The notes under the pieces were generated by a model. The model was not told the origin of the DNA and searched no databases. It saw nothing but the letters and a program-made list of their open reading frames with translations. The position numbers and the translations under genes are program-made. A DNA stretch of 64,000 nt from Kordiimonadales bacterium IMCC3096 (lineage in GTDB: Bacteria > Pseudomonadota > Alphaproteobacteria > Minwuiales > Minwuiaceae), in the NCBI GenBank assembly GCA_016865035.1, contig CP018227.1:1830001-1894000 (forward strand). Direction: 5' to 3'. How positions within the stretch are numbered: position 1 is the stretch's first letter; the number at the start of each line of letters is the position of its first letter. Positions 1 to 64,000 of this stretch are shown here, piece by piece.

Positions 1-994
1 CAAGAATGCCGAGATCCGGCTTCCCGTCCTCATCCTGCGCCTCCAGAACCTGCATCAGCGACTGCCAGAGGGACAGCAACTGCGGGTCGTAGCGCAGGTC
101 AGACAACTCATAGCGTTCCACAGAGATCCGGACCGGACCCTGCAGCCCCGCCATGCGGGCGACTTCGGGGTCCTGTGCCGCGATCACGCTGGCGGGAAGC
201 TGGAGCATCTCGGACAGGCCGGTCACACTGACCCTGCCCACCTTGCCGGGTTCCCCCTTCCGCCAGTCGGTGAGCGAGAGTTCCTCGAAGCCAAGTTCGA
301 CGACGCCGCCGGAGTCGGCGACCGCCGTGGCTGCGAGCCCGGCCAGCATGATGCTGTCCGCGCCCTCATCGCCCCAGCCGGTGACCACCACCGAAGGCAG
401 TGCCACCCGGATCTCCGCGCCCTGCCCGGTATTCTCCACCGCACCCAGATAGGCAGGTGTCGGGGTCATGATCATGTCCCGCAGGCTCAGTGCATCGAAG
501 CCGAGGGAGGTCACGGCGCCGTCCTCCGGACTGAAGGCGACGGCGTTCAGCCCGTCCAGCGTTCCGGCGCCGACCGTACCCAGCGGCTCGCCGTTCGCCT
601 GCCCCTTCAGCGCGACGCCGCCCCAGGTCACCTGGCGCACCAGCGGTGACGCACCGGCGGAGGCGGACCCGGCCTGGAAGGCGGCCTCCAGGGCCGGCCA
701 GTCATATCCATCGACCAGGATGTCCCGCACCGTCACCAGCGCCGTGAACGGTCGACCGTCGGGCCGGGTCAGATCGACCGGCAGCCGCAGTTCCTGCAGC
801 CGCACCTGATCGTTCCAGTAGTCGAGCGACAGCCCCGCATATCCGGCCCCGGTGGCATCCGGCAGGCCCGCGACATGCGCATCCAGCGCGGCGGCGACCT
901 GTCGCTCGACCAGCAGGGGCAGGCCGAAACGACCACCAAGCAGCCCCAGTACCGCAATGAGGAAAAGGCCAATCGCGACTTTCGTGCGGTTCAT
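1..994 (-). CDS. Membrane-anchored protein of unknown function (3' end cut by window)
   Basis: I do not recognise a family. The frame is open from an ATG at 994 to the window edge, so at least 331 residues are present and the C-terminus is missing. The N-terminus (MNRTKVAIGLFLIAVLGLLGG) has a short basic head and one hydrophobic segment of about 17 residues with no clear cleavage site, so it is probably a signal anchor. The rest reads as an extracytoplasmic domain with alternating polar and hydrophobic residues and no cysteine-rich or catalytic motif I can name. A GGAG lies about 8 bases before the start. DUF945- or AsmA-like envelope proteins have similar openings, but that is only a resemblance. 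Confidence 0.6.
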   Translation of the reverse strand, partial: MNRTKVAIGLFLIAVLGLLGGRFGLPLLVERQVAAALDAHVAGLPDATGAGYAGLSLDYWNDQVRLQELRLPVDLTRPDGRPFTALVTVRDILVDGYDWPALEAAFQAGSASAGASPLVRQVTWGGVALKGQANGEPLGTVGAGTLDGLNAVAFSPEDGAVTSLGFDALSLRDMIMTPTPAYLGAVENTGQGAEIRVALPSVVVTGWGDEGADSIMLAGLAATAVADSGGVVELGFEELSLTDWRKGEPGKVGRVSVTGLSEMLQLPASVIAAQDPEVARMAGLQGPVRISVERYELSDLRYDPQLLSLWQSLMQVLEAQDEDGKPDLGIL

Positions 995-1117
995 CGGGCA
1001 GCTCCAGCAAGGGGACGAAACGATCACGGCAGCATCACGGCGGCCCATGGCCCGGACCGTGGCACGCGACCCCGCTATCGACGGTCATTGGAGAGGAGCG
1101 GACTTCGGATCGCAACG

Positions 1118-1152
1118 AAAAAAGGGCGCCTGCCATCGCTGGCAGACGCCCT
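1118..1152 (-). terminator. Rho-independent terminator after the OmpA-family lipoprotein gene
   Basis: A 13-base stem (1123-1135 with 1140-1152, one internal mismatch, loop TCGC) is followed on the minus strand by six T (1118-1123). It lies about 60 bases after the lipoprotein stop codon. Confidence 0.85.
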
Positions 1153-1214
1153 GATCTTCGGTCGTTCCCGACGCCCGGACCCCTGCGGGTCAGCGCCGGA
1201 AGCGGGTCAGCCGC

Positions 1215-2075
1215 TTACTGGCCGCTGACCACCAGAACCGCACGACGGTTCTTGGCGTTCTTCACGCCGTCACCCGTCTTCACGGCAGGCTGGCTCTCGC
1301 CGACGCCGGATGCGGTGATGGCAGAGGCTGCAACACCGTTGCTCACCAGGAACTCGACGACCTGACGTGCACGCTGGTTGGACAGCGCCAGATTGTACTG
1401 GTCAGAACCGCTGGTATCCGTGTGTGCGGTGACGGAAACAGCTCCGGCCTTGCGCTTGCCAAGGTTGCCGATGACGCTCTGCAGCCGACCCTTGGACAGG
1501 TTGGTCAGATTGGCCTGATCAAACCGGAAGTAGATCACCTGTGTCAGGTCAGACATCTTGGCGACCGGCTTCGGTGCCGCGGCAGGTGCCGGGGCCGGCT
1601 TCATCTTGGCCATTGCGGCCTCGAAACCATCGCGGCAACGGAAGATGTGCAGCAGCTGCCAGCCTTCTTCCTGTTCCTGGATCCAGCAATCCCACTGGGT
1701 CTGGGCCATGGCCAGATCGGCAGGCTGCGACTCGGCATAGCCTTCCGCATACTTCTGCATCAGGCGGACACGGGCCTCGCTCAACTCCGAAACCTTGCCG
1801 GCGTCCAGCGCGCGGGAAGCCACGGTGTCGGGCAGCACTTCAAAGCCTGCCGCCGCATCGGCGGACTTGGCGGAGTAATAGGCCGCATCCGCAGAGTCGC
1901 CCTCTTCCGCCTCATTGGCGGACAATACCGCGTACATCGGTGCCAACTGCGAATTCAGCGCCGGATACTTCGTGGCGACCTTGCCTGCATTCGGATCCGA
2001 CGGTGCGTCGGACGCACATGCGGCCAGAATCAGGGCAGCCAGACCGACTCCCCCCAACTTCAGCAATGCATTCAT
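1215..2075 (-). CDS. OmpA-family outer-membrane lipoprotein
   Basis: A 286-residue envelope protein, probably a peptidoglycan-binding lipoprotein. The signal peptide ends in a lipobox, LILAAC, with lipidated Cys20. The C-terminal third (about 175-286) is an OmpA/Pal-like domain with YFRFDQANLT, the HTDTSGSDQYN signature and NRRAVLV, which bind meso-diaminopimelate in this family. The middle has a motif (WDCWIQEQEEGWQLLHI, then RC) shared with the next gene upstream, so the two are paralogs. The start has GGGAGCAAGGC in front. Its own terminator follows, and the upstream gene has its own terminator too, so it is likely a single transcription unit. Confidence 0.9.
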   Translation of the reverse strand: MNALLKLGGVGLAALILAACASDAPSDPNAGKVATKYPALNSQLAPMYAVLSANEAEEGDSADAAYYSAKSADAAAGFEVLPDTVASRALDAGKVSELSEARVRLMQKYAEGYAESQPADLAMAQTQWDCWIQEQEEGWQLLHIFRCRDGFEAAMAKMKPAPAPAAAPKPVAKMSDLTQVIYFRFDQANLTNLSKGRLQSVIGNLGKRKAGAVSVTAHTDTSGSDQYNLALSNQRARQVVEFLVSNGVAASAITASGVGESQPAVKTGDGVKNAKNRRAVLVVSGQ

Positions 2076-2269
2076 GCCTTGCTCCCTTTCGTTTCTGTCC
2101 CTCAGCAGCTGCGGCCCTGCACATTGCAGGATCCGGTGACTGCATCCTTTCAGACCGCAATTCCCATGCCGGGCACTACAGTCGTGATGAAATGTTCAAT
2201 AGCACATTACATACCAGTACACGGCCTGCATACAACAGCGTTTCCGCGCATGCTGGTACTTCAGGCGAC

Positions 2270-2312
2270 ACGAAAACGAGAAAGGGGCGCCCGGATTGAT
2301 CCGGACGCCCCT
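2270..2312 (-). terminator. Rho-independent terminator after the second OmpA-domain gene
   Basis: A 14-base stem (2283-2296 with 2299-2312, one mismatch) with a very tight two-base loop is followed on the minus strand by a T-rich tract, TTTCTCGTTTTCG. It lies about 30 bases past the stop of the gene ending at 2345. Confidence 0.75.
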
Positions 2313-2344
2313 CTTCAGGTCACATTCTGTGATTGACCGGCCTG

Positions 2345-3229
2345 TTACTGGCTGGAAACCACGATCTCGACGCGACGGTTCAGCGGCTCGCGCACACCGT
2401 CGGCGGTCTCGACGTCGGTGACGAGCTCGCCCAGGGCAGCCTCATCGATCCGACCGGCGGTGACGCCACTCGCGGCCAGCGCATCCCGGACCGCATCGGC
2501 GCGACGCTTGGACAGGGCACGGTTGTACTCGACCGAACCGGCACGGTCCGTGTGACCGGCAACGTCGATCCGGGCATTGGAACGGCGGCGGAACTCGGCC
2601 ACGGCCTGCTGCAGGACCGGCTGGGCCTCCTGCGTCAGTGCGGCACTGTCAAAGCCGAAGTAGACGGTGAAGCTGATGTTCTCGATCGCCTTCGCCTCGG
2701 CCTTCACTTCCGGCTTCGGCGCGCTCACCTGCATCGGACGGTTGATGGTGGCCATCGCCGTCTCGAAACCCTGGCGGCAGCGCTGGATATGCAGCAGCTG
2801 ATAACCCTCCTGGGCCTCCTGCAGGTAGCAGTCATAGCTCGTCTGTGCGTCGGCCAGGACCAGCGGATGCTTCTCCGGGGCCTCGCCACCCAGCGCGGCC
2901 ATCAGCTGGCCATGCGCGGATCCGGCAAAGGCACGCTGATCCGCATCCTCGATCGGACGGCTGTTCGGGGCGTCGGGCAGGACCACCAGACCCTGCGCAG
3001 CCTGGGCGGCCTTGTTGGCGAAATGCGCCTCGTCGGCCGCGTCAAGCTCCAGCTTCTCCTCGGCAGCCATGGAGGCATAGCGGGACGCCAGGGCGCTGGT
3101 GAAGTTCGTGTGCTCGGACATGGCGGGCTTGGCGGAATGGGTTGCCGCAAATGCGCCGGACATGCCGAGCGACAGGGCCATGGCGGTCGCAACAGCGCCG
3201 CCTGCGAATTTCGATGTCACGTTGATCAT
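2345..3229 (-). CDS. Periplasmic OmpA-domain protein, paralog of the neighbouring lipoprotein
   Basis: 294 residues. The N-terminus (MINVTSKFAGGAVATAMALS) is a Sec signal peptide likely cleaved after SGAFA. There is no lipobox cysteine, unlike the neighbouring paralog. The C-terminal OmpA domain has VYFGFDSAALT, GHTDRAGSVEYN and the closing NRRVEIVV. The central motif YDCYLQEAQEGYQLLHI followed by RC matches the paralog, with two conserved cysteines that could form a disulfide. I chose the ATG at 3229 because AAGGCGAG lies about 8 bases before it and because longer frames would bury the signal peptide. A soluble/lipidated pair from a tandem duplication is my inference. Confidence 0.88.
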   Translation of the reverse strand: MINVTSKFAGGAVATAMALSLGMSGAFAATHSAKPAMSEHTNFTSALASRYASMAAEEKLELDAADEAHFANKAAQAAQGLVVLPDAPNSRPIEDADQRAFAGSAHGQLMAALGGEAPEKHPLVLADAQTSYDCYLQEAQEGYQLLHIQRCRQGFETAMATINRPMQVSAPKPEVKAEAKAIENISFTVYFGFDSAALTQEAQPVLQQAVAEFRRRSNARIDVAGHTDRAGSVEYNRALSKRRADAVRDALAASGVTAGRIDEAALGELVTDVETADGVREPLNRRVEIVVSSQ

Positions 3230-3564
3230 GTTGTCTCGCCTTTTCTCTGAAAGGTGGGTCCCGTTGGAACGCGTTGGCAGCAAACCCGAGCCGCCGATGC
3301 GTTGCCGGACTGCTCTGTCCGGCTTGATTGCCATCTGGGACCATCACCATGTCACGTCAGTGACGGCCCTGTGGCCAACGTGTGTCAGACGTTGCTGCGG
3401 GGTTACACTTGCCGTGCAATAGGCGCAGCCGCACTCGACCCTCAGTTTCAGTCATATGGGCTGCGGCAGCCCGAATTGCAGCAGTCCCGTGACAGTATGG
3501 CTCGCGATCGGGGACGGCCGTCCGGCCCCGTGCAGTCGGCAATGGTGTCAGATTGTGGCAACGG
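3230..3564. other. Intergenic gap with small hairpins, no gene seen
   Basis: The gap between the end of the FAD oxidase gene and the start of the OmpA-domain gene. It holds a 7-base stem with 6-base loop (GCCGGAC/GTCCGGC, 3304-3323), a small GTCAC/GTGAC inverted repeat (3351-3364), and a GC-rich palindrome near 3512-3532 that could end transcription of the oxidase gene. No T-run follows any of them and no coding frame has convincing signals. Confidence 0.5.
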
Positions 3565-5997
3565 TCAGACGCGCATCCTGGTGCCGGCGGGATCGAACAG
3601 GGGTTCCGGACACAGGCTGGCAGATCGGCGTTCGCCGATGATCTCCACCTCGAACGGTGCGTCCGCCATGTCGGCGAAGCCCGCCGGGACATAGCCCTGC
3701 GCTACCGACGCACCGCTGTGGTGCGCGTAGCCGCCCGAGGTCACCCAGCCCTGCACCTGACCGTCGATCCAGATCGGCTCGTCCCCGATCACATCGGCGT
3801 CGCCTGCCGCGACCTTCAGCGTCACCAGACGCAGCTTCGGCCCCTCATCGCGTTCACGCAGCATCGCGTCGCGACCGATGAAGTCGTTCTTCGATGGTGC
3901 CACGAAGCGATCCAGCCCGGCCGCATAGGGGCCATAGATCGGGCGAAACTCCCGCGCCCAGGTGCCGAAGCTCTTCTCCAGCCGCAGCCCGTTCAGCGCC
4001 CGCCCGCCGAACAGGGTCAGGCCATGCGCCTCACCCGCCTGCCGCAGCATGCGATAGAGCGTCAGCAGATATTCATGCGCCACCCAGATCTCGAATCCCA
4101 GATCACCTGTGAAGGTGATGCGGCCGACCCGGGCCGGTACCAGACCCAGGTCCATCTCCCGGAAATCCATGAAGCGGAAGGCTTCCGGCGACACATCCTC
4201 CTCCGTCACCTTTTCCAGCACCGCACGGGCCTGTGGTCCTGCCAGCGAAAGGCCGGTCAGGCCAAGGCCGAGCGGGCGCACGGACACGCTGCCATCATCC
4301 GGCAACTGCGCTCCGAACCAGCGCATGTGGTAGTTCTCCGCGACGCCGGAGCCAAAGACATAGAAGCGGTCCTCGGCGGCCCGCGCGACGGTGAAGTCAC
4401 CGATCAGCCCGCCCTGGCGGTTCAGCATCGGCGACAGGACGATGCGCCCCTGCCGGGGCAGCCGGTTGGCCAGGATGCGGCTGAGCCAGACATCCGCCCC
4501 CCGGCCCGTGACCTCGTACTTGGCGAAGTTCGAGATCTCGATCATGCCGACGCCGCTGCGCACCGCCCGGCATTCGGCGGCCACCACATCATGGGCGTTG
4601 GAACGCTTGAAGGTCACATCCTCCACCGGGTCCTCGCCCGGTTTCTGGAACCAGAGCGCATGTTCCAGGCCGAAGGAGGCACCGAAGACCGCGTTCTCCG
4701 CCTTCAGCGCGTCATGGATGGCGGTGGTGCGCGCCGGGCGGGCCGCCTGCAGCTCCTCGTTGGGGAAGGTGATGGAGAAGCGGCGGGAATAGTTCTCCCG
4801 CACCCGCGCATTGGTATAGGCCATGTTGGCGTAGTCGCCGAAACGGCTGACATCCATGGCCCAGATATCGAAACCCGGGTCGCCGTCGATGATCCAGTTG
4901 GCCAGCGCCAGCCCGACGCCGCCGCCCTGGCTGAAACCGGCCATCACCGCACAGGCGCACCAGTAGTTCGGCAGGCCCTTCACTGGCCCGACCAGCGGGT
5001 TGCCGTCCGGGGCGAAGGTGAAGGGGCCGTTGATGATCTGCTTGATGCCGGCCCGCCCGTAGGCCGGAAAATGCTCGAACCCCAGTTCCAGTGACGGCGC
5101 GATGCGGTCGATGTCGGGCTGCAGCAGTTCGTGGCCGAAGTCCCAGGGCGTGTTCTTCGGGCTCCAGGGTCGACAGGCCTTCTCGTAGGTGCCCATCAGC
5201 ATGCCCTTGCCTTCCTGACGGGTGTAGATCTCGCCGCCGAAGTCGATGGCGTGGATCATCTCCTTGCCGCTGGACTCGTTGAAGGCCACGACCTCCGGCA
5301 TTTCCTCCGTCAGCAGGTACATGTGCTCCATGGCCAGGACGGGCAGCTCCAGCCCGACCATGCGCCCCACTTCCCGCGCCCAGAGACCACCGGCATTGAC
5401 CACATGTTCGGCGTTGATGGTGCCCTGCTCCGTCACCACGTCCCAGGTCATGTCCGGGCGCTGGTTCAGTTCGACGACCCGGTTGTGGCGATAGACCTCG
5501 GCCCCGTTCAGCCGCGCCGCGCGGGCATAGGCCTGGGTGACACCGGACGGGTCCACATGGCCGTCGACCGCGTCGTACATCGCGCCGACGAAGTACTTCT
5601 CCTCCAGCAGGGGAAACAGCTCCTTCGCCTCGCTGACCGAGATCAGTTCCGTGTCCATGCCGAGGTAGCGGCCGCGCGCATGGGCCATCTTCAGCCACTG
5701 CATGCGCTCTTCCGTGTCGGCCAGCATGACGCCGCCGGTGACATGCATGCCGCAGTCCTGTCCCGACTGTTCCTGGATCTCCTTGTAGAGACTGATCGTG
5801 TAGGCCTGCAGCTTGGAGACGTTGGGATCACCGTTCAGCGTGTGCATGCCGCCCGCCGCATGCCAGGTCGAGCCGGAGGTCAGTTCGGAGCGCTCGATCA
5901 GCACCACGTCGGTCCAGCCTGCACGGGTCAGGTGATACAGCACACTGCATCCGACCACACCGCCACCGATCACCGCGACCTTCACATTCGTCTTCAT
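3565..5997 (-). CDS. FAD-dependent oxidoreductase with GcvT domains (dimethylglycine/sarcosine dehydrogenase-like)
   Basis: 810 residues. The N-terminal half is a DAO-type FAD domain with VIGGGVVGCS at the start and the covalent-flavin-type STWHAAGG motif near residue 50. The C-terminal half (about 430-810) resembles aminomethyltransferase GcvT, with FGGRALNGLRLEK and a folate-type C-terminal barrel. The family oxidatively demethylates N-methyl amines and passes the C1 unit to tetrahydrofolate. The start at 5997 has GGAAAGGC in front. The gene follows the MttB-like gene by 42 bases on the same strand, so the pair is probably one operon for demethylating a quaternary or methylated amine. The substrate (glycine betaine, dimethylglycine, sarcosine or other) cannot be read from sequence. 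Confidence 0.88.
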   Translation of the reverse strand: MKTNVKVAVIGGGVVGCSVLYHLTRAGWTDVVLIERSELTSGSTWHAAGGMHTLNGDPNVSKLQAYTISLYKEIQEQSGQDCGMHVTGGVMLADTEERMQWLKMAHARGRYLGMDTELISVSEAKELFPLLEEKYFVGAMYDAVDGHVDPSGVTQAYARAARLNGAEVYRHNRVVELNQRPDMTWDVVTEQGTINAEHVVNAGGLWAREVGRMVGLELPVLAMEHMYLLTEEMPEVVAFNESSGKEMIHAIDFGGEIYTRQEGKGMLMGTYEKACRPWSPKNTPWDFGHELLQPDIDRIAPSLELGFEHFPAYGRAGIKQIINGPFTFAPDGNPLVGPVKGLPNYWCACAVMAGFSQGGGVGLALANWIIDGDPGFDIWAMDVSRFGDYANMAYTNARVRENYSRRFSITFPNEELQAARPARTTAIHDALKAENAVFGASFGLEHALWFQKPGEDPVEDVTFKRSNAHDVVAAECRAVRSGVGMIEISNFAKYEVTGRGADVWLSRILANRLPRQGRIVLSPMLNRQGGLIGDFTVARAAEDRFYVFGSGVAENYHMRWFGAQLPDDGSVSVRPLGLGLTGLSLAGPQARAVLEKVTEEDVSPEAFRFMDFREMDLGLVPARVGRITFTGDLGFEIWVAHEYLLTLYRMLRQAGEAHGLTLFGGRALNGLRLEKSFGTWAREFRPIYGPYAAGLDRFVAPSKNDFIGRDAMLRERDEGPKLRLVTLKVAAGDADVIGDEPIWIDGQVQGWVTSGGYAHHSGASVAQGYVPAGFADMADAPFEVEIIGERRSASLCPEPLFDPAGTRMRV

Positions 5998-6039
5998 CGT
6001 CTGCCTTTCCGTGGACTGTTCCAACTCTCTCCCGCGGGC

Positions 6040-7602
6040 TCAGAAATCCGTCGGGGCGCCGCCCGCTTCGGTGCGGCGGTCAACATAGGCCTGCAGTTCC
6101 TCCGCCGCAGCCGGGTCCATCGGCGGGGCCTCGTAGGACTCCAGGATCTGCCGGTACAGGATCTCGGTCCGGTCATAGGCGGTGGGGCTGTCCGCTTCCT
6201 CCCAGCTCTCGTAGTTGCGCCAGTCGGAGACCATCGGCGGGTAGAAGGCGGTGCGATAGCGTTCCTGGGTGTGGGCGCAGCCGAAGAAGTGGCCTCCCGG
6301 CCCGACCTCCCGCATCGCGTCCAGTGCCAGGGAATCGCGGTTGACCTCCACCGGTGTCAGGAACTCCGCCACCATCTGCAGGATGTCGGCATCCATGACG
6401 AATTTCTCGAAGGAGGTATGCAGTCCCCCCTCCATCCAGCCGAGGCCATGCTTCAGCATGTTGACGCCGCCCATCACCGCGCCCCAGAGGGAGAAGACGG
6501 TCTCATAGGCTGCCTGCGCGTCCAGGGTATTGGCGGCGTTCACGTTGGAGGACCGATAGGGCAGGCCATAGCGCCGCGCCAGCTGGCCGCCGATCAGGGC
6601 GGTGCGCATCGCCTCCGGCGTGCCGAAGGCAGGCGCCCCGGACTTCATGTCCACGTTGGAGGTGAAGCCGCCATAGACGAAGGGCGCGCCGGGCCTGGTG
6701 GTCTGGCTGATGACCAGCCCGGCCAGCGCCTCCGCGTTCTGCTGCACCAGCGCCCCGGCAAGGGTCACCGGTGCCATGGCTCCGGCCAGCGTGAAGGGGG
6801 TCAGGCAGATCGCCTGCCCGCGCCGGGCAAGCTGCATCACCCCGTCCAGCATCGGCGTGTCGAAGCGCAGGGGGGAGGAGGTGTTGATGATGGAGATCAC
6901 GGAGGGTTCGCGGTCCAGCGTCGCATCGTCGATGCCGCGCGCGATCCGCGCCATCTCGATGCCGTCCTGGATCCGCTCCGTCCCCAGGCTGTAGGCATGG
7001 ATCGCCTTGTCCGACAGCGTCAGCATGTCCTGCAGCGCCACCAGATGCCGGACGGAGGCGTGAACGTCGGTCGGCTCCACGGTATAGCCGCCCCACATGT
7101 GGACGGCGTTCAGCATCTGGCCGAGCTTCAGGAACCGCCGGTAGTCCTCCAGATTGCCGGGCCGCCGCCCGCCTGCCCGGTCGGCGCAGTTGGGTGCGCT
7201 GGCCGCGGCGCAATAGACGATATGGTCGCCGCCGAAGGTCAGGTCGTGGGCCGGATTGCGGGCATGCAGGGTGAACTGTGACGGCGCCAGACCGATGACG
7301 CTCTCGACCAGTTGCCGGTCGAAGCGGACGCGGTCACTGCCCGGATCGACATCCGCGCCAGCGTCCTTCAGCAATGCCTTCGCCTCCGGATGCAGGAAAT
7401 CCATCCCGATTTCCTGCAGCACGTCCAGAGAGGCCTGATGGATCTGTTCGACCTGATCGTCGGAGACCGCGCGCATCGGCGCATAGATCATGCGCGGCTG
7501 GCGAAAGGGCTGCTGCTCCAGCACGGGGGTCTCGTCGCCGCCGCCGCGCCTGCCGCGCCGCCTGCGGCCACCCCCCCGTCCCGTATCTCCGGTCCCTGTC
7601 AT
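6040..7602 (-). CDS. Trimethylamine methyltransferase family protein (MttB-like, non-pyrrolysine)
   Basis: 520 residues, similar in size to MttB-superfamily methyltransferases, which move a methyl group from a quaternary amine to a corrinoid protein. The frame is uninterrupted, with no in-frame UAG, so it is a non-pyrrolysine member such as glycine-betaine methyltransferases. Family-like stretches include GGYTVEPTDVHASVRHL and HGLGWMEGGLHTSFEKFVMD. The N-terminus carries a basic, glycine-rich tract (residues about 8-20, RGGGRRRRGRRGGG), which may be disordered. I chose ATG 7602 because GGGGAG lies 8 bases upstream. It is first in an operon with the FAD/GcvT oxidase. No corrinoid protein gene is in the window, which leaves the methyl acceptor open. 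Confidence 0.88.
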   Translation of the reverse strand: MTGTGDTGRGGGRRRRGRRGGGDETPVLEQQPFRQPRMIYAPMRAVSDDQVEQIHQASLDVLQEIGMDFLHPEAKALLKDAGADVDPGSDRVRFDRQLVESVIGLAPSQFTLHARNPAHDLTFGGDHIVYCAAASAPNCADRAGGRRPGNLEDYRRFLKLGQMLNAVHMWGGYTVEPTDVHASVRHLVALQDMLTLSDKAIHAYSLGTERIQDGIEMARIARGIDDATLDREPSVISIINTSSPLRFDTPMLDGVMQLARRGQAICLTPFTLAGAMAPVTLAGALVQQNAEALAGLVISQTTRPGAPFVYGGFTSNVDMKSGAPAFGTPEAMRTALIGGQLARRYGLPYRSSNVNAANTLDAQAAYETVFSLWGAVMGGVNMLKHGLGWMEGGLHTSFEKFVMDADILQMVAEFLTPVEVNRDSLALDAMREVGPGGHFFGCAHTQERYRTAFYPPMVSDWRNYESWEEADSPTAYDRTEILYRQILESYEAPPMDPAAAEELQAYVDRRTEAGGAPTDF

Positions 7603-7799
7603 GGCTGGACTCCCCCGGCGAGCCGTCACTTCGCCTGAATGGCATCCGGCCCGGAGAGAGACTGTCACAGGAGTGGTTGAAGCAAAGAGGACCAATTCCG
7701 GCGGTTCATGTTCCAAAAACGGCAGCACGGCGCGACCGTCCAGAGAAAGACATCGATGCGGCCAGAGAAAGGCATTCACGCGGGAGGGGGCAGAAATAG

Positions 7800-7833
7800 A
7801 AAGGGCGACCCGGGGAGGAGTGGGTCGCCCTTT
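7800..7833. repeat. Perfect 12-base inverted repeat (hairpin)
   Basis: AAAGGGCGACCC at 7800-7811 is perfectly mirrored by GGGTCGCCCTTT at 7822-7833 around a 10-base loop (GGGGAGGAGT). On the minus strand it is followed by a T-rich stretch, so it could be a terminator. However, no gene reads toward it, so it may instead be a leader hairpin. Confidence 0.6.
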
Positions 7834-7983
7834 CCGTACATCGAGCCGGGCGCTATTTGGGGAGGAGACGCAACCCGGTGGCTCGAATCTTCAATTCCAT
7901 ATACATCAAAGCGGCGTTGCTGGGGAGCAACAACTGAACAAACAATGGGCAGATCCCACGAGCGCCTGTTCAGGCTTCATTGA

Positions 7984-8012
7984 TGCAGTGCAACAGTTTT
8001 TGCTGCACTGCA
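7984..8012. promoter_or_regulatory. Twin-palindrome operator-like site upstream of the dehydratase gene
   Basis: TGCAGTGCA at 7984-7992 and TGCACTGCA at 8004-8012 are each palindromic and are also inverted repeats of one another. Their centres are 20 bases apart, about two helical turns. That geometry suits a dimer-of-dimers regulator. The site lies 92 bases before the dehydratase start, and the regulator is unknown. Confidence 0.55.
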
Positions 8013-8103
8013 ACGTATATCCGCCCCATGACCCCGAATGTCAAGGGTGGCTTTCCGGTTCGCAGAGGATTATTGCCTGCACCGGCAGCAGGAGGGCAGA
8101 AAC

Positions 8104-9057
8104 ATGACGGCGGTCACGATCCAGGATATCGAGGCAGCGCAGGCGCGCATGCAGGGCTCCGTGCGGCGCACGCCCATGCTGCGCGTGGCCCCGGCGGTCG
8201 GGCTTTCGCTGCCCTGTGACCTGGTGCTGAAGCTGGAGAACCTGCAACTCGCCGGCTCCTTCAAGGCACGGGGCGCGGCCAATACGGCGCTTTCGCTGAC
8301 GCGGGAACAGTTGCAGCACGGTGTCATCACGGCCTCCGGCGGCAACCACGGGCTCGGCGTTGCTGCGGCTGCGAAGGCGGCGGGGGTGCCTGCCAGCATC
8401 CATGTTCCGGTCACCGCAGCACCCGACAAGGTAGCCAGGATGCGTCGTTTTGGCGCAGAAGTCGTGGTGGAAGGCGAAGCCTGGGACGATGCGAATCAGT
8501 TGGCACTGGCCCGGGTCGAGGCGGAAGGCCGCGTTTATGTACATCCCTTCGCACAGCCAAGCGTCATCGCGGGCCAGGGCACCGTCGGTCTGGAGATCCT
8601 GGAGGACATGCCGGATGTGGAGACCGTGGTGCTGGCGATCGGCGGCGGCGGCCTGATTTCCGGCGTCGCGACAGCGCTGAAGGCCCGGCGCCCCGATATC
8701 CGCATCATCGGTGTGGAGCCGGAGGGGGCACCGACGCTCCGCCGCTCGGTCGATGCAGGTGAACTGGTGACGCTGGAACGCATCTCGACCAGGGCGCCGA
8801 CCCTGGCGCCACGCCGGTCGGCCGAGATCAATCTGGAGATCATCCAGCGCACCGTCGATGACATCGTGCTGGTCAGTGACCCGGAAATGTATGCCGCCGC
8901 CGCCTGGCTCTGGGACGAGCTCGGGATCGGTACGGAACTCGCCGCCGCCGCGGGGATGGCCGCCCTGTTCAATGGCCGCTTCCCCGTGCGGGCAGACGAG
9001 AAGGTCTGTGTCGTGATCTGCGGCGCGGGCGTCGACGGCTTCGGCACCAGGGACTGA
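8104..9057 (+). CDS. PLP-dependent threonine/serine dehydratase family protein
   Basis: 317 residues, fold type II PLP enzyme. The catalytic lysine sits in AGSFKARGA, the substrate loop is ASGGNHG, and the phosphate-binding loop is GGGGLISG. The family deaminates hydroxy amino acids such as threonine, serine or 3-hydroxyaspartate; EutB of ectoine breakdown is a relative. There is no C-terminal ACT regulatory domain, so a catabolic role is more likely than isoleucine biosynthesis. ATG 8104 was chosen over upstream in-frame starts because AGGAGGGC precedes it by 7 bases. It is divergent from the MttB operon, which may mean a shared substrate pathway. Confidence 0.88.
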   Translation: MTAVTIQDIEAAQARMQGSVRRTPMLRVAPAVGLSLPCDLVLKLENLQLAGSFKARGAANTALSLTREQLQHGVITASGGNHGLGVAAAAKAAGVPASIHVPVTAAPDKVARMRRFGAEVVVEGEAWDDANQLALARVEAEGRVYVHPFAQPSVIAGQGTVGLEILEDMPDVETVVLAIGGGGLISGVATALKARRPDIRIIGVEPEGAPTLRRSVDAGELVTLERISTRAPTLAPRRSAEINLEIIQRTVDDIVLVSDPEMYAAAAWLWDELGIGTELAAAAGMAALFNGRFPVRADEKVCVVICGAGVDGFGTRD

Positions 9058-9162
9058 GCAGCGCCCGGGGCCCGGCGGTGAACCTTCCGGGTCACCTTCT
9101 CCTCGCGCACATGTCAGCACGCGGGCATGGCGCGCCGTTCCGGTTCGGCCTATCTCTGTGCC

Positions 9163-9975
9163 ATGGATCAGTTTCTTCTGGATAACGAGGCGACGCTGAG
9201 GCTTGGCGTCTTCGGCGGCATGCTGCTGGCGATGATCGCGGCCGAGCGGCTGGCGCCCCGTCGCCGGCTGACCCAGGGGCTGGTCGGGCGCTGGTTCAGG
9301 AACCTGTCCGTCGTCGTGCTGAACACCCTGGTGCTGCGGCTGAGCTTCTTCTTCCTGCCGACGCTGGCGGTCGGGTTCGCCTTCCTGATGGCGGAGCGGG
9401 GGATCGGCCTGTTCAACCTGGTGGATCTGCCGCCGGTGCTGGAGATCGTGGCGGCGGTGCTGCTGCTCGACCTCGCCATCTGGGCGCAGCATGTGGCCTT
9501 CCACAAGGTGCCGCTGTTCTGGCGGCTGCATCGGGTGCACCATGCCGACATGGATATCGACGTGACCACCGGCCTCCGGTTTCACCCGGTCGAGATCATC
9601 CTGTCGATGGTCTTCAAGTTCGCCGTCATTGCCCTGCTGGGTCCGGCGGCGGTGGCGGTGCTGCTCTTCGAGGTGGTGCTGAACGGGGCTGCCATGTTCA
9701 ACCACGCCAACCTGCGTCTGCCCGGATGGCTGGACAGGCTGATGCGCCGGATCATCGTCACGCCGGATTTCCACCGGGTGCATCATTCGGTGATCCCGTC
9801 GGAGACCGACTCCAACTATGGCTTCAACCTGACGCTCTGGGACCGGCTGTTCGGCACCCTGACACCGCAGCCGCGCGCCGGGCATGACGGCATGGAAATC
9901 GGCCTCGCCGACTATCGTGAGGGCCGGCGGCAGGGGCTTGGCTGGATGCTTGCCCTGCCCTTCCGCCGGTCCTGA
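9163..9975 (+). CDS. Sterol desaturase / fatty acid hydroxylase family membrane protein
   Basis: 270 residues with about four or five membrane segments and the histidine boxes of the di-iron hydroxylase superfamily: HVAFH, HRVHH (twice) and a spaced HANL. These enzymes oxidise C-H bonds of lipids at the membrane. The last part (NYGFNLTLWDRLFGT) is typical of bacterial members. The start is uncertain: I prefer ATG 9163, which begins just before the first membrane segment, over ATG 9127; neither has a strong ribosome binding site. The next gene starts 8 bases after the stop, so it is probably co-transcribed with the two glycosyltransferase-type genes. The lipid substrate is unknown. Confidence 0.87.
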   Translation: MDQFLLDNEATLRLGVFGGMLLAMIAAERLAPRRRLTQGLVGRWFRNLSVVVLNTLVLRLSFFFLPTLAVGFAFLMAERGIGLFNLVDLPPVLEIVAAVLLLDLAIWAQHVAFHKVPLFWRLHRVHHADMDIDVTTGLRFHPVEIILSMVFKFAVIALLGPAAVAVLLFEVVLNGAAMFNHANLRLPGWLDRLMRRIIVTPDFHRVHHSVIPSETDSNYGFNLTLWDRLFGTLTPQPRAGHDGMEIGLADYREGRRQGLGWMLALPFRRS

Positions 9976-9983
9976 GCCGGACC

Positions 9984-10658
9984 GTGCCCGGTCTGAGTGT
10001 CATCATCCCCTGCCTCGATGCGGCGCAGACGCTTGGGCCGGTGCTCGACACGGTGCAGGGCGCGCCGGTCAGCGAGACCCTGGTGATCGATGGCGGCTCC
10101 ACCGACGCCAGCCGGGCGGTTGCGGCGGACCATGGGGCGCGGGTCATCGCGACGGCACGCGGGCGCGGTCATCAGATGCGTGAGGGCGCGGCGGCGGCGG
10201 CTGGCCCCTGGCTGCTGTTCCTGCATGCGGACACCCGCCTGGACCCGGCCTGGCGACAGGCCGCCCGCGCCTTCATGGATGATCCGGCCAGTCAGGCCCG
10301 CGCGGCCGCGTTCCGGCTGCGCCTCGACAGCGACCGGCACGCGGCCCGGCGGGTGGAGCGGCTGGTGGCCTGGCGCTGCCGCGCGCTTGGCCTGCCCTGG
10401 GGGGATCAGGGCCTGCTGATACACGCGGATCTGCTGGCCACGATCGGCGGGTACCCGGAGATGCCGCTGATGGAGGATGTGACACTGGCGCGCCGGATCG
10501 GGCGCGGGCGGCTGACCATGCTCGATGCCGATGCCGTCACCTCCGCCGCCCGCTATGAGCGTGACGGCTGGTGGGCGCGCCCGCTGCGCAACGCGGCGCT
10601 GCTGACCCTGCATTTCCTGGGGGTTCCGCCCCGCATCCTGCTGCGGCTGTATGGATGA
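9984..10658 (+). CDS. TIGR04283-type family 2 glycosyltransferase
   Basis: 224 residues with a GT-A fold: SVIIPCLDAA at the N-terminus, VIDGGSTD, a metal-binding region LHADTRLD, and the MEDVTLARR motif. Members of this family are named for arsenosugar clusters but occur widely without arsenic genes. The start is GTG 9984, 8 bases after the previous stop; no ATG precedes the conserved SVIIP strand. The 3' end overlaps the next gene by four bases (ATGA), which implies translational coupling. Nothing here identifies the sugar donor or acceptor. Confidence 0.87.
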   Translation: MPGLSVIIPCLDAAQTLGPVLDTVQGAPVSETLVIDGGSTDASRAVAADHGARVIATARGRGHQMREGAAAAAGPWLLFLHADTRLDPAWRQAARAFMDDPASQARAAAFRLRLDSDRHAARRVERLVAWRCRALGLPWGDQGLLIHADLLATIGGYPEMPLMEDVTLARRIGRGRLTMLDADAVTSAARYERDGWWARPLRNAALLTLHFLGVPPRILLRLYG

Positions 10659-11248
10659 GGCCGCCGGTTGTGATCCTGTTCTGCCGGGTGCCGCGCCTCG
10701 GTACGGTGAAGACCCGCCTGGCGCGCGACATCGGCCCGGCGCAGGCGCTGCGGTTCTATCGCGCCACCCTGTGGGCGACACTCCGCACCGCGGGGCAACT
10801 GCCGCAGGCCGAAGTCGTCCTCTGCGTGACGCCGGACAGCGCGGTGCGCGCCCGGGACTGGCCTGCCGGGCGGCGGCGGGTACCACAGGGCAGCGGTGAT
10901 CTGGGGCAACGCATGGCGCGGGCGCTGGACAGGTTCCGGGACCGCGACCGCCTTCTGATCGGCTGTGACATCCCTGATATCCGACCGCACCACCTGCGGC
11001 AGGCGCTGGCCGTCGTGCGGCGCAACCACGTCACGTTCGGCCCGGCAACGGACGGCGGCTTCTGGCTCGTCGGCTTGCGGCGCGGCATCCGGTCCCCCGC
11101 CCTGTTCCGTGATGTGCGCTGGTCGCACCCGGAAACCCTGGCCGACAGCCTGCGCGGCCTGCCCGGCGCATGGCGGATCGGCACGGCCAGCCGCTTGAAT
11201 GACGTGGACGATCTGGGGGACTATCGGCGGCAGATGAATCGGCCCTGA
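10655..11248 (+). CDS. TIGR04282 / DUF2064-type glycosyltransferase-like protein
   Basis: 197 residues. It opens with VVILFCRVPRLGTVKTRLA, a nucleotidyltransferase-like start with the conserved G-x-V-K-T-R-L loop. Later it has IGCDIPDIRP and GPATDGGFWLVGL, which are hallmarks of DUF2064. The family almost always pairs with TIGR04283 proteins, as here. ATG 10655 overlaps the previous stop (ATGA). The biochemical step is not firmly known for most members, and no arsenic methyltransferase or transporter gene is nearby. A role in making a glycosylated lipid or metabolite, perhaps hydroxylated by the desaturase-like neighbour, is inference. Confidence 0.85.
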   Translation: MRPPVVILFCRVPRLGTVKTRLARDIGPAQALRFYRATLWATLRTAGQLPQAEVVLCVTPDSAVRARDWPAGRRRVPQGSGDLGQRMARALDRFRDRDRLLIGCDIPDIRPHHLRQALAVVRRNHVTFGPATDGGFWLVGLRRGIRSPALFRDVRWSHPETLADSLRGLPGAWRIGTASRLNDVDDLGDYRRQMNRP

Positions 11249-11280
11249 GCAGAGAGGCCGTTCCGGGGGGAGAGCACATC

Positions 11281-13587
11281 ATGCGATATGGCATCGGACA
11301 GTCCGCCACGCGGGTCGAGGACAAGCGGTTCCTGACCGGCAACGGACGCTATCTGGATGACATCACCCCGTCCGGCTGCCTGCACGGCATCATGGTGCGG
11401 TCCCCCGCCGCCCATGCGCGGGTGCGCGACATCGACACCACTGCCGCGCGCGACCTGCCCGGTGTCGTGGCCGTCTATACCGACCGGGACTGGCAGGCGG
11501 CGGGACTCGGACCCGTGCCGACACGCCCCGCCATCACCAACATGGACGGGTCCCCCATCTGCAACCCTGCCCGCTGGCCGCTGGCGCGGGGGCGGGTCCG
11601 CCATGTCGGTGACGGCATTGCCTTCGTTGTCGCCACCAGCCGAGCCGTGGCCCGGGACGCCGCTGAACTGGTCTCGTTTGATCTGGAGGAACTGCCGGCG
11701 GTCATCGATTCCGTTGCCGCCCTGTCGCCGGACGCCCCCGCCGCCCTGCACGAGGAAGCCCCCGACAACCGCAGCTTCACCTGGGAGAAGGGCGAACGCG
11801 CCCCGGCGGAGGACGCCCTGGCCACCGCCGCCCATGTGGCCGAGGTGCGCCTGCACAACAACCGCATCGTCATCAACCCGATGGAGACCCGGGGCATCCT
11901 GTGCATCTACGACGCAGAGCAGGATTTCTACACCGTCTCCGGCTCGATCCAGAACGTCTTCATGTACCGCACCATGCTGGCGGAGAAGGTCTTCGGCATC
12001 CCGGTCGAGCGCATGCGGGTCGTCGCCTATGACGTGGGTGGCGGCTTCGGCGGCAAGAATCAGGTGCAGCCGGAACATCTGCTGACCGTCTTCGCCGCCC
12101 GCGAACTGAAGCGCCCGGTGAAATGGGTCGCCGACCGGACAGAAGGCTTCCTGACCGACGGGCAGGGCCGCGACCAGCAGACCCGCGTGCGGCTGGCGCT
12201 GGATGCGGACCACCGCTTCACCGCGCTGCATGTGGAGACGACGGTCGATCTCGGTGCCTATGTCTCGACCAACGGCACCGGCGTGCCGACGGGGGCCACG
12301 ACCTCCGTCATGGGCGGGCCCTATGACATTCCCCATGTCTACAACATCGTCCACGGCGCCTTCACCAACACGGTCCCCACCGATGCCTATCGCGGCGCGG
12401 GGCGGCCGGAGGCCTGCTTCCTGCTGGAGCGCGCGGTGGATGTGGCCGCCGCCGACCTTGGCATCGACGCGATGGAGCTGCGGCGGCGGAACTACATCCC
12501 GCCCACCGCCATGCCCTACCGCGCATCGCTGGGACACACCATCGACTCCGGTGACTTCCGCGCGCTGCTCGACCGGGCGCTGGAACAGGCCGACGTGGCG
12601 GGCTTCGCGGTCCGCGCGGCGCAGAGCGAGGCGCAGGGCAAGGTGCGCGGACTGGGCGTCGCCAGCTATCTGGAGGCGACGCTGGGTGTGCCGACCGAAT
12701 ATGCGCGGCTGGAATTCGACCGGGACGGCATCGTCACCGTCGCCGTCGGCACCCAGTCGAACGGCCAGAGCCACGAGACCACCTTCCCGCAGATCGTGGC
12801 GGAGAAGCTTGGTGTGCCCTTCGAGCAGGTGCGGTTCCGCCAGTCCGACACGGACGCCACGCCCATGGGCAACGGGCATGGCGGATCGCGGTCACTGCAA
12901 CTGGCCGGCAGCGCCATCCTGAATGCGGCAACCAAGCTGGTGGAGAAGGCGAAGGCGCAGGCGGCGGAGATGCTGGAGACGGCGACCGACGATATCGACT
13001 TCGCCGACGGCACCTTCCGCGTTGTCGGCACCGACCGGTCGGTGAACTGGGCCGACCTGGCGGCGGCAGCCTTCGACAGCAGCCGCCCGGCGGCGGAACG
13101 CGGCCTGTCGGACGAGGATACCTACACCAAGGACGGCACCGCCTATCCCAACGGCTGCCACATCGCGGAGATCGAGATCGATCCGGCGACCGGGGTGCTG
13201 ACCGTTGCGCGCTATACCGCGCTGGATGACTTCGGACAGATCATCAATCCGATGGTGGTGGCGGGTCAGGTCATGGGCGGGATCATGCAGGGGGTCGGGC
13301 AGGCGGTGCTGGAACACACGGTCTACGACCCGGAAAGCGGGCAGTTGCTCAGCGGTTCCTTCATGGACTACTGCATGCCGCGCGCGCTGGACCTGCCGGA
13401 AACCGATATCGCCTTCTTCGAGGATGCGCCGACCAAGACGTCACCCATCGGGGCCAAGGGCTGCGGCGAGGCCGGCACCATCGCCGGTCCCCCGGCCATC
13501 GCCAGCGCCATCTGCAACGCGCTGGGCCTGAAGCACATCGACATGCCCTACACGCCGGAGAAGATCTGGCGGCTGATGCAGCAATAG
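11281..13587 (+). CDS. Xanthine dehydrogenase family molybdopterin-binding subunit (form II CoxL-like)
   Basis: 768 residues, the usual length for the large subunit of molybdenum hydroxylases. It has DVGGGFGGKNQ in the cofactor region, the active-site loop AYRGAGR at residues 369-375 (the form II type, not the AYXCSFR of true CO dehydrogenase), and GAKGCGEAGT near the C-terminus with the likely catalytic Glu730. The family hydroxylates aldehydes, purines or N-heterocycles using water. Genes for the FAD (CoxM) and 2Fe-2S (CoxS) subunits normally sit next to it but are absent here. GGGGGGAGAG lies just before the start. The substrate is unknown. Confidence 0.9.
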   Translation: MRYGIGQSATRVEDKRFLTGNGRYLDDITPSGCLHGIMVRSPAAHARVRDIDTTAARDLPGVVAVYTDRDWQAAGLGPVPTRPAITNMDGSPICNPARWPLARGRVRHVGDGIAFVVATSRAVARDAAELVSFDLEELPAVIDSVAALSPDAPAALHEEAPDNRSFTWEKGERAPAEDALATAAHVAEVRLHNNRIVINPMETRGILCIYDAEQDFYTVSGSIQNVFMYRTMLAEKVFGIPVERMRVVAYDVGGGFGGKNQVQPEHLLTVFAARELKRPVKWVADRTEGFLTDGQGRDQQTRVRLALDADHRFTALHVETTVDLGAYVSTNGTGVPTGATTSVMGGPYDIPHVYNIVHGAFTNTVPTDAYRGAGRPEACFLLERAVDVAAADLGIDAMELRRRNYIPPTAMPYRASLGHTIDSGDFRALLDRALEQADVAGFAVRAAQSEAQGKVRGLGVASYLEATLGVPTEYARLEFDRDGIVTVAVGTQSNGQSHETTFPQIVAEKLGVPFEQVRFRQSDTDATPMGNGHGGSRSLQLAGSAILNAATKLVEKAKAQAAEMLETATDDIDFADGTFRVVGTDRSVNWADLAAAAFDSSRPAAERGLSDEDTYTKDGTAYPNGCHIAEIEIDPATGVLTVARYTALDDFGQIINPMVVAGQVMGGIMQGVGQAVLEHTVYDPESGQLLSGSFMDYCMPRALDLPETDIAFFEDAPTKTSPIGAKGCGEAGTIAGPPAIASAICNALGLKHIDMPYTPEKIWRLMQQ

Positions 13588-13615
13588 TCGGGTCGGTTCG
13601 GGAAATCCGACATCT

Positions 13616-13638
13616 CCTTCCCCCGCAACAGGGGAAGG
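13616..13638. terminator. Hairpin between convergent genes
   Basis: CCTTCCCC/GGGGAAGG with a 7-base loop lies between two gene ends. It could act as a bidirectional terminator, but no T-run follows. Confidence 0.4.
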
Positions 13639-13663
13639 GGAACGGGCAGATCCGATCCTGCGG

Positions 13664-15319
13664 TCAGGCCGCGTCGCTGGACGACTCGTCGGGGATGCGC
13701 AGGGGGCGGAGCAGGAAGGCGGGGACGTGATCGCCCAGGCCCACCGGCGTGTTGTCGTTGTCGTCGCGACGGTTGCGACCGCCGGACCGGTTCGGGGAGG
13801 GGCGGCTGCGGCCTGCCTGGCGACCGGCATCCGGTCCGTCACCATGGGGTACCCGACCCGGCTCACGGCCTGATTCACGACTCTCGGCCTTGGGCTCTTC
13901 CGTCGCTGCTTCCGACGCGGCCTCGACAGGTGCTTCCGCGGTCTTGCGGCGCGGGGCGCGGCGGGTCCGGGCGGGCTTGGCGGGCGCGGCTTCGGACGCT
14001 GTGGTGTCCTCTGCAGGTGCTCCGGCCTCGACGGGTTCCGTCACGGTTTCCTCGGGTGCAGTCGAATCGGCGACGGCCTCCACGGTCTCGTCCTTCGGTT
14101 TCGTCCGGCGCGGACGGCGGGCACGCTTCGGTGCCGGTGCCTCATCGCCATCGGCGGCTTCCGCAGCGGCAGGCGCCGGAGCAGCAGCACCCTTCTTGCC
14201 GAAACCGTCGATCACCATCGGCTTGATGTTGCCGCCGATCAGCTTCTGGATCGCGTCCAGCGCCTTGGATTCCTTCGCGGTGGCGAGCATGAAGGCGCGA
14301 CCCTTCATCCCGGCGCGACCGGTACGACCGATGCGGTGAATGTAATCCTCCGCATGGAACGGCACATCGAAGTTGAAGACGTGGCTGAGGCCCTGGATGT
14401 CGATACCGCGGGCGGCAACGTCGGAGCAGACCATGATCTTCGCCTGATCGGTCTTGAACTTCTCCAGCGTCGCCATGCGATCGAGCTGGTCCATGTCGCC
14501 ATGCAGCGCCACGGCGTCGTAGCCATGTTTCTGCATCGACTTGTGCAGCATCTTCACGTCCGACTTGCGGTTGCAGAAGATCAGCGCGTTGCGGATGTTT
14601 TCCTGATTGATCAGGGCACGCAGCGCATCACGCTTGTCGCGTTCGTCCAGCATCGTCAGGTGCTGTTCGACGGTCGCGGCGGGGGATGCGGGCGGAGCCA
14701 CCTCCACCTCGCGCGGTTCCACCAGGAACTTGTCGGCCAGCTTGCGGATCGACGGCGGCATGGTGGCGGAGAAGAACAGGGTCTGGCGACGCGGCGGCAG
14801 GCAGGAGACGATGCGCTCCACATCCGGCATGAAGCCCATGTCCATCATCCGGTCCGCCTCGTCGATGACGAAGAACTGGATCTGGCTCAGCATCATGCGG
14901 CCACGGTCGAACAGGTCCAGCAGGCGGCCGGGCGTCGCGATGATGATATCGCAGGTGCCGTCCAGCTCCGCTTCCTGTTCCTTCATGCCCAGCCCGCCGA
15001 TCAGCAGCGCGCGGGAAAGCTTCTGGTACTTGGTGTACATGTCGAAGCTGTCCGCCACCTGGGCGGCCAGTTCGCGTGTCGGTTCCAGGACGAGGGCGCG
15101 CGGCATCCGCGGCTTCGACCGGCCCTGGGCCATGACGTCGATCATCGGCAGCAGGAAGGCGGCGGTCTTGCCGGTGCCGGTCTGCGCCGTGCCAAGCAGA
15201 TCCTTGCCCATCAGGACATGCGGGATGGACTTCTGCTGGATGGGGGTGGCGGTTTCGTATCCCGCCTCCGAAATTGCCTTGCAGACCTCGTCACTCAGAC
15301 CGAGGTCCGGAAATGTCAT
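13664..15319 (-). CDS. DEAD-box ATP-dependent RNA helicase, RhlE-like, with basic disordered tail
   Basis: 551 residues. All helicase motifs are present: Q motif near 3-28, motif I AQTGTGKT at 45-52, PTREL, the Walker B box DEAD (in VIDEADRMMDMGF), SAT, and HRIGRTGR. This core ends near residue 380. The last 170 residues are low-complexity, rich in Ala, Glu, Pro, Arg and Lys (KRARRPRRTKPK, TRRAPRRKTAE, then an Arg/Asn/Gly-rich stretch), typical of RNA-binding tails of RhlE-type helicases. Such proteins remodel rRNA or mRNA, often under cold stress. The start at 15319 opens directly on the Q motif; upstream in-frame methionines add no conserved sequence. Confidence 0.92.
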   Translation of the reverse strand: MTFPDLGLSDEVCKAISEAGYETATPIQQKSIPHVLMGKDLLGTAQTGTGKTAAFLLPMIDVMAQGRSKPRMPRALVLEPTRELAAQVADSFDMYTKYQKLSRALLIGGLGMKEQEAELDGTCDIIIATPGRLLDLFDRGRMMLSQIQFFVIDEADRMMDMGFMPDVERIVSCLPPRRQTLFFSATMPPSIRKLADKFLVEPREVEVAPPASPAATVEQHLTMLDERDKRDALRALINQENIRNALIFCNRKSDVKMLHKSMQKHGYDAVALHGDMDQLDRMATLEKFKTDQAKIMVCSDVAARGIDIQGLSHVFNFDVPFHAEDYIHRIGRTGRAGMKGRAFMLATAKESKALDAIQKLIGGNIKPMVIDGFGKKGAAAPAPAAAEAADGDEAPAPKRARRPRRTKPKDETVEAVADSTAPEETVTEPVEAGAPAEDTTASEAAPAKPARTRRAPRRKTAEAPVEAASEAATEEPKAESRESGREPGRVPHGDGPDAGRQAGRSRPSPNRSGGRNRRDDNDNTPVGLGDHVPAFLLRPLRIPDESSSDAA

Positions 15320-15601
15320 TGCGCTAATGTGGGTGCTCCCCGTTGGGATGTTTCTTTCAGGTGATGGACTGCAGGGGTCGGATGAGCGACCGGCCTTGAT
15401 ACGGTCTGCAACCCTTCCGGAAATTCCGCCCTTTTCGTTGTCGGATACCGGCCCTGAACAGTTTACTTCGCAGTGACGACAGTAACATGACAGGTCAGGC
15501 GCTTGTCGCACGGCTTTGGGGGAAGTACTGAAGGTGGAGTGCCCTGTCAATCACGAACACAGTGTTCGGGGTGTGGCGTCTGCGCACGTGTGGAGTATTT
15601 C

Positions 15602-16300
15602 ATGACCCGACCTGCCCTGCTTCTGATCCCCGGTCTTCTCTGTACCGAACAGCTCTGGGCGCCACAGGTGGCGGCCCTGTCCGAGCTGGCCGACATCCAT
15701 GTCGGTGACCATGCGCAGGACCTGACCATCCCCGCCATCGCGGAACGCATTCTGGCCGGGGCGCCGCCGACCTTTGCGCTGGCCGGTCTGTCGATGGGCG
15801 GCTACATCGCCTTCGAGATCTGGCGGCAGGCCCCGGAACGGGTCACGCGCATCGCCCTGCTGGATACCCGCGCCAGCACGGATTCGGAGGCCGAACTGGT
15901 CCGGCGCCGCGAACTGCTGGCGCTGGTGGAGAAGGGCCGTTTCACCGGGGTGCATGACCGGCTGATGCCCCTGTTCGTGCATCCCGACCGGCTGCAGGAT
16001 GAACCGCTGCTGAACACCATCCGGCAGATGGCGGAGGATATCGGCAAGGATGGCTTCGTGCGCCAGACCCGTGCGCTGATGGCCCGCAGCGCCGCCCACG
16101 ATGTCTGCCGCAGCATCAATGTGCCCGCGCTGGTGCTGTGCGGTCGGCAGGATGCGCTGACGCCGCTGGCGATGCATGAGGAGATGGCGGATCTGATTCC
16201 CGGCGCCCGGCTGTCGGTGATCGAGGACTGTGGTCACCTGTCGACGCTGGAGCAGCCGGAAGCGGTCAATCGCGAACTGCGGGACTGGCTGCAGGGCTGA
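15602..16300 (+). CDS. Alpha/beta hydrolase
   Basis: 232 residues with the alpha/beta hydrolase fold: LLLIPGLLCTEQLW with the oxyanion-hole region, nucleophile elbow GLSMGGY (Ser in GxSxG), an Asp in CGRQDALTP, and the catalytic His in CGHLSTLEQPE. The triad is complete, so it should be active as an esterase or a related hydrolase. The start ATG 15602 immediately precedes the first conserved strand. It is divergent from the helicase gene, and a 90-base stem-loop element follows it. The substrate cannot be predicted. Confidence 0.88.
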   Translation: MTRPALLLIPGLLCTEQLWAPQVAALSELADIHVGDHAQDLTIPAIAERILAGAPPTFALAGLSMGGYIAFEIWRQAPERVTRIALLDTRASTDSEAELVRRRELLALVEKGRFTGVHDRLMPLFVHPDRLQDEPLLNTIRQMAEDIGKDGFVRQTRALMARSAAHDVCRSINVPALVLCGRQDALTPLAMHEEMADLIPGARLSVIEDCGHLSTLEQPEAVNRELRDWLQG

Positions 16301-16336
16301 GGCGGTCTTTCTGTGGACCGCACCTGACTCCTTGCG

Positions 16337-16426
16337 CTGACCGCTCCACCCCTCTCCCCCTCCCGGCCACCCATTTCAGGATACTTGCGTGGGTGGCCGG
16401 GAGGGGGAGAGGGGTGGAGCGGTCAG
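16337..16426. repeat. Family A stem-loop element, copy 1 (perfect 37-base arms)
   Basis: Bases 16337-16373 are an exact reverse complement of 16390-16426, with a 16-base loop TTTCAGGATACTTGCG. The inner arm is a pyrimidine tract (CCCCTCTCCCCCTCCCGG) and the outer arm CTGACCGCTCCAC is specific to this copy. Related copies lie at 26704 and 52732. There is no T-run and no transposase gene. Confidence 0.9.
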
Positions 16427-16567
16427 CAAATGAGTCCCGAAAGGGGAGGCATGGTCCACGAACAGACAGATTCCGGTGGCCATCGCGCCTTGATCGGCGC
16501 TAGAAAACCGCCTTCACTGACATGTCGCCGATAGCGGCGATTCGGACCTGCCCGGAGCAGTAACGAC

Positions 16568-17431
16568 GTGCGTCGTTCGAACAAACCACTGGCGTCGCGA
16601 ATGGTCAGCCCGATGGGGCTGCTGTTCAACCGGTTCGCTTTCGCGTTCCTGCTGGCGCTCGGCCTGACGCTGCTGGTGGCGGGCCGTTCCGGCATCGGCC
16701 CGGTGGAGCAGGTGCGTACCGGGCTGCTGGATGTGCTGGCCCCGGTGCTGGATGTCATTTCCCGTCCGGTCTCCGCGATCAACGATCTGGCGACGGAGAT
16801 CGAGCAGCTCTCCCGCGTCTATGAGGAGAACGACCGCCTGCGGCAGGAAAATGCCCGTCTGCTGCACTGGCAGGCGGTGGCGCGGGCGCTGGAACGCGAT
16901 AACGCACAGTACCGCCGCCTGCTGAATGTCCGTGCCCGCTCCGATGTCACCTACATCACCGCCCGTGTCGTGGGTGAGTCCGGGGGCCCTTTCGTCAAGA
17001 CCCTGCTGCTTGCTGCCGGGGAACGCGATGGTGTCGAGCCCGACCAGGCCGTGGTCAGTGAACTCGGGCTGGTGGGCCGGATCACGGAGGCCGGGCGCAA
17101 CGCCGCGCGCATCCTGCTGATCACCGACCTGAACAGCCGCATTCCGGTGATGCTGGAGGGCAGTCGCCGCCGCGCCATCCTGTCGGGCGACAACTCCGGC
17201 CGTCCGCTGCTTGCTTTCCTTGAGGCGGAGGCCGAGGTGCAGCCCGGTGACCGGGTGGTCACCAGTGGCCATGGCGGCATGCTGCCCCCGGGTCTGGTGG
17301 TTGGCGTCGTTGCCTCGGTCACCGAGAACCAGGTCCGCCTGCGCCCCTTCGTCGATCTGGCGCGGCTGGAGCGGGTGAACGTGCTGCGCTATCGCCGTCC
17401 GTCGCTGGTGAATGACCGGAACGGGCCATGA
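16568..17431 (+). CDS. mreC: Rod shape-determining protein MreC
   Basis: 287 residues. It has a short cytoplasmic head, one membrane segment (about 20-40), a coiled coil (about 65-105, with EIEQLSRVYEENDRLRQENA) and the periplasmic MreC beta domains, including GLVGRITEAGRNAARILLITD and the closing GVVASVTENQVRLRPFVDL. MreC organises the elongation complex with MreD, PBP2 and RodA. The start is GTG 16568, which gives the arginine-rich head seen in the family; an in-frame ATG at 16601 is an alternative. Its stop overlaps the mreD start (ATGA). mreB, usually directly upstream in alphaproteobacteria, is not present here. Confidence 0.93.
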   Translation: MRRSNKPLASRMVSPMGLLFNRFAFAFLLALGLTLLVAGRSGIGPVEQVRTGLLDVLAPVLDVISRPVSAINDLATEIEQLSRVYEENDRLRQENARLLHWQAVARALERDNAQYRRLLNVRARSDVTYITARVVGESGGPFVKTLLLAAGERDGVEPDQAVVSELGLVGRITEAGRNAARILLITDLNSRIPVMLEGSRRRAILSGDNSGRPLLAFLEAEAEVQPGDRVVTSGHGGMLPPGLVVGVVASVTENQVRLRPFVDLARLERVNVLRYRRPSLVNDRNGP

Positions 17432-17991
17432 AGCCGCGCCGCCGCAAGTCCGCCAGCAGCCGCATCGGCGATGGCCCCGGCCTGCCACAACTCGGATTCT
17501 GGCGACTTGGACTGGCGATCCCCGGTCTGGTGTCGCTGGTTCTGGTTCTGATGGGCAGCCTGCCGATCGGGGTGCCGTTCCTGGGTCCGGTGCTGCCGGC
17601 TTTCGGTCTGATCGCGGTGCATGTCTTCGCGCTGCAGCGGCCCGACCTGATGCCCCACTGGCTGGCGTTCGGTCTCGGCCTTGTCACCGATCTGCTGTCC
17701 GGCGGGCCGCTTGGCCTGACGGCGCTGGTCTTCCTCGGCGTCCAGGCCCTGTCGGCCAGCCAGCGCCGGGTGCTGATCGGCCGCCCGTTCGTGCTCGGCT
17801 GGGCCGCCTTCGTCGCTGTGGCACTGGCGGCCGCGGGCGTTTCGTGGCTGATCGCCTGCGTCTACTTCCTCGATCTCGTCAATCCGGTGGCAGCCCTGCT
17901 GCAGGTGGCGGTGACGGTCACCCTGTTCCCGCTGGTCGCGGCCCCGCTGCTGCTGCTCAGCCATCGCATGACCGGACAGGCCTTCGCATGA
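17428..17991 (+). CDS. mreD: Rod shape-determining protein MreD
   Basis: 187 residues, with about five membrane segments, fitting MreD. It contains the typical GLVTDLLSGGPLGLTALVFL stretch. It starts within the mreC stop (ATGA overlap) and ends in a tandem repeat that also supplies its stop codon. It should act with MreC, PBP2 and RodA in lateral wall growth. The first 20 residues are basic and hydrophilic. Confidence 0.9.
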   Translation: MKPRRRKSASSRIGDGPGLPQLGFWRLGLAIPGLVSLVLVLMGSLPIGVPFLGPVLPAFGLIAVHVFALQRPDLMPHWLAFGLGLVTDLLSGGPLGLTALVFLGVQALSASQRRVLIGRPFVLGWAAFVAVALAAAGVSWLIACVYFLDLVNPVAALLQVAVTVTLFPLVAAPLLLLSHRMTGQAFA

Positions 17992-18032
17992 CCGGACAGG
18001 ATGGGCGCATGACCGGACGGGCGGGCGCATGA
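17966..18032 (+). repeat. Short tandem repeat across the mreD-mrdA junction
   Basis: GCATGACCGGACAGG occurs at 17966-17980 and 17986-18000, again as GCATGACCGGACGG at 18007-18020, and a shorter remnant GCATGAGG at 18027 starts the mrdA gene. The period is 20-21 bases. The first unit codes for the last residues of MreD and the second provides its stop. Confidence 0.85.
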
Positions 18033-19894
18033 GGGGACGCGTCGAAAAGGCCCGCTATCCTGTGTTCACGCGCCGCGCGCTGATGCTGGGGGGCATGAAG
18101 GCGGCGCTGTTCGCGGCGCTGGGCGCCCGCATGTACTACCTGCAGGTGATCGAGGGTGACCAGTACAAGATGCTGGCCGACGAGAACCGTATCAATCTCG
18201 CCCTGCTGGCACCGCCGCGCGGGCGCATCCTGGACCGGCGCGGTGTGCCGGTGGCGACGAACCGCCAGAACTTCCGCGTCCTGATCGTGCCGGAACAGAC
18301 GAAGTCGGTGGGGGAGACGCTGGATCGGCTGAACCAGATCGTGCCGGTCAGCGACCAGACACGGGCACGGGTGCTGCGCGATGTCAGCCGCAAGCGCCGG
18401 TTCGTGCCGATCTCCGTCGTCGACAATCTGACGTGGGAGGAGTTCGCCCGCATCAATGTCCGCAGCCCCGACCTGCCTGGCATCCAGCTTGATGTCGGCC
18501 AGACCCGCGACTATCCGCTGGGGGTCTATCTGGGCCACACGGTGGGCTATGTCGGCCCGGTCAGCGAGAAGGACCTGAAGGAAGGCGACGGTGACCCCCT
18601 GCTGGAACTGCCGGGCTTCCGCACCGGGCGGCGGGGTCTGGAACGCAGCTTCGAGGGCACCCTGCGCGGTGCCGCGGGCAACCAGCGGGTGGAGGTGAAT
18701 GCCTTTGGCCGGGTCATCCGGGAGCTGTCCCGCACGGAGGGCCGCCCCGGTTCCGACATTCAGCTGACCATCGATGCGCGGCTGCAGCGCATCGCCACCC
18801 AGGCACTGCGGCCCGAAAGCGGGGCCGCCGTGGTGATGGACATTCACAATGGCGATGTGCTCGCCATGGCCTCGACGCCCGGGTTCGACCCCAATGCCTT
18901 CAACGTCGGCATCGGCAACACCGAGTGGCAGACGCTGCTGCGCAACAGCCGCAAGCCCCTGACCGACAAGACCATCGCCGGGCGCTATCCGCCGGGATCC
19001 ACCTTCAAGATGGCCGTGGCGCTGGCGGCGATGGAGGCCAATGTGGCCGGCGCTGCGCACCGGGTGTTCTGCAACGGCAAGCATGTGCTGGGCAATCACA
19101 CCTTCCATTGCTGGAAGCGCTGGGGCCATGGCTGGATGGACCTGAACGACGCCCTGGCGCAGAGCTGTGATGTCTACTTCTACGATATCGCCCGCCGGGT
19201 CGGGGTGGAGAAGATCGCCGTGATGGCGGAACGCCTCGGCCTCGGCCAGACCCTGCTGCCGGAGCTGCCGGGGGAGAGTGCCGGACTGGTGCCGAACCCG
19301 GCCTGGAAGGAAGGCGCGATCGGGGAAGCCTGGCAGGGCGGGGAGACCCTGATCATGGGCATCGGCCAGGGTTATCTGCTGGCCACGCCGCTGCAGCTCG
19401 CGACCATGGCGGCGCGGCTGGCGAACGGGGAGCGTGCAATCTCGCCCCGGCTGGTGTTTCGTGACGAACCGGACGTGGAGGCCCCGCCGCTGGGCCTGTC
19501 GAAGGATGCCCTGCGCCATGTGCGCCAGGGCATGAACGACGTGGTGAACGGCAAGCACGGCACCGCCCGCGCCCATCGGATCACCCAGGAAGGCTGGGAG
19601 ATGGCGGGCAAGACCGGCACGTCCCAGGTCCGCCGCATCAGCCGCGCCGAACGTGAGTCCGGCGTGCTGAAGAACGAGGATCTCGAGTGGCGCAGCCGTG
19701 ACCACGCCCTGTTCGTCGCCTACGCCCCGGTGGACAAGCCGCGCTATGCCCTCTCCGTGGTCGTGGAGCATGGCGGCAGTGGCTCCGCCGCCGCCGCGCC
19801 CGTCGCCCGGACGATCATGGAGGCGACGCTGGAGCTTGATCCCGCCAGCAACCGCAAGCAGCGCGTCGCCGCCAACCCGGAACGGGAGGGCTGA
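18029..19894 (+). CDS. mrdA: Penicillin-binding protein 2 (peptidoglycan D,D-transpeptidase)
   Basis: 621 residues, normal for PBP2. One N-terminal membrane segment (about 20-38) precedes the dimerisation domain with PPRGRILDRRG. The transpeptidase domain has the three motifs: S324-T-F-K (acylated serine), S379-C-D, and K528-T-G. It crosslinks the lateral wall during elongation and is the partner of RodA, whose gene follows three bases after the stop. The ATG at 18029 lies at the end of a tandem repeat and has no strong ribosome binding site, so translation may depend on coupling from mreD. Confidence 0.95.
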   Translation: MRGRVEKARYPVFTRRALMLGGMKAALFAALGARMYYLQVIEGDQYKMLADENRINLALLAPPRGRILDRRGVPVATNRQNFRVLIVPEQTKSVGETLDRLNQIVPVSDQTRARVLRDVSRKRRFVPISVVDNLTWEEFARINVRSPDLPGIQLDVGQTRDYPLGVYLGHTVGYVGPVSEKDLKEGDGDPLLELPGFRTGRRGLERSFEGTLRGAAGNQRVEVNAFGRVIRELSRTEGRPGSDIQLTIDARLQRIATQALRPESGAAVVMDIHNGDVLAMASTPGFDPNAFNVGIGNTEWQTLLRNSRKPLTDKTIAGRYPPGSTFKMAVALAAMEANVAGAAHRVFCNGKHVLGNHTFHCWKRWGHGWMDLNDALAQSCDVYFYDIARRVGVEKIAVMAERLGLGQTLLPELPGESAGLVPNPAWKEGAIGEAWQGGETLIMGIGQGYLLATPLQLATMAARLANGERAISPRLVFRDEPDVEAPPLGLSKDALRHVRQGMNDVVNGKHGTARAHRITQEGWEMAGKTGTSQVRRISRAERESGVLKNEDLEWRSRDHALFVAYAPVDKPRYALSVVVEHGGSGSAAAAPVARTIMEATLELDPASNRKQRVAANPEREG

Positions 19895-19897
19895 GCC

Positions 19898-21037
19898 GTG
19901 ACCATGGGCTATCGCGATGACGGGCCGGACCTGCGTTTCGGCAGGAAACTGCTCAGCCTGAACTGGGGGCTGGTGCTGCTGATCGCGATGACCGCATCTG
20001 TCGGCTTCGCCATGCTCTATTCCGCCGCCGGAGGCGATGTGCAGCCCTGGGCGATCCGGCAGATCATCCGCTTCGGCGGGGGCGCGTTCCTGATGCTGGT
20101 GATCGCGCTGATCGATATCCGCTTCTGGATGCGCTGGGCCTATTTGATCTATGCCGTGGCGCTGGTGCTGCTGCTGGCGGTCGAGTTCGTCGGTACCACC
20201 GGCATGGGGGCGACCCGCTGGGTCAGCCTCGGGTTCTTCAACCTGCAGCCGTCCGAAGTCATGAAGATCGCGCTGGTGCTGGCGCTGGCCCGCTATTTCC
20301 ACGGTCTGTCGCTGGAGGATACGGGGCGCATCACCTACCTGCTGCCGCCGCTGGCCCTGATCGGCATGCCGACCTTGCTGGTGCTGAAGCAGCCGGACCT
20401 CGGCACGGCCCTGCTGCTGGCGGCGGGCGGGTCCATCGTGCTGTTCCTGGCCGGGGTACGGCTGTGGAAGTTCGCCCTGGCGCTGGGTGCCGCGCTGGCG
20501 GCCATGCCCATCGCCTGGTCGCAGCTGCACGAGTACCAGAAGGGTCGCATCATGACCTTCCTGAACCCGGAGAGCGACCCGCTGGGCGCGGGCTATCACA
20601 TCATGCAGTCGAAGATCGCGCTGGGGTCGGGCGGCATCTCCGGCAAGGGCTTCCTGGAGGGGACGCAGAGCCACCTGAACTTCCTGCCCGAGATGCGTAC
20701 CGACTTCATCTTCACCATGCTGGCGGAGGAGTTCGGCATGGTCGGCGGACTGGCACTGATGGGCCTTTACATCCTGATCCTGATCTATGCCTATGCCATC
20801 GGCTTCCGGTCGCGGCACCAGTTCGGGCGGCTGGTCGCGGTCGGCATCGCCACGACCTTCTTCCTCTACATCTTCATCAATATCGGCATGGTGACCGGCA
20901 TCCTGCCCGTTGTCGGCGTGCCGCTGCCGCTGATTTCCTACGGCGGAACCGCGATGCTGACCCTGCTGATCGGCTTCGGCCTGATCCTGTCGGTCTCCAT
21001 CCACCGCGACGTGGAGATCCCGCGCAGCCGGGGATAG
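19898..21037 (+). CDS. rodA: Peptidoglycan glycosyltransferase RodA
   Basis: 379 residues, SEDS family with about ten membrane segments. Conserved stretches include AAGGDVQPWAIRQ, GFFNLQPSEVMKI and KQPDLGTALLL, then NFLPEMRTDFIFTMLAEEFG and the closing LPLISYGGTAMLTLL. It polymerises glycan strands with PBP2. The start is GTG 19898 with GGGAGGG about 10 bases upstream; ATG 19904 is possible. It is the last gene of the mreC-mreD-mrdA-rodA operon, and a nested palindrome element follows. Confidence 0.95.
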   Translation: MTMGYRDDGPDLRFGRKLLSLNWGLVLLIAMTASVGFAMLYSAAGGDVQPWAIRQIIRFGGGAFLMLVIALIDIRFWMRWAYLIYAVALVLLLAVEFVGTTGMGATRWVSLGFFNLQPSEVMKIALVLALARYFHGLSLEDTGRITYLLPPLALIGMPTLLVLKQPDLGTALLLAAGGSIVLFLAGVRLWKFALALGAALAAMPIAWSQLHEYQKGRIMTFLNPESDPLGAGYHIMQSKIALGSGGISGKGFLEGTQSHLNFLPEMRTDFIFTMLAEEFGMVGGLALMGLYILILIYAYAIGFRSRHQFGRLVAVGIATTFFLYIFINIGMVTGILPVVGVPLPLISYGGTAMLTLLIGFGLILSVSIHRDVEIPRSRG

Positions 21038-21093
21038 GTGGATCTGTCAGGGGGCGTTCGCTGATCCTGGCGCCCCTGTGGGTGCTTCTTCGT

Positions 21094-21235
21094 CTTCCCC
21101 CCTTGAGGGGGAAGTGGCCGCGCAGCGGTCGATGGGGGGTGAAGCCGCAGGCTGTTGCACAGTGGCGAAGTCATGACTGTTCGGCTGCGCCGATTCACCC
21201 CCATCCCGACCTTCCCCCGTCGAGGGGGAAGGAGG
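21094..21235. repeat. Nested palindromic intergenic element (family C)
   Basis: A 142-base element bounded by two small palindromes: CTTCCCCC/GGGGGAAG at 21094-21114 and CCTTCCCCC/GGGGGAAGG at 21213-21235. Inside it, GATGGGGGGTGAA near 21131 is mirrored by TTCACCCCCATC near 21195. It lies between rodA and the liv operon. It looks like a REP-type element; only one copy is in this window. Confidence 0.7.
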
Positions 21236-21322
21236 GTGCGCCTGCGATCGACTGCTCCTGACCACCGCCAATCCCATCACAACTACTTGACGGATCAGGC
21301 GTGATCCCGCCAACTCCGGGGC

Positions 21323-23146
21323 ATGGGATTCTACTTCGCACAGGCCCTGACGGGGCTCGCCAGCGCGTCGTCGCTGTTTCTGGTTGCTGCCGGGCTCAGC
21401 CTGATCTTCGGCGTCACGCGGGTGGTCAATTTCGCCCATGGCTCGCTCTACATGATCGGTGCCTATGTCGCGATGGATGTCATCGGGCTGTTCGGCAAGG
21501 TGCCGGGGTTCTGGCTGGCACTGCCCATCGCCGCCCTGGTCTCTGCCGCCGTCGGCGGGCTGATCGAGGTCACCGTGCTGCGCCGCATCTATCGCGCGCC
21601 GGAGATGTTCCAGCTTGTCGCCACCTTCGCCATCGTGCTGATCGCGCAGGATGTGGCGGAATGGATCTGGGGCGTTGCCGACCGCTTCGGCCCCCGCGCG
21701 CCGGGCCTGTCCGGCGTCGTCACCATATTCGGTGAGCGCATACCGGAGTACGACCTGTTCCTGATCGCCATGGGACCGATCACGCTGTTCCTGCTCTGGC
21801 TGCTGTTCGCCCGCACCCGTTTCGGTGTGCTGGTCCGCGCCGCGACACAGGACAGGGAGATGGCGGCGGCGCTGGGTGTGGATCAGGCCAAGCTGTTCAC
21901 GGCTGTCTTCTGCCTCGGGGCCGGACTGGCGGGGCTGGGCGGTGCGATGCAGGTGCCCCGCGATGCCGTCACCCTGACCATGGATCTGGAGATCATCGCG
22001 GAGGTCTTCGTCATCACCGTGGTTGGCGGCATGGGCTCCATCCCCGGGGCCTATCTGGCTGCCATCCTGATCTCCGAACTGAACGCCTTCGGCATCCTGA
22101 TCCTGCCGGAGATCACCCTGATCGTGGCCTTCGCCGCCATGGCGGTGGTGCTGGTGATCCGCCCCTACGGGCTGCTGGGCCGTCCGCCGTCGGCCCCGGA
22201 GACGCCGCCCGGTCCGGGCATGGGCACCCTGCGGCTGCCGGCCATGGCCTGGGGCGGGCTGTTTCTGGTCATGGCGCTGCTGCCGCTGGTGGTGGACCAG
22301 TTCATGACCGTGCTGATCATCGACATCATGATCCTGGGCATGTTCGCCATGTCGCTGCAGTTCCTGATGGGGCCGGGGGGCATGGTCAGCTTCGGCCACG
22401 CCGCCTACTTCGGTGTCGGCGCCTATGGCGCGGCGCTGCTGGTGCGGCATCTGGAGGCGGACATGGGCTGGGCGCTGGCCGTGGCCCCGGTGGCCGCCGC
22501 CGCCGCGGCGCTGTTCTTCGGCTGGTTCTGTGTCCGCCTGTCCGGGGTCTATCTCGCCATGCTGACGCTGGCTGCCGCCCAGATCGTCTGGGCCGCCGCG
22601 GTGCAGATGCAGGACTTCACCGGCGGCGATGACGGCCTGACCGGAATCTGGCCGGCGAAGCTCTTCGGCGATGACCTGGCCTTCTACTACCTGGCGCTGG
22701 CCTTCGCGGTGATCGCCGTTCTGGTGCTGCGGCAGGCGACCCGCAGCCCGTTCGGACGGGCGCTTACCGCCGCACGGGACGCGCCGCTGCGGGCGGAGGC
22801 GCTGGGCATCAACGTGCAGAACCAGCAATGGATGGCCTTCACCCTGGCCGGGACCGTCGCGGGTCTTGCCGGTGGTCTCTACGTGTTCAAGAAGGGCAGC
22901 GTCTTTCCCGATGTGCTGGCCATCCCGCAGTCGGTCGATGCCCTGATCATGGTGCTGCTGGGCGGTGTCGATGTGCTGGCGGGCGCGCTGATCGGGGCCT
23001 CCACCTTCGTGGTGCTGGAGGATGTGTTCAACCAGTTCGAGGCCTGGCGGTCGATGCTGGGCGGCGTGATCCTGCTGATCGCCATGCTGGCACCCGGCGG
23101 CATGGCCGGTCTCGGCAGCATGATACGGCGGCGGAAACCGGCATGA
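21323..23146 (+). CDS. Fused branched-chain amino acid ABC transporter permease (LivH-LivM)
   Basis: 607 residues. Residues 1-290 are LivH-like (LSLIFGVTRVVNFAHGSLYM, and VVGGMGSIPGAYLAAILI) and residues 310-607 are LivM-like (GPGGMVSFGHAAYFGVGAYG, and EALGINVQNQQWMAF). Together they form about 16 membrane segments, so both halves of the permease dimer are in one chain. It imports amino acids or related small solutes with the two ATPases downstream. The substrate-binding protein gene is not next to it. The stop overlaps the next start (ATGA). There is no strong ribosome binding site before ATG 21323. Confidence 0.92.
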   Translation: MGFYFAQALTGLASASSLFLVAAGLSLIFGVTRVVNFAHGSLYMIGAYVAMDVIGLFGKVPGFWLALPIAALVSAAVGGLIEVTVLRRIYRAPEMFQLVATFAIVLIAQDVAEWIWGVADRFGPRAPGLSGVVTIFGERIPEYDLFLIAMGPITLFLLWLLFARTRFGVLVRAATQDREMAAALGVDQAKLFTAVFCLGAGLAGLGGAMQVPRDAVTLTMDLEIIAEVFVITVVGGMGSIPGAYLAAILISELNAFGILILPEITLIVAFAAMAVVLVIRPYGLLGRPPSAPETPPGPGMGTLRLPAMAWGGLFLVMALLPLVVDQFMTVLIIDIMILGMFAMSLQFLMGPGGMVSFGHAAYFGVGAYGAALLVRHLEADMGWALAVAPVAAAAAALFFGWFCVRLSGVYLAMLTLAAAQIVWAAAVQMQDFTGGDDGLTGIWPAKLFGDDLAFYYLALAFAVIAVLVLRQATRSPFGRALTAARDAPLRAEALGINVQNQQWMAFTLAGTVAGLAGGLYVFKKGSVFPDVLAIPQSVDALIMVLLGGVDVLAGALIGASTFVVLEDVFNQFEAWRSMLGGVILLIAMLAPGGMAGLGSMIRRRKPA

Positions 23147-23919
23147 GCGCGGTGCTGCAGGTCAGTGATCTGGCGAAATCCTTCGGCGGTGTTGCTGCTG
23201 TCGATGGTGTCAGCTTCCAGGTCGGCGCCGGGGAGCGGCTGGCCCTGATCGGCCCCAACGGTGCGGGCAAGACCACCTGTTTCAACCTGCTGAACGGACA
23301 GTTGCGGGCCGACCGGGGCAGTGTCGTTCTGGATGGCAAGAACATCACCGGGCGCAAGCCGCGCCAGATCGTGCGGCTGGGCATCGGGCGCACGTTCCAG
23401 ATCGCCCGCTCCTTCCTCAGCATGACGGTGGCGGAGGCTGTCGAGACCGCGCTGGATGCCGCGACCCGTCACACGCTGTCCTTCCGCCGCGCCCCTGACG
23501 CCAGTTTCCGCATCGCGGAGCTGCTGGGGCAGGTGGGATTGCAGGACCAGGCGGACCGGCCGGTGACGGAGCTGCCCTATGGCGACGTCAAGCGGCTGGA
23601 CCTGGCCATGGCGCTGTCATCGTCACCGCGCCTGCTGTTCATGGACGAGCCGACGGCGGGCATGGCCGCCGCCGACCGTGCCCTGCTGATGGATCAGGTC
23701 AGCGCCATCGTCGCCGCCTCCGGTCTGGCGGTGCTGTTCACGGAGCATGACATGGAGGCGGTCTTCGGCCACGCCGACCGGGTCATCGTCATGGCACGCG
23801 GGCAGCTGATCGCGGAGGGCACGGTGGATGAGATCCGCCGCGACCCGGAAGTGCGCCGGGTCTACCTCGGCCGCGCCGAGACGGGGGAGGCCGAAGCCAT
23901 GCCTGAAACCCATGTCTGA
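23143..23919 (+). CDS. livG: ABC transporter ATP-binding protein, LivG family
   Basis: 258 residues. Walker A is GPNGAGKTT, Walker B is LLFMDEPTAGM, and the H-loop is TEHDM. The ABC signature is unusual: ELPYGDVKRLDLAMAL, where LSYGEQR is common, though YG-D-x-K-R variants are known in this transporter group. The start overlaps the permease stop by four bases and the end overlaps the next gene by 8 bases. It energises the fused LivHM permease. Confidence 0.92.
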   Translation: MSAVLQVSDLAKSFGGVAAVDGVSFQVGAGERLALIGPNGAGKTTCFNLLNGQLRADRGSVVLDGKNITGRKPRQIVRLGIGRTFQIARSFLSMTVAEAVETALDAATRHTLSFRRAPDASFRIAELLGQVGLQDQADRPVTELPYGDVKRLDLAMALSSSPRLLFMDEPTAGMAAADRALLMDQVSAIVAASGLAVLFTEHDMEAVFGHADRVIVMARGQLIAEGTVDEIRRDPEVRRVYLGRAETGEAEAMPETHV

Positions 23920-24625
23920 GGCCATGCTGCGGATCGAGGGTCTGAGTGCCGGTTACGGACCGGCGACCGTGCTGCACGGGATCTCCTTCAGCCTGGCGCA
24001 GGGGGATTCACTGGCCTTGCTGGGGCGTAACGGTGCGGGCAAGTCCACCACGATCAAGGCGATCATGGGCCTGGTCCGCCGCGGCGCCGCCACATTGAGC
24101 TTCGACGGCCAGGCCATCGGCAGCCTGCCGCCGCAGAAGATCGCGCGGCTGGGCGTCGGCTATGTGCCGGAGGAACGGCGCATCTTCGCCGAACTGACGG
24201 TGGCGGAGAATCTGGAGGTCGGGCGCCGTCCGACCCGTTCCGATGCGCCCGAATGGCCGGAACAGCGGCTCTATGACCTTTTCCCCGAACTCCACGCCAT
24301 GCGCGACCGCCGCGCGGGCCGCATGTCAGGCGGGGAGCAGCAGATGCTGACCATCGCCCGCACGCTGGCCGGAAATCCGCGCATCCTGTTGCTGGACGAA
24401 CCGGCGGAGGGGCTGGCGCCGGTGGTGCTGGACCGCATTGCCGACACGGTCGCCACGCTGCGGGCGGAGGGGCTGACCCTGCTGATCGCCGAACAGAGTC
24501 TCGGTTTCGCGGCGGAAGTCGCCAGCCGCTGCGTCGTGCTGGAAAGCGGCCAGATCGCCCATACCGGCGACATGGCCGAACTCGCCGCCGACAGCGCCCT
24601 GCGCGACCGGTTGCTGTCCGTCTGA
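23912..24625 (+). CDS. livF: ABC transporter ATP-binding protein, LivF family
   Basis: 237 residues. Walker A is GRNGAGKST, the signature is MSGGEQQ, Walker B is ILLLDEPAEGLAP, and the LivF-type VGYVPEERRIFAELTV is present. ATG 23912 lies inside the end of livG and gives the normal N-terminus (MSEAMLRIEGLSAGYG). It is the second ATPase of the importer and the last gene of the operon; tandem repeats follow directly at its stop codon. Confidence 0.92.
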   Translation: MSEAMLRIEGLSAGYGPATVLHGISFSLAQGDSLALLGRNGAGKSTTIKAIMGLVRRGAATLSFDGQAIGSLPPQKIARLGVGYVPEERRIFAELTVAENLEVGRRPTRSDAPEWPEQRLYDLFPELHAMRDRRAGRMSGGEQQMLTIARTLAGNPRILLLDEPAEGLAPVVLDRIADTVATLRAEGLTLLIAEQSLGFAAEVASRCVVLESGQIAHTGDMAELAADSALRDRLLSV

Positions 24626-24980
24626 GGCCTCCGGACCAGTCCGCCAACATCGGCGCGGCACACTGGGTACCCGGGTCAAGCCCGGGCACGGCGTCAGTGG
24701 GGTGTTGGTGGCGGTGAGCACCAATGTCCCGCCCTCCCCCACGCCGCTCGCGGACTTGATCCGCGAGCCCAGCTCTCGGCACTGAATCAAATCAGTTCGC
24801 ACTGAGGCCTCCGCGCCAGTCCGCTGACGTCGGCGCGGCACGCTGGGTACCCGGGTCAGGCCCGGGTACGGCGTCCGTGGGGTGGCAATGTCCCACCACG
24901 CCCACGTCGCTCGCGGACTTGATCCGCGAGCCCAGCTCTCGATACTGAATCAGATCAGATCGCGCTGAGGCCTCCGGGCC
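24622..24980. repeat. Tandem composite palindromic repeat (family B), two and a bit units
   Basis: Units begin with CTGAGGCCTCCG at 24622, 24802 and 24964 (partial). Unit 1 is 180 bases and unit 2 is 162 bases. Each holds two palindromes: one around GTACCCGGGTCA-GGCCCGGG-type sequence and one around CTCGCGGACTTGATCCGCGAG, followed by an AT-richer tail (CACTGAATCAAATCAG or similar). The first unit begins within the livF stop codon. A related cluster in the opposite orientation lies at 34850-35215. This fills the 388-base gap before nudC. Confidence 0.85.
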
Positions 24981-25013
24981 TGTTCGTCACCACCCGTACC
25001 GGCAAGGAGAGAA

Positions 25014-25946
25014 TCAGACCCCGGCGATCCAGCGGCGGGCGAGCTGGTGGGCGAGGGAGAGGCGGGGCGGCATGCGCAGGCCCTCACCTTCCTCCGAGCG
25101 TTCCAGCATCTCGATCACCTGATCGCGGCTGAACCACTGGGCGTCTTCCAGTTCCTCCGGGTCCAGGGTGATCTCGGTCGTTTCCGCCTCCGCGAAGCAG
25201 CCGATCATCAGGCTGGAGGGGAACGGCCAGGGCTGGGAAGCGATGTAGCGGACCGTGCCGACCTTCAGCCCCGCTTCCTCCCAGATTTCGCGGCGCACGC
25301 ATTCCTCGATGGATTCACCCGGTTCCATGAAGCCGGCCAGCGCGGAATAGGAGCCATCGGGGAACCGGGGCTGACGGCCCAGCAGGCAGCGGTCGCCGTC
25401 AAAGACCAGCATGATCGTCACCGGGTCGGTGCGCGGGAAATGCTGTGCCTTGCAGCCGTCATCGGTGCAGGCGCGCATGTAACCCGCCTCCCGCATTTCC
25501 GACGGCGCGCCGCAGACGGCACAGAAGCGATGGCGCTGGTGCCAGTCCAGCATGGACCGGGCCTGGGCCAGGATCGCCGCCTCCCCCACCGGCAGGGCCG
25601 GGGCGATGGAGCGGACATCGATGAACTTGCCCCTGTCGGGCCAGACCGCGTCACGCGGTGCGCGGCGGGGATCGGCCTCGATGGCGAAATGGGCGATGCC
25701 GTCGCGGGTACCCAGCAGCAGCGGGCGGTTTTCCTCCAGCAGGTCGAGCACCTCCAGTGGCGAGCACCAGGCAATCTCCGGCTCCGCGCTGACATCGATG
25801 AAGGCCCGCAGGCGTGACACCGGCATGAAACGGCTGGCGCGGTCCATCATCCGGTCGGCCAGCCAGTCGCCATCCTTGCGATGTTCGGAGACACGGTTCA
25901 GCGGTGCGCCGGAAAACGTGATCGGGTCGTCATAGGTCATGCTCAT
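25014..25946 (-). CDS. nudC: NADH pyrophosphatase (NudC-like Nudix hydrolase)
   Basis: 310 residues. Residues about 130-170 hold a four-cysteine zinc ribbon (CAVC then CTDDGC). The Nudix box GFMEPGESIEECVRREIWEEAGL (within residues 200-225) is complete, and SQPWPFPSSLM, the NudC signature, follows. It hydrolyses NAD(H) to NMN(H) and AMP and can remove NAD caps from RNA. The start is uncertain between ATG 25946 and ATG 25940; both have weak ribosome binding sites, and the longer upstream frame looks non-coding. Confidence 0.92.
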   Translation of the reverse strand: MSMTYDDPITFSGAPLNRVSEHRKDGDWLADRMMDRASRFMPVSRLRAFIDVSAEPEIAWCSPLEVLDLLEENRPLLLGTRDGIAHFAIEADPRRAPRDAVWPDRGKFIDVRSIAPALPVGEAAILAQARSMLDWHQRHRFCAVCGAPSEMREAGYMRACTDDGCKAQHFPRTDPVTIMLVFDGDRCLLGRQPRFPDGSYSALAGFMEPGESIEECVRREIWEEAGLKVGTVRYIASQPWPFPSSLMIGCFAEAETTEITLDPEELEDAQWFSRDQVIEMLERSEEGEGLRMPPRLSLAHQLARRWIAGV

Positions 25947-26302
25947 GCCGCAGCAGCCCGCGCGCAGGTGGTCCGTGTCGTGCTCATCCTGAATCCTCCC
26001 CCTTGTCGTCACTGTCCCCGCGGTTTCCGGCCCTGTTCGGCAGTTCGGCCGGTGCCGCCATCGGACAGGGGTCCTGTCTACCCCATTTCGGCAAGGCGGG
26101 GAATCCCGCAGGACATTCCGCCCGCCGCAAGGGGCCGGGGCGCGTCCCTTCCGGACAACTTTCGAAAAAAGCACATATATCGAATCGATATATGTTGATT
26201 TGCTATTCGGGCACCCCATCTCCCTGTCATCGGCGGCACGGAGAGCCCTCCACCGCCAAAGCCGCCACCACACGGGTGGCCCGACAGACTTGAGGAAAGA
26301 CC
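25947..26302. other. Divergent regulatory gap with a long perfect palindrome
   Basis: The gap between nudC and a small secreted-protein gene. Bases 26160-26215 are strikingly AT-rich compared with the surroundings and hold the palindrome listed next, so this is probably where both promoters lie. I see no gene in it. Confidence 0.6.
26173..26195. promoter_or_regulatory. Perfect 11+1+11 palindrome, likely operator
   Basis: ACATATATCGA at 26173-26183 is perfectly mirrored at 26185-26195 around a single A at 26184. The AT-rich ATATATCGA half-site in a high-GC background is what one expects for a dimeric repressor of the PadR, TetR or similar type. It lies 108 bases before the small gene at 26303. 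No regulator gene of an obvious partner type is adjacent. Confidence 0.65.
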
Positions 26303-26533
26303 ATGATGAGCCGCATTGTTCGACAGCACCTGGGGGTCTGGATCGTGACCGCCGCCCTGCTGGCGAGTCTCGGCGTCAGCTCGGCGATGCCGGGCAAGCA
26401 CCACAGCGCGAACGAGCAGGCCAGCGCCACGCAACAGACCGTTGGCGTGCCGCGCGGTGGCATCTCGCTCTACCAGGACCATACCGGAGAGTTCACCACC
26501 TACCGCCGAAGCATTGCTGTCGGCACCTATTGA
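26303..26533 (+). CDS. Small secreted protein of unknown function
   Basis: 76 residues, no family recognised. Residues 1-28 form a Sec signal peptide (basic MMSRIVRQ, then WIVTAALLASLG, likely cleaved after VSSA). The mature part is about 48 residues, hydrophilic, with no cysteine, and ends in TYRRSIAVGTY. It is likely real: GAGGAAAG lies 5 bases before the start, a strong terminator follows, and a palindromic operator precedes it. It is transcribed alone. Confidence 0.7.
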   Translation: MMSRIVRQHLGVWIVTAALLASLGVSSAMPGKHHSANEQASATQQTVGVPRGGISLYQDHTGEFTTYRRSIAVGTY

Positions 26534-26646
26534 GGGCCGACACGGGCCCTGTGCACCAACCGGGATGACAGCTGACGGGGCCCTTCCCCGATCATCCCCG
26601 CGAGACCCCTGAGACCGGTCACCCCCCTCCCGACCGGTTTCCACCC

Positions 26647-26689
26647 TGCGGGCACCAGAACCCCCTCTCTGGTGCCCGCATTTTTTTTT
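26647..26689 (+). terminator. Strong Rho-independent terminator after the small secreted-protein gene
   Basis: A 13-base perfect stem (TGCGGGCACCAGA at 26647-26659 with 26668-26680) is followed by nine T (26681-26689). It lies about 114 bases after the stop. Confidence 0.92.
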
Positions 26690-26703
26690 GGGGATTTCAT
26701 TCG

Positions 26704-26793
26704 CTGACCGTGCCTCCCCTCTCCCCCTCCCGGTCACCCACGCAAGTATCCTGTAATGGGTGGCCGGGAGGGGGAGAGGGGAGGTGCGGTCAG
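26704..26793. repeat. Family A stem-loop element, copy 2
   Basis: 37-base arms at 26704-26740 and 26757-26793 with only three non-Watson-Crick positions, two of which keep G-T type pairs. The loop CGCAAGTATCCTGTAA is the reverse complement of the copy 1 loop with one change, so this copy is inverted relative to copy 1. The outer arm reads CTGACCGTGCCTCC. Confidence 0.88.
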
Positions 26794-26925
26794 CAAACAA
26801 GACCGGGTCCACGCAACAACCGCGACGCGGTCCGCAAACAACTCGCCCGAGGGCAATTCCCTTGCGGGCCGTTCTGCGTTAAACGTCGCGACAATCGCAT
26901 ACACCGGATTGCAGGAGCCATCGGC

Positions 26926-27228
26926 ATGGCCGCCATTGCGCAACTGATCGACTTCGTCGTCGATTTCTACATCTTCTGCCTGATCGCGTCGGCGATCATG
27001 AGCTGGCTGGTCGCGTTCAACGTGCTGAACCCGCACAACAACATCGCGCGCACCATCGGCCAGTTCCTCTATCGCATCACCGAACCGGCGCTGGCGCCGA
27101 TCCGTCGGATCCTGCCGGACCTGGGGGGAATCGACCTTTCACCGGTTGTACTGATCATTGGTCTGATGGTCGCACGGACCTTCGTCATCTGCGACGTGAT
27201 GGGATTCTGCGTCGGTTACACAAGCTGA
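26926..27228 (+). CDS. YggT family membrane protein
   Basis: 100 residues, with two membrane segments typical of YggT: IDFVVDFYIFCLIASAIMSW and, after the family's PxxP loop, VVLIIGLMVARTF. Key motifs are NVLNPHN, ITEPALAPIRRILP and GGIDLSPVVL. The family has been linked to osmotic tolerance and envelope or division processes but has no defined activity. GCAGGAG lies just upstream of ATG 26926. A DUF167 gene follows, the same order as yggT-yggU in other proteobacteria. Confidence 0.9.
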   Translation: MAAIAQLIDFVVDFYIFCLIASAIMSWLVAFNVLNPHNNIARTIGQFLYRITEPALAPIRRILPDLGGIDLSPVVLIIGLMVARTFVICDVMGFCVGYTS

Positions 27229-27286
27229 CCGGTACGGCGCGCTGCTGCTGCACCTGCATGTCTCGCCCGGCGCCAGCCGTTCCCGC

Positions 27287-27532
27287 GTGGAGGACTGGCG
27301 CACGGACCCGGACGGCACGCAACGGCTCAGGGTCCGGGTTGCCGCCCCGCCGGAGAAGGGCAAGGCCAACCGCGCCGTGATCAGACTGCTCGCCGACGTG
27401 CTGAACGTCGCGCCGAGGGATATTGAGGTCGTGCGTGGAGAGATCAGCCGCGCCAAGACAGTTCAGATTGCAGGCGCGGAAGCTGAGCTCCGCCGCCTTC
27501 TGCCACCCCAGCCGCCCTCCGGCGCCCAGTAG
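27287..27532 (+). CDS. DUF167 (YggU) family protein, start unclear
   Basis: Coordinates are the minimal form from GTG 27287, 81 residues. The core RLRVRVAAPPEKGKANRAV with EVVRGEISRAKTVQI is diagnostic of DUF167. The conserved first strand of the family (LHLHVSPGASRSRVEDW here) lies upstream of that GTG in the same frame, which is open back to 27200. No ATG, GTG or TTG exists between 27200 and 27287. Real initiation may therefore be at a CTG (27242, 27245 or 27248), or this frame may be reached from yggT by a +1 shift near its stop (AGC TGA CC at 27223-27230). Function unknown. Confidence 0.8.
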   Translation: MEDWRTDPDGTQRLRVRVAAPPEKGKANRAVIRLLADVLNVAPRDIEVVRGEISRAKTVQIAGAEAELRRLLPPQPPSGAQ

Positions 27533-27547
27533 ACAGGGATCAGGATC

Positions 27548-28474
27548 ATGACCGCAGCCGCAGAGTCCGCCTCCAGCACAGCCGCCAGCCAGCCCGACAA
27601 CCGCATCGACGGCAAGGCCTTCGCGGCCCGTGTGCGGGAACGGGTCACCGCCCAGACGGAGATCCTGATCCGCGATCACGGGCTGAAGCCCGGTCTCGCC
27701 GTGGTGCTGGTGGGGGAGGATCCGGCCAGCCAGGTCTACGTCCGCAACAAGGCGAAGCAGACCAATGAGGCGGGCATGCGTTCCGACGAGATCCGCCTGC
27801 CCGACACCGCCAGCCAGGAAGAGGTCCTGGCCATCGTCGACCGGCTGAACGCCGATCCGGGCATCCACGGCATCCTGGTGCAGCTGCCCCTGCCGGACCA
27901 GATCGACGAGACCGCCGTGCTGGACCGCATCGACCCCGCGAAGGACGTGGACGGTTTCCATGTCATCAATACCGGGCGGTTGCAGGTCGGTCTGCCCGCC
28001 CTGGTGCCCTGCACCCCGCGCGGCTGCATGATGATGCTGGAGGACCGGCTGGGCGACCTCTCGGGCCTCAACGCCGTGGTCGTCGGACGCTCCAACATCG
28101 TCGGCAAGCCCATGGCCATGCTGCTGCTGCAGGCCAACTGCACCGTCACCATCGCCCACAGCCGCACCCGCAACCTGCCCGAACTCTGCCGCAGCGCCGA
28201 TATCGTGGTTGCCGCCGTGGGTCGTCCGCACTTCGTGCAGGGTGACTGGATCGCGCCGGGTGCCACCGTCATCGACGTCGGCATCAACCGCGTCCCGAAG
28301 GAAGACGGCAAGACCCGTCTGGTCGGCGACGTGGACTATGCCGCCGCCATCGGCCATGCCGGTGCCATCACCCCGGTCCCCGGCGGCGTCGGCCCCATGA
28401 CCATCGCCTGCCTGCTCGCCAACACCATCACCGCCGCCTGCCGCGCTGCCGGGATCGACGAACCGGAGGTGTGA
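27548..28474 (+). CDS. folD: Methylenetetrahydrofolate dehydrogenase / methenyltetrahydrofolate cyclohydrolase
   Basis: 308 residues, the full-length bifunctional enzyme that interconverts 5,10-methylene- and 10-formyl-tetrahydrofolate with NADP. Catalytic Lys68 sits in YVRNK, followed by [19 protein letters not shown], the dinucleotide site [13 protein letters not shown], and PGGVGPMT at the C-terminus. The first 17 residues are a nonconserved extension. It lies 15 bases after the DUF167 gene and is probably in the same operon as yggT. It may process C1 units from the demethylation genes at 3.5-7.6 kb, but that is only a pathway link. Confidence 0.95.
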
Positions 28475-28503
28475 TGGCAGCGGACGGCCAGGGCTGACCC
28501 CGC

Positions 28504-29949
28504 TCAGTCGATCCAGAAGTCCCGGTCGAAGATGACCAGCAGCACCAGCACCTCCAGACGACCGGCCAGCATGGCGCTTGTCAGGATCCACTTGGCGATG
28601 TCCGGCAGGGGCTGGAAATTGCCGGCGGGGCCGATGATCTCGCCCATTCCCGGCCCGACGTTCGTGATGGCCGTGAGACTGGCCGAATAGGCGGTCACGA
28701 TATCCAGTCCGCAGAGGGCAAGAAGAACCGTCACGATGCCGATCGTCGCGATGAAGACGGCGAGGAAGGCCAGAATCGATGTCGGAACATCCGAATCCAG
28801 TCTCTGGCCATTGTAGGACAGCGCGATCACCCGGTTCGGCGAGAACAGCCGCGTCACATGGGCCCGCACGAAGATCCACAGCACCTGGTAGCGGTAGATC
28901 TTGATCGCGCCCGAGGTGGAACCGGAGCAGCCGCCCACGAACATCAGCATCAGGAACATGCCGACGGCGCCAGGACCCCAGGCGGTATAGTCCGCCGTCG
29001 CGAACCCGGTCGTCGTGACGACGGAGGTGATGTTGAAGGACACCAGCGTCAGGGCCTCGAAGATGCCGATGTCCCTTTCCGCATGCAGCCAAAGCGTCAT
29101 CAGGGCGGTGCTGACGGCCAGAAAGCCGAGAAATCCCCTCACCTGCGCGTCGGAGACCAGAACGCGCCAGTTTCCCATGGTCGTGCGCACGTAGAGAAAG
29201 AACGGGATCGCGCCGCAGATCATGAAGAACGTGCCGGCCCAGTGCAGCCGCCAGTCAGCGAAGTATCCAAAGGAGGCGTCATGCGTGGAATAGCCGCCGG
29301 TGGACAGCGTGGTCATGGCATGGGTGATGGCATCGAACGGCTCCATCCCCAGCAGGGAGAAGACCAGCGCGCAGAGCAGGGTCAGACCCGTGTAGATGCT
29401 GAACAGCAGGATCAGAAGGCGACTGTCGGCCGCCGCCTTGTCCTCGTCGGACCCGGAGCTTTCGATCTTGAAGAGCTGCATGCCGCCGACCCGGAGAAGC
29501 GGAAGTATCAGTGCCGCGATCGCGATGATCCCGATGCCGCCGACCCACTGGAGCATCGCGCGCCACAGCAGCACGCCCCGTGGCAGCCCGTCGAGGCCGG
29601 TCAGCACGGTCGAGCCGGTTGTCGTCAGACCGGACATGGATTCGAATACCGCGTCGGTGAAACTGATGCCGATGCCCAGAAAAGGGATCGCCCCGAAGCC
29701 GGCGACGAACACCCAGCCGAGAATGACGACGATGAACGACTGGCGAAGGTCCAGCCGGACGCCGCTCTCGCGCCAGGTCCCGGCCACCAGCAGCCCACCC
29801 GCGAACAGGGCGATACCGGCCGCGAGCAGGAACGCCTGCCAGTCCACATTGTCATCGGCCAGATCCGTGGCGGTCGGCACCAGCAGCGTGATGCCGATCC
29901 AGCAGACCACCCAGCCGAGGATCTGAAAGACCGGCCGGACGTCAAGCAA
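28504..29949 (-). CDS. trkH: Trk-type potassium uptake transmembrane protein TrkH
   Basis: 481 residues with four repeated membrane-pore-membrane units. The pore loops read SGLTTTGSTVL, TTLSTGGYST, SVVTTTGFAT and AITNVGPG, each with the filter glycine, and FVGGCSGSTSGAIK is the gating-loop motif. It imports K+ together with a TrkA-type cytoplasmic ring protein, which is not in the window. The start is a TTG at 29949 preceded by GGAGCGG. It is convergent with folD, 29 bases away. Confidence 0.93.
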   Translation of the reverse strand: MLDVRPVFQILGWVVCWIGITLLVPTATDLADDNVDWQAFLLAAGIALFAGGLLVAGTWRESGVRLDLRQSFIVVILGWVFVAGFGAIPFLGIGISFTDAVFESMSGLTTTGSTVLTGLDGLPRGVLLWRAMLQWVGGIGIIAIAALILPLLRVGGMQLFKIESSGSDEDKAAADSRLLILLFSIYTGLTLLCALVFSLLGMEPFDAITHAMTTLSTGGYSTHDASFGYFADWRLHWAGTFFMICGAIPFFLYVRTTMGNWRVLVSDAQVRGFLGFLAVSTALMTLWLHAERDIGIFEALTLVSFNITSVVTTTGFATADYTAWGPGAVGMFLMLMFVGGCSGSTSGAIKIYRYQVLWIFVRAHVTRLFSPNRVIALSYNGQRLDSDVPTSILAFLAVFIATIGIVTVLLALCGLDIVTAYSASLTAITNVGPGMGEIIGPAGNFQPLPDIAKWILTSAMLAGRLEVLVLLVIFDRDFWID

Positions 29950-30277
29950 CCGACCGCTCCTGCCCAGGCCCTGTCAGGGAAAACCGATGCGACGTCTGGC
30001 CGCCACCGGGGCTATGCATCTCTCAGCCACCTTGTTGACTCTGAACGGGACCCTGACGAGGGGCCCCTGAACCCGCAATACGCCCAATTCAGGGGCGAGG
30101 CAAACATTGCATGGCCGGTGAGGGGACGGCGGGCGATCCCTTCCGTTTCCGGGTTTTCGGGCAGCGTCACCCGCATGCATTCCAACGAAAAGGGCCACGC
30201 TCCGTCAGGAACCTGGCCCTCTTCATTCCGGCTGTCGAAGACCGCGCTGCCCCCGGGGACAGCGCGGGTTCGTCAGG
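29950..30277. other. Gap upstream of trkH with terminator and a hairpin
   Basis: This gap holds the terminator of the acyl-CoA dehydrogenase gene (30188-30220, listed separately) and an inverted repeat CCCCTGAA/TTCAGGGG at 30064-30095. No gene or clear promoter is visible. Confidence 0.5.
30188..30220 (-). terminator. Rho-independent terminator after acyl-CoA dehydrogenase
   Basis: On the minus strand AGGGCCA (30220-30214) pairs with TGGCCCT (30197-30191) across a 16-base loop and is followed by TTTTCG. It is about 58 bases past the stop. Confidence 0.65.
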
Positions 30278-31489
30278 TCAGTTCCAGCGACGGATCTCGA
30301 GGCGGGCGAGCTGGTCGCGATGCACCTCATCCGGGCCGTCCGCCAGACGCAGGGTGCGCTGGTGGGCGTACATGTTCGCCGTACCGAAGTCGGTGGTGAC
30401 ACCACCGGCGCCATGGGCCTGGATGGCCCAGTCGGTGATCTTGCAGGCCATGTTCGGCACGGAGACCTTGATGCCCGCGATTTCCTTGCGGGCTTCCTTG
30501 TTGCCGACCGTATCCATCTTCCAGGCGGTGTAGAGCACATGCAGGCGGCACTGATCGATCATGATCCGCGCCTCCGCGATCCGCTCCCGCCAGACCGACT
30601 GCTCGATCACCGGCTTGCCGAAGGCCACGCGGGACTTCAGGCGCTTGATGGTGAGTTCCAGCGCACGCTCGGCGACGCCGATGGAGCGCATGCAGTGATG
30701 GATACGTCCCGGGCCAAGCCGCCCCTGGGCGATCTCGAAGCCGCGGCCCTCACCCAGCAGGATGTCGGAGGCGGGAACGCGCACGTTCTCGAACAGCACC
30801 TCGCCATGGCCGTGCGGCGCGTCGTCATAGCCGAACACCGGCAGCATCCGCTTCACGGTCACGCCCTTGGCATCGCGCGGCACCAGGATCATGGACTGCT
30901 GCTTGTGGCGGTCCGGGTTGTCCGGGTCGGTCTTGCCCATCAGGATCAGCACCTTGCAGCGCGGATCGCCGATTCCAGAGGTCCACCACTTGCGGCCGTT
31001 GATGACATATTCATCGCCATCACGCTCGATGCGGCAGGCGATGTTGGTGGCGTCGGAGGAGGCAACCTCCGGCTCCGTCATCGCGAAGGCGGAGCGGATC
31101 TCGCCTTCCAGCAGCGGCTTCAGCCACTTCTCCTGATGCTCCTTGGTGCCGTAACGGGCCAGCACTTCCATGTTGCCGGTGTCGGGTGCGGAGCAGTTGA
31201 AGATCTCCGAGGCGTAACGCGAACGGCCCATGATCTCGCACAGCGGCGCATAGTCCAGGTTGGACATGGAGAAACCATAGGGATTCTCCGGCAGGAACAG
31301 GTTCCACAGGCCCTGCTCCTTGGCGATGGCCTTCAGCTCCTCCGACTTCGGGATCGGCTGCCAGCGGTCGCCCTCGGCGAGCTGGTCATCCATGAGCTGC
31401 TCGTTCGGATAGATGTGCTCGTCCATGAACGCTTCGATGCGTTCGGCCAGATCACGTGACAGGTCTGATTGTTCGAACATCGCGACCAT
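30278..31489 (-). CDS. Acyl-CoA dehydrogenase family protein (ACAD10/11-like)
   Basis: 403 residues with the full acyl-CoA dehydrogenase architecture. FAD-binding motifs include [15 protein letters not shown] and [10 protein letters not shown]. The C-terminal helical domain has the [11 protein letters not shown] and [13 protein letters not shown] stretches and ends in the family's [14 protein letters not shown]. The N-terminal stretch [20 protein letters not shown] is typical of the ACAD10/11-like clade. It oxidises an acyl-CoA, passing electrons to ETF. The start ATG 31489 has GGAGGAT just before it. It is transcribed alone with its own terminator. Chain length of the substrate is unknown. 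Confidence 0.92.
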
Positions 31490-31638
31490 AGGTATCCTCC
31501 CCCTTGTTCAAGTTGAAACATCGTCAAAGTTCGGCGGAGCATAAACGGCTTCGCTCCGATGTCACAGCCCCTACGGCCATTCCGGCCACGCTTGTCTCGC
31601 ATGGCTGGGGATGCCGGGAGTCTTCGTGTGGTTCCCGC

Positions 31639-32538
31639 CTACTTCTTCCGGTGGCGCAGTTCCGAGATCATCACGCCTGTGGCCATCAGGGCCAGGGCAA
31701 TCAGGGAGTGGATGCCGGGCTGTTCGCCGAAGAAGATCGCGGCCCAGCCGATGGCGGCGACCACGGCCAGATAGTTGAACTGGGCGAAGAAGGTCGGTCC
31801 CCAGCGCCGTACCAGTTCCGCGAACAGGATGATGAAGACCGCGTTCACCGCTGCCGAACCGAGTGTCGGGAGCAGGATGGCCGTGTTCAGCGGCAGATAG
31901 GTCTGGTTGAACAGCAGCATCAGCGGCAGCAGCGACAGCGCCGCGCCCAGCAGGAACCCGGCACCCATCGCCGTCGAGGTGGCTTCCGGCGGGCGCAGCA
32001 GTGCGGCCGAGATGTTGGCGATGGCCAGGAACACCGGCACGATCAGCGCCAGCAGGAACCAGGTCACCGCGTCGGTGCCGGGCATGGCGCTGTCCGGGGC
32101 CAGCACCACCGCCACCCCGGCGAAACCGAGCAGGATGCCGACAATGCCGAAGGCGGACAGGCGGTCGATGCGGAACAGGATGCTGGCCAGATAGGTGCAG
32201 GTCGGCGACAGCGCCAGCACCAGCGAGACGATGGCCGTCGGCAGATTGGGGCCGACGAAGGTCAGCAGTGCCATCGGCAGCCCGAAGCCGAAGGCCCCGA
32301 CGACGACATAGACGCGGAACCAGGGCCAGCCGAAACGTACCCTCTGCCCCCGCAGATTGGCGATGACGAACAGGGCGATGCCCGCCAGGAAGACCTGCCA
32401 GAAGGCATGGCCGAAGAATGTCCCTCCGGCCTCCGACGCCAGCTGGTTGAACGGAAACACCAGGCCGTAGATCAGCGCCGCCGCGACCAGCATGGCGATC
32501 GGCAGCGGTGCAAGTGTCTTCACCTTCAGTTCGCTCAT
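31639..32538 (-). CDS. EamA-type (DMT superfamily) transporter
   Basis: 299 residues with ten predicted membrane segments in two EamA repeats (1-145 and 150-295); the second repeat begins near DAVTWFLLALIVPVFLAI. The family exports amino acids or other metabolites. It ends with the usual basic tail (SELRHRKK). ATG 32538 was chosen because GGGAG lies right before it and the upstream frame is not conserved. The 100-base gap to the acyl-CoA dehydrogenase gene shows no terminator. Substrate unknown. Confidence 0.88.
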   Translation of the reverse strand: MSELKVKTLAPLPIAMLVAAALIYGLVFPFNQLASEAGGTFFGHAFWQVFLAGIALFVIANLRGQRVRFGWPWFRVYVVVGAFGFGLPMALLTFVGPNLPTAIVSLVLALSPTCTYLASILFRIDRLSAFGIVGILLGFAGVAVVLAPDSAMPGTDAVTWFLLALIVPVFLAIANISAALLRPPEATSTAMGAGFLLGAALSLLPLMLLFNQTYLPLNTAILLPTLGSAAVNAVFIILFAELVRRWGPTFFAQFNYLAVVAAIGWAAIFFGEQPGIHSLIALALMATGVMISELRHRKK

Positions 32539-32752
32539 CTCCCGGTCCCTCCCACGGCAACCTGATGCATTTCCCCTTTCGACAGTGTGACAGGGACGGG
32601 GGCGGCTGACCTGTGCGGGCAGCGCACCTTTTGCAGTATCAGCGCGCATTGCCCATCGTGCCATCTTGTCAGCGCTGCCGTCCGATGCTCCCGTCTGGTC
32701 CGGTAGTTTCGGGACGATTCCCGAAGCGATGGAGCGCGGGAGAGCGGGAACG

Positions 32753-34828
32753 ATGCGATTTGCGGTCGATACGGGGGGAACCTTCACGGATCTGCTGGTG
32801 GAGGAGGATGACGGCACCCTGCGCATGTTCAAGGCCGCGACGACGCCGGATGACCCGATTCGCGGCGTCATCGACAGCCTGCAGGTTGCCGCCGACGGCA
32901 TGGGGCTGCCGCTGGGCGAACTGCTGGCGCAGGGCAGCCTGTTCATCCATGGCACCACCCGCGCGATCAACGCCATCATCACCGGCAATACCGCGAAGAC
33001 CGCTTTCCTGACCACCACCGGCCACCCGGACATCCTGGTGCTGCGGGAAGGGGGGCGTTCCGACGTCTTCAACTTCACCGTCCCCTATCCGGAACCCTAT
33101 GTGCCCCGGTCCCTGACCTGGGAAGTCGATGAACGCATCAATACCGATGCAGAGGTGCTGACGCCCCTCGATGAGGCGCAGGTCATCTCCATCATCCAGG
33201 AAATGAAGGCGGCGGGTGTGGAGGCCGTGGCCGTCTGCCTGCTCTGGTCCATCGTCAATGGCGCGCACGAGAAGCGGATCGGGGAGCTGCTGGAGGAGCA
33301 CATGCCCGGCGTTCCCTTCACCCTGTCGCACCGGCTCAATCCGTCGCTGCGCGAATACCGCCGGGCCTCCTCCACCGCCATCGACGCCTCGCTGAAGCCC
33401 CTGATGGGGGCCTACATGCGCAACCTGTCGCAGCGGCTGAAGGAAGCCGGGTTCGACGGCCGGGTGCTGATCGTGACCAGTGGCGCGGGTGTCATCGACG
33501 CGGCGGACGCGGCGGAGACGCCGGTGCATCTGATCAATTCCGGGCCGTCCATGGCTCCGGTCGCGGGCCGGCATTTCACCGACGTGGATGCGCAGGCGGA
33601 GACCGCCATCGTTGCCGATACCGGCGGCACCACCTACGACCTCAGCCTGGTGCGCCGTGGACGGATTCCGTGGACGCGGGAGACCTGGATCGGCGGCGAA
33701 TATCGTGGCCACATGACCGGCTTTCCCTCCGTCGACGTGCGCTCCATCGGGGCGGGCGGCGGCTCCATCGCCTGGGTCGATGACGGCGGCCTGCTGCATG
33801 TGGGGCCGCAGTCGGCCTCCGCAGTGCCGGGTCCGGCCGCCTATGGCAATGGCGGCACCGAACCGACGCTGACCGACGCCTGTGTCGTGCTGGGTTACGT
33901 CGATCCCGACTTCTTCCTGGGCGGCAGCATGAAGCTGGATGCCGCCGCTGCCCGCACCGCCATCGAAAGCCGTCTCGCGGGTCGGCTGAACCTGTCGGTG
34001 GAGGATGCGGCGCTGGCCATCGTCCGCATCGCCACGGAGAACATGGTGCAGGCGATCATGGACATCACCATCAACCAGGGCATCGACCCCGCCAAGGCTG
34101 TGCTGATCGGCGGCGGTGGTGCGGCGGGCCTGAACTCGGAGCGGATCGGCGCCCGCCTCGGCTGTCCCATGGTGCTGATCCCGGACGTGGGTGCCGCCCT
34201 TTCGGCGGGCGGCGCGCTGATGTCCGACCTGATGTCGGACGCGCGGGCCACCCTGTTCACCACCTCCGCCGACTTCGACCGCGACGGTGTCAATGCGGTG
34301 CTGGCGGATCTGAAGGCCCGTTGCGAGGCCTTCGCCAGCGGTGCGGGGGCCGGGGCCGTCCGGACGGAGATCACCTACATGGCGGAGGCGCGCTATCCGC
34401 ACCAGGTCTGGGAGATCGAGGTGCCGCTGCGCGGTGACAGCTTCGGCTCCGAGGCCGATGTGCGGCAGCTGGTGGAGGACTTCCATGCCGCGCATGAGGA
34501 AGTCTTCGCCATCAAGGACGCGGAATCGGAGATCGAGGTCATTGGCTGGTCGGCCCGTGTCAGCTGCACGCTCCGCGAAGGCGGTATCGCCAGCCTGTCC
34601 GACACGGCGGCGGGAACCGGCGAACAGCCCAGCCGCAAGGCCTGGTTCGGTGCAGGCGGCTGGCTGGACACGGCGATCCGCAGCTTCGATTCGCTGAAGG
34701 TCGATGAGCCGGTGGCGGGTCCCGTGATCGTGGAGAATTCCTTCACCACGGTCGTCGTCGGCCCCGACGCCACCGTCAGCCGCCGCCCCTCCGGCAGCCT
34801 CGCCATCGTCCCGGGCGGCCAGGACTGA
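32753..34828 (+). CDS. Hydantoinase/oxoprolinase family protein (HyuA-like)
   Basis: 691 residues, equivalent to the A subunit of ATP-dependent hydantoinases, 5-oxoprolinases and acetone/acetophenone carboxylases. It opens with the actin-like phosphate loop DTGGTFTD (residues 6-13), followed by IHGTTRAINAI, then VADTGGTTYDLSLV and SIGAGGGSIAWVD. ATG 32753 has GGGAGAGCGGGAA in front and sits directly before the phosphate loop. HyuA normally works with a HyuB gene beside it, but none is here; the next elements are repeats and rnpB. The substrate is therefore open. Confidence 0.9.
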   Translation: MRFAVDTGGTFTDLLVEEDDGTLRMFKAATTPDDPIRGVIDSLQVAADGMGLPLGELLAQGSLFIHGTTRAINAIITGNTAKTAFLTTTGHPDILVLREGGRSDVFNFTVPYPEPYVPRSLTWEVDERINTDAEVLTPLDEAQVISIIQEMKAAGVEAVAVCLLWSIVNGAHEKRIGELLEEHMPGVPFTLSHRLNPSLREYRRASSTAIDASLKPLMGAYMRNLSQRLKEAGFDGRVLIVTSGAGVIDAADAAETPVHLINSGPSMAPVAGRHFTDVDAQAETAIVADTGGTTYDLSLVRRGRIPWTRETWIGGEYRGHMTGFPSVDVRSIGAGGGSIAWVDDGGLLHVGPQSASAVPGPAAYGNGGTEPTLTDACVVLGYVDPDFFLGGSMKLDAAAARTAIESRLAGRLNLSVEDAALAIVRIATENMVQAIMDITINQGIDPAKAVLIGGGGAAGLNSERIGARLGCPMVLIPDVGAALSAGGALMSDLMSDARATLFTTSADFDRDGVNAVLADLKARCEAFASGAGAGAVRTEITYMAEARYPHQVWEIEVPLRGDSFGSEADVRQLVEDFHAAHEEVFAIKDAESEIEVIGWSARVSCTLREGGIASLSDTAAGTGEQPSRKAWFGAGGWLDTAIRSFDSLKVDEPVAGPVIVENSFTTVVVGPDATVSRRPSGSLAIVPGGQD

Positions 34829-35239
34829 TCCAGCCGCCACCACTCCGCTGACGCCATACCCGGGTTCGACCCGGGTACCCGGTGTACCGCGCTGACGTGG
34901 GTGAGCAGGCGCGGCTGCCTCCGCGCAACCTGGTTCAATGCCTTGCCGAGAGCTGGACCCGCGGATCAAGTCCGCGGGTGCCGTGATGGGTGTTGGTCAG
35001 GTGACCCACTGGCAATGCCATCTTCCCCACGCCGTACCCGGGCTTGACCCGGGTACCCAGCAGCGCTGGGCAAGCCTGGGAGACCGGGCTCGCGGATCAA
35101 GTCCGCGAGCGGCGTGGGGGAGGGGTGAGCGATCTAACTGAAATCTCCCACCCCACAGACGCCGTGCCCGGGCCTGACCCGGGTACCCACTGTGCCGCGT
35201 CGGCGTCTGACAGTGATCCAGATGCGCGGGAAGAAGAAC
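34829..35239. repeat. Cluster of family B palindromes between the hyuA-like gene and rnpB
   Basis: Five palindromic modules occur. Three centre on a CCCGGGTN-GACCCGGGTAC-type sequence (near 34857-34882, 35032-35060 and 35163-35192) and two on CGCGGATCAAGTCCGCG (near 34959-34978 and 35090-35110), with the flanks GAGAGCTGG and GACCGGGCT. They are the reverse complement of the modules found in tandem at 24622-24980. The gap shows no gene. Confidence 0.8.
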
Positions 35240-35634
35240 GTCAGGTGGCCTGTAAGCCGGGTTCTGTCCGTTCCCGTTGCCGGGAACTGGATGACCATTC
35301 ATCTGGGACACCCGTCGCCGGATGCCTCGTGCAACCAACCCGGACGGCGGGCCGGAGCGCCCTGCTGCCTCTGCCTTGCGGCATGACATCCAGCCATCCC
35401 TATTCGGTCTTGCTCCCGGTGGGGTTTACCCTGCCAGCGACGTTGCCGCCGCCGCGGTGCGCTCTTACCGCACCGTTTCACCCTTGCCCGTGTCGCCACG
35501 GGCGGTCTGTTCTCTGTGGCACTTTCCCTGGGGTCGCCCCCGCCGGGCGTTACCCGGCACCGATTCTCCGTGGAGCCCGGACTTTCCTCCACCGCGCCTT
35601 GCGGCACGACAGCGGTCATCCAGCCACCTGACGC
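35240..35634 (-). ncRNA. rnpB: RNase P RNA (alphaproteobacterial type A)
   Basis: About 393 bases. The P1 helix is formed by GTCAGGTGGC at the 5' end (35632-35623) and GCCACCTGAC at the 3' end (35249-35240, read on the minus strand). The 5' universally conserved region GAGGAAAGTCCGGGCTCC lies at 35590-35572 and the 3' conserved region AGAACCCGGCTTA at 35265-35253. The RNA is the catalytic subunit that cuts tRNA 5' leaders. Ends are placed from P1 and from the promoter just upstream; the exact 3' end is uncertain by several bases. Confidence 0.95.
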
Positions 35635-35639
35635 GCGGG

Positions 35640-35668
35640 ACTTAACCCCGCCGGGCAGGCGGGGTCAA
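35640..35668 (-). promoter_or_regulatory. Sigma-70 type promoter of rnpB
   Basis: On the minus strand TTGACC (35668-35663) is separated by exactly 17 bases from TTAAGT (35645-35640). Transcription would begin about 6-8 bases later, at 35632-35634, which agrees with the predicted 5' end of the RNA. The spacer itself is a GC palindrome (CCCCGCC/GGCGGGG). Confidence 0.75.
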
Positions 35669-35705
35669 TCAATCTGGCTTTCCGGTACGGTAGGTAGAGG
35701 TCGCC

Positions 35706-37124
35706 CTATTCCGCCGCCTCGCCCTCCGGCAGCATCTTGGCGGCATGCAGGGCCTTCCGCTTGGCGCCCTCCATGTCGTAGTGCTTCCGCGTCACGATGC
35801 GCTGGGCGTAGAGACCGCCACCGGCCTGGATGTTGGTGACATAGCGCCAGCCGCCCATGGCATCGGCGGTCAGGTCGCGGATGGCGTGGAACAGCTTGAT
35901 GCGGGTCTCGCCATCGACGTTGGGGCTGGCCGACATGTACTTGCGGATCAGCGGCCCGACCTCGTTGTTCTCCAGGTCCGAGATCCCGGGCGCGGTCAGC
36001 ACCGAGCCGCCGGAGATGTCATGCAGGTGACGGCACATCAGGTTGTACTGGGTCGCCGCCTGGTACTTGCCGGCATTGGTGAACAGTTCCGACGGGAACG
36101 CCGCGCCATTGTCACCGATGGTGCAGTTGGCGATGGCCGCTTCCAGCGAGGCGCGGATCAGCGTGGCATGGATGATCATCTCCGAGATCTTCTCGCGCAC
36201 GTGCCCGACCTTCTCCAGCCCGTTGGCCTCCGCGATCAGCTGCGCGAAACCGACCAGCTCATCCGCCTCGTTGGACATGAAGGTCAGGCCGCCCAGCCGT
36301 TCCCACAGGCCCAGTGAATGGGCGAACTGCCCGGCGTGCTTGACCTCGCCGTTCAGGAAGATCCGCTCTGTCGGCACGAAGACATCATCGAAGATGACGA
36401 AGCCTTCCGGCATGTGGTTCTGGCGGCTGACCGGAAACACCCGGTCATCCTCGTGCCGCGGCGCATAGGAGGTATTGACGATCTTCACCCCCGGCGCGTT
36501 GACCGGCACGGCGCAGGCGATGGCATAGTCTTCCTCGCCGGGCTTCATCGCCTTGGTCGGGATCACCATGGTCTCATGCCCCAGAGAGGCACCGGTGATG
36601 TGCAGCTTGGCGCCACGAATGACCACGCCGTCACTGCGGCGCTCCACCACGCGGGTATAGGCGTCCGGATCCGGCTGCTTTCCGGGGCTGAGCGACCGGT
36701 CGCCCTTGCCGTCGGTAATGCATTCGGTGATGCGGATGTCGCGGGCCTGTGCGTCCTCGACCCAGGCCTGGATGCGCTCCGCATATTCCGGATGCTCCCC
36801 GCCGATGCGCCCGGCTGCGGTCATCAGGGTCATGATCGACTGGTTGGTGGTATTGGCCACGATATCGACGGAACTCAGCAGCGGCAGCCGTGCCTTCAGT
36901 TCCTCCGCCGAACGCGGGATGTCCATGAGCGGACTCTTCGCGTCGGCACCCGGCTGGTAGAGCAGGTCATAGCCCTTCGCGATGACCTCCGCCGATTCCG
37001 CCATCAGCTTGTCGGCCATGATGTCATCGACCCGGCGCCCCTCGAAATAGGTCGCCCGACCGTCGTTCAGCGATGCCTTGTATTCCTCACCCGTCATCAT
37101 GGCTGCGAGATCCTCCCCGATCAT
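35706..37124 (-). CDS. 4-hydroxyphenylacetate 3-monooxygenase / HpaB-family flavoprotein
   Basis: 472 residues, in the HpaB/AbfD superfamily with an acyl-CoA dehydrogenase-like fold. Family stretches include TGEEYKASLNDGRATYFEG at the N-terminus and AKLHITGASLGHE, and near the C-terminus DISGGSVLTAPG and MGGWRYVTNIQAGGGLYAQR. 4-Hydroxybutyryl-CoA dehydratase in this superfamily needs a C-x3-C pair and H-x6-C for its Fe-S cluster. Here the first region reads TTNQSIMTLMTA and the second H-ATLIRA-S, so the cysteines are missing and a monooxygenase-type reaction is more likely. It is divergent from an iron alcohol dehydrogenase. Confidence 0.85.
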   Translation of the reverse strand: MIGEDLAAMMTGEEYKASLNDGRATYFEGRRVDDIMADKLMAESAEVIAKGYDLLYQPGADAKSPLMDIPRSAEELKARLPLLSSVDIVANTTNQSIMTLMTAAGRIGGEHPEYAERIQAWVEDAQARDIRITECITDGKGDRSLSPGKQPDPDAYTRVVERRSDGVVIRGAKLHITGASLGHETMVIPTKAMKPGEEDYAIACAVPVNAPGVKIVNTSYAPRHEDDRVFPVSRQNHMPEGFVIFDDVFVPTERIFLNGEVKHAGQFAHSLGLWERLGGLTFMSNEADELVGFAQLIAEANGLEKVGHVREKISEMIIHATLIRASLEAAIANCTIGDNGAAFPSELFTNAGKYQAATQYNLMCRHLHDISGGSVLTAPGISDLENNEVGPLIRKYMSASPNVDGETRIKLFHAIRDLTADAMGGWRYVTNIQAGGGLYAQRIVTRKHYDMEGAKRKALHAAKMLPEGEAAE

Positions 37125-37257
37125 TGCGTTGCATGGCGCCTATCGTGACAGCCGGTGCCGTTGCGTCAAGACGGGCTGGGCGATGGCAGGATTGCCGTTG
37201 CGGGGGGGCTGACTGGCGGTGCACACTCCCCGCATCACCGCAGGGGAGGATTTTCAC

Positions 37258-38400
37258 TTGGCCATCATCACATTCTTCAACCAGTGTCACATCGAGCACG
37301 GGGCCATCGACATGCTGGCGGAGACGCTGGCGACCCTCGGGATCCGGCGGCCGCTGATCTGCACCGACAAGGGTCTGGTGGATCTGGGTATCGCGGACCG
37401 GATCAGGGGGCGGATCCCCAACGATGTGCAGGTGACGCTGTATGACGGCACGCCGGAAAATCCGACCGAGACGGCGGTGAAGGATGCGCTGGCGCTGTAC
37501 CGGGAGAATGACTGCGACGGCATCATCGCGCTCGGCGGGGGGTCATCCATGGACCTGTCGAAGGGCGTCGCCCTGCTGGCGACGCATCCGGAGCCGCTGA
37601 TCGACTACAATGTCATGACCGGAGGGATGGCGAAGATCGGTGCCTGCGCCCCGATGATCGCGATCCCCACCACCTCCGGCACCGGGTCGGAGGTCAGCCG
37701 CGGCGCGGTGATCATCACGGAAGACGGGCGCAAGCTGATCTTCAGCAGCCCGAACATGCTTGCGAAGGTGGCCCTGTGCGATCCGGAACTGACGGTCGGC
37801 CTGCCGCCCCGCCTGACCGCCGCCACCGGCATGGATGCCGTCACCCATCTGATGGAAGCGGTGATGAGTCCGACGGAGAACCCGGCGGCGGAAGCCATCG
37901 GCATCGACGGCCTGTGGCGCGCCGTGGGCCAGGGACACCTGGAGAGCGTGGTTGCCAACGGGGAGGACCGGGAAGGCCGCAAGCAGATGATGATCGCGGC
38001 TGCGGAGGGCGCGCTGGCCTTCACCAAGGGCCTGGGTGCTGTCCATGCCATGAGCCATGCAGCGGGCCGCATCCGGGAGCTGAACCTGCATCACGGCACC
38101 CTGAACGCTGTCTGCCTGCCCGCCTGCCTGCGCTACAACCAGCCGGTGCTGGGCGACAAGGAAGAGCGGATGCGCAAGGCCATGGGCCTGCCCGACGGCG
38201 CGCCGCTGGACAAGGCCATCGAGGAACTGAACGCCCGCATCGGCCTGCCCGCCAACCTGCGCGAGATGGGCATCACCGACGAGATGGTGCCCGGCATGAT
38301 CGAACACGCCCTGGACGACCCCACCCGCGCCACCAACGCCCGCCCGGTCGACGAAGCCGGCTTCGCCGAACTCTATCGGGATGCAATGGGGGACTCCTGA
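37258..38400 (+). CDS. Iron-containing alcohol dehydrogenase
   Basis: 380 residues, group III alcohol dehydrogenase. The NAD(P) loop is G93GGSSMD99, followed by AIPTTSGTGSEVS. The metal-binding part has GMDAVTHLMEA, HAMSHAAG and LNLHHGTLNAVCLP, with the Asp and three His ligands present. The family reduces aldehydes or oxidises alcohols such as 1,3-propanediol, 4-hydroxybutyrate or sugar alcohols. I chose a TTG start at 37258: the strong ribosome site AGGGGAGGA lies about 9 bases before it, whereas GTG 37219 precedes that site. It is divergent from the HpaB-family gene, which suggests a common pathway. Confidence 0.9.
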   Translation: MAIITFFNQCHIEHGAIDMLAETLATLGIRRPLICTDKGLVDLGIADRIRGRIPNDVQVTLYDGTPENPTETAVKDALALYRENDCDGIIALGGGSSMDLSKGVALLATHPEPLIDYNVMTGGMAKIGACAPMIAIPTTSGTGSEVSRGAVIITEDGRKLIFSSPNMLAKVALCDPELTVGLPPRLTAATGMDAVTHLMEAVMSPTENPAAEAIGIDGLWRAVGQGHLESVVANGEDREGRKQMMIAAAEGALAFTKGLGAVHAMSHAAGRIRELNLHHGTLNAVCLPACLRYNQPVLGDKEERMRKAMGLPDGAPLDKAIEELNARIGLPANLREMGITDEMVPGMIEHALDDPTRATNARPVDEAGFAELYRDAMGDS

Positions 38401-38407
38401 GCAGGCA

Positions 38408-38515
38408 GGCTGGGGTTGGCCGGGTCGGCCAGCCCGCCGTCTCCAGTAACCACCGCTGGTGCCGCAAACCCGGGCACCGGGCTGGGGTTGGCCGGGTCGT
38501 CCAGCCCGCCGCCGC
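38408..38515 (+). repeat. Short direct repeat with internal palindromes
   Basis: GCTGGGGTTGGCCGGGTCG followed by G/T and CCAGCCCGCCG occurs twice, near 38409-38440 and 38481-38512. Each copy folds on itself (GGCTGG with CCAGCC). The repeat sits between the ends of convergent genes and may act as a terminator. Confidence 0.65.
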
Positions 38516-38539
38516 TACGGACTCGCGCCCCTGAAAGCC

Positions 38540-39952
38540 TCAGAAGATCGAGAAGTACTCGCGCTGTTCCCAGTCCGTGACGGTGGCGAGGAAGCGGTCC
38601 CATTCGGCACGCTTGATGGTGCTGAAATAGCGGTTGAAACCGTCACCGAAGGCCGCGTCGATGAAGGGACTGGCCTGAAAGGTCTCCAGCGCGGCACCCA
38701 GGTTCCGGGGCAGGGCAGGGGCATCGCTCTCGTAGGGACGGGTGACGGGCGGACCGGCTTCCAGCCCGCGTTCCACCCCGTCCAGTCCGGCGAGGATCTG
38801 CGAGGCCATGTGCAGATAGGGGTTCGCCGCCGCCTCGGCCACGCGGTTCTCCACCCGGCTCGCGGTGTCATTGGTGCCCATCAGTGTCCGCAGCATGGTG
38901 CCCTTGTTGTCGCGTCCCCAGGCGATCCGGTCCGGGGCAAGCTGAAACGCATTCTGATAGCGCTTGTAGCCATTCACGGTCGGGGTGGAGAGCAGGCAGG
39001 TCGCCGCCGCATGATCCAGCAGCCCGGCGATCCAGGCGCTGGCGATGGCTGACATTGATCCGTCCGGGCGGGTCATGAACAGGTTCTGGCCGCTCAACCG
39101 GTCCACCAGCGACTGGTGCAGGTGCCAGCCACTGGCCATGCCGTTGGCCAGCTGGGGCCGGGTCATGAAGGTGGCATGCAGCCCCTGCTGCCGACAGACC
39201 TGCTTCGCCATGGCGCGGAACAGGATCATGTTGTCGGCATGGGTGAGCGCGTCGGCGGGATCGAAGGTGAACTCGAACTGTCCCGGCCCGAACTCCACCT
39301 CCATGGACCGGACCGGCAGCTTCAGACCCTCCGCCGCGCGACGCAGCATGTCCATCACCGGCTCCAGCTGGGCGTAACGGTCCTCTGTCAGGTACTGGTA
39401 GCCGTGCGCCAGAAGCTCCGTCTCCGGCGCCGCCGGGGGCATCCCGGTATCCGTATGGGCGAGGCGGGGACCGGTGATGCGGAAGACGTGAAACTCCAGT
39501 TCCAGCCCGGTGACGAGGCGCATGTTCCGGTCTGCCAGCCGCTGTACGGCCGCCTGCAGCAGGTGCCGGGGACTGAAGGGGAACGGGTCACCGTCGGCCA
39601 GGTGAATGTCCGCCAGCATCCAGGCGGAGTGCGGCGACCAAGGCAGCGCCCGGAAGCTCTCCGGGTCGGGCCGCATGATGACATCGCCCGCGCCGGTCAG
39701 GACGCCCGCGCCAAACCCCGCATCATCACCCCAGACGGGGAAGACCGTGCGGTGGGACGTGTCCTTCAGCAGCAGGGTCGAGGTCATGGTGACGCCGCTG
39801 CGAAAGGCGCTCTCCAGGGCGCTGGCGGGCAGGGCCTTGCCGCGCAGGATGCCGTGCTGGTCGGTGAAGCTGATGCGGACGGTCTCCACACCCTTTTCCC
39901 GGACCTCCGCCAGAACGGCCTCCGCGCCTTCCGGCAGCGCCACGTCGTTCAC
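38540..39952 (-). CDS. Glutamine synthetase family protein (gamma-glutamyl-amine ligase-like)
   Basis: 470 residues with the GS beta-grasp N-domain (VRISFTDQHGILRGKALP) and catalytic domain (LVTGLELEFHVF, MEVEFGPGQFEFTF, SGWHLHQSLVD, and the closing RVENRVAEAAANPYLH). These motifs keep the metal and ATP ligands, but the protein diverges from housekeeping GlnA and lacks the adenylylation-loop signature. Such paralogs ligate glutamate to amines (polyamines, ethylamine, aniline-type amines). The start is GTG 39952, two bases after the stop of the Rieske gene. That coupling points to an amine that is glutamylated and then oxygenated, or the reverse; the substrate is not known. Confidence 0.88.
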   Translation of the reverse strand: MNDVALPEGAEAVLAEVREKGVETVRISFTDQHGILRGKALPASALESAFRSGVTMTSTLLLKDTSHRTVFPVWGDDAGFGAGVLTGAGDVIMRPDPESFRALPWSPHSAWMLADIHLADGDPFPFSPRHLLQAAVQRLADRNMRLVTGLELEFHVFRITGPRLAHTDTGMPPAAPETELLAHGYQYLTEDRYAQLEPVMDMLRRAAEGLKLPVRSMEVEFGPGQFEFTFDPADALTHADNMILFRAMAKQVCRQQGLHATFMTRPQLANGMASGWHLHQSLVDRLSGQNLFMTRPDGSMSAIASAWIAGLLDHAAATCLLSTPTVNGYKRYQNAFQLAPDRIAWGRDNKGTMLRTLMGTNDTASRVENRVAEAAANPYLHMASQILAGLDGVERGLEAGPPVTRPYESDAPALPRNLGAALETFQASPFIDAAFGDGFNRYFSTIKRAEWDRFLATVTDWEQREYFSIF

Positions 39953-39954
39953 GC

Positions 39955-41265
39955 TCAGGCCCCAAGTGTCGCGGGCCAGGGGCAGGCTGCCCGCCGGGTG
40001 GTGTCGAAGTCACGCCATTGCCGTTCCCAGCTTTCGGTGGCGCAGATGCTGTCGACGGCGACGGGGCCGCTCCGGCGGGTCTGGCTTTCCCGGAACGGCA
40101 CCTCCTCACCGGCCTCCACCTTGCGGATCGCATCGCGCAGCAGGCGGCGATAGCGCACGATCCCGACATCGGACTTGCCCAGATGCTCCTGCCGCCGGTC
40201 CTGTATGCGGCCCATCGATTCCACCGCCCACTGGTCGTGCACGTTGATGTCGTGGCCCATGCCGGTGTAGGTCTCCCGCACCTGTTCGTCGGCATCGAAG
40301 CCATAGTTGCTGCCCGCACCGGTGATCGGGCGATAGTCCGGCAGGCGATGCTGTTTCATGCGCTGTTCCCGCATCACCGCCTTGTCCACGGGCCGGGCGA
40401 AGCTGGTGAACATGGAGAACCAGTAACAGCTCACGTCATCCACCGGCACATGCCACTGGGTGATCGTCATCTCGTTCGACATCGGGATGACGATGGCCTG
40501 CGGGAAGATCTGGTTGGTGACCCGCACATGGGTCCGCCCGTCCTCCATGTGGCGCAGCGCCGTCAGCCGCATGCCGTGATCCGTGTCCTCGATCCTCAGT
40601 TCGGGGCGCGGATAGTCGCGCAGCAGCCGGGTCATCGGGATCTCGCTGTCCGCGACCGAGTCCCGGAACTGCTTGCCATAGCCCTCCGCCGGGTCCTCGT
40701 CCTCCAGGAACCGGTGCAGGAACGACGCGTGCGCCGGGTCGATCCCGACCTCCAGCGCCTGCAGCCAGTTGCAGTCCCACAGACCCTTGAAGGCAAAGAC
40801 ATGACTGTCCGGCGCGCCGAAGCAGTCCAGCGCCGGCAGGGCGGGCGGTTCACCACCCCCCATCCAGGCGAAGATGGCTCCGTTCAGCGCCACCACCGGG
40901 TAGTTCACGGCCCGCACATGCCGGTGCATGATGCTGTCGTCGGGCTCGGCGGGCTGTTCCAGGCACTGGCCGGTGCAGTCGAACAGCCAGCCGTGGAAGG
41001 GACAGCGCAGGCCGCCATCCTCCAGCCGTCCATAGGCCAGGTCGGCCCCGCGATGCGGACAGTGCCGCCCGATCAGCCCCAGGGTGCCGTCCGCGTCGCG
41101 GAACAGCACCAGCCGCTCCCCCAGCACCGTCACCGGCACCACGGGGCGCGCGCTCATCAGTTCGTCCGCCAGCGCCACCGGTTGCCAGTACTGGCGCAGC
41201 AAGGCCCCAGCCGCAGTCCCCGGCCCGATGCGGGTGATCAGGTCATTGTTCTTCTGACTCATCAT
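39955..41265 (-). CDS. Rieske 2Fe-2S aromatic-ring/amine oxygenase, alpha subunit
   Basis: 436 residues. The Rieske centre is C-P-H-R-G near residue 69 and C-P-F-H-G-W near 88. The mononuclear iron site is in LEVGIDPAHASFLHR (Asp/His/His). The overall type is that of phthalate 4,5-dioxygenase and related N- or O-demethylases, with RQYWQPVALADEL near the start. It needs a reductase, and none is adjacent. The start could be GTG 41274, ATG 41265 or ATG 41262; there is no clear ribosome site. It is followed after 2 bases by the GS-like gene in the same operon. Confidence 0.9.
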   Translation of the reverse strand: MMSQKNNDLITRIGPGTAAGALLRQYWQPVALADELMSARPVVPVTVLGERLVLFRDADGTLGLIGRHCPHRGADLAYGRLEDGGLRCPFHGWLFDCTGQCLEQPAEPDDSIMHRHVRAVNYPVVALNGAIFAWMGGGEPPALPALDCFGAPDSHVFAFKGLWDCNWLQALEVGIDPAHASFLHRFLEDEDPAEGYGKQFRDSVADSEIPMTRLLRDYPRPELRIEDTDHGMRLTALRHMEDGRTHVRVTNQIFPQAIVIPMSNEMTITQWHVPVDDVSCYWFSMFTSFARPVDKAVMREQRMKQHRLPDYRPITGAGSNYGFDADEQVRETYTGMGHDINVHDQWAVESMGRIQDRRQEHLGKSDVGIVRYRRLLRDAIRKVEAGEEVPFRESQTRRSGPVAVDSICATESWERQWRDFDTTRRAACPWPATLGA

Positions 41266-41355
41266 GGCGGACACTCATGAAACATCTCTGTGACGTCAGA
41301 CTGCCAGCATCGGTGCCCCGCTGTCGATGGCGACGCTGCCCGGATCAGACCGGTT

Positions 41356-42252
41356 TCAGGTGTCGGTGACATCCAGGATGCGGCGCATCACGGGGAAGTA
41401 GCGGTCGCCGTCACCATTGGCGATGGCTTCGTCGAACATCCGGGCCACCGTCTCGCCCCCCGGCGCGCGGACGCCGAATTCCTCCGCCATTTCCAGCGCG
41501 TAGGACAGGTCCTTCGCGGCATAGCGGACGGAGAAGGATTTCTCCGGATAGGTATCGGCCAGGATGGCCTTCACCCCGTGATTGCGCAGCGCGAAACTGT
41601 CGCCGGAGCCCTTCATCATCGTATCCAGCAGCACCTTGCCGGAAACCCCCGCCTTCTCGGCGATGGCGACGGCCTGACCGAGTGCCAGGACGGTCTGAAA
41701 CAGCACCATGTTGTTCATGATCTTGATGACCTGGCCGGAGCCGACCTCGCCGCAATGCTCGATGTCGGAGCCCATGGTGGCCAGGACCGGCCGGATCGTC
41801 TGAAACAGGTCATCCGCGGCACCGACCATGATCGCCAGCGTGCCGTCGGCGGCGGCCTGACGGGTGCGGGCGATCGGGGCGTCGGCGAAACGTGCACCCT
41901 GCTCGGCCACCGCCGTCGCGATCTCCCGCATCAGCGTCGGCTGGGACGTCGACATGTCGATCAGGATCTGCCCGGCACGGACCAGGCTGACCAGGCCGTC
42001 GGCCCCGAGCACCAGCTTGCGGACCTGCTCGCCGCCCGGAAGACAGGTGATGACCACATCGGCCGCCGCCATCAGCTCCGCCACGGACCGGGCGGTCGCG
42101 GCACCGTCTTCGCCCAGCCGCTCCAGGGGTTCGGGATCCAGGTCGAAGGCGGTGACCTTCCAGGGACCCTTGCGCACGAGGTTCCGGCACATGGCCTCCC
42201 CCATCACGCCGAGTCCGATGAATCCGATATGGCTGATGTCAGTCTGCGGCAT
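41356..42252 (-). CDS. NAD(P)-dependent oxidoreductase, 3-hydroxyisobutyrate dehydrogenase family
   Basis: 298 residues. The Rossmann loop is GFIGLGVMGEAM, the substrate-binding motif is DMSTSQPTL followed by DAPIARTRQAAADGTL, and the catalytic lysine is in GSGQVIKIMNNM. The family oxidises beta-hydroxy acids such as 3-hydroxyisobutyrate, tartronate or hydroxymethylglutarate. GGGGGGAGAG lies upstream of the start. It is upstream of the Rieske/GS pair on the same strand with a 90-base gap, so it may be the first gene of that operon. It is divergent from the TAXI TRAP transporter. Confidence 0.9.
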   Translation of the reverse strand: MPQTDISHIGFIGLGVMGEAMCRNLVRKGPWKVTAFDLDPEPLERLGEDGAATARSVAELMAAADVVITCLPGGEQVRKLVLGADGLVSLVRAGQILIDMSTSQPTLMREIATAVAEQGARFADAPIARTRQAAADGTLAIMVGAADDLFQTIRPVLATMGSDIEHCGEVGSGQVIKIMNNMVLFQTVLALGQAVAIAEKAGVSGKVLLDTMMKGSGDSFALRNHGVKAILADTYPEKSFSVRYAAKDLSYALEMAEEFGVRAPGGETVARMFDEAIANGDGDRYFPVMRRILDVTDT

Positions 42253-42461
42253 CGCGTTTCTCTCCCCCCCAACAGGTTTCCGAACCTAACCCGTTCCGTA
42301 GCCGGATGGAATCGGCACCGGAGACCATCGGCAGTCCGAACTATTGATGATGGAATTCTGGTCTGTTCAATCTTGTGGAGGTCGCATAACCTTTTCCCTA
42401 GGTAAAGAAAAAGCCGTCTCCTGCAGGGGCGGAAAGAAACCGGAACGGGGAGAAACCAATC

Positions 42462-43625
42462 ATGTCAATCTGGAAGAGAATTGCGCCTGCTGCCGCTGCT
42501 GCGGCCGTGGCCCTTGCGGCACAGGCCGCGACGGCTGAGATCAACCTGCCGAAGACGCTTGTCTGGACCGCCTACAACACGGGTACGTCCGGTTACAATC
42601 AGGCGGTGGGCATCGGCTCGGTGCTGAAGAACACCTACGGCGTGAACCTGCGGGTGCTGCCGGGCAAGAACGACGTGTCCCGCCTGACTCCGCTGGTGAA
42701 GGGCGTTGCCCAGTTCTCCGCCACCGGGTCGGACAGCGTCTACGCGCAGGAAGCCGTCTATACCTTCGGCAACCGCAACTGGGGACCGCAGCCGATCCGC
42801 CTGCTGCTGCACAATGTGGCTGACGGCTGTGCCGTTTCCATGGCCGTGGCCGCCGATACCGGCGTCAAGACCATGGCCGACCTGAAGGGCAAGCGGGTTT
42901 CCTGGGTGCAGGGTGCCCCGGCGCTGAACAAGGCTGTCGAGGCCATGCTGGCCCATGCCGGCATGACCTGGGATGACGTGCAGAAGGTGGAAGTCGGCGG
43001 CTACGGCGCTTCCATCGACAGCATCATCAACGGCGACAATGACGCCGCCGAGGGTGCGACCTTCTCCACCTCCATGGTCAAGCTGGAGGCCAGCCCGCGT
43101 GGCCTGGTCCACCCGCCGCAGCCCCATGCCGACACCGAAGGCTGGAAGCGGCTGAATGCGGTGGTGCCGTGGTACTTCCCGCACAAGTGCATGCAGGGTG
43201 CCGCCGTTCCCGCCGAAGGCTATGAAGGTGTCGGCACGGCCTATCCGATCCTGGTCGGCACGACGCAGGCCAGCGACGATCTCGCCTACAACATGACCAA
43301 GGCGATGTACGAGCATTATGACGACTACAAGGCCTCCGCGCCGGGCGCGAACGGCTGGGCCTGGGAGCGTCAGAAGCTGGAGCATGTGTTCCTGCCGTTC
43401 CACCCCGGTGCCATCAAGTACTACAAGGAAATCGGCAAGTGGACCGACGGCGCTCAGGCCAACCAGGACAAGAACATGGCCCGGCAGAAGGTGCTGCAGG
43501 ATGCCTGGGCCGCCTATACCGCGAATGCCCCGTCGGATGACGACGCGTTCAATACCGGCTGGATGAAGGCGCGTTTCGATGCGCTGGAGGCCGCGGGCAT
43601 GATCACGATCTTTGAGACCTGGTGA
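42462..43625 (+). CDS. TAXI-family TRAP transporter solute-binding protein
   Basis: 387 residues. A Sec signal peptide (about 1-25, ending QAATA) leads into a periplasmic binding fold of the TAXI type, with LVWTAYNTGTSGYNQAVGIG, TMADLKGKRVSWVQG and GGYGASIDSIINGDNDAAEG. GGGGAGAAACC lies before the start. It delivers a carboxylate- or amino-acid-like ligand to the fused permease encoded downstream. A GC hairpin lies between the two genes. The location next to the Rieske/GS operon suggests it brings in that pathway's substrate. Confidence 0.92.
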   Translation: MSIWKRIAPAAAAAAVALAAQAATAEINLPKTLVWTAYNTGTSGYNQAVGIGSVLKNTYGVNLRVLPGKNDVSRLTPLVKGVAQFSATGSDSVYAQEAVYTFGNRNWGPQPIRLLLHNVADGCAVSMAVAADTGVKTMADLKGKRVSWVQGAPALNKAVEAMLAHAGMTWDDVQKVEVGGYGASIDSIINGDNDAAEGATFSTSMVKLEASPRGLVHPPQPHADTEGWKRLNAVVPWYFPHKCMQGAAVPAEGYEGVGTAYPILVGTTQASDDLAYNMTKAMYEHYDDYKASAPGANGWAWERQKLEHVFLPFHPGAIKYYKEIGKWTDGAQANQDKNMARQKVLQDAWAAYTANAPSDDDAFNTGWMKARFDALEAAGMITIFETW

Positions 43626-43680
43626 TCTGATCGCCTGAGACGACGACCCGGCACCGCTGGTGCCGGCATGAGACCAGCAG

Positions 43681-43714
43681 GGGCCGGCCGGCATCGCATC
43701 CGCCGCGCCGGCCC
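43681..43714 (+). terminator. Intercistronic hairpin between binding protein and permease genes
   Basis: GGGCCGGC (43681-43688) pairs with GCCGGCCC (43707-43714), and TTCCTC follows. This is probably an attenuator or mRNA-stabilising stem that lets the binding protein be made in excess over the permease. Confidence 0.5.
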
Positions 43715-43782
43715 TTCCTCTACCTGACCCTGCTGCCCGTCCTGCCCAGATCATTTTGGGCCAGATCGTTTTGGGGGTTCCC

Positions 43783-45789
43783 ATGTCCGACAGCGCCACG
43801 AATCCGTCCACGCAGCCCGAAGAGATCGATGATCGCGAGGCCAGCCGCTACCGCACGCTGGGTCCGGTCTGGCTGGGCATCATCTCCGCCATGACCAGCA
43901 TCGCCATGCTGATCGCCATCGACCGCATGTTCGCGCTGGAGGTGCTGCAGACCCTGATCGGCAAGGCGCTGGTCGACAACCGCTACCTCTATCTGGTCGG
44001 CGGCATCATGATCTCGATGGTCTTCATCGTGCTGCCGGGCTTCAAGCGGTCCTCCAGGTCGAAGGTGCCGCTCTACGACATTGCCCTGATGATCCTGACC
44101 CTCGGCCTGACCTGCTATTACGTCTGGTATGCCGAGGCGATCCTGCTGGAAGCCTGGGAATATGCGGCCCCCCTGCACGGCATGTGGGTCAGTGTGGTCA
44201 TGTGGGCGGTGATCATGGAGGCCGGGCGCCGTGCCGGCGGTCCCGCCGTCTTCTTCATCGTTCTGGTGATCTCGCTCTATCCCATCTATGCCGACCAGGT
44301 GCCGCAGGTGGTGTCCGGTCTGAGCCGCCCGTTCCTGGACACGGCGGCGTTCCACATGTTCTCCGAGGAGAGTTACCTCGGTATTCCGATGAAGGCCTTC
44401 GCGCTGCTGGTCTTCGGCTTCCTGCTGTTCGGCGTGGCGCTGATCTATACCGGTGCCGGACAGTTCTTCATCAGCTTTGCCTTTGCCCTGCTGGGCCATG
44501 TGCGCGGCGGCCCGGCGAAGGTGGCGATCTTCTCCTCCGGCCTCTTCGGTTCCATGTCCGGCGGGCCGGTGACCAATGTCCTGACGACAGGATCGCTCAC
44601 CATTCCGGCGATGAAACGCATCGGTATCCGGTCGAAGACCGCGGGCGCGATCGAGGCCTGTGCCTCCACCGGTGGCGTGATGATGCCGCCGATCATGGGG
44701 GCGACGGCCTTCGTGATGGCAGACTTCCTGCAGGTCCGCTACATCGACGTGGCGCTGGCTGCCGCCATCCCGTCGCTGCTCTACTATCTCGGCCTGTTCA
44801 TGCAGATCGACGCCTATGCGGCGGAGAAGCAGCTGAAGGGTCTGCCACGCGCCGAGCTGCCCTCCGTCCGCAGGGTGATGATCGAGGGGTGGTATTACCT
44901 GTTTGTCTTCGCCCTGCTGATCTTCATGCTGATCTACATGAAGCGGGAGGCGCAGGCCCCGTTCTACGCCACCGCGCTGCTGCTGATCATCAACCAGTTC
45001 AACCCGAAGCACCGCCTGACCTGGCTGAAGCTGAAGCAGTTCGTCTATGCCACCGGCTGCCTGCTGGCGGAACTGGCCAGTCTGCTGGCTGCCGTCGGCC
45101 TGATCGTCGGCGCGCTGCAGGCGACCGGCATGACCGGCACGCTGACCAATGATCTGGTCTACCTGGCGGGCGGACATCCGCTTGTGCTGCTGCTGATGGG
45201 TGCGGTGACGAGTTTCATCCTGGGTATCGGCATGACCGTGACCGCGGCGTACATCTTCCTGGCCATCATCCTGGCCCCGGCGCTGATCACGGCGGGCCTG
45301 GATCCGATGAGCGTGCACATGTTCCTGCTCTACTGGGGCATGCTTTCCTTCATCACGCCGCCGGTGGCGCTGGCCGCCTTTGCCGCCGCCTCCGTCGCCA
45401 GGTCGGAACCGATGCAGACCGGTTTCGAGGCCATGCGGATCGGTTCCATCATCTATTTCATCCCGTTCTTCTTCGTCTTCAATCCGGCCCTGCTGGGCAA
45501 TGCCGGGACGCTGGAAGTCATCGTCGTCTGCGTCACCGCGGTGATCGGTATCCTGATGGTCGCGGCGGCGCTGCAGGGCTACCTGTTCGGCGTCGGACGG
45601 CTGGGCGGCGGTCTGCTTGGGGTCATCGGGCGCGCCAGCCTGTTCGTCGGCGGACTGATCTTTGCCGCGCCGGGCGGGGAGATGATCGGGTTCAGCCACA
45701 CCGAACTCAGCCTGATCGCGCTGGTGGTCGCCGCACCCGGGGTTGCCGTGGCGTTCCTGGGCGGGCGCAAGGCGGCCGCCATGGGGTGA
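43783..45789 (+). CDS. Fused TRAP transporter permease (4TM-12TM type)
   Basis: 668 residues with about 17-18 membrane segments. The small (DctQ-like) and large (DctM-like) TRAP permease subunits are in one chain, which is usual for TAXI systems. Motifs include the SGSxSG-like FGSMSGGPVTNVLTTG, then GGVMMPPIMGATAFVMADFL and the repeated MLSFITPPVALAAFAAASVA. It uses a Na+ or H+ gradient to import the ligand. ATG 43783 follows GGGGG by 6 bases. Just before it, CAGATC-TTTTGGG is repeated twice. It ends close to the convergent BLUF gene. Confidence 0.93.
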   Translation: MSDSATNPSTQPEEIDDREASRYRTLGPVWLGIISAMTSIAMLIAIDRMFALEVLQTLIGKALVDNRYLYLVGGIMISMVFIVLPGFKRSSRSKVPLYDIALMILTLGLTCYYVWYAEAILLEAWEYAAPLHGMWVSVVMWAVIMEAGRRAGGPAVFFIVLVISLYPIYADQVPQVVSGLSRPFLDTAAFHMFSEESYLGIPMKAFALLVFGFLLFGVALIYTGAGQFFISFAFALLGHVRGGPAKVAIFSSGLFGSMSGGPVTNVLTTGSLTIPAMKRIGIRSKTAGAIEACASTGGVMMPPIMGATAFVMADFLQVRYIDVALAAAIPSLLYYLGLFMQIDAYAAEKQLKGLPRAELPSVRRVMIEGWYYLFVFALLIFMLIYMKREAQAPFYATALLLIINQFNPKHRLTWLKLKQFVYATGCLLAELASLLAAVGLIVGALQATGMTGTLTNDLVYLAGGHPLVLLLMGAVTSFILGIGMTVTAAYIFLAIILAPALITAGLDPMSVHMFLLYWGMLSFITPPVALAAFAAASVARSEPMQTGFEAMRIGSIIYFIPFFFVFNPALLGNAGTLEVIVVCVTAVIGILMVAAALQGYLFGVGRLGGGLLGVIGRASLFVGGLIFAAPGGEMIGFSHTELSLIALVVAAPGVAVAFLGGRKAAAMG

Positions 45790-45821
45790 TGAGCGCCTGA
45801 CGAAACCATCAGTCGGGGGGA

Positions 45822-46259
45822 TCAGCGCGTCTCGGGGATCGAGGCGAGGAAGTTGCGCACCATGTACTCGGGCATGCCGCCTGAGCTGCGGCAGCCGCTG
45901 TCCTCCAGCACGGACCGCCGCAACTGCACGAAGCCTTCGAGGCTCTCTCCGGGATCTAGCCTCCGGAAGGCCATCGACCAGTTGCCGAAGAGACGCGCGT
46001 CGCACTGGACATCGTCCACCTTCATCAGCCGACGGTGGCGCGGATCATCCAGAAGACGCTGGTAGGTGCAGTCAACCGCCTCCTCCGGCCCTTCCAGAAT
46101 CTGCATGAAGGAACCGTCGCCATAGAGCAGCAGACCCGTCAGACCGTCGCGCAGATTGTTGTGGCGACTCTGGCCAAGCAGGCTGTCCAGTTCGGAGGTG
46201 CTCATCGTCTTTGTCGCTGACGAGAAGTAGATCAGACGACGTATTGTCTTCCGGTTCAT
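45822..46259 (-). CDS. BLUF-domain blue-light sensor (short, stand-alone)
   Basis: 145 residues. The BLUF domain fills residues 1-100, with a 45-residue tail and no output enzyme domain. All flavin-site residues fit: Tyr11, Asn35 (24 further) and Gln53 (42 further) match the spacing in AppA, and Trp94 and Met96 match its Trp104 and Met106. It should therefore be photoactive with FAD. Stand-alone BLUF proteins act by binding partner proteins. A tiny lipoprotein gene lies 44 bases upstream on the same strand and a FIST-domain gene is divergent just beyond, both candidate partners. The start ATG 46259 gives the canonical N-terminus. Confidence 0.93.
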   Translation of the reverse strand: MNRKTIRRLIYFSSATKTMSTSELDSLLGQSRHNNLRDGLTGLLLYGDGSFMQILEGPEEAVDCTYQRLLDDPRHRRLMKVDDVQCDARLFGNWSMAFRRLDPGESLEGFVQLRRSVLEDSGCRSSGGMPEYMVRNFLASIPETR

Positions 46260-46303
46260 TTGTCCCCAGACCGTCGGATTGGCAGTGCATCCGGCACAAG
46301 GCG

Positions 46304-46435
46304 TCAGAATCTGACGCCAACCGCCCAGTCCACGCCGGACTGGCTGCCGCCGTCCAGCTTCACACGCAGGGCTTCGCAACCTGTCAGCAGGGCGAGGCCG
46401 ATCAGCAGGACGCAGATGACACCTGTGCGCTTCAT
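46304..46435 (-). CDS. Small lipoprotein, 43 residues
   Basis: A short gene I found by reading the gap between the BLUF and FIST genes. The N-terminus MKRTGVICVLLIGLALLTGC is a complete lipoprotein signal peptide with lipobox LLTGC (Cys20). The mature part is only 24 residues (CEALRVKLDGG then SQSGVDWAVGVRF). No strong ribosome binding site is seen. It is probably in one transcript with the BLUF gene. No family is recognised; very short lipoproteins are common and poorly annotated, so its reality rests on the signal peptide. Confidence 0.6.
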   Translation of the reverse strand: MKRTGVICVLLIGLALLTGCEALRVKLDGGSQSGVDWAVGVRF

Positions 46436-46528
46436 TTCGCGAAACTATCGCTTCTCGGGTCTTAAGAAAATGCGCATCAGCGTGAACTTCCCTTGTGTGC
46501 GGCGACTGTCACGTCCAGAAATGCACCC

Positions 46529-47623
46529 ATGGACATGACGGATCGCTTTCAGACGGGATGGGGCGCGGACGCCGACTGGCGCACTGCGCTGGGACAGTGT
46601 CTCGACATGATCGACACGGACCTGGCGCACAGTGGTCCCGGCTTCGTCTATCTGTCCGACCATTTCTCCGGCGACGCCCAGGGTATCCTCACCGTGCTGC
46701 GGGGCCGCACCGGCATCGGCGACTGGGTGGGTACGGCGGGGATCGGCATTCTGGCAAATGACCAGCAGTTCTTCGATCACCCCGCCATCGCCGTGATGCT
46801 GACGTCGGTCGCGGAGGGGGCTTCACATCTGCTGCGCCCGGACGGTGTTTCGCCGCCCCCCTTCATGCCATGGTTCGGCGTGGCCCATGCGGATCCGGGC
46901 CAGCCCGAGCTGCGGGAGAGCCTGCGGGTGCTGGAGCAGCAGCCGGGAGGCTACTGGGTTGGCGGTCTTGCCGCCTCCCGGGGTCCGAACCCGGTGATGG
47001 CGAAGACCCTGACGACCGGGGGACCGGCAGGTATCGTCTTCTCCGATCAGGTTCCCGTCGTCACGGCCCTCACCCAGGGATGCACCCCGATCGGTCCGGC
47101 GCGGGAGATCACGCGGGCGGAACGCAACATCGCCATCGAGCTGGATGGCCGTCCGGCATTCGAGCTCTTCCGGCAGGACATCGGCGAGATCCTGTCGCGC
47201 AACCTGGACCGGATACCCGGCTTCATCTTTGCCGGACTTGCTCCGGCGGGTCAGGACAGCGGCGACTATCTGGTGCGGGAGATCGCGGGCGTCGATCCGC
47301 AGCACGGCCTGGTGGCGGTGGCGGAGGAGGTCACGGTCGGGCAGCGGCTCATGTTCTGCCGCCGCGACGGTGCAGCAGCCGTGGCGGACATGGAACGGAT
47401 GCTGGACACGCTGGAACAGCGCACGGGCGGGGCCACGCCGCGCGGCGGCCTCTACTTCAGTTGCCTTGGCCGCGGCCCGAACCTGTTCGATGACCAGCGC
47501 ACCGAGGCCGCGATGATCCGGGAACGCTTCCCCGACCTGCCGCTGATCGGCTTCTTCGGCAATGGCGAGATCGCAAACAGCCGCCTCTATGCCTACACGG
47601 GTGTGCTGTCGCTGTTCCTCTAA
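46529..47623 (+). CDS. FIST N- and C-domain sensory protein
   Basis: 364 residues. An N-terminal FIST domain (about 10-200) and C-terminal FIST_C domain (about 210-364) are recognisable from DTDLAHSGPGFVYLSDHFSG, the VGTAGIGIL turn, and near the end GGLYFSCLGRGPNLF and LIGFFGNGEIA. FIST domains are thought to bind small ligands such as amino acids and often occur in signalling proteins. This one has no kinase or other output domain. The start is uncertain: ATG 46529 or 46535, with no clear ribosome site. It is divergent from the lipoprotein-BLUF pair. Confidence 0.87.
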   Translation: MDMTDRFQTGWGADADWRTALGQCLDMIDTDLAHSGPGFVYLSDHFSGDAQGILTVLRGRTGIGDWVGTAGIGILANDQQFFDHPAIAVMLTSVAEGASHLLRPDGVSPPPFMPWFGVAHADPGQPELRESLRVLEQQPGGYWVGGLAASRGPNPVMAKTLTTGGPAGIVFSDQVPVVTALTQGCTPIGPAREITRAERNIAIELDGRPAFELFRQDIGEILSRNLDRIPGFIFAGLAPAGQDSGDYLVREIAGVDPQHGLVAVAEEVTVGQRLMFCRRDGAAAVADMERMLDTLEQRTGGATPRGGLYFSCLGRGPNLFDDQRTEAAMIRERFPDLPLIGFFGNGEIANSRLYAYTGVLSLFL

Positions 47624-47641
47624 GCCCGGGCGACCGGACCC

Positions 47642-48592
47642 CTACTGCTCCAGCTGCTGCCACATGTCCTTGTCGCGTTCGGCGGTCCAGATGCGGGGGT
47701 GGTCGATGCCGCTGGCCTCGTCATAGGCGCGGGAGATGTCGAAGGGCATGCAGTGGGCGAAGATCGACCAGTGGCCGTACTTGCCTTCCAGCGCCGGAAC
47801 CACCGTGTCGTAGGCTTCCTTGAGCGAATGGTTGGCGGCGACCTCGCGGGCGACACCGTCGTAGAGCGCACGGATGAAGCTTTCCGTGCCGGCGATGGCT
47901 TCCTCGCAGGCTTCCGGCGTCTTCATGGCGGGGCCACGGCCGGGAATCAGGAAATCCGGTTTCAGGGCGCGCAGCTTGTCCAGGGTGCCGGGCCAGTCGC
48001 GCAGATGTGCGTCGCCCGTGTAGGGGGTGGCGCCATTCTCCACCAGATCGCCGGAGAACAGCACCTTCTGTGACGGCACCCAGACGATGGTGTCGCCGCG
48101 GGTGTGGCCGCGGCCGGGATGCATGACCTGCACCTCCAGATCACCCATCATGATGGTCATCCGGTCGGAGAAGGTCATGGTCGGCCAGGTCAGGCCGGGA
48201 ATGCTCTCGATGCCCTGGAACAGGCGCGGGAAGCGATCTGCCTCCGACTTGTAGTCGGCGTCGCCGCGCTCGCGGATCATCTCCATCGTCGGCTCGGAGG
48301 CAATGATGTGCTCCGCGCCATAGGCGGCGGCCCCCAGCACCCGGACAGCGTGATAATGGGTCAGCACGACATAGCGGAACGGCTTGTCGGTCACTTCCCG
48401 CACCCGGCGGATCAGGTCATCCGCCGCAATGGGTGTGGCGCGGGTATCGATCACCATGACGCCGTCGTCGCCGATGATCACGCCGGATGTGGGATCACCC
48501 TCCTCCACATAGACCCAGGTATTCTCCGTCAGTTGCTCGAACGTGATTTCCTTCGGCCCCAGATCCTGTGTCGATGCGAATGCGCGCGCCAT
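47642..48592 (-). CDS. MBL-fold metallo-hydrolase with altered metal motif
   Basis: 316 residues with the metallo-beta-lactamase fold. The usual H-x-H-x-D-H motif appears as THYHAVRVLGA, so the Asp and the second-site His are replaced. Later ligands are present: GRGHTRGD, LFSGDLVENG and possibly the His in FAHCMPF. Similar proteins with HYHAVR occur in many proteobacteria, some near quinoprotein systems. It may bind one metal or have a changed reaction. It is convergent with the FIST gene (18 bases) and divergent from a PaaX-family regulator, which could control it. Confidence 0.88.
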   Translation of the reverse strand: MARAFASTQDLGPKEITFEQLTENTWVYVEEGDPTSGVIIGDDGVMVIDTRATPIAADDLIRRVREVTDKPFRYVVLTHYHAVRVLGAAAYGAEHIIASEPTMEMIRERGDADYKSEADRFPRLFQGIESIPGLTWPTMTFSDRMTIMMGDLEVQVMHPGRGHTRGDTIVWVPSQKVLFSGDLVENGATPYTGDAHLRDWPGTLDKLRALKPDFLIPGRGPAMKTPEACEEAIAGTESFIRALYDGVAREVAANHSLKEAYDTVVPALEGKYGHWSIFAHCMPFDISRAYDEASGIDHPRIWTAERDKDMWQQLEQ

Positions 48593-48719
48593 GCCGCCGT
48601 CTCCCCTGGTTCATGCCGGCTGTCGACCGGTCCCGTTGCGTTCAGATAAGAGCACGCAACCCTGTACCGCAAGCCCTGCGGGATTGAATGACCGTGATTT
48701 GCCGGTAACATCGGCACCC

Positions 48720-49688
48720 ATGGCCACGACCATGCAAGATCGCCGGACACCGGACGGCTCCGGCGACCGCGGCGGAACCGCCCTGGTTCCCGTCGTGCGC
48801 CACCTGCTGGACCAGGTACCCGTGCGGGCGCCATCGCTGATCGTCACCGTCTGGGGCGACACCATCTCCGCGCATGATTGCCCGGTATGGCTGGGCAGCC
48901 TGATCCGTCTTCTGGCCGATTTCGGACTCAACGAGCGGGTGGTGCGGACAGCCGTCTTCCGTCTGCAGAAGGACAACTGGCTGCGGGGCCGACAGGCGGG
49001 ACGGCGCAGCTTCTATGACCTCGCCGCGTCCGGCCGCCGCCGCTCCGACGCCGCCCACCGGACCATCTACCGCTCCGCCCGTGGCGAATGGGATGGCTGC
49101 TGGCTCACCCTGATGGCCACGTCCGACGCCATGCGCCGCGCGGATCAGCTCCGGCGTGATCTGGCCTGGATGGGGTTTGGCTCACCTGCGCCGGGCGTCT
49201 TCCTGCACCCTGACATGTCGGAGCAGGCCGTGCGCGCGCTGCTGCATGACCAGGGCATGGAGGACCAGGTCGTCGTGCTGCGCGCCAGGGCCGAGGCCGG
49301 TTCGGAACCAGCGGCCCTGCGGCATCTGGCGCGGGAAGCCTGGGACCTCGCCTCCCTGGAGGGCGGATACAGTGATTTCCTGCGGCTGTTCACACCGGTG
49401 ATGGAACATGTGACGCAGCACGGCTCCCTGCCGGACCGGGACGCCTTCGTGGTACGGACGCTGCTGATTCACGAATTCCGGCGTGTCACCCTGCGTGATC
49501 CGCTGCTGCCGCAGGCCGTGCTCGGCAAGGACTGGCCGGGCGAGACAGCGCGACAGCTTTCCGCCAGTCTGTATCGCGCGATTCACGCGCAGGCGACGGC
49601 GCATGCGATGCGCCATCTGGAAACTGCGGATGGGGGACTGCCCCCGCCGCGCAGGGGATACTATGATCGGTATGGTGGCCTGGACTGA
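48720..49688 (+). CDS. PaaX-family transcriptional regulator
   Basis: 322 residues, PaaX-like: an N-terminal winged helix (about 25-95, with APSLIVTVWGDTIS and NERVVRTAVFRLQKDNWL), a middle domain with ARGEWDGCWLTLM, and a C-terminal domain with LIHEFRRVTLRDPLLP. PaaX represses phenylacetate degradation and senses phenylacetyl-CoA; other members control other aromatic pathways. No paa genes are in the window. The neighbours suggest it may regulate the divergent MBL hydrolase or the downstream flavoprotein and SDR genes. Starts ATG 48720 or 48732 are both possible. Confidence 0.88.
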   Translation: MATTMQDRRTPDGSGDRGGTALVPVVRHLLDQVPVRAPSLIVTVWGDTISAHDCPVWLGSLIRLLADFGLNERVVRTAVFRLQKDNWLRGRQAGRRSFYDLAASGRRRSDAAHRTIYRSARGEWDGCWLTLMATSDAMRRADQLRRDLAWMGFGSPAPGVFLHPDMSEQAVRALLHDQGMEDQVVVLRARAEAGSEPAALRHLAREAWDLASLEGGYSDFLRLFTPVMEHVTQHGSLPDRDAFVVRTLLIHEFRRVTLRDPLLPQAVLGKDWPGETARQLSASLYRAIHAQATAHAMRHLETADGGLPPPRRGYYDRYGGLD

Positions 49689-49733
49689 GGGGATGCGGTC
49701 GGGCCAACAGGTGATGAAACGGGGAGGAAGCAA

Positions 49734-51038
49734 ATGACCATGCATGTGGCAATCATCGGCGCGGGCCCGGCCGGATTCTATGCGGCGGAGGCCCTGGCCA
49801 CGAAGGGGGAGGGGGTCATGGTCGATCTGATCGACCGGCTGCCGACGCCCCATGGCCTGATCCGGTCAGGCGTCGCCCCTGATCACCAGACCACCAAGCG
49901 CGTCACGAAGAAATACGACCAGACCGCATCGCGGGAGAACGTGCGCTACGTCGGCAATGTCACCCTGGGCCGGGATGTGACGATGGATGAACTGCGCGAT
50001 CTCTATGACGCGGTCATCATCGCCTTCGGCGCGGAGGGGGATCGCCCCATGGGCATTCCGGGGGAGGACAAGGAGGGGGTGCTCGGCTCCTTCGCCTTCG
50101 TCGGCTGGTACAATGGCCATCCGGATTTCGTCGATCTGGACATCGACCTGGATGTCAGCGACGTCGCCGTCATCGGCAACGGCAACGTAGCGCTCGACTG
50201 CGCCCGTCTGCTGGCGCGCACCGAGGACGAGATGAAGGCATCCGACCTGACCGATGAGGCCGGAGAGGTGCTGTTCAACAGCGCCGTGACCGATGTGCAT
50301 CTGATCGGACGCCGTGGTCCGGTGGAGGCGAGCTTCTCCATCGCCGAGATGCGGGAGATGGGGGAGCTGCAGCGCGGCATCTCCCTGGTGCACGATGACC
50401 AGATTCCGGAGGCGCTGCCGCACGGCATGGATCCGAAGGAGGCGCGCGGTCGCAAGGCGGTGCTGGAGGTGCTGCAGTCGTTCCGCGGCAATACCCGCGA
50501 CCAGGCCCCGGTGGCGGTACATTTCGAGTTCTTCCTGCGCCCCGTCGAAGTGCTCGGCGACGACAGGGTCACGGGCATCCGTGTGGAGCGGACGAAGCTG
50601 GAGGATGGCCGTGCGGTCGGTACCGGGGAGATCTTCGACATTCCCTGCGGCATGGTCATCAGCTGCATCGGCTATGTCAGCCGCCCCATCGACGGGCTGC
50701 CCATGGAGTATGGCAAGGTCGTCAATGACCGGGGGCGCGTCGCGCCCGGCGTCTATGTCGTCGGCTGGGCCAAGCGCGGCCCCAGCGGTACCATCGGCAC
50801 CAACCGCCCGGACGCGCAGGATGTTGTCACGCTGCTGCTTGAAGACATGAGCGACGGCGCGGGCAAGCAGGGTGGCGCGGGACTGGATGCGCTGCTGATC
50901 CAGCGCGGTGTCCGCCACGTCAGCTACAACGACTGGCTGGTGATCGATCAGGCGGAGCAGGATCGTGCCGACCCGGAAGCGCCAAGGCGGAAATTCATCA
51001 CGATTCCGGATATGCTGTCCGTCGTTGACGAGTCCTGA
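49734..51038 (+). CDS. FAD-dependent ferredoxin-NADP+ reductase (adrenodoxin reductase type)
   Basis: 434 residues. It has the FAD loop GAGPAG (9-14), an NADP loop IGNGNVALDCAR, GRRGPVEASF, and the C-terminal WAKRGPSGTIGTNRPDA, all typical of FprA/adrenodoxin reductase proteins. These move electrons between NADPH and a ferredoxin that feeds an oxygenase such as a cytochrome P450 or Rieske enzyme. GGGGAGGAAGC precedes the start. It could serve the Rieske oxygenase at 40 kb, which lacks its own reductase gene nearby; that is inference. The phosphoesterase gene follows after 24 bases. Confidence 0.9.
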   Translation: MTMHVAIIGAGPAGFYAAEALATKGEGVMVDLIDRLPTPHGLIRSGVAPDHQTTKRVTKKYDQTASRENVRYVGNVTLGRDVTMDELRDLYDAVIIAFGAEGDRPMGIPGEDKEGVLGSFAFVGWYNGHPDFVDLDIDLDVSDVAVIGNGNVALDCARLLARTEDEMKASDLTDEAGEVLFNSAVTDVHLIGRRGPVEASFSIAEMREMGELQRGISLVHDDQIPEALPHGMDPKEARGRKAVLEVLQSFRGNTRDQAPVAVHFEFFLRPVEVLGDDRVTGIRVERTKLEDGRAVGTGEIFDIPCGMVISCIGYVSRPIDGLPMEYGKVVNDRGRVAPGVYVVGWAKRGPSGTIGTNRPDAQDVVTLLLEDMSDGAGKQGGAGLDALLIQRGVRHVSYNDWLVIDQAEQDRADPEAPRRKFITIPDMLSVVDES

Positions 51039-51062
51039 CGCAAGCGGAGGCGGCGGCGCGCC

Positions 51063-51865
51063 ATGATCCTGATCCAGATCAGTGACCTGCACATAACGGA
51101 CCCCGGTGAGCCGGTGGACAGGCTCGCCCGGACGACCGAGCGGCTGGCGATCGCGGTGGCGCGGATCAATGCCATGCAGCCCCGGCCCGACGGGGTCATC
51201 GTCACCGGCGATCTGGTGAACGAATGCCGGACCAGCGAGTACGAGCGGCTGCGTCAGACCCTCGCGCCCCTTCAGGTCCCGATCTGGCTGATGGTCGGCA
51301 ACCATGACGCCCGCGACGACCTGCGTCTGGTCTTCGACGATCATGCCTATCTCGGCACCGGGGCTTCGTGCAGTACACGGTGGAGGATCTTTCCGTGCGC
51401 CTGATCGCCCTGGACAGCCAGATCCCCGGCGAGACGGCGGGTCGGCTCTGCGCGGAGCGGCTGGGCTGGCTGGAGGATCGTCTGGAGGAACAGCCCGACC
51501 GGCCGACCATGATCTTCGTGCATCATCCGCCGTTCCCCAGCGGCATCGACCGCATGGACGCCAACGGACTTGTCGAGGGGCGGGAGGAACTGGCGCGGAT
51601 CGTCGGTGCGCACCGTCAGGTGCTCGGCATCTCGGCGGGCCATGTGCATCGCCCGATCATGACCTCCATCGCAGGTGTGCCGGCGCATACCTGCCCCAGT
51701 ACCGCGCATCAGCTCGGCCTCGACCTGCTGCGCACGGATGGTGTCAGCATCGTCGCCGAGCCACCGGCCTGCCTGATGCACACCCGCCAGCCAGGTGCGC
51801 CGCTGGTGACGCATCATGTCTATCTGGACGACTATCCTGTGCTGGCGGATGTCAGCATGAAGTAG
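51063..51865 (+). pseudogene. Calcineurin-like phosphoesterase (CpdA type), frameshifted
   Basis: Two overlapping frames together encode one metallophosphoesterase of about 267 residues. The first part (51063 to about 51360) holds DLHITDPG, GDLVNE and GNHDAR; the second (from about 51363 to 51865) continues FVQYTVEDLSVRLIALDS and holds HHPPFP and GHVHRP. All metal ligands are present once joined. The break is at a GGGG run (51360-51363): one extra G would restore GTGGFVQYT. Relatives hydrolyse cAMP or other phosphodiesters. Either the gene is inactive, phase-variable at the G run, or the base is a sequencing error. GGAGG lies upstream of ATG 51063. Confidence 0.88.
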
Positions 51866-51958
51866 GGTCGGTCTTGTCTGCGGACCGTGCAGGCACGGTC
51901 GGCGGATGACACACATCTGCGATACCGAACAACTGCAAACCCTGGGGAGGGACAGATC

Positions 51959-52717
51959 ATGAGTTTCATCAACACGACGGTTGTCGTCACCGGCGCCGCA
52001 CGCGGCATCGGCAAGGCCTACGCAAAGGGATTCGCCGGGCTGGGGGCCAATGTGGTGGCCACCGACATTTCCGACTGCGACGCGGTGGTCGAGGAGATCA
52101 CGGCCTCCGGCGGGACGGCCATGGCCCATGCCTGCGACATCTCGAAGATGGACCAGATGACGGAACTCGCGGCGAAGACGGCGGAACGGTTCGGCCCTGC
52201 CGCCGTGCTGATCAACAATGCCGCGCTCTACGGCACGCTGGGTGGCGGACGCTTCGACAAGCTGACGGAGGAAAGCTGGGACGCCGCCATGGCGGTCAAC
52301 GTGAAGGGGCTGTGGAATGCGGCCAAGGCCTTCGTGCCCCAGATGCGCGAGCTGGGCGGCGGCTCCATCATCAATATCTCCTCGCTGGCCGCGACCTACG
52401 GCCTCGCCTATGCGCTGCACTATACGGTGTCCAAGGCGGCCGTGATCGGCCTGACCCGGGGACTGGCGCGGGAACTGGGCCGCGACCGCATCCGCGTCAA
52501 CGCCATCGCACCCTCCGCCGTGCTGACCGAAGGCACGATCGAGTTCATGGGCGAGAAGTACGAGAAGGCGCTGGATGTCATCGCCTCCGGCCAGTCGATC
52601 CAGCGCAACCTGGACAGCGAGGATCTGGTCGGCACGGCGATCTGGCTGGCCTCCGACGCCTCCGCCATGGTCACGGGCCAGACCATTGCCGTCGACGGCG
52701 GCACGGTGTTCCTCTGA
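51959..52717 (+). CDS. Short-chain dehydrogenase/reductase (SDR)
   Basis: 252 residues, classical SDR. The cofactor loop is TGAARGIG, NNAALYG corresponds to NNAG, the catalytic Ser is in INISSLAATYG, and the Tyr/Lys pair is in YTVSKAA. The C-terminus (GQTIAVDGGTVFL) is typical. It reduces or oxidises a carbonyl/hydroxyl compound with NAD(P). GGGGAGGGACAG precedes ATG 51959. It follows the phosphoesterase by 93 bases and is followed by a family A stem-loop element. Substrate unknown. Confidence 0.92.
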   Translation: MSFINTTVVVTGAARGIGKAYAKGFAGLGANVVATDISDCDAVVEEITASGGTAMAHACDISKMDQMTELAAKTAERFGPAAVLINNAALYGTLGGGRFDKLTEESWDAAMAVNVKGLWNAAKAFVPQMRELGGGSIINISSLAATYGLAYALHYTVSKAAVIGLTRGLARELGRDRIRVNAIAPSAVLTEGTIEFMGEKYEKALDVIASGQSIQRNLDSEDLVGTAIWLASDASAMVTGQTIAVDGGTVFL

Positions 52718-52731
52718 GCGGAGTCTGACCT

Positions 52732-52821
52732 CTGACCGTTCCGCCCCTCTCCCCCTCCCGGCTACCCACGCAAGTATCCTGAAATGGGTGGCCGGGAGGG
52801 GGAGAGGGGCGGAACGGTCCA
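52732..52821. repeat. Family A stem-loop element, copy 3
   Basis: Arms at 52732-52768 and 52785-52821 pair almost fully; the last two bases and one internal base differ. The loop CGCAAGTATCCTGAAA is the exact reverse complement of the copy 1 loop. The outer arm CTGACCGTTCCGCC differs from both other copies and its partner GGCGGAACGG changes with it. It lies between two convergent genes. Confidence 0.9.
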
Positions 52822-52870
52822 CAGACAAGACCCGGGAGGGGTCCACAGACAAGTCCGGCGCGGTTCCCCC

Positions 52871-53950
52871 CTATCGCGGCAACACACCCTCCGACTGCAG
52901 GCGGGTGAGCCAGCCGAGGAACATTTCCTCCGAATCCAGGCAATCGGCAAAGCCGGCCTGGCGGATGCGGATGGTGGACAGGATGACATCGTTCGGACGG
53001 CTGCCGTACCCCATCGAATAGTCGATGAAGGACCAGGAGGGCACCAGTTCCGCCAGGGTCGTCGGCTTCAACCCGTGCCGTTCGACGATGCGCTGCCAGA
53101 CGGCTTCCTTGTCCACCATGGAGCGGGCGAGGCTGTGCGGGTGCGGCACATCCGTTGGCATGGCGAAATGGGCCGCGATCCGGCGCCAGAAATGCGCGAA
53201 GACGAAGACATCGCCATTGGTGACATTGAAGATGGTGTTCCGCGCATTGGCTGACTCACCGGCCCAGCTGATGGCGCGGGCCAGCAGTGCCCCGTCGGTC
53301 AGTTCGATGGTGCGCGGCTCCCCGCCCGGAAAACGCAGTGGCAGGCCAAGCTCGCGGCAGATCGCGGCATAGGCCCCGACCCCGGCGATGATGTTCATCG
53401 GGCTGCCCAGCGCATAGCCGCAGACCAGTTGCGGCCGCATCACCGTCCAGTGCCAGTCCCTGCCCTGCTGCCGGGCGGTCAGCCAATCCTGCTGGTCGTA
53501 GTAGAAGTTCGGTGTCATGTAGCGCGGATCATCCTCGCGCGCGGGCAGCCGGAACGGCCCCATGTGGATACCGTAGGCCTTGGTGCCCTGCATCAGGGTG
53601 ATGTGGCGCAGCTTCGGCGCCCGTGCCTCAACAACCTCGACCAGGTTGGTTAGCATGGCGAGATTGGTGGCGACATGGCCCGGGTCGGTCCAGCCCCGCG
53701 CGATCTCCGGCTGTTCGTTGACGGCGGCATAGACCAGATGGGTGACATCCTCCAGCCCGGTCAGCGTGGCCGCGCAGGCATCGCGGTCCAGCAGGTCGAG
53801 CGCGATGAAGCGGGCGTCGCTGTCGAAGTCCGGTGAGCGCCGCGACAGGCCGATGGCGGGTCGCCCCTCCGCCGCCAGCTGCTCGAGTACCGCCCGGCCG
53901 ACGATGCCCATGGCACCGGCCACCAGTGTTGTGCCCCTCTGTTCCGTCAT
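52871..53950 (-). CDS. NAD-dependent epimerase/dehydratase family protein (PRISE-like extended SDR)
   Basis: 359 residues. An extended SDR with the Rossmann loop VAGAMGIVGRAV and the motif NFYYDQQDWL, which resembles the FYY-x-x-E/QD active-site motif of progesterone 5-beta-reductase/iridoid synthase (PRISE) enzymes. It then has TVMRPQLVCGYALGSPMN and an FNVTNGDVF stretch. PRISE enzymes reduce enones with NADPH. The position is convergent with the classical SDR gene. The substrate is unknown. Confidence 0.87.
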   Translation of the reverse strand: MTEQRGTTLVAGAMGIVGRAVLEQLAAEGRPAIGLSRRSPDFDSDARFIALDLLDRDACAATLTGLEDVTHLVYAAVNEQPEIARGWTDPGHVATNLAMLTNLVEVVEARAPKLRHITLMQGTKAYGIHMGPFRLPAREDDPRYMTPNFYYDQQDWLTARQQGRDWHWTVMRPQLVCGYALGSPMNIIAGVGAYAAICRELGLPLRFPGGEPRTIELTDGALLARAISWAGESANARNTIFNVTNGDVFVFAHFWRRIAAHFAMPTDVPHPHSLARSMVDKEAVWQRIVERHGLKPTTLAELVPSWSFIDYSMGYGSRPNDVILSTIRIRQAGFADCLDSEEMFLGWLTRLQSEGVLPR

Positions 53951-54062
53951 GTTCGGCCTGCTGTCATGATCTGTCTGTCCGTCTCACTGCATTGTTGACG
54001 CCCAACCTGATCATACTAGCCTTTCCGGGGCGTGGTTCATCCACCGGAATGAGGAGACGCCC

Positions 54063-54314
54063 ATGCTTGCCCTGAGGCCCTGTTGCGAATGTTGTGATGC
54101 CGACCTGCCCCCGGACTCGGACCGGGCCATGATCTGCTCGTTCGAATGCACCTTCTGCCGGGACTGCGCGGCGGAGACATTCGATCACACCTGTCCGAAC
54201 TGCGGCGGCGGACTGGTGCCCCGCCCGATCCGGCCGGCCGGTCTGCTGTCGCGTTTCCCCGCGTCCACCGACAGGGTTCTGAAGGATCATCCCGGATGCA
54301 CGAAAGTGGCGTGA
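54063..54314 (+). CDS. DUF1272 domain-containing zinc-ribbon protein
   Basis: 83 residues. It matches DUF1272: LRPCCECCDADLPPDS, ICSFECTFCRDCA and CPNCGGGLVPRPIRP, with about ten cysteines that should bind two zinc ions. Function unknown. GAGGAGA lies before the start. Divergent from the PRISE-like gene and not obviously in an operon. Confidence 0.9.
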   Translation: MLALRPCCECCDADLPPDSDRAMICSFECTFCRDCAAETFDHTCPNCGGGLVPRPIRPAGLLSRFPASTDRVLKDHPGCTKVA

Positions 54315-54340
54315 TGGGGTGTTCTTGTACCACAATCAAC

Positions 54341-54354
54341 TGAAACCGGTTGCA
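54341..54354. promoter_or_regulatory. LacI-family-like operator upstream of the TRAP transporter
   Basis: TGAAACCGGTTGCA is a 14-base near-perfect palindrome with the central CG typical of LacI/GalR-family sites. It lies 113 bases before the solute-binding protein gene. A second small palindrome, TACGT-AACA-ACGTA, is at 54402-54415. No LacI-type gene is in the window. Confidence 0.55.
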
Positions 54355-54466
54355 ATCCACTCAGGAATTCCGCCAATTAGCGCAGCGCAGCTCTTGTGGT
54401 GTACGTAACAACGTATGGAACCGTGCTGCACGATAACGAATCGATACAACGGAGGACTTCAAGTCT

Positions 54467-55555
54467 ATGGAACGTCGTAAATTTCTGAAGGGTGCCGCGC
54501 TGGCTGGCGTCGGTACCGCAGCGCTGGCCGCGCCCGCCATTGCCCAGGGCGGCAAGACCATGACCATCGTGTCGACCTGGCCGCGGGACTTCCCGGGACT
54601 GGGCATCTCCGCACAGCGTCTGGCCGCGCGTATCGCGCAGCTGTCCGATGGTGCGCTGAACGTTGAATATTTCGCCGCCGGTGAACGCGTGGGCGCGTTC
54701 GACGTCTTTGACGAAGTGGCTTCCGGCAACTCGCAGGCCTATATCGGTGCGGACTACTACTGGACCGGCAAGCATCCGGCCCTGGCCTATTTCACCGCCG
54801 TGCCGTTCGGCATGACCACCGTGGAATGGAACGCCTGGATCAAGTTCAAGGGCGGTCAGGAACTGTGGAACAAGGTCTCCGGCGAATTCGGCCTGAAGCC
54901 GCTGATGTGCGGCGCGACCGGCACCCAGGCCGGCGGCTGGTTCAACAAGGAAATCGAATCCGCTGATGACCTGAAGGGTCTGAAGATGCGTATTCCGGGC
55001 CTGGGCGGTTCCGTGATGTCGAAGCTCGGCGTCTCCACCGTGTCCCTGCCGGGTGGCCAGATCTATGAAAACCTGGTTTCCGGCGCTATCGAGGCAACGG
55101 AGTGGGTCGGTCCCTACAATGACTACTTCATGAAGTTCTACGAGGCCGCGAAGTACTACTACACCGGTGGCATGCATGAGCCGGGTGGCGGACTGGCCTT
55201 CGGCATGAACGCCAGCTTCTGGGGCAGCCTGACCGACTGGGAGAAGGCGGTGATCGAGGCGGCCTGCTACGAGGAGCATGGCGCGGCGTTCGAAGAGAAC
55301 ATGGCCAAGAACGGCGAGTACATGACCAAGCTGGTCAACGACCACGGTGTCCAGGTCCGCGCGTTCAACGACGATGTCTGGGACGCGTTCGGTGACGCGG
55401 CGGCGGAAGTCTTCGCGGAAACCCGTGACCATTCCCCGCTGGCTACCGAAGTCGACGACTCCTTCCAGGCCAACCTGCGCGAGATCGGCGGGACGATGGC
55501 CAAGTTCGAAGGCACCTTCGTCAACCAGCGCAACCGTGTGCTGGGTCTGACCTGA
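54467..55555 (+). CDS. TRAP transporter solute-binding protein, DctP/TakP type
   Basis: 362 residues. The leader MERRKFLKGAALAGVGTAAL has a twin-arginine motif (RRKFLK) and cleaves after AIA, so it may be exported folded by the Tat system. The binding fold has the DctP-family IVSTWPRDFPGLG near the N-terminus, LKGLKMRIPGLGG with the conserved Arg that binds the ligand carboxylate, and TEWVGPYNDYF. Close relatives bind 2-oxo acids, mannitol or other organic acids. GGAGGACTT precedes the start. A terminator-like hairpin follows, then the permease genes. Confidence 0.93.
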   Translation: MERRKFLKGAALAGVGTAALAAPAIAQGGKTMTIVSTWPRDFPGLGISAQRLAARIAQLSDGALNVEYFAAGERVGAFDVFDEVASGNSQAYIGADYYWTGKHPALAYFTAVPFGMTTVEWNAWIKFKGGQELWNKVSGEFGLKPLMCGATGTQAGGWFNKEIESADDLKGLKMRIPGLGGSVMSKLGVSTVSLPGGQIYENLVSGAIEATEWVGPYNDYFMKFYEAAKYYYTGGMHEPGGGLAFGMNASFWGSLTDWEKAVIEAACYEEHGAAFEENMAKNGEYMTKLVNDHGVQVRAFNDDVWDAFGDAAAEVFAETRDHSPLATEVDDSFQANLREIGGTMAKFEGTFVNQRNRVLGLT

Positions 55556-55579
55556 CCGAAGGCTGACTGACAGGAATCA

Positions 55580-55611
55580 GGGCGGTGCCTCGAATGGCAC
55601 CGCCCTTTTTT
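55580..55611 (+). terminator. Rho-independent terminator between the binding-protein and permease genes
   Basis: A perfect 10-base stem (GGGCGGTGCC at 55580-55589 with 55596-55605) and six T (55606-55611). Partial read-through would make more binding protein than permease. Confidence 0.88.
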
Positions 55612-55694
55612 CCATTGTGGCCCACTCGGTGCGCGATGACGCCCTCATGCCGTCCATCTGCGCGCCCGGCTCCATCCATTCAACAGGATTGCAG

Positions 55695-56705
55695 ATGACT
55701 GACAGCAACGTGACAGCAGGTATGCAGGCGGAGATTCCGCCTTACGGTCGGCCCGCACCGCTGGTCCGCATAGCGGGCTGGTCCATGCTGTCGTTGCTCG
55801 TCGCGTTCATTGCGGAGAACGTGCTGATCGTCAGTTTCGGTTTCCCGGGCTTTTCGGCGGCGTTCTCGGAGGATGGCGGCGGTCTCGCCTGGGTGCAGGT
55901 GCTGCTCTATGCCGCCGCGATCGCCGCGAGTGTCCTCTTCGTGCAGCGCACGTCGGATTGCGCGCTGCGCTGGGACTCGCACCGTATCCATCATTTCAAT
56001 CTCTTCCTCATTCGCGGCTTCTTCTGGATGGTGGTCCTGGTCGGTGTCGCCGATTCCGTGATCGCGTTCATGCGGGTCGAGAACCTGCTGCAGGACTTCA
56101 TGGGTGAGGACTCGGTCCGGGCGCTGAGCCGGGCGCATTTCGTCGGCCCCTGGATTCACATGCCGCTGATCGCGATCGCCTTCATCATCGCCGCCTTCAC
56201 CCGGACACTCGGCTTCACCTGGCTGGCACTGCTGATCGTGGGGGCGGAGCTGCTGATCGTCATCACCCGCTTCATCTTCTCCTACGAGCAGGCGCTGATG
56301 GGCGACCTGGTGCGGTACTGGTACGCAGCGCTGTTCCTGTTCGCTTCCGCCTTCACGTTGTTCGACGAGGGGCATGTCCGCGTCGATGTGCTGTATGCCG
56401 GCTTCGGTCGGCGTACCCGCGGCTACGTCAATGCCCTCGGTTCGATCCTGCTGGGCACGTCGACCATGTGGGTCATCATCTACATCGGCTTCGACGGCCA
56501 GCAGTCGATCATCAATGGCCCGATCGCCAATTTCGAGATTTCGCAGACCGGTACCGTCGGCATGTTCATCAAGTATCAGATGGCCGGGTTCATCGGTATT
56601 TTCGCCATCACGATGCTGATCCAGTTCGTGAGTTACTTCTTCGAGGCTATCGCCGATATCCGGGATGAACCCGGGCATCGCGAACATCAGCCCGTCGCGC
56701 ATTGA
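55695..56705 (+). CDS. TRAP transporter small permease subunit (DctQ type), enlarged
   Basis: 336 residues, far longer than the usual 160-200 for DctQ. There are about seven membrane segments. The DctQ-like part is near the C-terminal half (ITRFIFSYEQALMGDLVRYWY, and EGHVRVDVLYAGF, the family motif), and the first half (residues 20-170) adds extra membrane segments. It pairs with the large permease whose gene begins 9 bases after the stop. AGGA lies 8 bases before ATG 55695. The long form is seen with TakP-like systems and may relate to the extended large subunit. Confidence 0.88.
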   Translation: MTDSNVTAGMQAEIPPYGRPAPLVRIAGWSMLSLLVAFIAENVLIVSFGFPGFSAAFSEDGGGLAWVQVLLYAAAIAASVLFVQRTSDCALRWDSHRIHHFNLFLIRGFFWMVVLVGVADSVIAFMRVENLLQDFMGEDSVRALSRAHFVGPWIHMPLIAIAFIIAAFTRTLGFTWLALLIVGAELLIVITRFIFSYEQALMGDLVRYWYAALFLFASAFTLFDEGHVRVDVLYAGFGRRTRGYVNALGSILLGTSTMWVIIYIGFDGQQSIINGPIANFEISQTGTVGMFIKYQMAGFIGIFAITMLIQFVSYFFEAIADIRDEPGHREHQPVAH

Positions 56706-56714
56706 GGTCGGGTC

Positions 56715-59369
56715 ATGGAGCTTTTCTTTCTCGCACTGCTGGTCCTGATCATGGCGTTTGCACTGGGGTCCGGCTATCCGGTTGCCTTTGCCTTGCCTGG
56801 TGCCGCGATCATCTCCATCGGGCTGGCCGCCGGTTCGGGCTACCTGTTCGCGGACAATCCTGACGCCTATTTCCACACCGGTGGTCCGTCGCAGTGGCTG
56901 TCTGCGGGCGTCACCAATCTTCGAGGGGTCTACTGGGAGGTCGAGCGCGATACCCTGATCGCGATCCCGCTGTTCATCTTCATGGGCATCATGCTGCAGC
57001 GTTCGAAGATTGCCGAGGACCTGCTGGTGACCATGGCGCAGCTCTTCGGCCCGGTGCCGGGTGGCCTCGGCATTTCCGTTGTCTTCGTGGGCGCGCTGCT
57101 CGCCGCGACCACAGGCATCGTCGGCGCAACGGTCGTGGCCATGGGCCTGATCTCGCTGCCCGCCATGCTGCGCAACAATTACTCGCCCTCGCTTGCCACC
57201 GGTACCATCGCGGCGTCCGGAACGCTGGGCCAGATCATTCCGCCCTCCATCGTGCTGATCATCCTGGCCGACCAGCTCGCCTCCGCCACCGATCAGGCCG
57301 GCACGGCGCGCAAGGCGCTCTACAAGGAAGCCACCGGCGAACTGAGCATGCCGTCGATCTTCGACGTGGCCTCCACCAGTGCGGGCGAGATGTTCCTCGG
57401 GGCCTTCATTCCGGGCATGGTCCTGGTCGGGCTCTACATGCTCTACATCCTGATCTACGCCACGATCAGGCCAAGTGCCGCGCCCGCTGTGCGGTTCGAG
57501 GGCAAGTTCGACGCCGTGTTCTGGCGCAATGTCGTCCTGACACTGGTGCCGCCGCTGGCGCTGATCTTCCTGGTGCTGGGTTCGATCATCGCGGGTATTG
57601 CCACGGTGAATCAGGCAGGTGCCATTGGTGCCGCCGGTGCCCTGATCATGGGCGGTTACCGCCTGACGGAAGGCCGTGCCACGACCTACATTCCGGCCAT
57701 CATTTCAATCGTGGCCCTGTTGATGATCGGTTTCGCGCTGGCGACCTTCGACATGAACATCAAGTCGATCGACAGCGCCGAGGACGAGATCGGCATCGCC
57801 ATCGGCGCGGTCGCCGCCGTGCTGCTGGTCATTGCCCTGGGCTGGAGCGGCTGGCGGGTGCTGAAGATCGACCGCACCCTGCAGGATGTGATGCTGGAGA
57901 CCGCGAAGACCACCTCGCTGGTGTTCATCATCCTGCTCGGTGCGGCGATGCTGACCGCTGCCTTCCGCGCATTCGGCGGCGAGGAACTGGTGCGCGAGTT
58001 CCTGAATTCTCTGCCCGGCGGTTTCTGGACCCAGTTCATCATCGTCATGCTGGTCATCTTCATCCTGGGCTTCTTCCTGGACTTCATCGAGATCGCGGTT
58101 GTCGTCGTGCCCATCGTCGCGCCGATCCTGCTGGCCGATCCGTCGGCCAACATCACGGCGGTGTGGCTCGGTGTCATGATCGGCCTGAACATCCAGACCT
58201 CGTTCCTGACACCACCATTCGGCTTCGCGCTGTTCTACCTGCGTGGCGTTGCCCCGGCGGCAGTACGGACCGTGCAGATGTACCGGGGCGTGGTCGCCTT
58301 CATCAGCCTGCAGCTGGTGGCACTTGGTATCATGGGTGCCGTACCGGAACTGGTGAACTATCTGCCGAACCGGGTCAGCTTCCTGTCCGACACCTCTCCG
58401 CCCCCGCGCAATCCGAAGCTGCAGTTCTGCCTCGAGGAATTTGTCGAGGATCGGCTGGCCACGGAGGGTACCGCGATCACGGCGGCAATCACACGAGCGC
58501 AGGGACTTGACCTGTCGGCCCTGCCGAAGGACCTGGCGCGTGATCTCGGCAAGGGCTTCGAGAATGCCGAGACCGCCATTGCCGCCCTGGCCGACACGTC
58601 TGCGGCGGGTGACAGGGTCGATGCAGCCTCCGGTGACTACCGGCCGCAGCTGCGCGTGGTCCGTCGTCTGGAGAAGGACATCCGCAAGGAGCAGGAGGAG
58701 GCCGACGCGCTGAAGACACGGATCAGCCGCCTGCAGGAATCGGAGCTGGATCGGAAGCCGGAACTCGAGGCGGAGATGCAGCACCATCTGGCCAGGGCCG
58801 AGGAACTGCGCTCCCAGATTCCGGCGAGCTGGGCTGATACCTACAAGACCTTCAGCACCCTGACCAAGGCGGAGTCGAAGGCGCGCACGACCTACCAGCG
58901 TGCCGCCGATGGCTCATGGGAGGGTCCGGCGGAGGTTCTGGCTGTCCTGAATGGCAATGCCGCCTTTGCCGCGCTGGAAAGCGATCTGCGTGGCTTGCGG
59001 CAGGCGATCGAGACCGCGCCGGGCAAGCAGGCTGCCGAGACCGTTCAGGAAGTCGAACGCGCTTTCCGGGATGTCGAGGGTGCGGGCGACGTGCAGAAGG
59101 CACTGGCCAAGGCCCGACGTGCCCTGAAGAAGGCCGAGACCGACAGGACGAAACCGCTGGAGGAATATGAGGACGCGATCGCCGAGTTCGAGGCGCAGCA
59201 GGCCTGGCGTGGCCAGGCGGCAACGGCGCTGAAACAGGAGATCGAGACCTATCTGGCCGCGATCAGGGAAACCTTGGGTGCCCGCATGCAGCCGAGGCTC
59301 TCCCGCGATCAGGCGCTGTTCGTCGCCGCCTGCAGCTCCAGCCATCGGGATATCTCGCTGAACTTCTGA
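56715..59369 (+). CDS. TRAP transporter large permease (DctM type) with long coiled-coil tail
   Basis: 884 residues, about twice a usual DctM. The membrane domain ends near residue 550 and has the core motifs GALLAATTGIVGATVVAMGL, GTLGQIIPPSIVLI and SFLTPPFGFALFYLRG, plus an inserted pair of membrane segments (about 315-380). After NYLPNRVSFLSD comes a linker with PPPRNPK and then a tail of about 330 residues that is charged, alanine-rich and probably cytoplasmic. It has coiled-coil segments near 645-690 (RRLEKDIRKEQEEADALKT) and 770-860. I know of no established role for such a tail. GAGGTCGGGTC lies before the start. Confidence 0.9.
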   Translation: MELFFLALLVLIMAFALGSGYPVAFALPGAAIISIGLAAGSGYLFADNPDAYFHTGGPSQWLSAGVTNLRGVYWEVERDTLIAIPLFIFMGIMLQRSKIAEDLLVTMAQLFGPVPGGLGISVVFVGALLAATTGIVGATVVAMGLISLPAMLRNNYSPSLATGTIAASGTLGQIIPPSIVLIILADQLASATDQAGTARKALYKEATGELSMPSIFDVASTSAGEMFLGAFIPGMVLVGLYMLYILIYATIRPSAAPAVRFEGKFDAVFWRNVVLTLVPPLALIFLVLGSIIAGIATVNQAGAIGAAGALIMGGYRLTEGRATTYIPAIISIVALLMIGFALATFDMNIKSIDSAEDEIGIAIGAVAAVLLVIALGWSGWRVLKIDRTLQDVMLETAKTTSLVFIILLGAAMLTAAFRAFGGEELVREFLNSLPGGFWTQFIIVMLVIFILGFFLDFIEIAVVVVPIVAPILLADPSANITAVWLGVMIGLNIQTSFLTPPFGFALFYLRGVAPAAVRTVQMYRGVVAFISLQLVALGIMGAVPELVNYLPNRVSFLSDTSPPPRNPKLQFCLEEFVEDRLATEGTAITAAITRAQGLDLSALPKDLARDLGKGFENAETAIAALADTSAAGDRVDAASGDYRPQLRVVRRLEKDIRKEQEEADALKTRISRLQESELDRKPELEAEMQHHLARAEELRSQIPASWADTYKTFSTLTKAESKARTTYQRAADGSWEGPAEVLAVLNGNAAFAALESDLRGLRQAIETAPGKQAAETVQEVERAFRDVEGAGDVQKALAKARRALKKAETDRTKPLEEYEDAIAEFEAQQAWRGQAATALKQEIETYLAAIRETLGARMQPRLSRDQALFVAACSSSHRDISLNF

Positions 59370-59448
59370 TCCGCCCCCATATCGACCGGGCGTTGCGTCC
59401 GGTGGCAGCGGTATCTGTCCGGCCTCTGACCCGTCCGGCGCCTCAGCG

Positions 59449-59868
59449 TCAGGCGGGACGGAAGCGGGGCAGGTGCATGCCGTCGCCGATGTCGTCCCAC
59501 CAGAGGGTGAGCGGCATGCCGATCCTGACCTCCGATGGCGGGATATCGGTGATGTTGGTGACCAGCTTCACGCCCGGCAGTCCGGGGAAGGTCACCAGAC
59601 CGACGACATAGGGCAGGTCGTCCGCCACTGCCGGATGGCTGGCATGGTGGATGACGGTGAAGGAGAAGACCTCCGCCTCCGTCGGCGCCGCTGTCCAGAC
59701 CGTCTCGGTCGAATGGCATCCACCGCAGATCGGGGCGGGGGGGTGGCGCAGCATGCCGCACACGGCACAGGACTGGAAGCGTAGCTGCCTCTCCGCGCAG
59801 GCCTCCCAGAATGGCGCGTCGTCCATGTCGGGCTCCGGACGTGGCATGGTCTCGGGAAACAGGGCCAT
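59449..59868 (-). CDS. Zn-ribbon OB-fold protein (DUF35 type)
   Basis: 139 residues. A rubredoxin-like zinc ribbon (CAVCGMLRHPPAPICGGC, residues about 34-51) is followed by an OB-fold with VFSFTVIHHASHPA and VVGLVTFPGLPG. Such proteins are partners of non-catalytic or acyl-transfer thiolases and help bind acyl-CoA. Its start overlaps the stop of the thiolase gene (TGATG), so the two are coupled. The stop is 80 bases from the convergent TRAP permease gene. Confidence 0.92.
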   Translation of the reverse strand: MALFPETMPRPEPDMDDAPFWEACAERQLRFQSCAVCGMLRHPPAPICGGCHSTETVWTAAPTEAEVFSFTVIHHASHPAVADDLPYVVGLVTFPGLPGVKLVTNITDIPPSEVRIGMPLTLWWDDIGDGMHLPRFRPA

Positions 59869-61043
59869 CAGTTCCTCCCCAGCAGAATGGCGCTGGTCGG
59901 CGCGACACCAAGTCCGCCGGTCACCAGGCAGGTGCGCGCATCCGCGACCTGCGCCGTCGAGGTACCGCGCAACTGGCGCACACCTTCGATGATCAGGTTC
60001 ACACCATGGACATAGGCCTCGGACAGCTGACCGCCGGACGTGTTCAGCGGCAGCTTCCCGCCGTCATGGCGGATGTTGCCCTCGGCCACGAAATCGCCGC
60101 TCTCGCCCGGTCCGCAGAAGCCGAAATCCTCCAGCGCCATCAGGACCATGCCGGAGAAATGGTCGTAGATCTGGGCAACGTCGATGTCATCCGGGGTCAG
60201 GCCCGCCCGGGCGAACAGTTCCTTCGCCAGGCGGCGGTTGTTGGTGCTGGCATAGGTATCGTTGGGCATGTTCTGGCTGCCCAGCGGGCCGGTGCTCCAG
60301 CCCGCGCCGCTGCCGTGGGCGCTGGCCAGGACTTCCACCCGCTGCTGCACCAGATCGCGGGCGCGCTCGGCCGTGGTGATCAGGACCGCGGCGGCGCCGT
60401 CGGTCTCCAGGCAGCAGTCGTAGAGCCGCAGCGGCTCGGCGATCCAGCGGGAGGCGAGATACTGTTCCTTCGTCAGGGTCCGGTCCCCCATCACGGCCAG
60501 CGGATTGCGGTTGGCATTGGCACGGAACGACAGCGCGATCTCTGCCAGATGATCCTCGGTGATCGGGTAGAGGTGCATGAACCGCTGCACCATCAATGCC
60601 AGCATCTGCGGTGGTGCAAACAGGCCATAGGGGGCGATGAAATTGCCATGTGTGCGTGTGGGCGCGGCGCGGCCATAGCGGCGACCCTGCCCCTGACAGA
60701 GGCCACGATAGGCGACGACGACCTCCGCCTGTCCGGATTCGATGGCCGCGCAGGCCAGGGAGACCGCACCGCAGGACCCGCCGCCGCCGCCGCCCCAGAC
60801 CATGGCTGACCAGCGCAGTTCCGGGATGCCCAGCGCGGCCTGCATCACCGGGCCTTCATTGCTGTCGTTGGAAAAGGATGTCAGCCCGTCAATGGCGCTG
60901 ACCGGCAGCCCTGCGTCGCGGGCGGCGGCAACAATGGCCTCCGCCGTGATCTGGAACTGGCTGCGATCCTGGATTCCACCCCAGCGCGTATAGGCGCTCT
61001 GACCGATGCCCACGATATGCGGCGCGCGTGCTGACGTCCCCAT
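59868..61043 (-). CDS. Thiolase-fold protein (lipid-transfer/SCP-x type)
   Basis: 391 residues with the thiolase fold of acetyl-CoA acetyltransferase/SCP-x-like proteins. It has GGGGGGSCGAVSLACAAIESG near the active site, DGAAAVLITT, QIYDHFSGMVLMALED, and the C-terminal LNTSGGQLSEAYVHG. The Cys and His pattern is unlike classic thiolases; partners of DUF35 proteins often do retro-aldol or acyl-transfer reactions on steroid or fatty acyl-CoA. I chose ATG 61043 because GGAGGCAGGAG lies upstream of it, whereas ATG 61067 is inside that site. Coupled with the DUF35 gene. Confidence 0.9.
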   Translation of the reverse strand: MGTSARAPHIVGIGQSAYTRWGGIQDRSQFQITAEAIVAAARDAGLPVSAIDGLTSFSNDSNEGPVMQAALGIPELRWSAMVWGGGGGGSCGAVSLACAAIESGQAEVVVAYRGLCQGQGRRYGRAAPTRTHGNFIAPYGLFAPPQMLALMVQRFMHLYPITEDHLAEIALSFRANANRNPLAVMGDRTLTKEQYLASRWIAEPLRLYDCCLETDGAAAVLITTAERARDLVQQRVEVLASAHGSGAGWSTGPLGSQNMPNDTYASTNNRRLAKELFARAGLTPDDIDVAQIYDHFSGMVLMALEDFGFCGPGESGDFVAEGNIRHDGGKLPLNTSGGQLSEAYVHGVNLIIEGVRQLRGTSTAQVADARTCLVTGGLGVAPTSAILLGRN

Positions 61044-61149
61044 GCCCGACCGTTCTCCTGCCTCCATTGGATAGTGGCAGCATCACATATTCTACCCACA
61101 CAGGAGTATTGTGCTGAATGCAGATCAGAGGCGCGGTAAAGATGCCCGG

Positions 61150-61791
61150 TCAGCCTGCGGCAGGTTCGGCCTCCGGTACCGGATGCGTGTCGCCGCTGTC
61201 GGAGAAGGGGGAGCGGCCGCGGCGGAAGCGCCCGGCCAGGCGGTCAAGGCCGGAGAGGGACTTGTCCAGCGCCGCCATGGTCTTCGACAGGTCGGCACTG
61301 TCGTCGTTCAGGAAGGTGCGGAAGGTGCGGGCATAGGCCAGCCCCAGGGCCTTCATGCGCAATGCACCGGCAATCCCACCGGTCGCAACACCCGCAGACT
61401 CCAGCGCCAGACGCATCGTGCGCTGCCCCGGTCCGGCCATCAGCGCCAGCGCGCCCATGGGGTCACCCGGCAGGCTGGCGAGCACCGCGCGCAGCCCCTC
61501 GCGATGGGGTTTCAGACTGTCGAACCGGGCGATCAGCAGTGTGAACAGGCGGTCGCGAATGGCCTCGTCGGGCCAGTCGTCATCCACCGCCGAAAGCATG
61601 GCTGCGTCGGCGCGGGCGGCAATCTGACTGATGACGCCAGTGCGGCTGCCCACTGCCGCAACGACTTCGGCGACGTCCAGACCGGACTCCCGCGCAATGT
61701 CGTAGAGCGTGACATTGCGCCAGCCCCCCAGCGCGGCGAGTTGCATGGTGGCGTCGATGATGGGGCCGACGGGATCCTTCTTGCGGGGCAT
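61150..61791 (-). CDS. TetR-fold protein, COQ9-like
   Basis: 213 residues. The N-terminus has a TetR-like helix-turn-helix (NVTLYDIARESGLDVAEVVAA). The rest resembles the COQ9 family of ubiquinone biosynthesis: RDRLFTLLIARFDSLKPHRE and a later stretch FLNDDSADLSKTMAALDKSL, a pattern common in alphaproteobacterial COQ9-like proteins that are often named TetR. COQ9 is a lipid-binding helper of Coq7. Whether this one binds DNA or quinone intermediates cannot be told. ATG 61791 follows AGGAGGACAG. Confidence 0.82.
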   Translation of the reverse strand: MPRKKDPVGPIIDATMQLAALGGWRNVTLYDIARESGLDVAEVVAAVGSRTGVISQIAARADAAMLSAVDDDWPDEAIRDRLFTLLIARFDSLKPHREGLRAVLASLPGDPMGALALMAGPGQRTMRLALESAGVATGGIAGALRMKALGLAYARTFRTFLNDDSADLSKTMAALDKSLSGLDRLAGRFRRGRSPFSDSGDTHPVPEAEPAAG

Positions 61792-61902
61792 GACCTCTGT
61801 CCTCCTGCGCCTGTCAGTCTCCATTAGATGGGGACTCAGGCGCAGGGATGAACAGGGAAGTTTGTCGCAAGTCGCGGGACGCTGCGGGTTTCCGCCGGTC
61901 GA

Positions 61903-63021
61903 TCAGCCCTTCAGGGCTTCCTCCGCCGGCACGTAGTCATACCCCAGGTCCTGTGCCACGGCCTCGTAGGTCACCTTGCCGTTCCAGACGTTCAGGCCAT
62001 TCCGCAGGTGCGGGTTGGCGGCCAGGGCGCCCTTCCAGCCCTTGTTGGCGATGGCGATGGCATGCTGCAGGGTGACGTTGTTCAGGGCATAGGTGGACGT
62101 GCGCGCGACACCGCCCGGCATGTTGGCAACGCAATAGTGGACAACGCCCTCGACCACATAGGTCGGTTCCGCATGGGTGGTGGCGCGGGAGGTCTCGAAA
62201 CAGCCACCCTGATCGATGGCGACATCGACCAGCACGGCGCCGTCCTTCATGGTCGACAGCATGTGATGCGTCACCAGCTTCGGCGCGGCGGCACCGGGCA
62301 CCAGCACGGCACCGATCACCAGATCGGCGGCCGCGACCTGTTCCTCGACCGCTGTACGGGTGGAATAGAGCACGGTGGCGGAAGCCTCGAAATGGTTCTC
62401 CAGCTTCTCCAGCACCACCGGATTGCGGTCCATGATGGTCACATCGGCATGCAGGCCCACGGCCATCTGCGCGGCGTTGAAACCAACGACACCGCCCCCC
62501 AGGATGACGACCTTGCCCGGCGCCACGCCCGGCACGCCGCCCAGCAGCACACCCAGCCCGCCGTGGGCCTTCTCCAGCGCCGAGGCGCCGGCCTGGATCG
62601 ACATGCGCCCGGCCACCTGGCTCATCGGCTTCAGCAGCGGCAGTCCGCCGGTCGGGTCGGTCACGGTCTCATAGGCAATGCAGACGGCACCGCTGTTCAC
62701 CAGGTCGCGGGTCTGGTCGGGATCGGGGGCCAGATGCAGGTAGGTATAGAGGATCTGGTCCGGGCGCAGCATGGCGCGCTCGTTCGCCTGCGGCTCCTTC
62801 ACCTTCACGATCATGTCGGAACGGGCGAAGACTTCCGCCGCGTCGGCTGCGATCTCGGCACCGGCCAGCACATAGGCCTCGTCCGTCGCGCCGATGCCCA
62901 TGCCGGCACCGGTTTCCACCAGAACCTCGTGGCCGTTCAGCTTCAGCTCGGCCACGCTCTCCGGCGTCAGGCCGACCCGATATTCATGGTTCTTGATTTC
63001 CCTGGGGGTACCGACGCGCAT
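61903..63021 (-). CDS. ald: Alanine dehydrogenase
   Basis: 372 residues, full length. Catalytic Lys75 and His96 (in YLHLAPD) are at the standard positions, and the NAD loop is [11 protein letters not shown]. It catalyses reversible oxidative deamination of L-alanine to pyruvate and ammonia. AGGAGG lies 5 bases before the start. It is divergent from an Lrp/AsnC-family gene with a 140-base AT-rich gap, the usual arrangement for ald and its activator. Confidence 0.95.
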
Positions 63022-63084
63022 GACAGCCTCCTGAACCGTGCGAAATGTCTGATCTCCCAGTATCGCGCGCTGCCGCCGGAAAGT

Positions 63085-63161
63085 GCTTCGAATCCTTGCC
63101 CGAATTCCGGGAATTATGGTAAGAAATTTGAGAATTAGCTATAAAACTCGGAGAAAATTTG
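63085..63161. promoter_or_regulatory. AT-rich divergent control region of ald and the Lrp-family gene
   Basis: From 63105 to 63160 the sequence is clearly AT-rich and holds GAATTCCGGGAATT and AGAAATTTGAGAATT, imperfect repeats that fit Lrp-family binding. Promoter boxes cannot be assigned with confidence. Confidence 0.45.
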
Positions 63162-63623
63162 ATGGATCGGACGGATGCGCGCATCCTGCAGCGTCTGCAA
63201 CGGGATTCCTCCCTGTCACTGAACGACCTGGCCGAGGCGGTCGGATTGTCGCCCTCCGCCTGTCACCGGCGGGTCAAGCTGCTGGAGAAATCGGGTGTCA
63301 TCTCAGGCTACTCGGCAAGGCTGGACCGGATGGCGCTGGGGCTGACCATCCAGGCATTCGTGGAGATCAGCCTGACATCGCAGAGCGAGGAATCGCTGGC
63401 AGCCTTCGAGGAAGCGGTGATCCGTACGGACGAGATCCTCGAATGCCACCTGATGACCGGCAGTGCGGACTACATGCTGCGGGTTGCGGCGCGCGACGTG
63501 GCGGACTTCGAACGGATTCACCGCAACCGACTGTCCCGGCTGCCCGGTGTCGCCAGCATGCAGTCGGGCTTCGTGCTGCGCAGTGTCCGGGAGGGTGGTG
63601 CGTATCCGGTGGATGTGACGTAA
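63162..63623 (+). CDS. Lrp/AsnC family transcriptional regulator (probable ald regulator)
   Basis: 153 residues. The N-terminal helix-turn-helix (SLNDLAEAVGLSPSACHRRV) is followed by a RAM/AsnC ligand-binding domain (ECHLMTGSADYMLRVAARDV). It probably binds an amino acid such as alanine and controls the divergent ald gene. GGAGA lies 9 bases before ATG 63162; a TTG directly before it could add one residue. Confidence 0.92.
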   Translation: MDRTDARILQRLQRDSSLSLNDLAEAVGLSPSACHRRVKLLEKSGVISGYSARLDRMALGLTIQAFVEISLTSQSEESLAAFEEAVIRTDEILECHLMTGSADYMLRVAARDVADFERIHRNRLSRLPGVASMQSGFVLRSVREGGAYPVDVT

Positions 63624-63668
63624 CCTGACCCTCGTGAAATCCACCTGACGGCGGAGCACCGGTCGAGC

Positions 63669-64000
63669 ATGCATGAAGAAGAACTGATCAATCTGGCCAT
63701 CGTTGCCGGTGCGGCGCTGTTGTGCGGGCTGCTGCTCAGCCGCATCAAGCAGCCGGTGGTGGTCGGTTACATCATCGCCGGGGTCGTGCTGGGTCCGTCG
63801 GTGCTGGAGCTTGTCGGCGACGGGGAAGAGCTGCAGCTGGTGGCGGAGCTGGGCGTGCTGATGCTGCTGTTCCTGATCGGCATGGAACTGTCGCTGCGCA
63901 ATTTCCGCCGCATCTGGCGCATGGCCATGACCATCGCGGGGCTGCAGATCGCCCTTGGTCTCGCCTTTGCCTGGGTCTGCGGCAAGGCCTTCGGCTGGGG
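63669..64000 (+). CDS. Cation:proton antiporter, KefB type (5' part only)
   Basis: The first 110 residues of a CPA2-family antiporter, open to the window edge. It has the first membrane segments, with LLLSRIKQPVVVGYIIAGVV and LGPSVLELVG, then ELGVLMLLFLIGMELSLRNF, which are hallmarks of KefB/KefC and related proteins. It should exchange K+ or Na+ for H+. Whether it has a C-terminal TrkA-N domain is out of view. No strong ribosome site before ATG 63669. Confidence 0.9.
   Translation, partial: MHEEELINLAIVAGAALLCGLLLSRIKQPVVVGYIIAGVVLGPSVLELVGDGEELQLVAELGVLMLLFLIGMELSLRNFRRIWRMAMTIAGLQIALGLAFAWVCGKAFGW

What the first reader, a model, noticed from the sequence alone, without database searches (positions are those of the whole stretch)
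16337..52821. Three dispersed 90-base stem-loops whose arms co-vary between copies
Copies at 16337-16426, 26704-26793 and 52732-52821 share a CCCCTCTCCCCCTCCCGG-type inner arm and a 16-base loop (present in both orientations). The outer arms differ: GCTCCAC, TGCCTCC and TTCCGCC, each matched by its own complement on the far side. Copy 1 has 37 perfectly paired bases. Compensating change implies either selection for the folded form (RNA or cruciform) or a copying process that rebuilds one arm from the other. No transposase or REP-associated tyrosine transposase gene is in the window, so these would be non-autonomous. I do not know a named family that fits.
Basis: partly seen in the sequence, partly recalled or inferred. 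Interest (0 to 1): 0.75.

Follow-up and report, generated by a model that had tools for sequence, protein, structure and literature searches.

The report
Alphaproteobacterial hairpin repeats with co-evolving arms
The three stem-loops belong to a family of short DNA hairpins scattered between genes of this bacterium, with relatives in other Alphaproteobacteria; the two halves of a hairpin tend to change together, probably because one half is copied from the other when DNA is replicated.

Summary
The hairpins are real: three of at least 66 copies in this complete 4.29 Mb genome (genus Minwuia, inferred). Window stems span 35-38 positions around 16-nt loops. By a rough gene finder 65 of 66 copies are intergenic, close to gene 3' ends. 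34 of 387 genomes of the class, own included, have matches. Arms co-vary: 14 of 37 pairs changed on both sides in 31 copies; outer stem columns agree between arms in 84.5% of cells against 53.8% shuffled, and coupling fades where the stem ends. In 27 anchored orthologous pairs with a 92.6%-identical relative, 21 show columns changed on both sides. Eleven of 63 copies carry a 9-mer found in both arms and in no other copy; two loci have a one-base length change in both arms. Loops are inverted in 4 of 22 pairs. I favour arm-from-arm copying by template switching, plus exchange between copies; many one-sided changes persist, so copying is slow or patchy, and selection on an RNA hairpin is not excluded. 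No Y1 transposase was found in eight of nine genomes of the family. REP and CIR criteria are not met. Copy 2 has two uncompensated outer DNA mismatches. An undescribed family of a known kind, as far as I could search.

The parts
16336..16427 (-). Copy 1 of the hairpin: arms 16336-16373 and 16390-16427 (38 of 38 paired), 16-nt loop in the orientation opposite to copies 2 and 3
26703..26794 (+). Copy 2: 38-position arms, 3 mismatches (two of them the outer TG/TG mismatch), 16-nt loop
52734..52819 (+). Copy 3: 35-position arms, 1 mismatch, 16-nt loop
16326..16330 (.). GANTC site (GACTC) in the left spacer of copy 1
   Evidence: sequence; family-wide counts
16432..16436 (.). GANTC site (GAGTC) in the right spacer of copy 1
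   Evidence: sequence
16443..16467 (.). Probable remnant of an extra half-unit (arm plus spacer) outside copy 1
   Evidence: sequence; inferred by comparison with tandem half-units of other copies
52721..52725 (.). GANTC site (GAGTC) in the left spacer of copy 3
   Evidence: sequence
52820..52834 (.). Right spacer of copy 3 (CACAGACAAGACCCG)
   Evidence: sequence; residual flank conservation to about 16 bp
52835..52856 (.). Probable remnant of an extra half-unit outside copy 3
   Evidence: sequence; inferred

Best explanation
A family of non-coding palindromic repeats: a stem of 35-38 positions in the window copies, a loop of about 14-18 nt, and weakly conserved spacers of about 16 bp (so roughly 120 bp in all, inferred), lying between genes close to their 3' ends. 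It is a REP/MITE-like, apparently non-autonomous element of Alphaproteobacteria. Shown: copy number, intergenic and 3'-end placement, arm co-variation, orthologous positions with changed arms, variants private to the two arms of one copy, loop inversion. Inferred: at the replication fork the strand folds back or the polymerase switches template, so that one arm is rewritten from the other and the loop is sometimes turned round. Exchange with other copies and with tandem half-units brings in new arm types, at times one arm at a time, and templating then restores the stem. How copies reach new sites is not shown.
For: Co-variation in 31 own copies: 14 of 37 pairs, 76 cells against 30.6 shuffled; in 38 copies from several genera, 10 of 32 pairs and 107 cells once the register is corrected (slide +1). 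Stem columns 24-31 agree between arms in 84.5% of cells (shuffled 53.8%, maximum 61.1%), columns 32-33 in 71.4% (60.5%), columns 34-45 about as shuffled. 27 anchored orthologous pairs with G001: 21 have at least one column changed on both sides, 49 such columns (9 from the one indel locus 1294469, which is out of register); independent change at the mean flank divergence of 7.4% would give about 1.5 (my arithmetic). Eleven of 63 own copies hold a 9-mer shared by both arms in register and by no other copy. Of 13 strings tried, 5 occur only in the two arms of a single locus among the loci then held: the six-C run of L104, CCTACC of 1758634, CCGGCCGGCC of L083, CCCACTCC of L263, CCGACCC of L082. 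In this genome 3071897 has a four-C run in both arms, against five in both arms of 37 of 40 copies scored. Loop orientation differs in 4 of 22 scorable pairs. Arm homogenization with spacer inversion is described as an outcome of template switching (PMC8604942, abstract and passages); PMC8794818 argues that template switching makes compensatory stem changes (abstract, opening text and Discussion).
Against: One-sided changes are common: 74 one-arm changes and 7 of other kinds in the same 27 pairs, many in decayed copies; 13 one-sided against 2 two-sided deviations at inner conserved columns in 42 near-perfect copies; 22 copies have a private 9-mer in one arm only, and 7 of the 11 have both kinds. 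Two own copies have unmatched C-run lengths (2004283, 2115697). Several of the 11 private 9-mers are new combinations at the variable columns, not new letters. Arm types recur across loci (TGTTCCAT 6, CGTTCCT 5, CGTTCCG 5 among 42 copies), which replacement by other copies also explains. Chimeric arms exist (3041112, 1813499, 1804043, 1622165). Only 3 of 26 orthologous pairs clearly keep the loop while the arms change. G001 and G002 are metagenome assemblies, in which short repeats can be mis-joined, and 19 of the 31 G001 partner loci were fetched because they hold an intact arm.
Confidence: 0.52

Rival explanations
1. Selection for the folded RNA: the hairpins sit in 3' untranslated regions as terminators or 3'-end stabilisers, and compensatory mutations are kept because a broken stem is harmful.
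For: Hairpins lie near gene 3' ends: median 20 bp to a 3' end against 67 bp to a 5' end; nearer the 3' end in 37 of 42 tandem contexts. 65 of 66 fall outside predicted genes (overlaps up to 25 bp allowed) where about 84% of sequence is coding. Very stable RNA folds; the TG/TG mismatch of window copy 2 pairs as wobbles in RNA. In 3 of 19 orthologous intervals of G004 and G005 an inverted repeat of other sequence beats all 40 shuffles, among them a perfect 17-bp one in G005 at 1807915.
Against: Unpaired changes are tolerated: 44 of 63 copies have at least one mismatch in 31 positions. In 15 of the 19 intervals no inverted repeat beats the shuffles; a fourth exception, G004 at 1751883, is a family member. 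No TTTT within 15 nt after the stem on either strand in 63 copies. Copies are missing, reduced or centre-deleted at some places in close relatives. One-base length changes in both arms are hard to reach through selection on single steps.
Confidence: 0.2
2. Cassette turnover: whole hairpins, born perfect, replace older ones by gene conversion or repeated transposition into existing copies; arms match only because the donor was perfect.
For: Arm types recur across loci. Half-unit remnants flank many copies, and some orthologs differ by a whole arm type plus a remnant of the other type. Loops also change between orthologs (mean 3.1 edits, random pairs 4.2). A possible rearrangement junction in G001 lies at two copies.
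Against: 11 of 63 copies carry two-arm 9-mers found in none of the other 62 anchored copies, so no donor was seen, although copies missed by the model could exist. Orthologs remain closer to each other than random pairs in variable arm letters (3.8 against 6.1 of 12) and in loops, so they were not simply replaced at random.
Confidence: 0.22
3. Mobile MITE or IS200/605-type element moved by a Y1 (RAYT) transposase that recognises the hairpin.
For: Dispersed, intergenic, hairpin-shaped, patchy across genomes. An older copy (1173460) has 13-bp terminal inverted repeats by eye, and G036 copies have inverted repeats of about 15-18 bp around them. 12 of 25 genomes tested have a Y1_Tnp match, several of them hairpin carriers.
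Against: No Y1_Tnp match in G000-G007, although G000, G001, G002 and G004 carry many hairpins; none in G036, G068, G073, G260, G295 either, which carry hairpins. No clean new insertion was established between G000 and G001 in the loci compared. No GTAG or CGTC directly at the stem base (0 of 126 arm ends; within the outer 15 nt 3 and 5).
Confidence: 0.06

Closest known systems
REP / CGTC- and GTAG-tagged palindromic repeats (PMC3733652; CGTC section and passages seen)
   Same: Intergenic palindromic repeats; CGTC families are mainly alphaproteobacterial; patchy between species
   Different: CGTC stems measure 8-9 bp with 4-5 nt loops and carry a tag; here stems of 35-38 positions, loops of about 14-18 nt, no tag
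CIR, CcrM-associated intergenic repeats of Caulobacter and Brucella (Chen and Shapiro 2003, not held; read through the review PMC2229807, passages)
   Same: About 110 bp, intergenic, alphaproteobacterial, holds GANTC, long inverted repeats
   Different: CIR has two inverted repeats joined by a linker with GANTC at a terminal loop; here one long hairpin, GANTC in the spacer of some copies and in the loop in 1 of 63
Br-REP1/Br-REP2 of Bradyrhizobium (PMC5082802, passages)
   Same: Alphaproteobacterial palindromes in 3' untranslated regions; varying abundance between relatives
   Different: Different sequence (Br-REP1 CCGGAATCTCGAGATTCCGG) and a much shorter stem
MITEs such as Correia/NEMIS, RUP, RPE (review PMC2229807, passages)
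   Same: Short non-autonomous repeats forming long stem-loops
   Different: No target-site duplication or parent transposon found here
Template-switch (quasipalindrome) mutation (PMC8794818: abstract, opening text, Discussion; PMC8604942: abstract and passages)
   Same: Arm homogenization, multi-base compensatory changes, spacer inversion
   Different: Described there for RNA genes and yeast coding regions; here for a dispersed bacterial repeat family

Membership tests
REP with RAYT | GTAG or CGTC tetranucleotide at the foot of the stem | tested here: not met
   0 of 126 arm ends at columns 32-35; within the outer 15 nt GTAG in 3 and CGTC in 5 of 126
REP with RAYT | Short stem (CGTC type 8-9 bp) | tested here: not met
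   Stems of 35-38 positions in the window copies
REP with RAYT | Y1/RAYT transposase in the genome | tested here: not met
   0 matches to PF01797 in G000
CIR | GANTC in a terminal loop | tested here: not met
   1 of 63 loops
CIR | Two long inverted repeats joined by a linker | tested here: inconclusive
   One hairpin in the main subfamily; by eye a second small hairpin in G036 copies and in old copies such as 1173460
CIR | Sequence similarity to CIR1-CIR4 | not testable with these tools
   The CIR paper is not held
MITE | Terminal inverted repeats | tested here: inconclusive
   Spacers are weakly conserved to about 16 bp; columns 34-45 are not clearly more alike between the two sides of a copy than shuffled; clear terminal repeats by eye only in old copies and G036
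MITE | Target-site duplication or clean empty site | tested here: inconclusive
   Intervals without the element in G004 and G005 are too diverged; the candidate empty site in G000 reads as a centre-deleted relic; G001 at 1808427 has an unrelated 313-bp interval
Rfam structured RNA | Match at gathering score | tested here: not met
   Only RNase P in the window
Intrinsic terminator | T-run directly after the stem | tested here: not met
   TTTT within 15 nt after the stem, either strand: 0 of 63 copies; a separate hairpin with a T-run lies just before copy 2

The most novel reading that the evidence does not exclude
A self-perfecting palindrome: the element persists and diversifies because one arm is routinely rewritten from the other, so that only one arm carries heritable information and the stem is renewed at replication or at the birth of a copy (fold-back-primed synthesis). 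Arm types then evolve freely while the hairpin form is kept by a mutational process instead of by selection.
Probability: 0.25. Interest if true: 0.75.

Novelty: new member of a known kind. Interest (0 to 1): 0.48.

Why it matters
Compensatory change is usually read as proof that a folded RNA is under selection. This family, with dozens of copies per genome in several related species and uncoupled flanks as built-in controls, is a natural test of whether replication alone can produce such co-variation. If it can, covariation tests on bacterial repeats need a mutational null model.

Tried and rejected
Y1/RAYT-driven REP: not supported for this genome. GTAG/CGTC REP: tag absent at the stem base. 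GANTC as a special feature: enriched in the flanks (41 against 8.2 expected), but so is the control CT.AG by the same factor (23 against 4.6), and three of the other six controls are raised about two-fold, so it probably just reflects related spacers. A need for any hairpin at these spots: 4 of 19 intervals in G004 and G005 beat all 40 shuffles, one of them a family member. Position: 46 of 66 copies lie in 1.0-2.0 Mb, a range chosen after seeing the data (binomial P 1.8e-15), beside the skew switch near 2.0-2.1 Mb that I read as the origin (25 sampled stretches, one of them 75% masked); no cause found, and the copies of G036 gave no clear answer. Loop kept while arms are swapped: only 3 of 26 pairs. 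The candidate new insertion in L093 turned out to face a centre-deleted copy in G000.

Errors of mine: model R1 was built with the stem one column out of register (seen); it served, where the sequence carried the score; R2 is corrected and served. crashed; some loci were mis-oriented (8 overlap mismatches), corrected (0). Rows dropped: 3 of 66 copies could not be anchored; of 31 G001 and 13 G002 partner intervals, 4 and 6 could not be anchored; locus 1294469 was left out. Partners were sought only among loci already fetched, so 35 of 66 copies have no G001 partner; 19 of the 31 come from the pattern scan and so favour intact hairpins.
Full report
OBSERVATION. The three stem-loops are present. 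Copy 1 (16336-16427) has 38 of 38 paired positions, copy 2 (26703-26794) 35 of 38, copy 3 (52734-52819) 34 of 35, each around a 16-nt loop. The loop of copy 1 is turned round relative to the other two. Folding energies lie 13 to 17 standard deviations below shuffles. The outer arms complement each other exactly in copies 1 and 3; in copy 2 two DNA positions do not, although RNA could wobble there.

FAMILY SIZE AND PLACE. The window is part of a single-contig genome of 4,291,441 bases listed as 100% complete. A covariance model gives 128 matches on both strands at E up to 0.01, which I merged into 66 places; only 150 of 2505 candidates were scored and the weakest places are decayed, so 66 is neither exact nor an upper bound. 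The genus is inferred: copies in relative G001 have the contig numbers and positions of Minwuia thermotolerans DHS20C03 records (taxonomy). By a rough codon-usage gene finder 65 of 66 copies are intergenic (overlaps up to 25 bp allowed), against a coding fraction of about 84%. They hug gene 3' ends: 50 of 70 flanking 3' ends are within 30 bp, against 15 of 60 flanking 5' ends, and in tandem contexts the hairpin is nearer the 3' end in 37 of 42. 46 of 66 lie in 1.0-2.0 Mb.

ANATOMY. The common copy reads spacer - GACCG(NN)CC(N)CCCCTCTCCCCCTCCCGGCCACCCA - loop - complement - spacer. Fifty of 63 loops contain A(G/T)TATCCT or AGGATA(A/C)T. Spacers show residual conservation to about 16 bp. GANTC is enriched in the 45 bp outside the stem, 41 sites against 8.2 expected, 21 of them 10-11 bp out; but the control motif CT.AG is enriched by the same factor (23 against 4.6) and AG.CT, AC.GT and TC.GA about two-fold, so related spacer sequence explains it. 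Several copies have additional half-units (arm plus spacer) in tandem outside the stem, for example 1531021, 1549819, 1588950 and 1711232. By eye, an older subfamily (1173460, 2620441, 1904672) carries an extra small hairpin or terminal repeats, and copies in the distant genome G036 sit inside inverted repeats of about 15-18 bp with a second hairpin.

DISTRIBUTION. With the corrected model 34 of 387 genomes of the class, own included, match at E up to 1e-4, in 23 of 264 genera (strict filters and at most 11 candidates scored per genome, so a lower bound). Within the genus the load varies (matches on both strands, ceiling 74): G001 74, G002 73, G004 47, G005 10, G003 2, and the single-contig G006 0.

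CO-VARIATION. In 31 own copies 14 of 37 pairs have changes on both sides; 76 cells, shuffled mean 30.6, slid structures at most 10. In 63 anchored copies stem columns 1-23 agree between arms in 93.8% of cells (shuffled 88.7%), columns 24-31 in 84.5% (shuffled 53.8%, maximum 61.1%), columns 32-33 in 71.4% (60.5%), while columns 34-36, 37-40 and 41-45 (41.3, 37.3, 35.9%) are close to shuffled (42.9, 39.4, 32.0%). So the coupling fades where pairing ends.

ORTHOLOGS. Partner intervals were found in G001 for 31 of 66 copies; mean flank identity 92.6%. Twenty-seven have a hairpin that could be anchored, three more show one by eye, and 1808427 does not. Nineteen of the 31 G001 loci were fetched because they hold an intact arm, 12 by ortholog search. 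Of the 27, 21 show at least one column changed on both sides, 49 columns in all (9 from locus 1294469, where an extra base in both arms puts the comparison out of register), 74 columns changed in one arm and 7 of other kinds; the one-arm changes are concentrated in decayed copies (1498956, 2126782, 1496159, 1807194, 2520569). Independent change at 7.4% would give about 1.5 two-sided columns (my arithmetic). For window copy 1, G000 has CGCTCCA, G001 CGGGCCA and G002 CGTGCCT, each paired, with the same loop. At 1807915 G001 keeps, just outside its own hairpin, an arm of the type that G000 has on both sides. Loops are inverted in 4 of 22 scorable pairs. In 26 pairs orthologs are closer than random pairs, in loops (3.1 against 4.2 edits) and in variable arm letters (3.8 against 6.1 of 12): shared loci that evolve fast, not independent insertions. 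In G002, 13 partner intervals: 7 anchored; among the other 6, 1496159 has none and 1499632 and 1813499 have remnants.

MECHANISM. Eleven of 63 copies have a 9-mer shared by both arms in register and by no other copy; some are new letters in conserved columns (1711232, 1758634, 1807194), others new combinations at variable columns. Of 13 strings tried, five are found only in the two arms of one locus among the loci then held; four of these five are in the metagenome assemblies G001 and G002, one (1758634) in this genome. In this genome 3071897 has a four-C run in both arms, against five in both arms of 37 of 40 copies scored; two copies have unmatched runs. That suggests a process that writes both arms together. 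Arm homogenization and spacer inversion are described outcomes of template switching, which has been proposed to create compensatory changes in RNA stems. Against a fast corrector stand the one-sided inner changes, 13 against 2 in 42 near-perfect copies, and chimeric arms. I therefore propose slow arm copying plus exchange between copies and half-units. Selection for a 3'-end RNA hairpin remains possible: the position favours it, and 3 of 19 intervals in more distant relatives hold another inverted repeat beyond chance, while 15 do not. G001 and G002 are metagenome assemblies, so chimeric arms in them may be artefacts; the within-genome results do not depend on them.

MOBILITY. No Y1_Tnp match in G000-G007; one in G008 of the same family; matches in 12 of 25 genomes tested, without a fixed link to hairpins. 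Other transposase families were not searched. No target-site duplication or clean empty site was established in the loci compared. Present-day mobility is unproven.

KNOWN OR NEW. No Rfam match over the hairpins at gathering score. The two core strings searched occur in 3 held papers, all unrelated by title; topic searches (listings) led to reviews and papers on CIR, CGTC/GTAG REPs, Br-REP and MITEs, of which I saw passages; none described there has this stem length or sequence. I did not see the CIR paper itself. My verdict is an undescribed family of a known kind.

Noticed in passing
window 21080-21230: Another dispersed repeat of about 140 bp with inverted CTTCCCCC..GGGGGAAG ends; 35 listed places in G001 and G002 at 83-92% identity, one in G004, and a copy near 1502746 in G000; not the hairpin family.
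   Followed up: partly
window 24631-24970: A repeat present twice in tandem, with CCCGGGTCAAGCCCGGG and CGCGGACTTGATCCGCGAG palindromes; further copies in G001 and G002 at 72-85%.
   Followed up: no
G000 1.0-2.0 Mb: 46 of 66 hairpins cluster in under a quarter of the genome, beside the GC-skew switch at about 2.0-2.1 Mb. Unexplained.
   Followed up: partly
L093 4354-4586 against window 52734-52819 and G000 1070724: In G001 the sequence after the ortholog of copy 3 continues as the flank of another G000 copy about 0.8 Mb away: a rearrangement between copies or a metagenome assembly error.
   Followed up: partly
G036 loci L331, L334, L335, L337, L338, L341, L342: In a distant genome the hairpin is part of a composite element with inverted repeats of about 15-18 bp and, in several copies, a second GAATGGGCC..GGCCCATTC hairpin.
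   Followed up: partly
G005 interval orthologous to G000 1807915: A perfect 17-bp hairpin of other sequence stands where G000 and G001 have the family's hairpin.
   Followed up: no
window 35237-35631, minus strand: RNase P RNA, class A.
   Followed up: no
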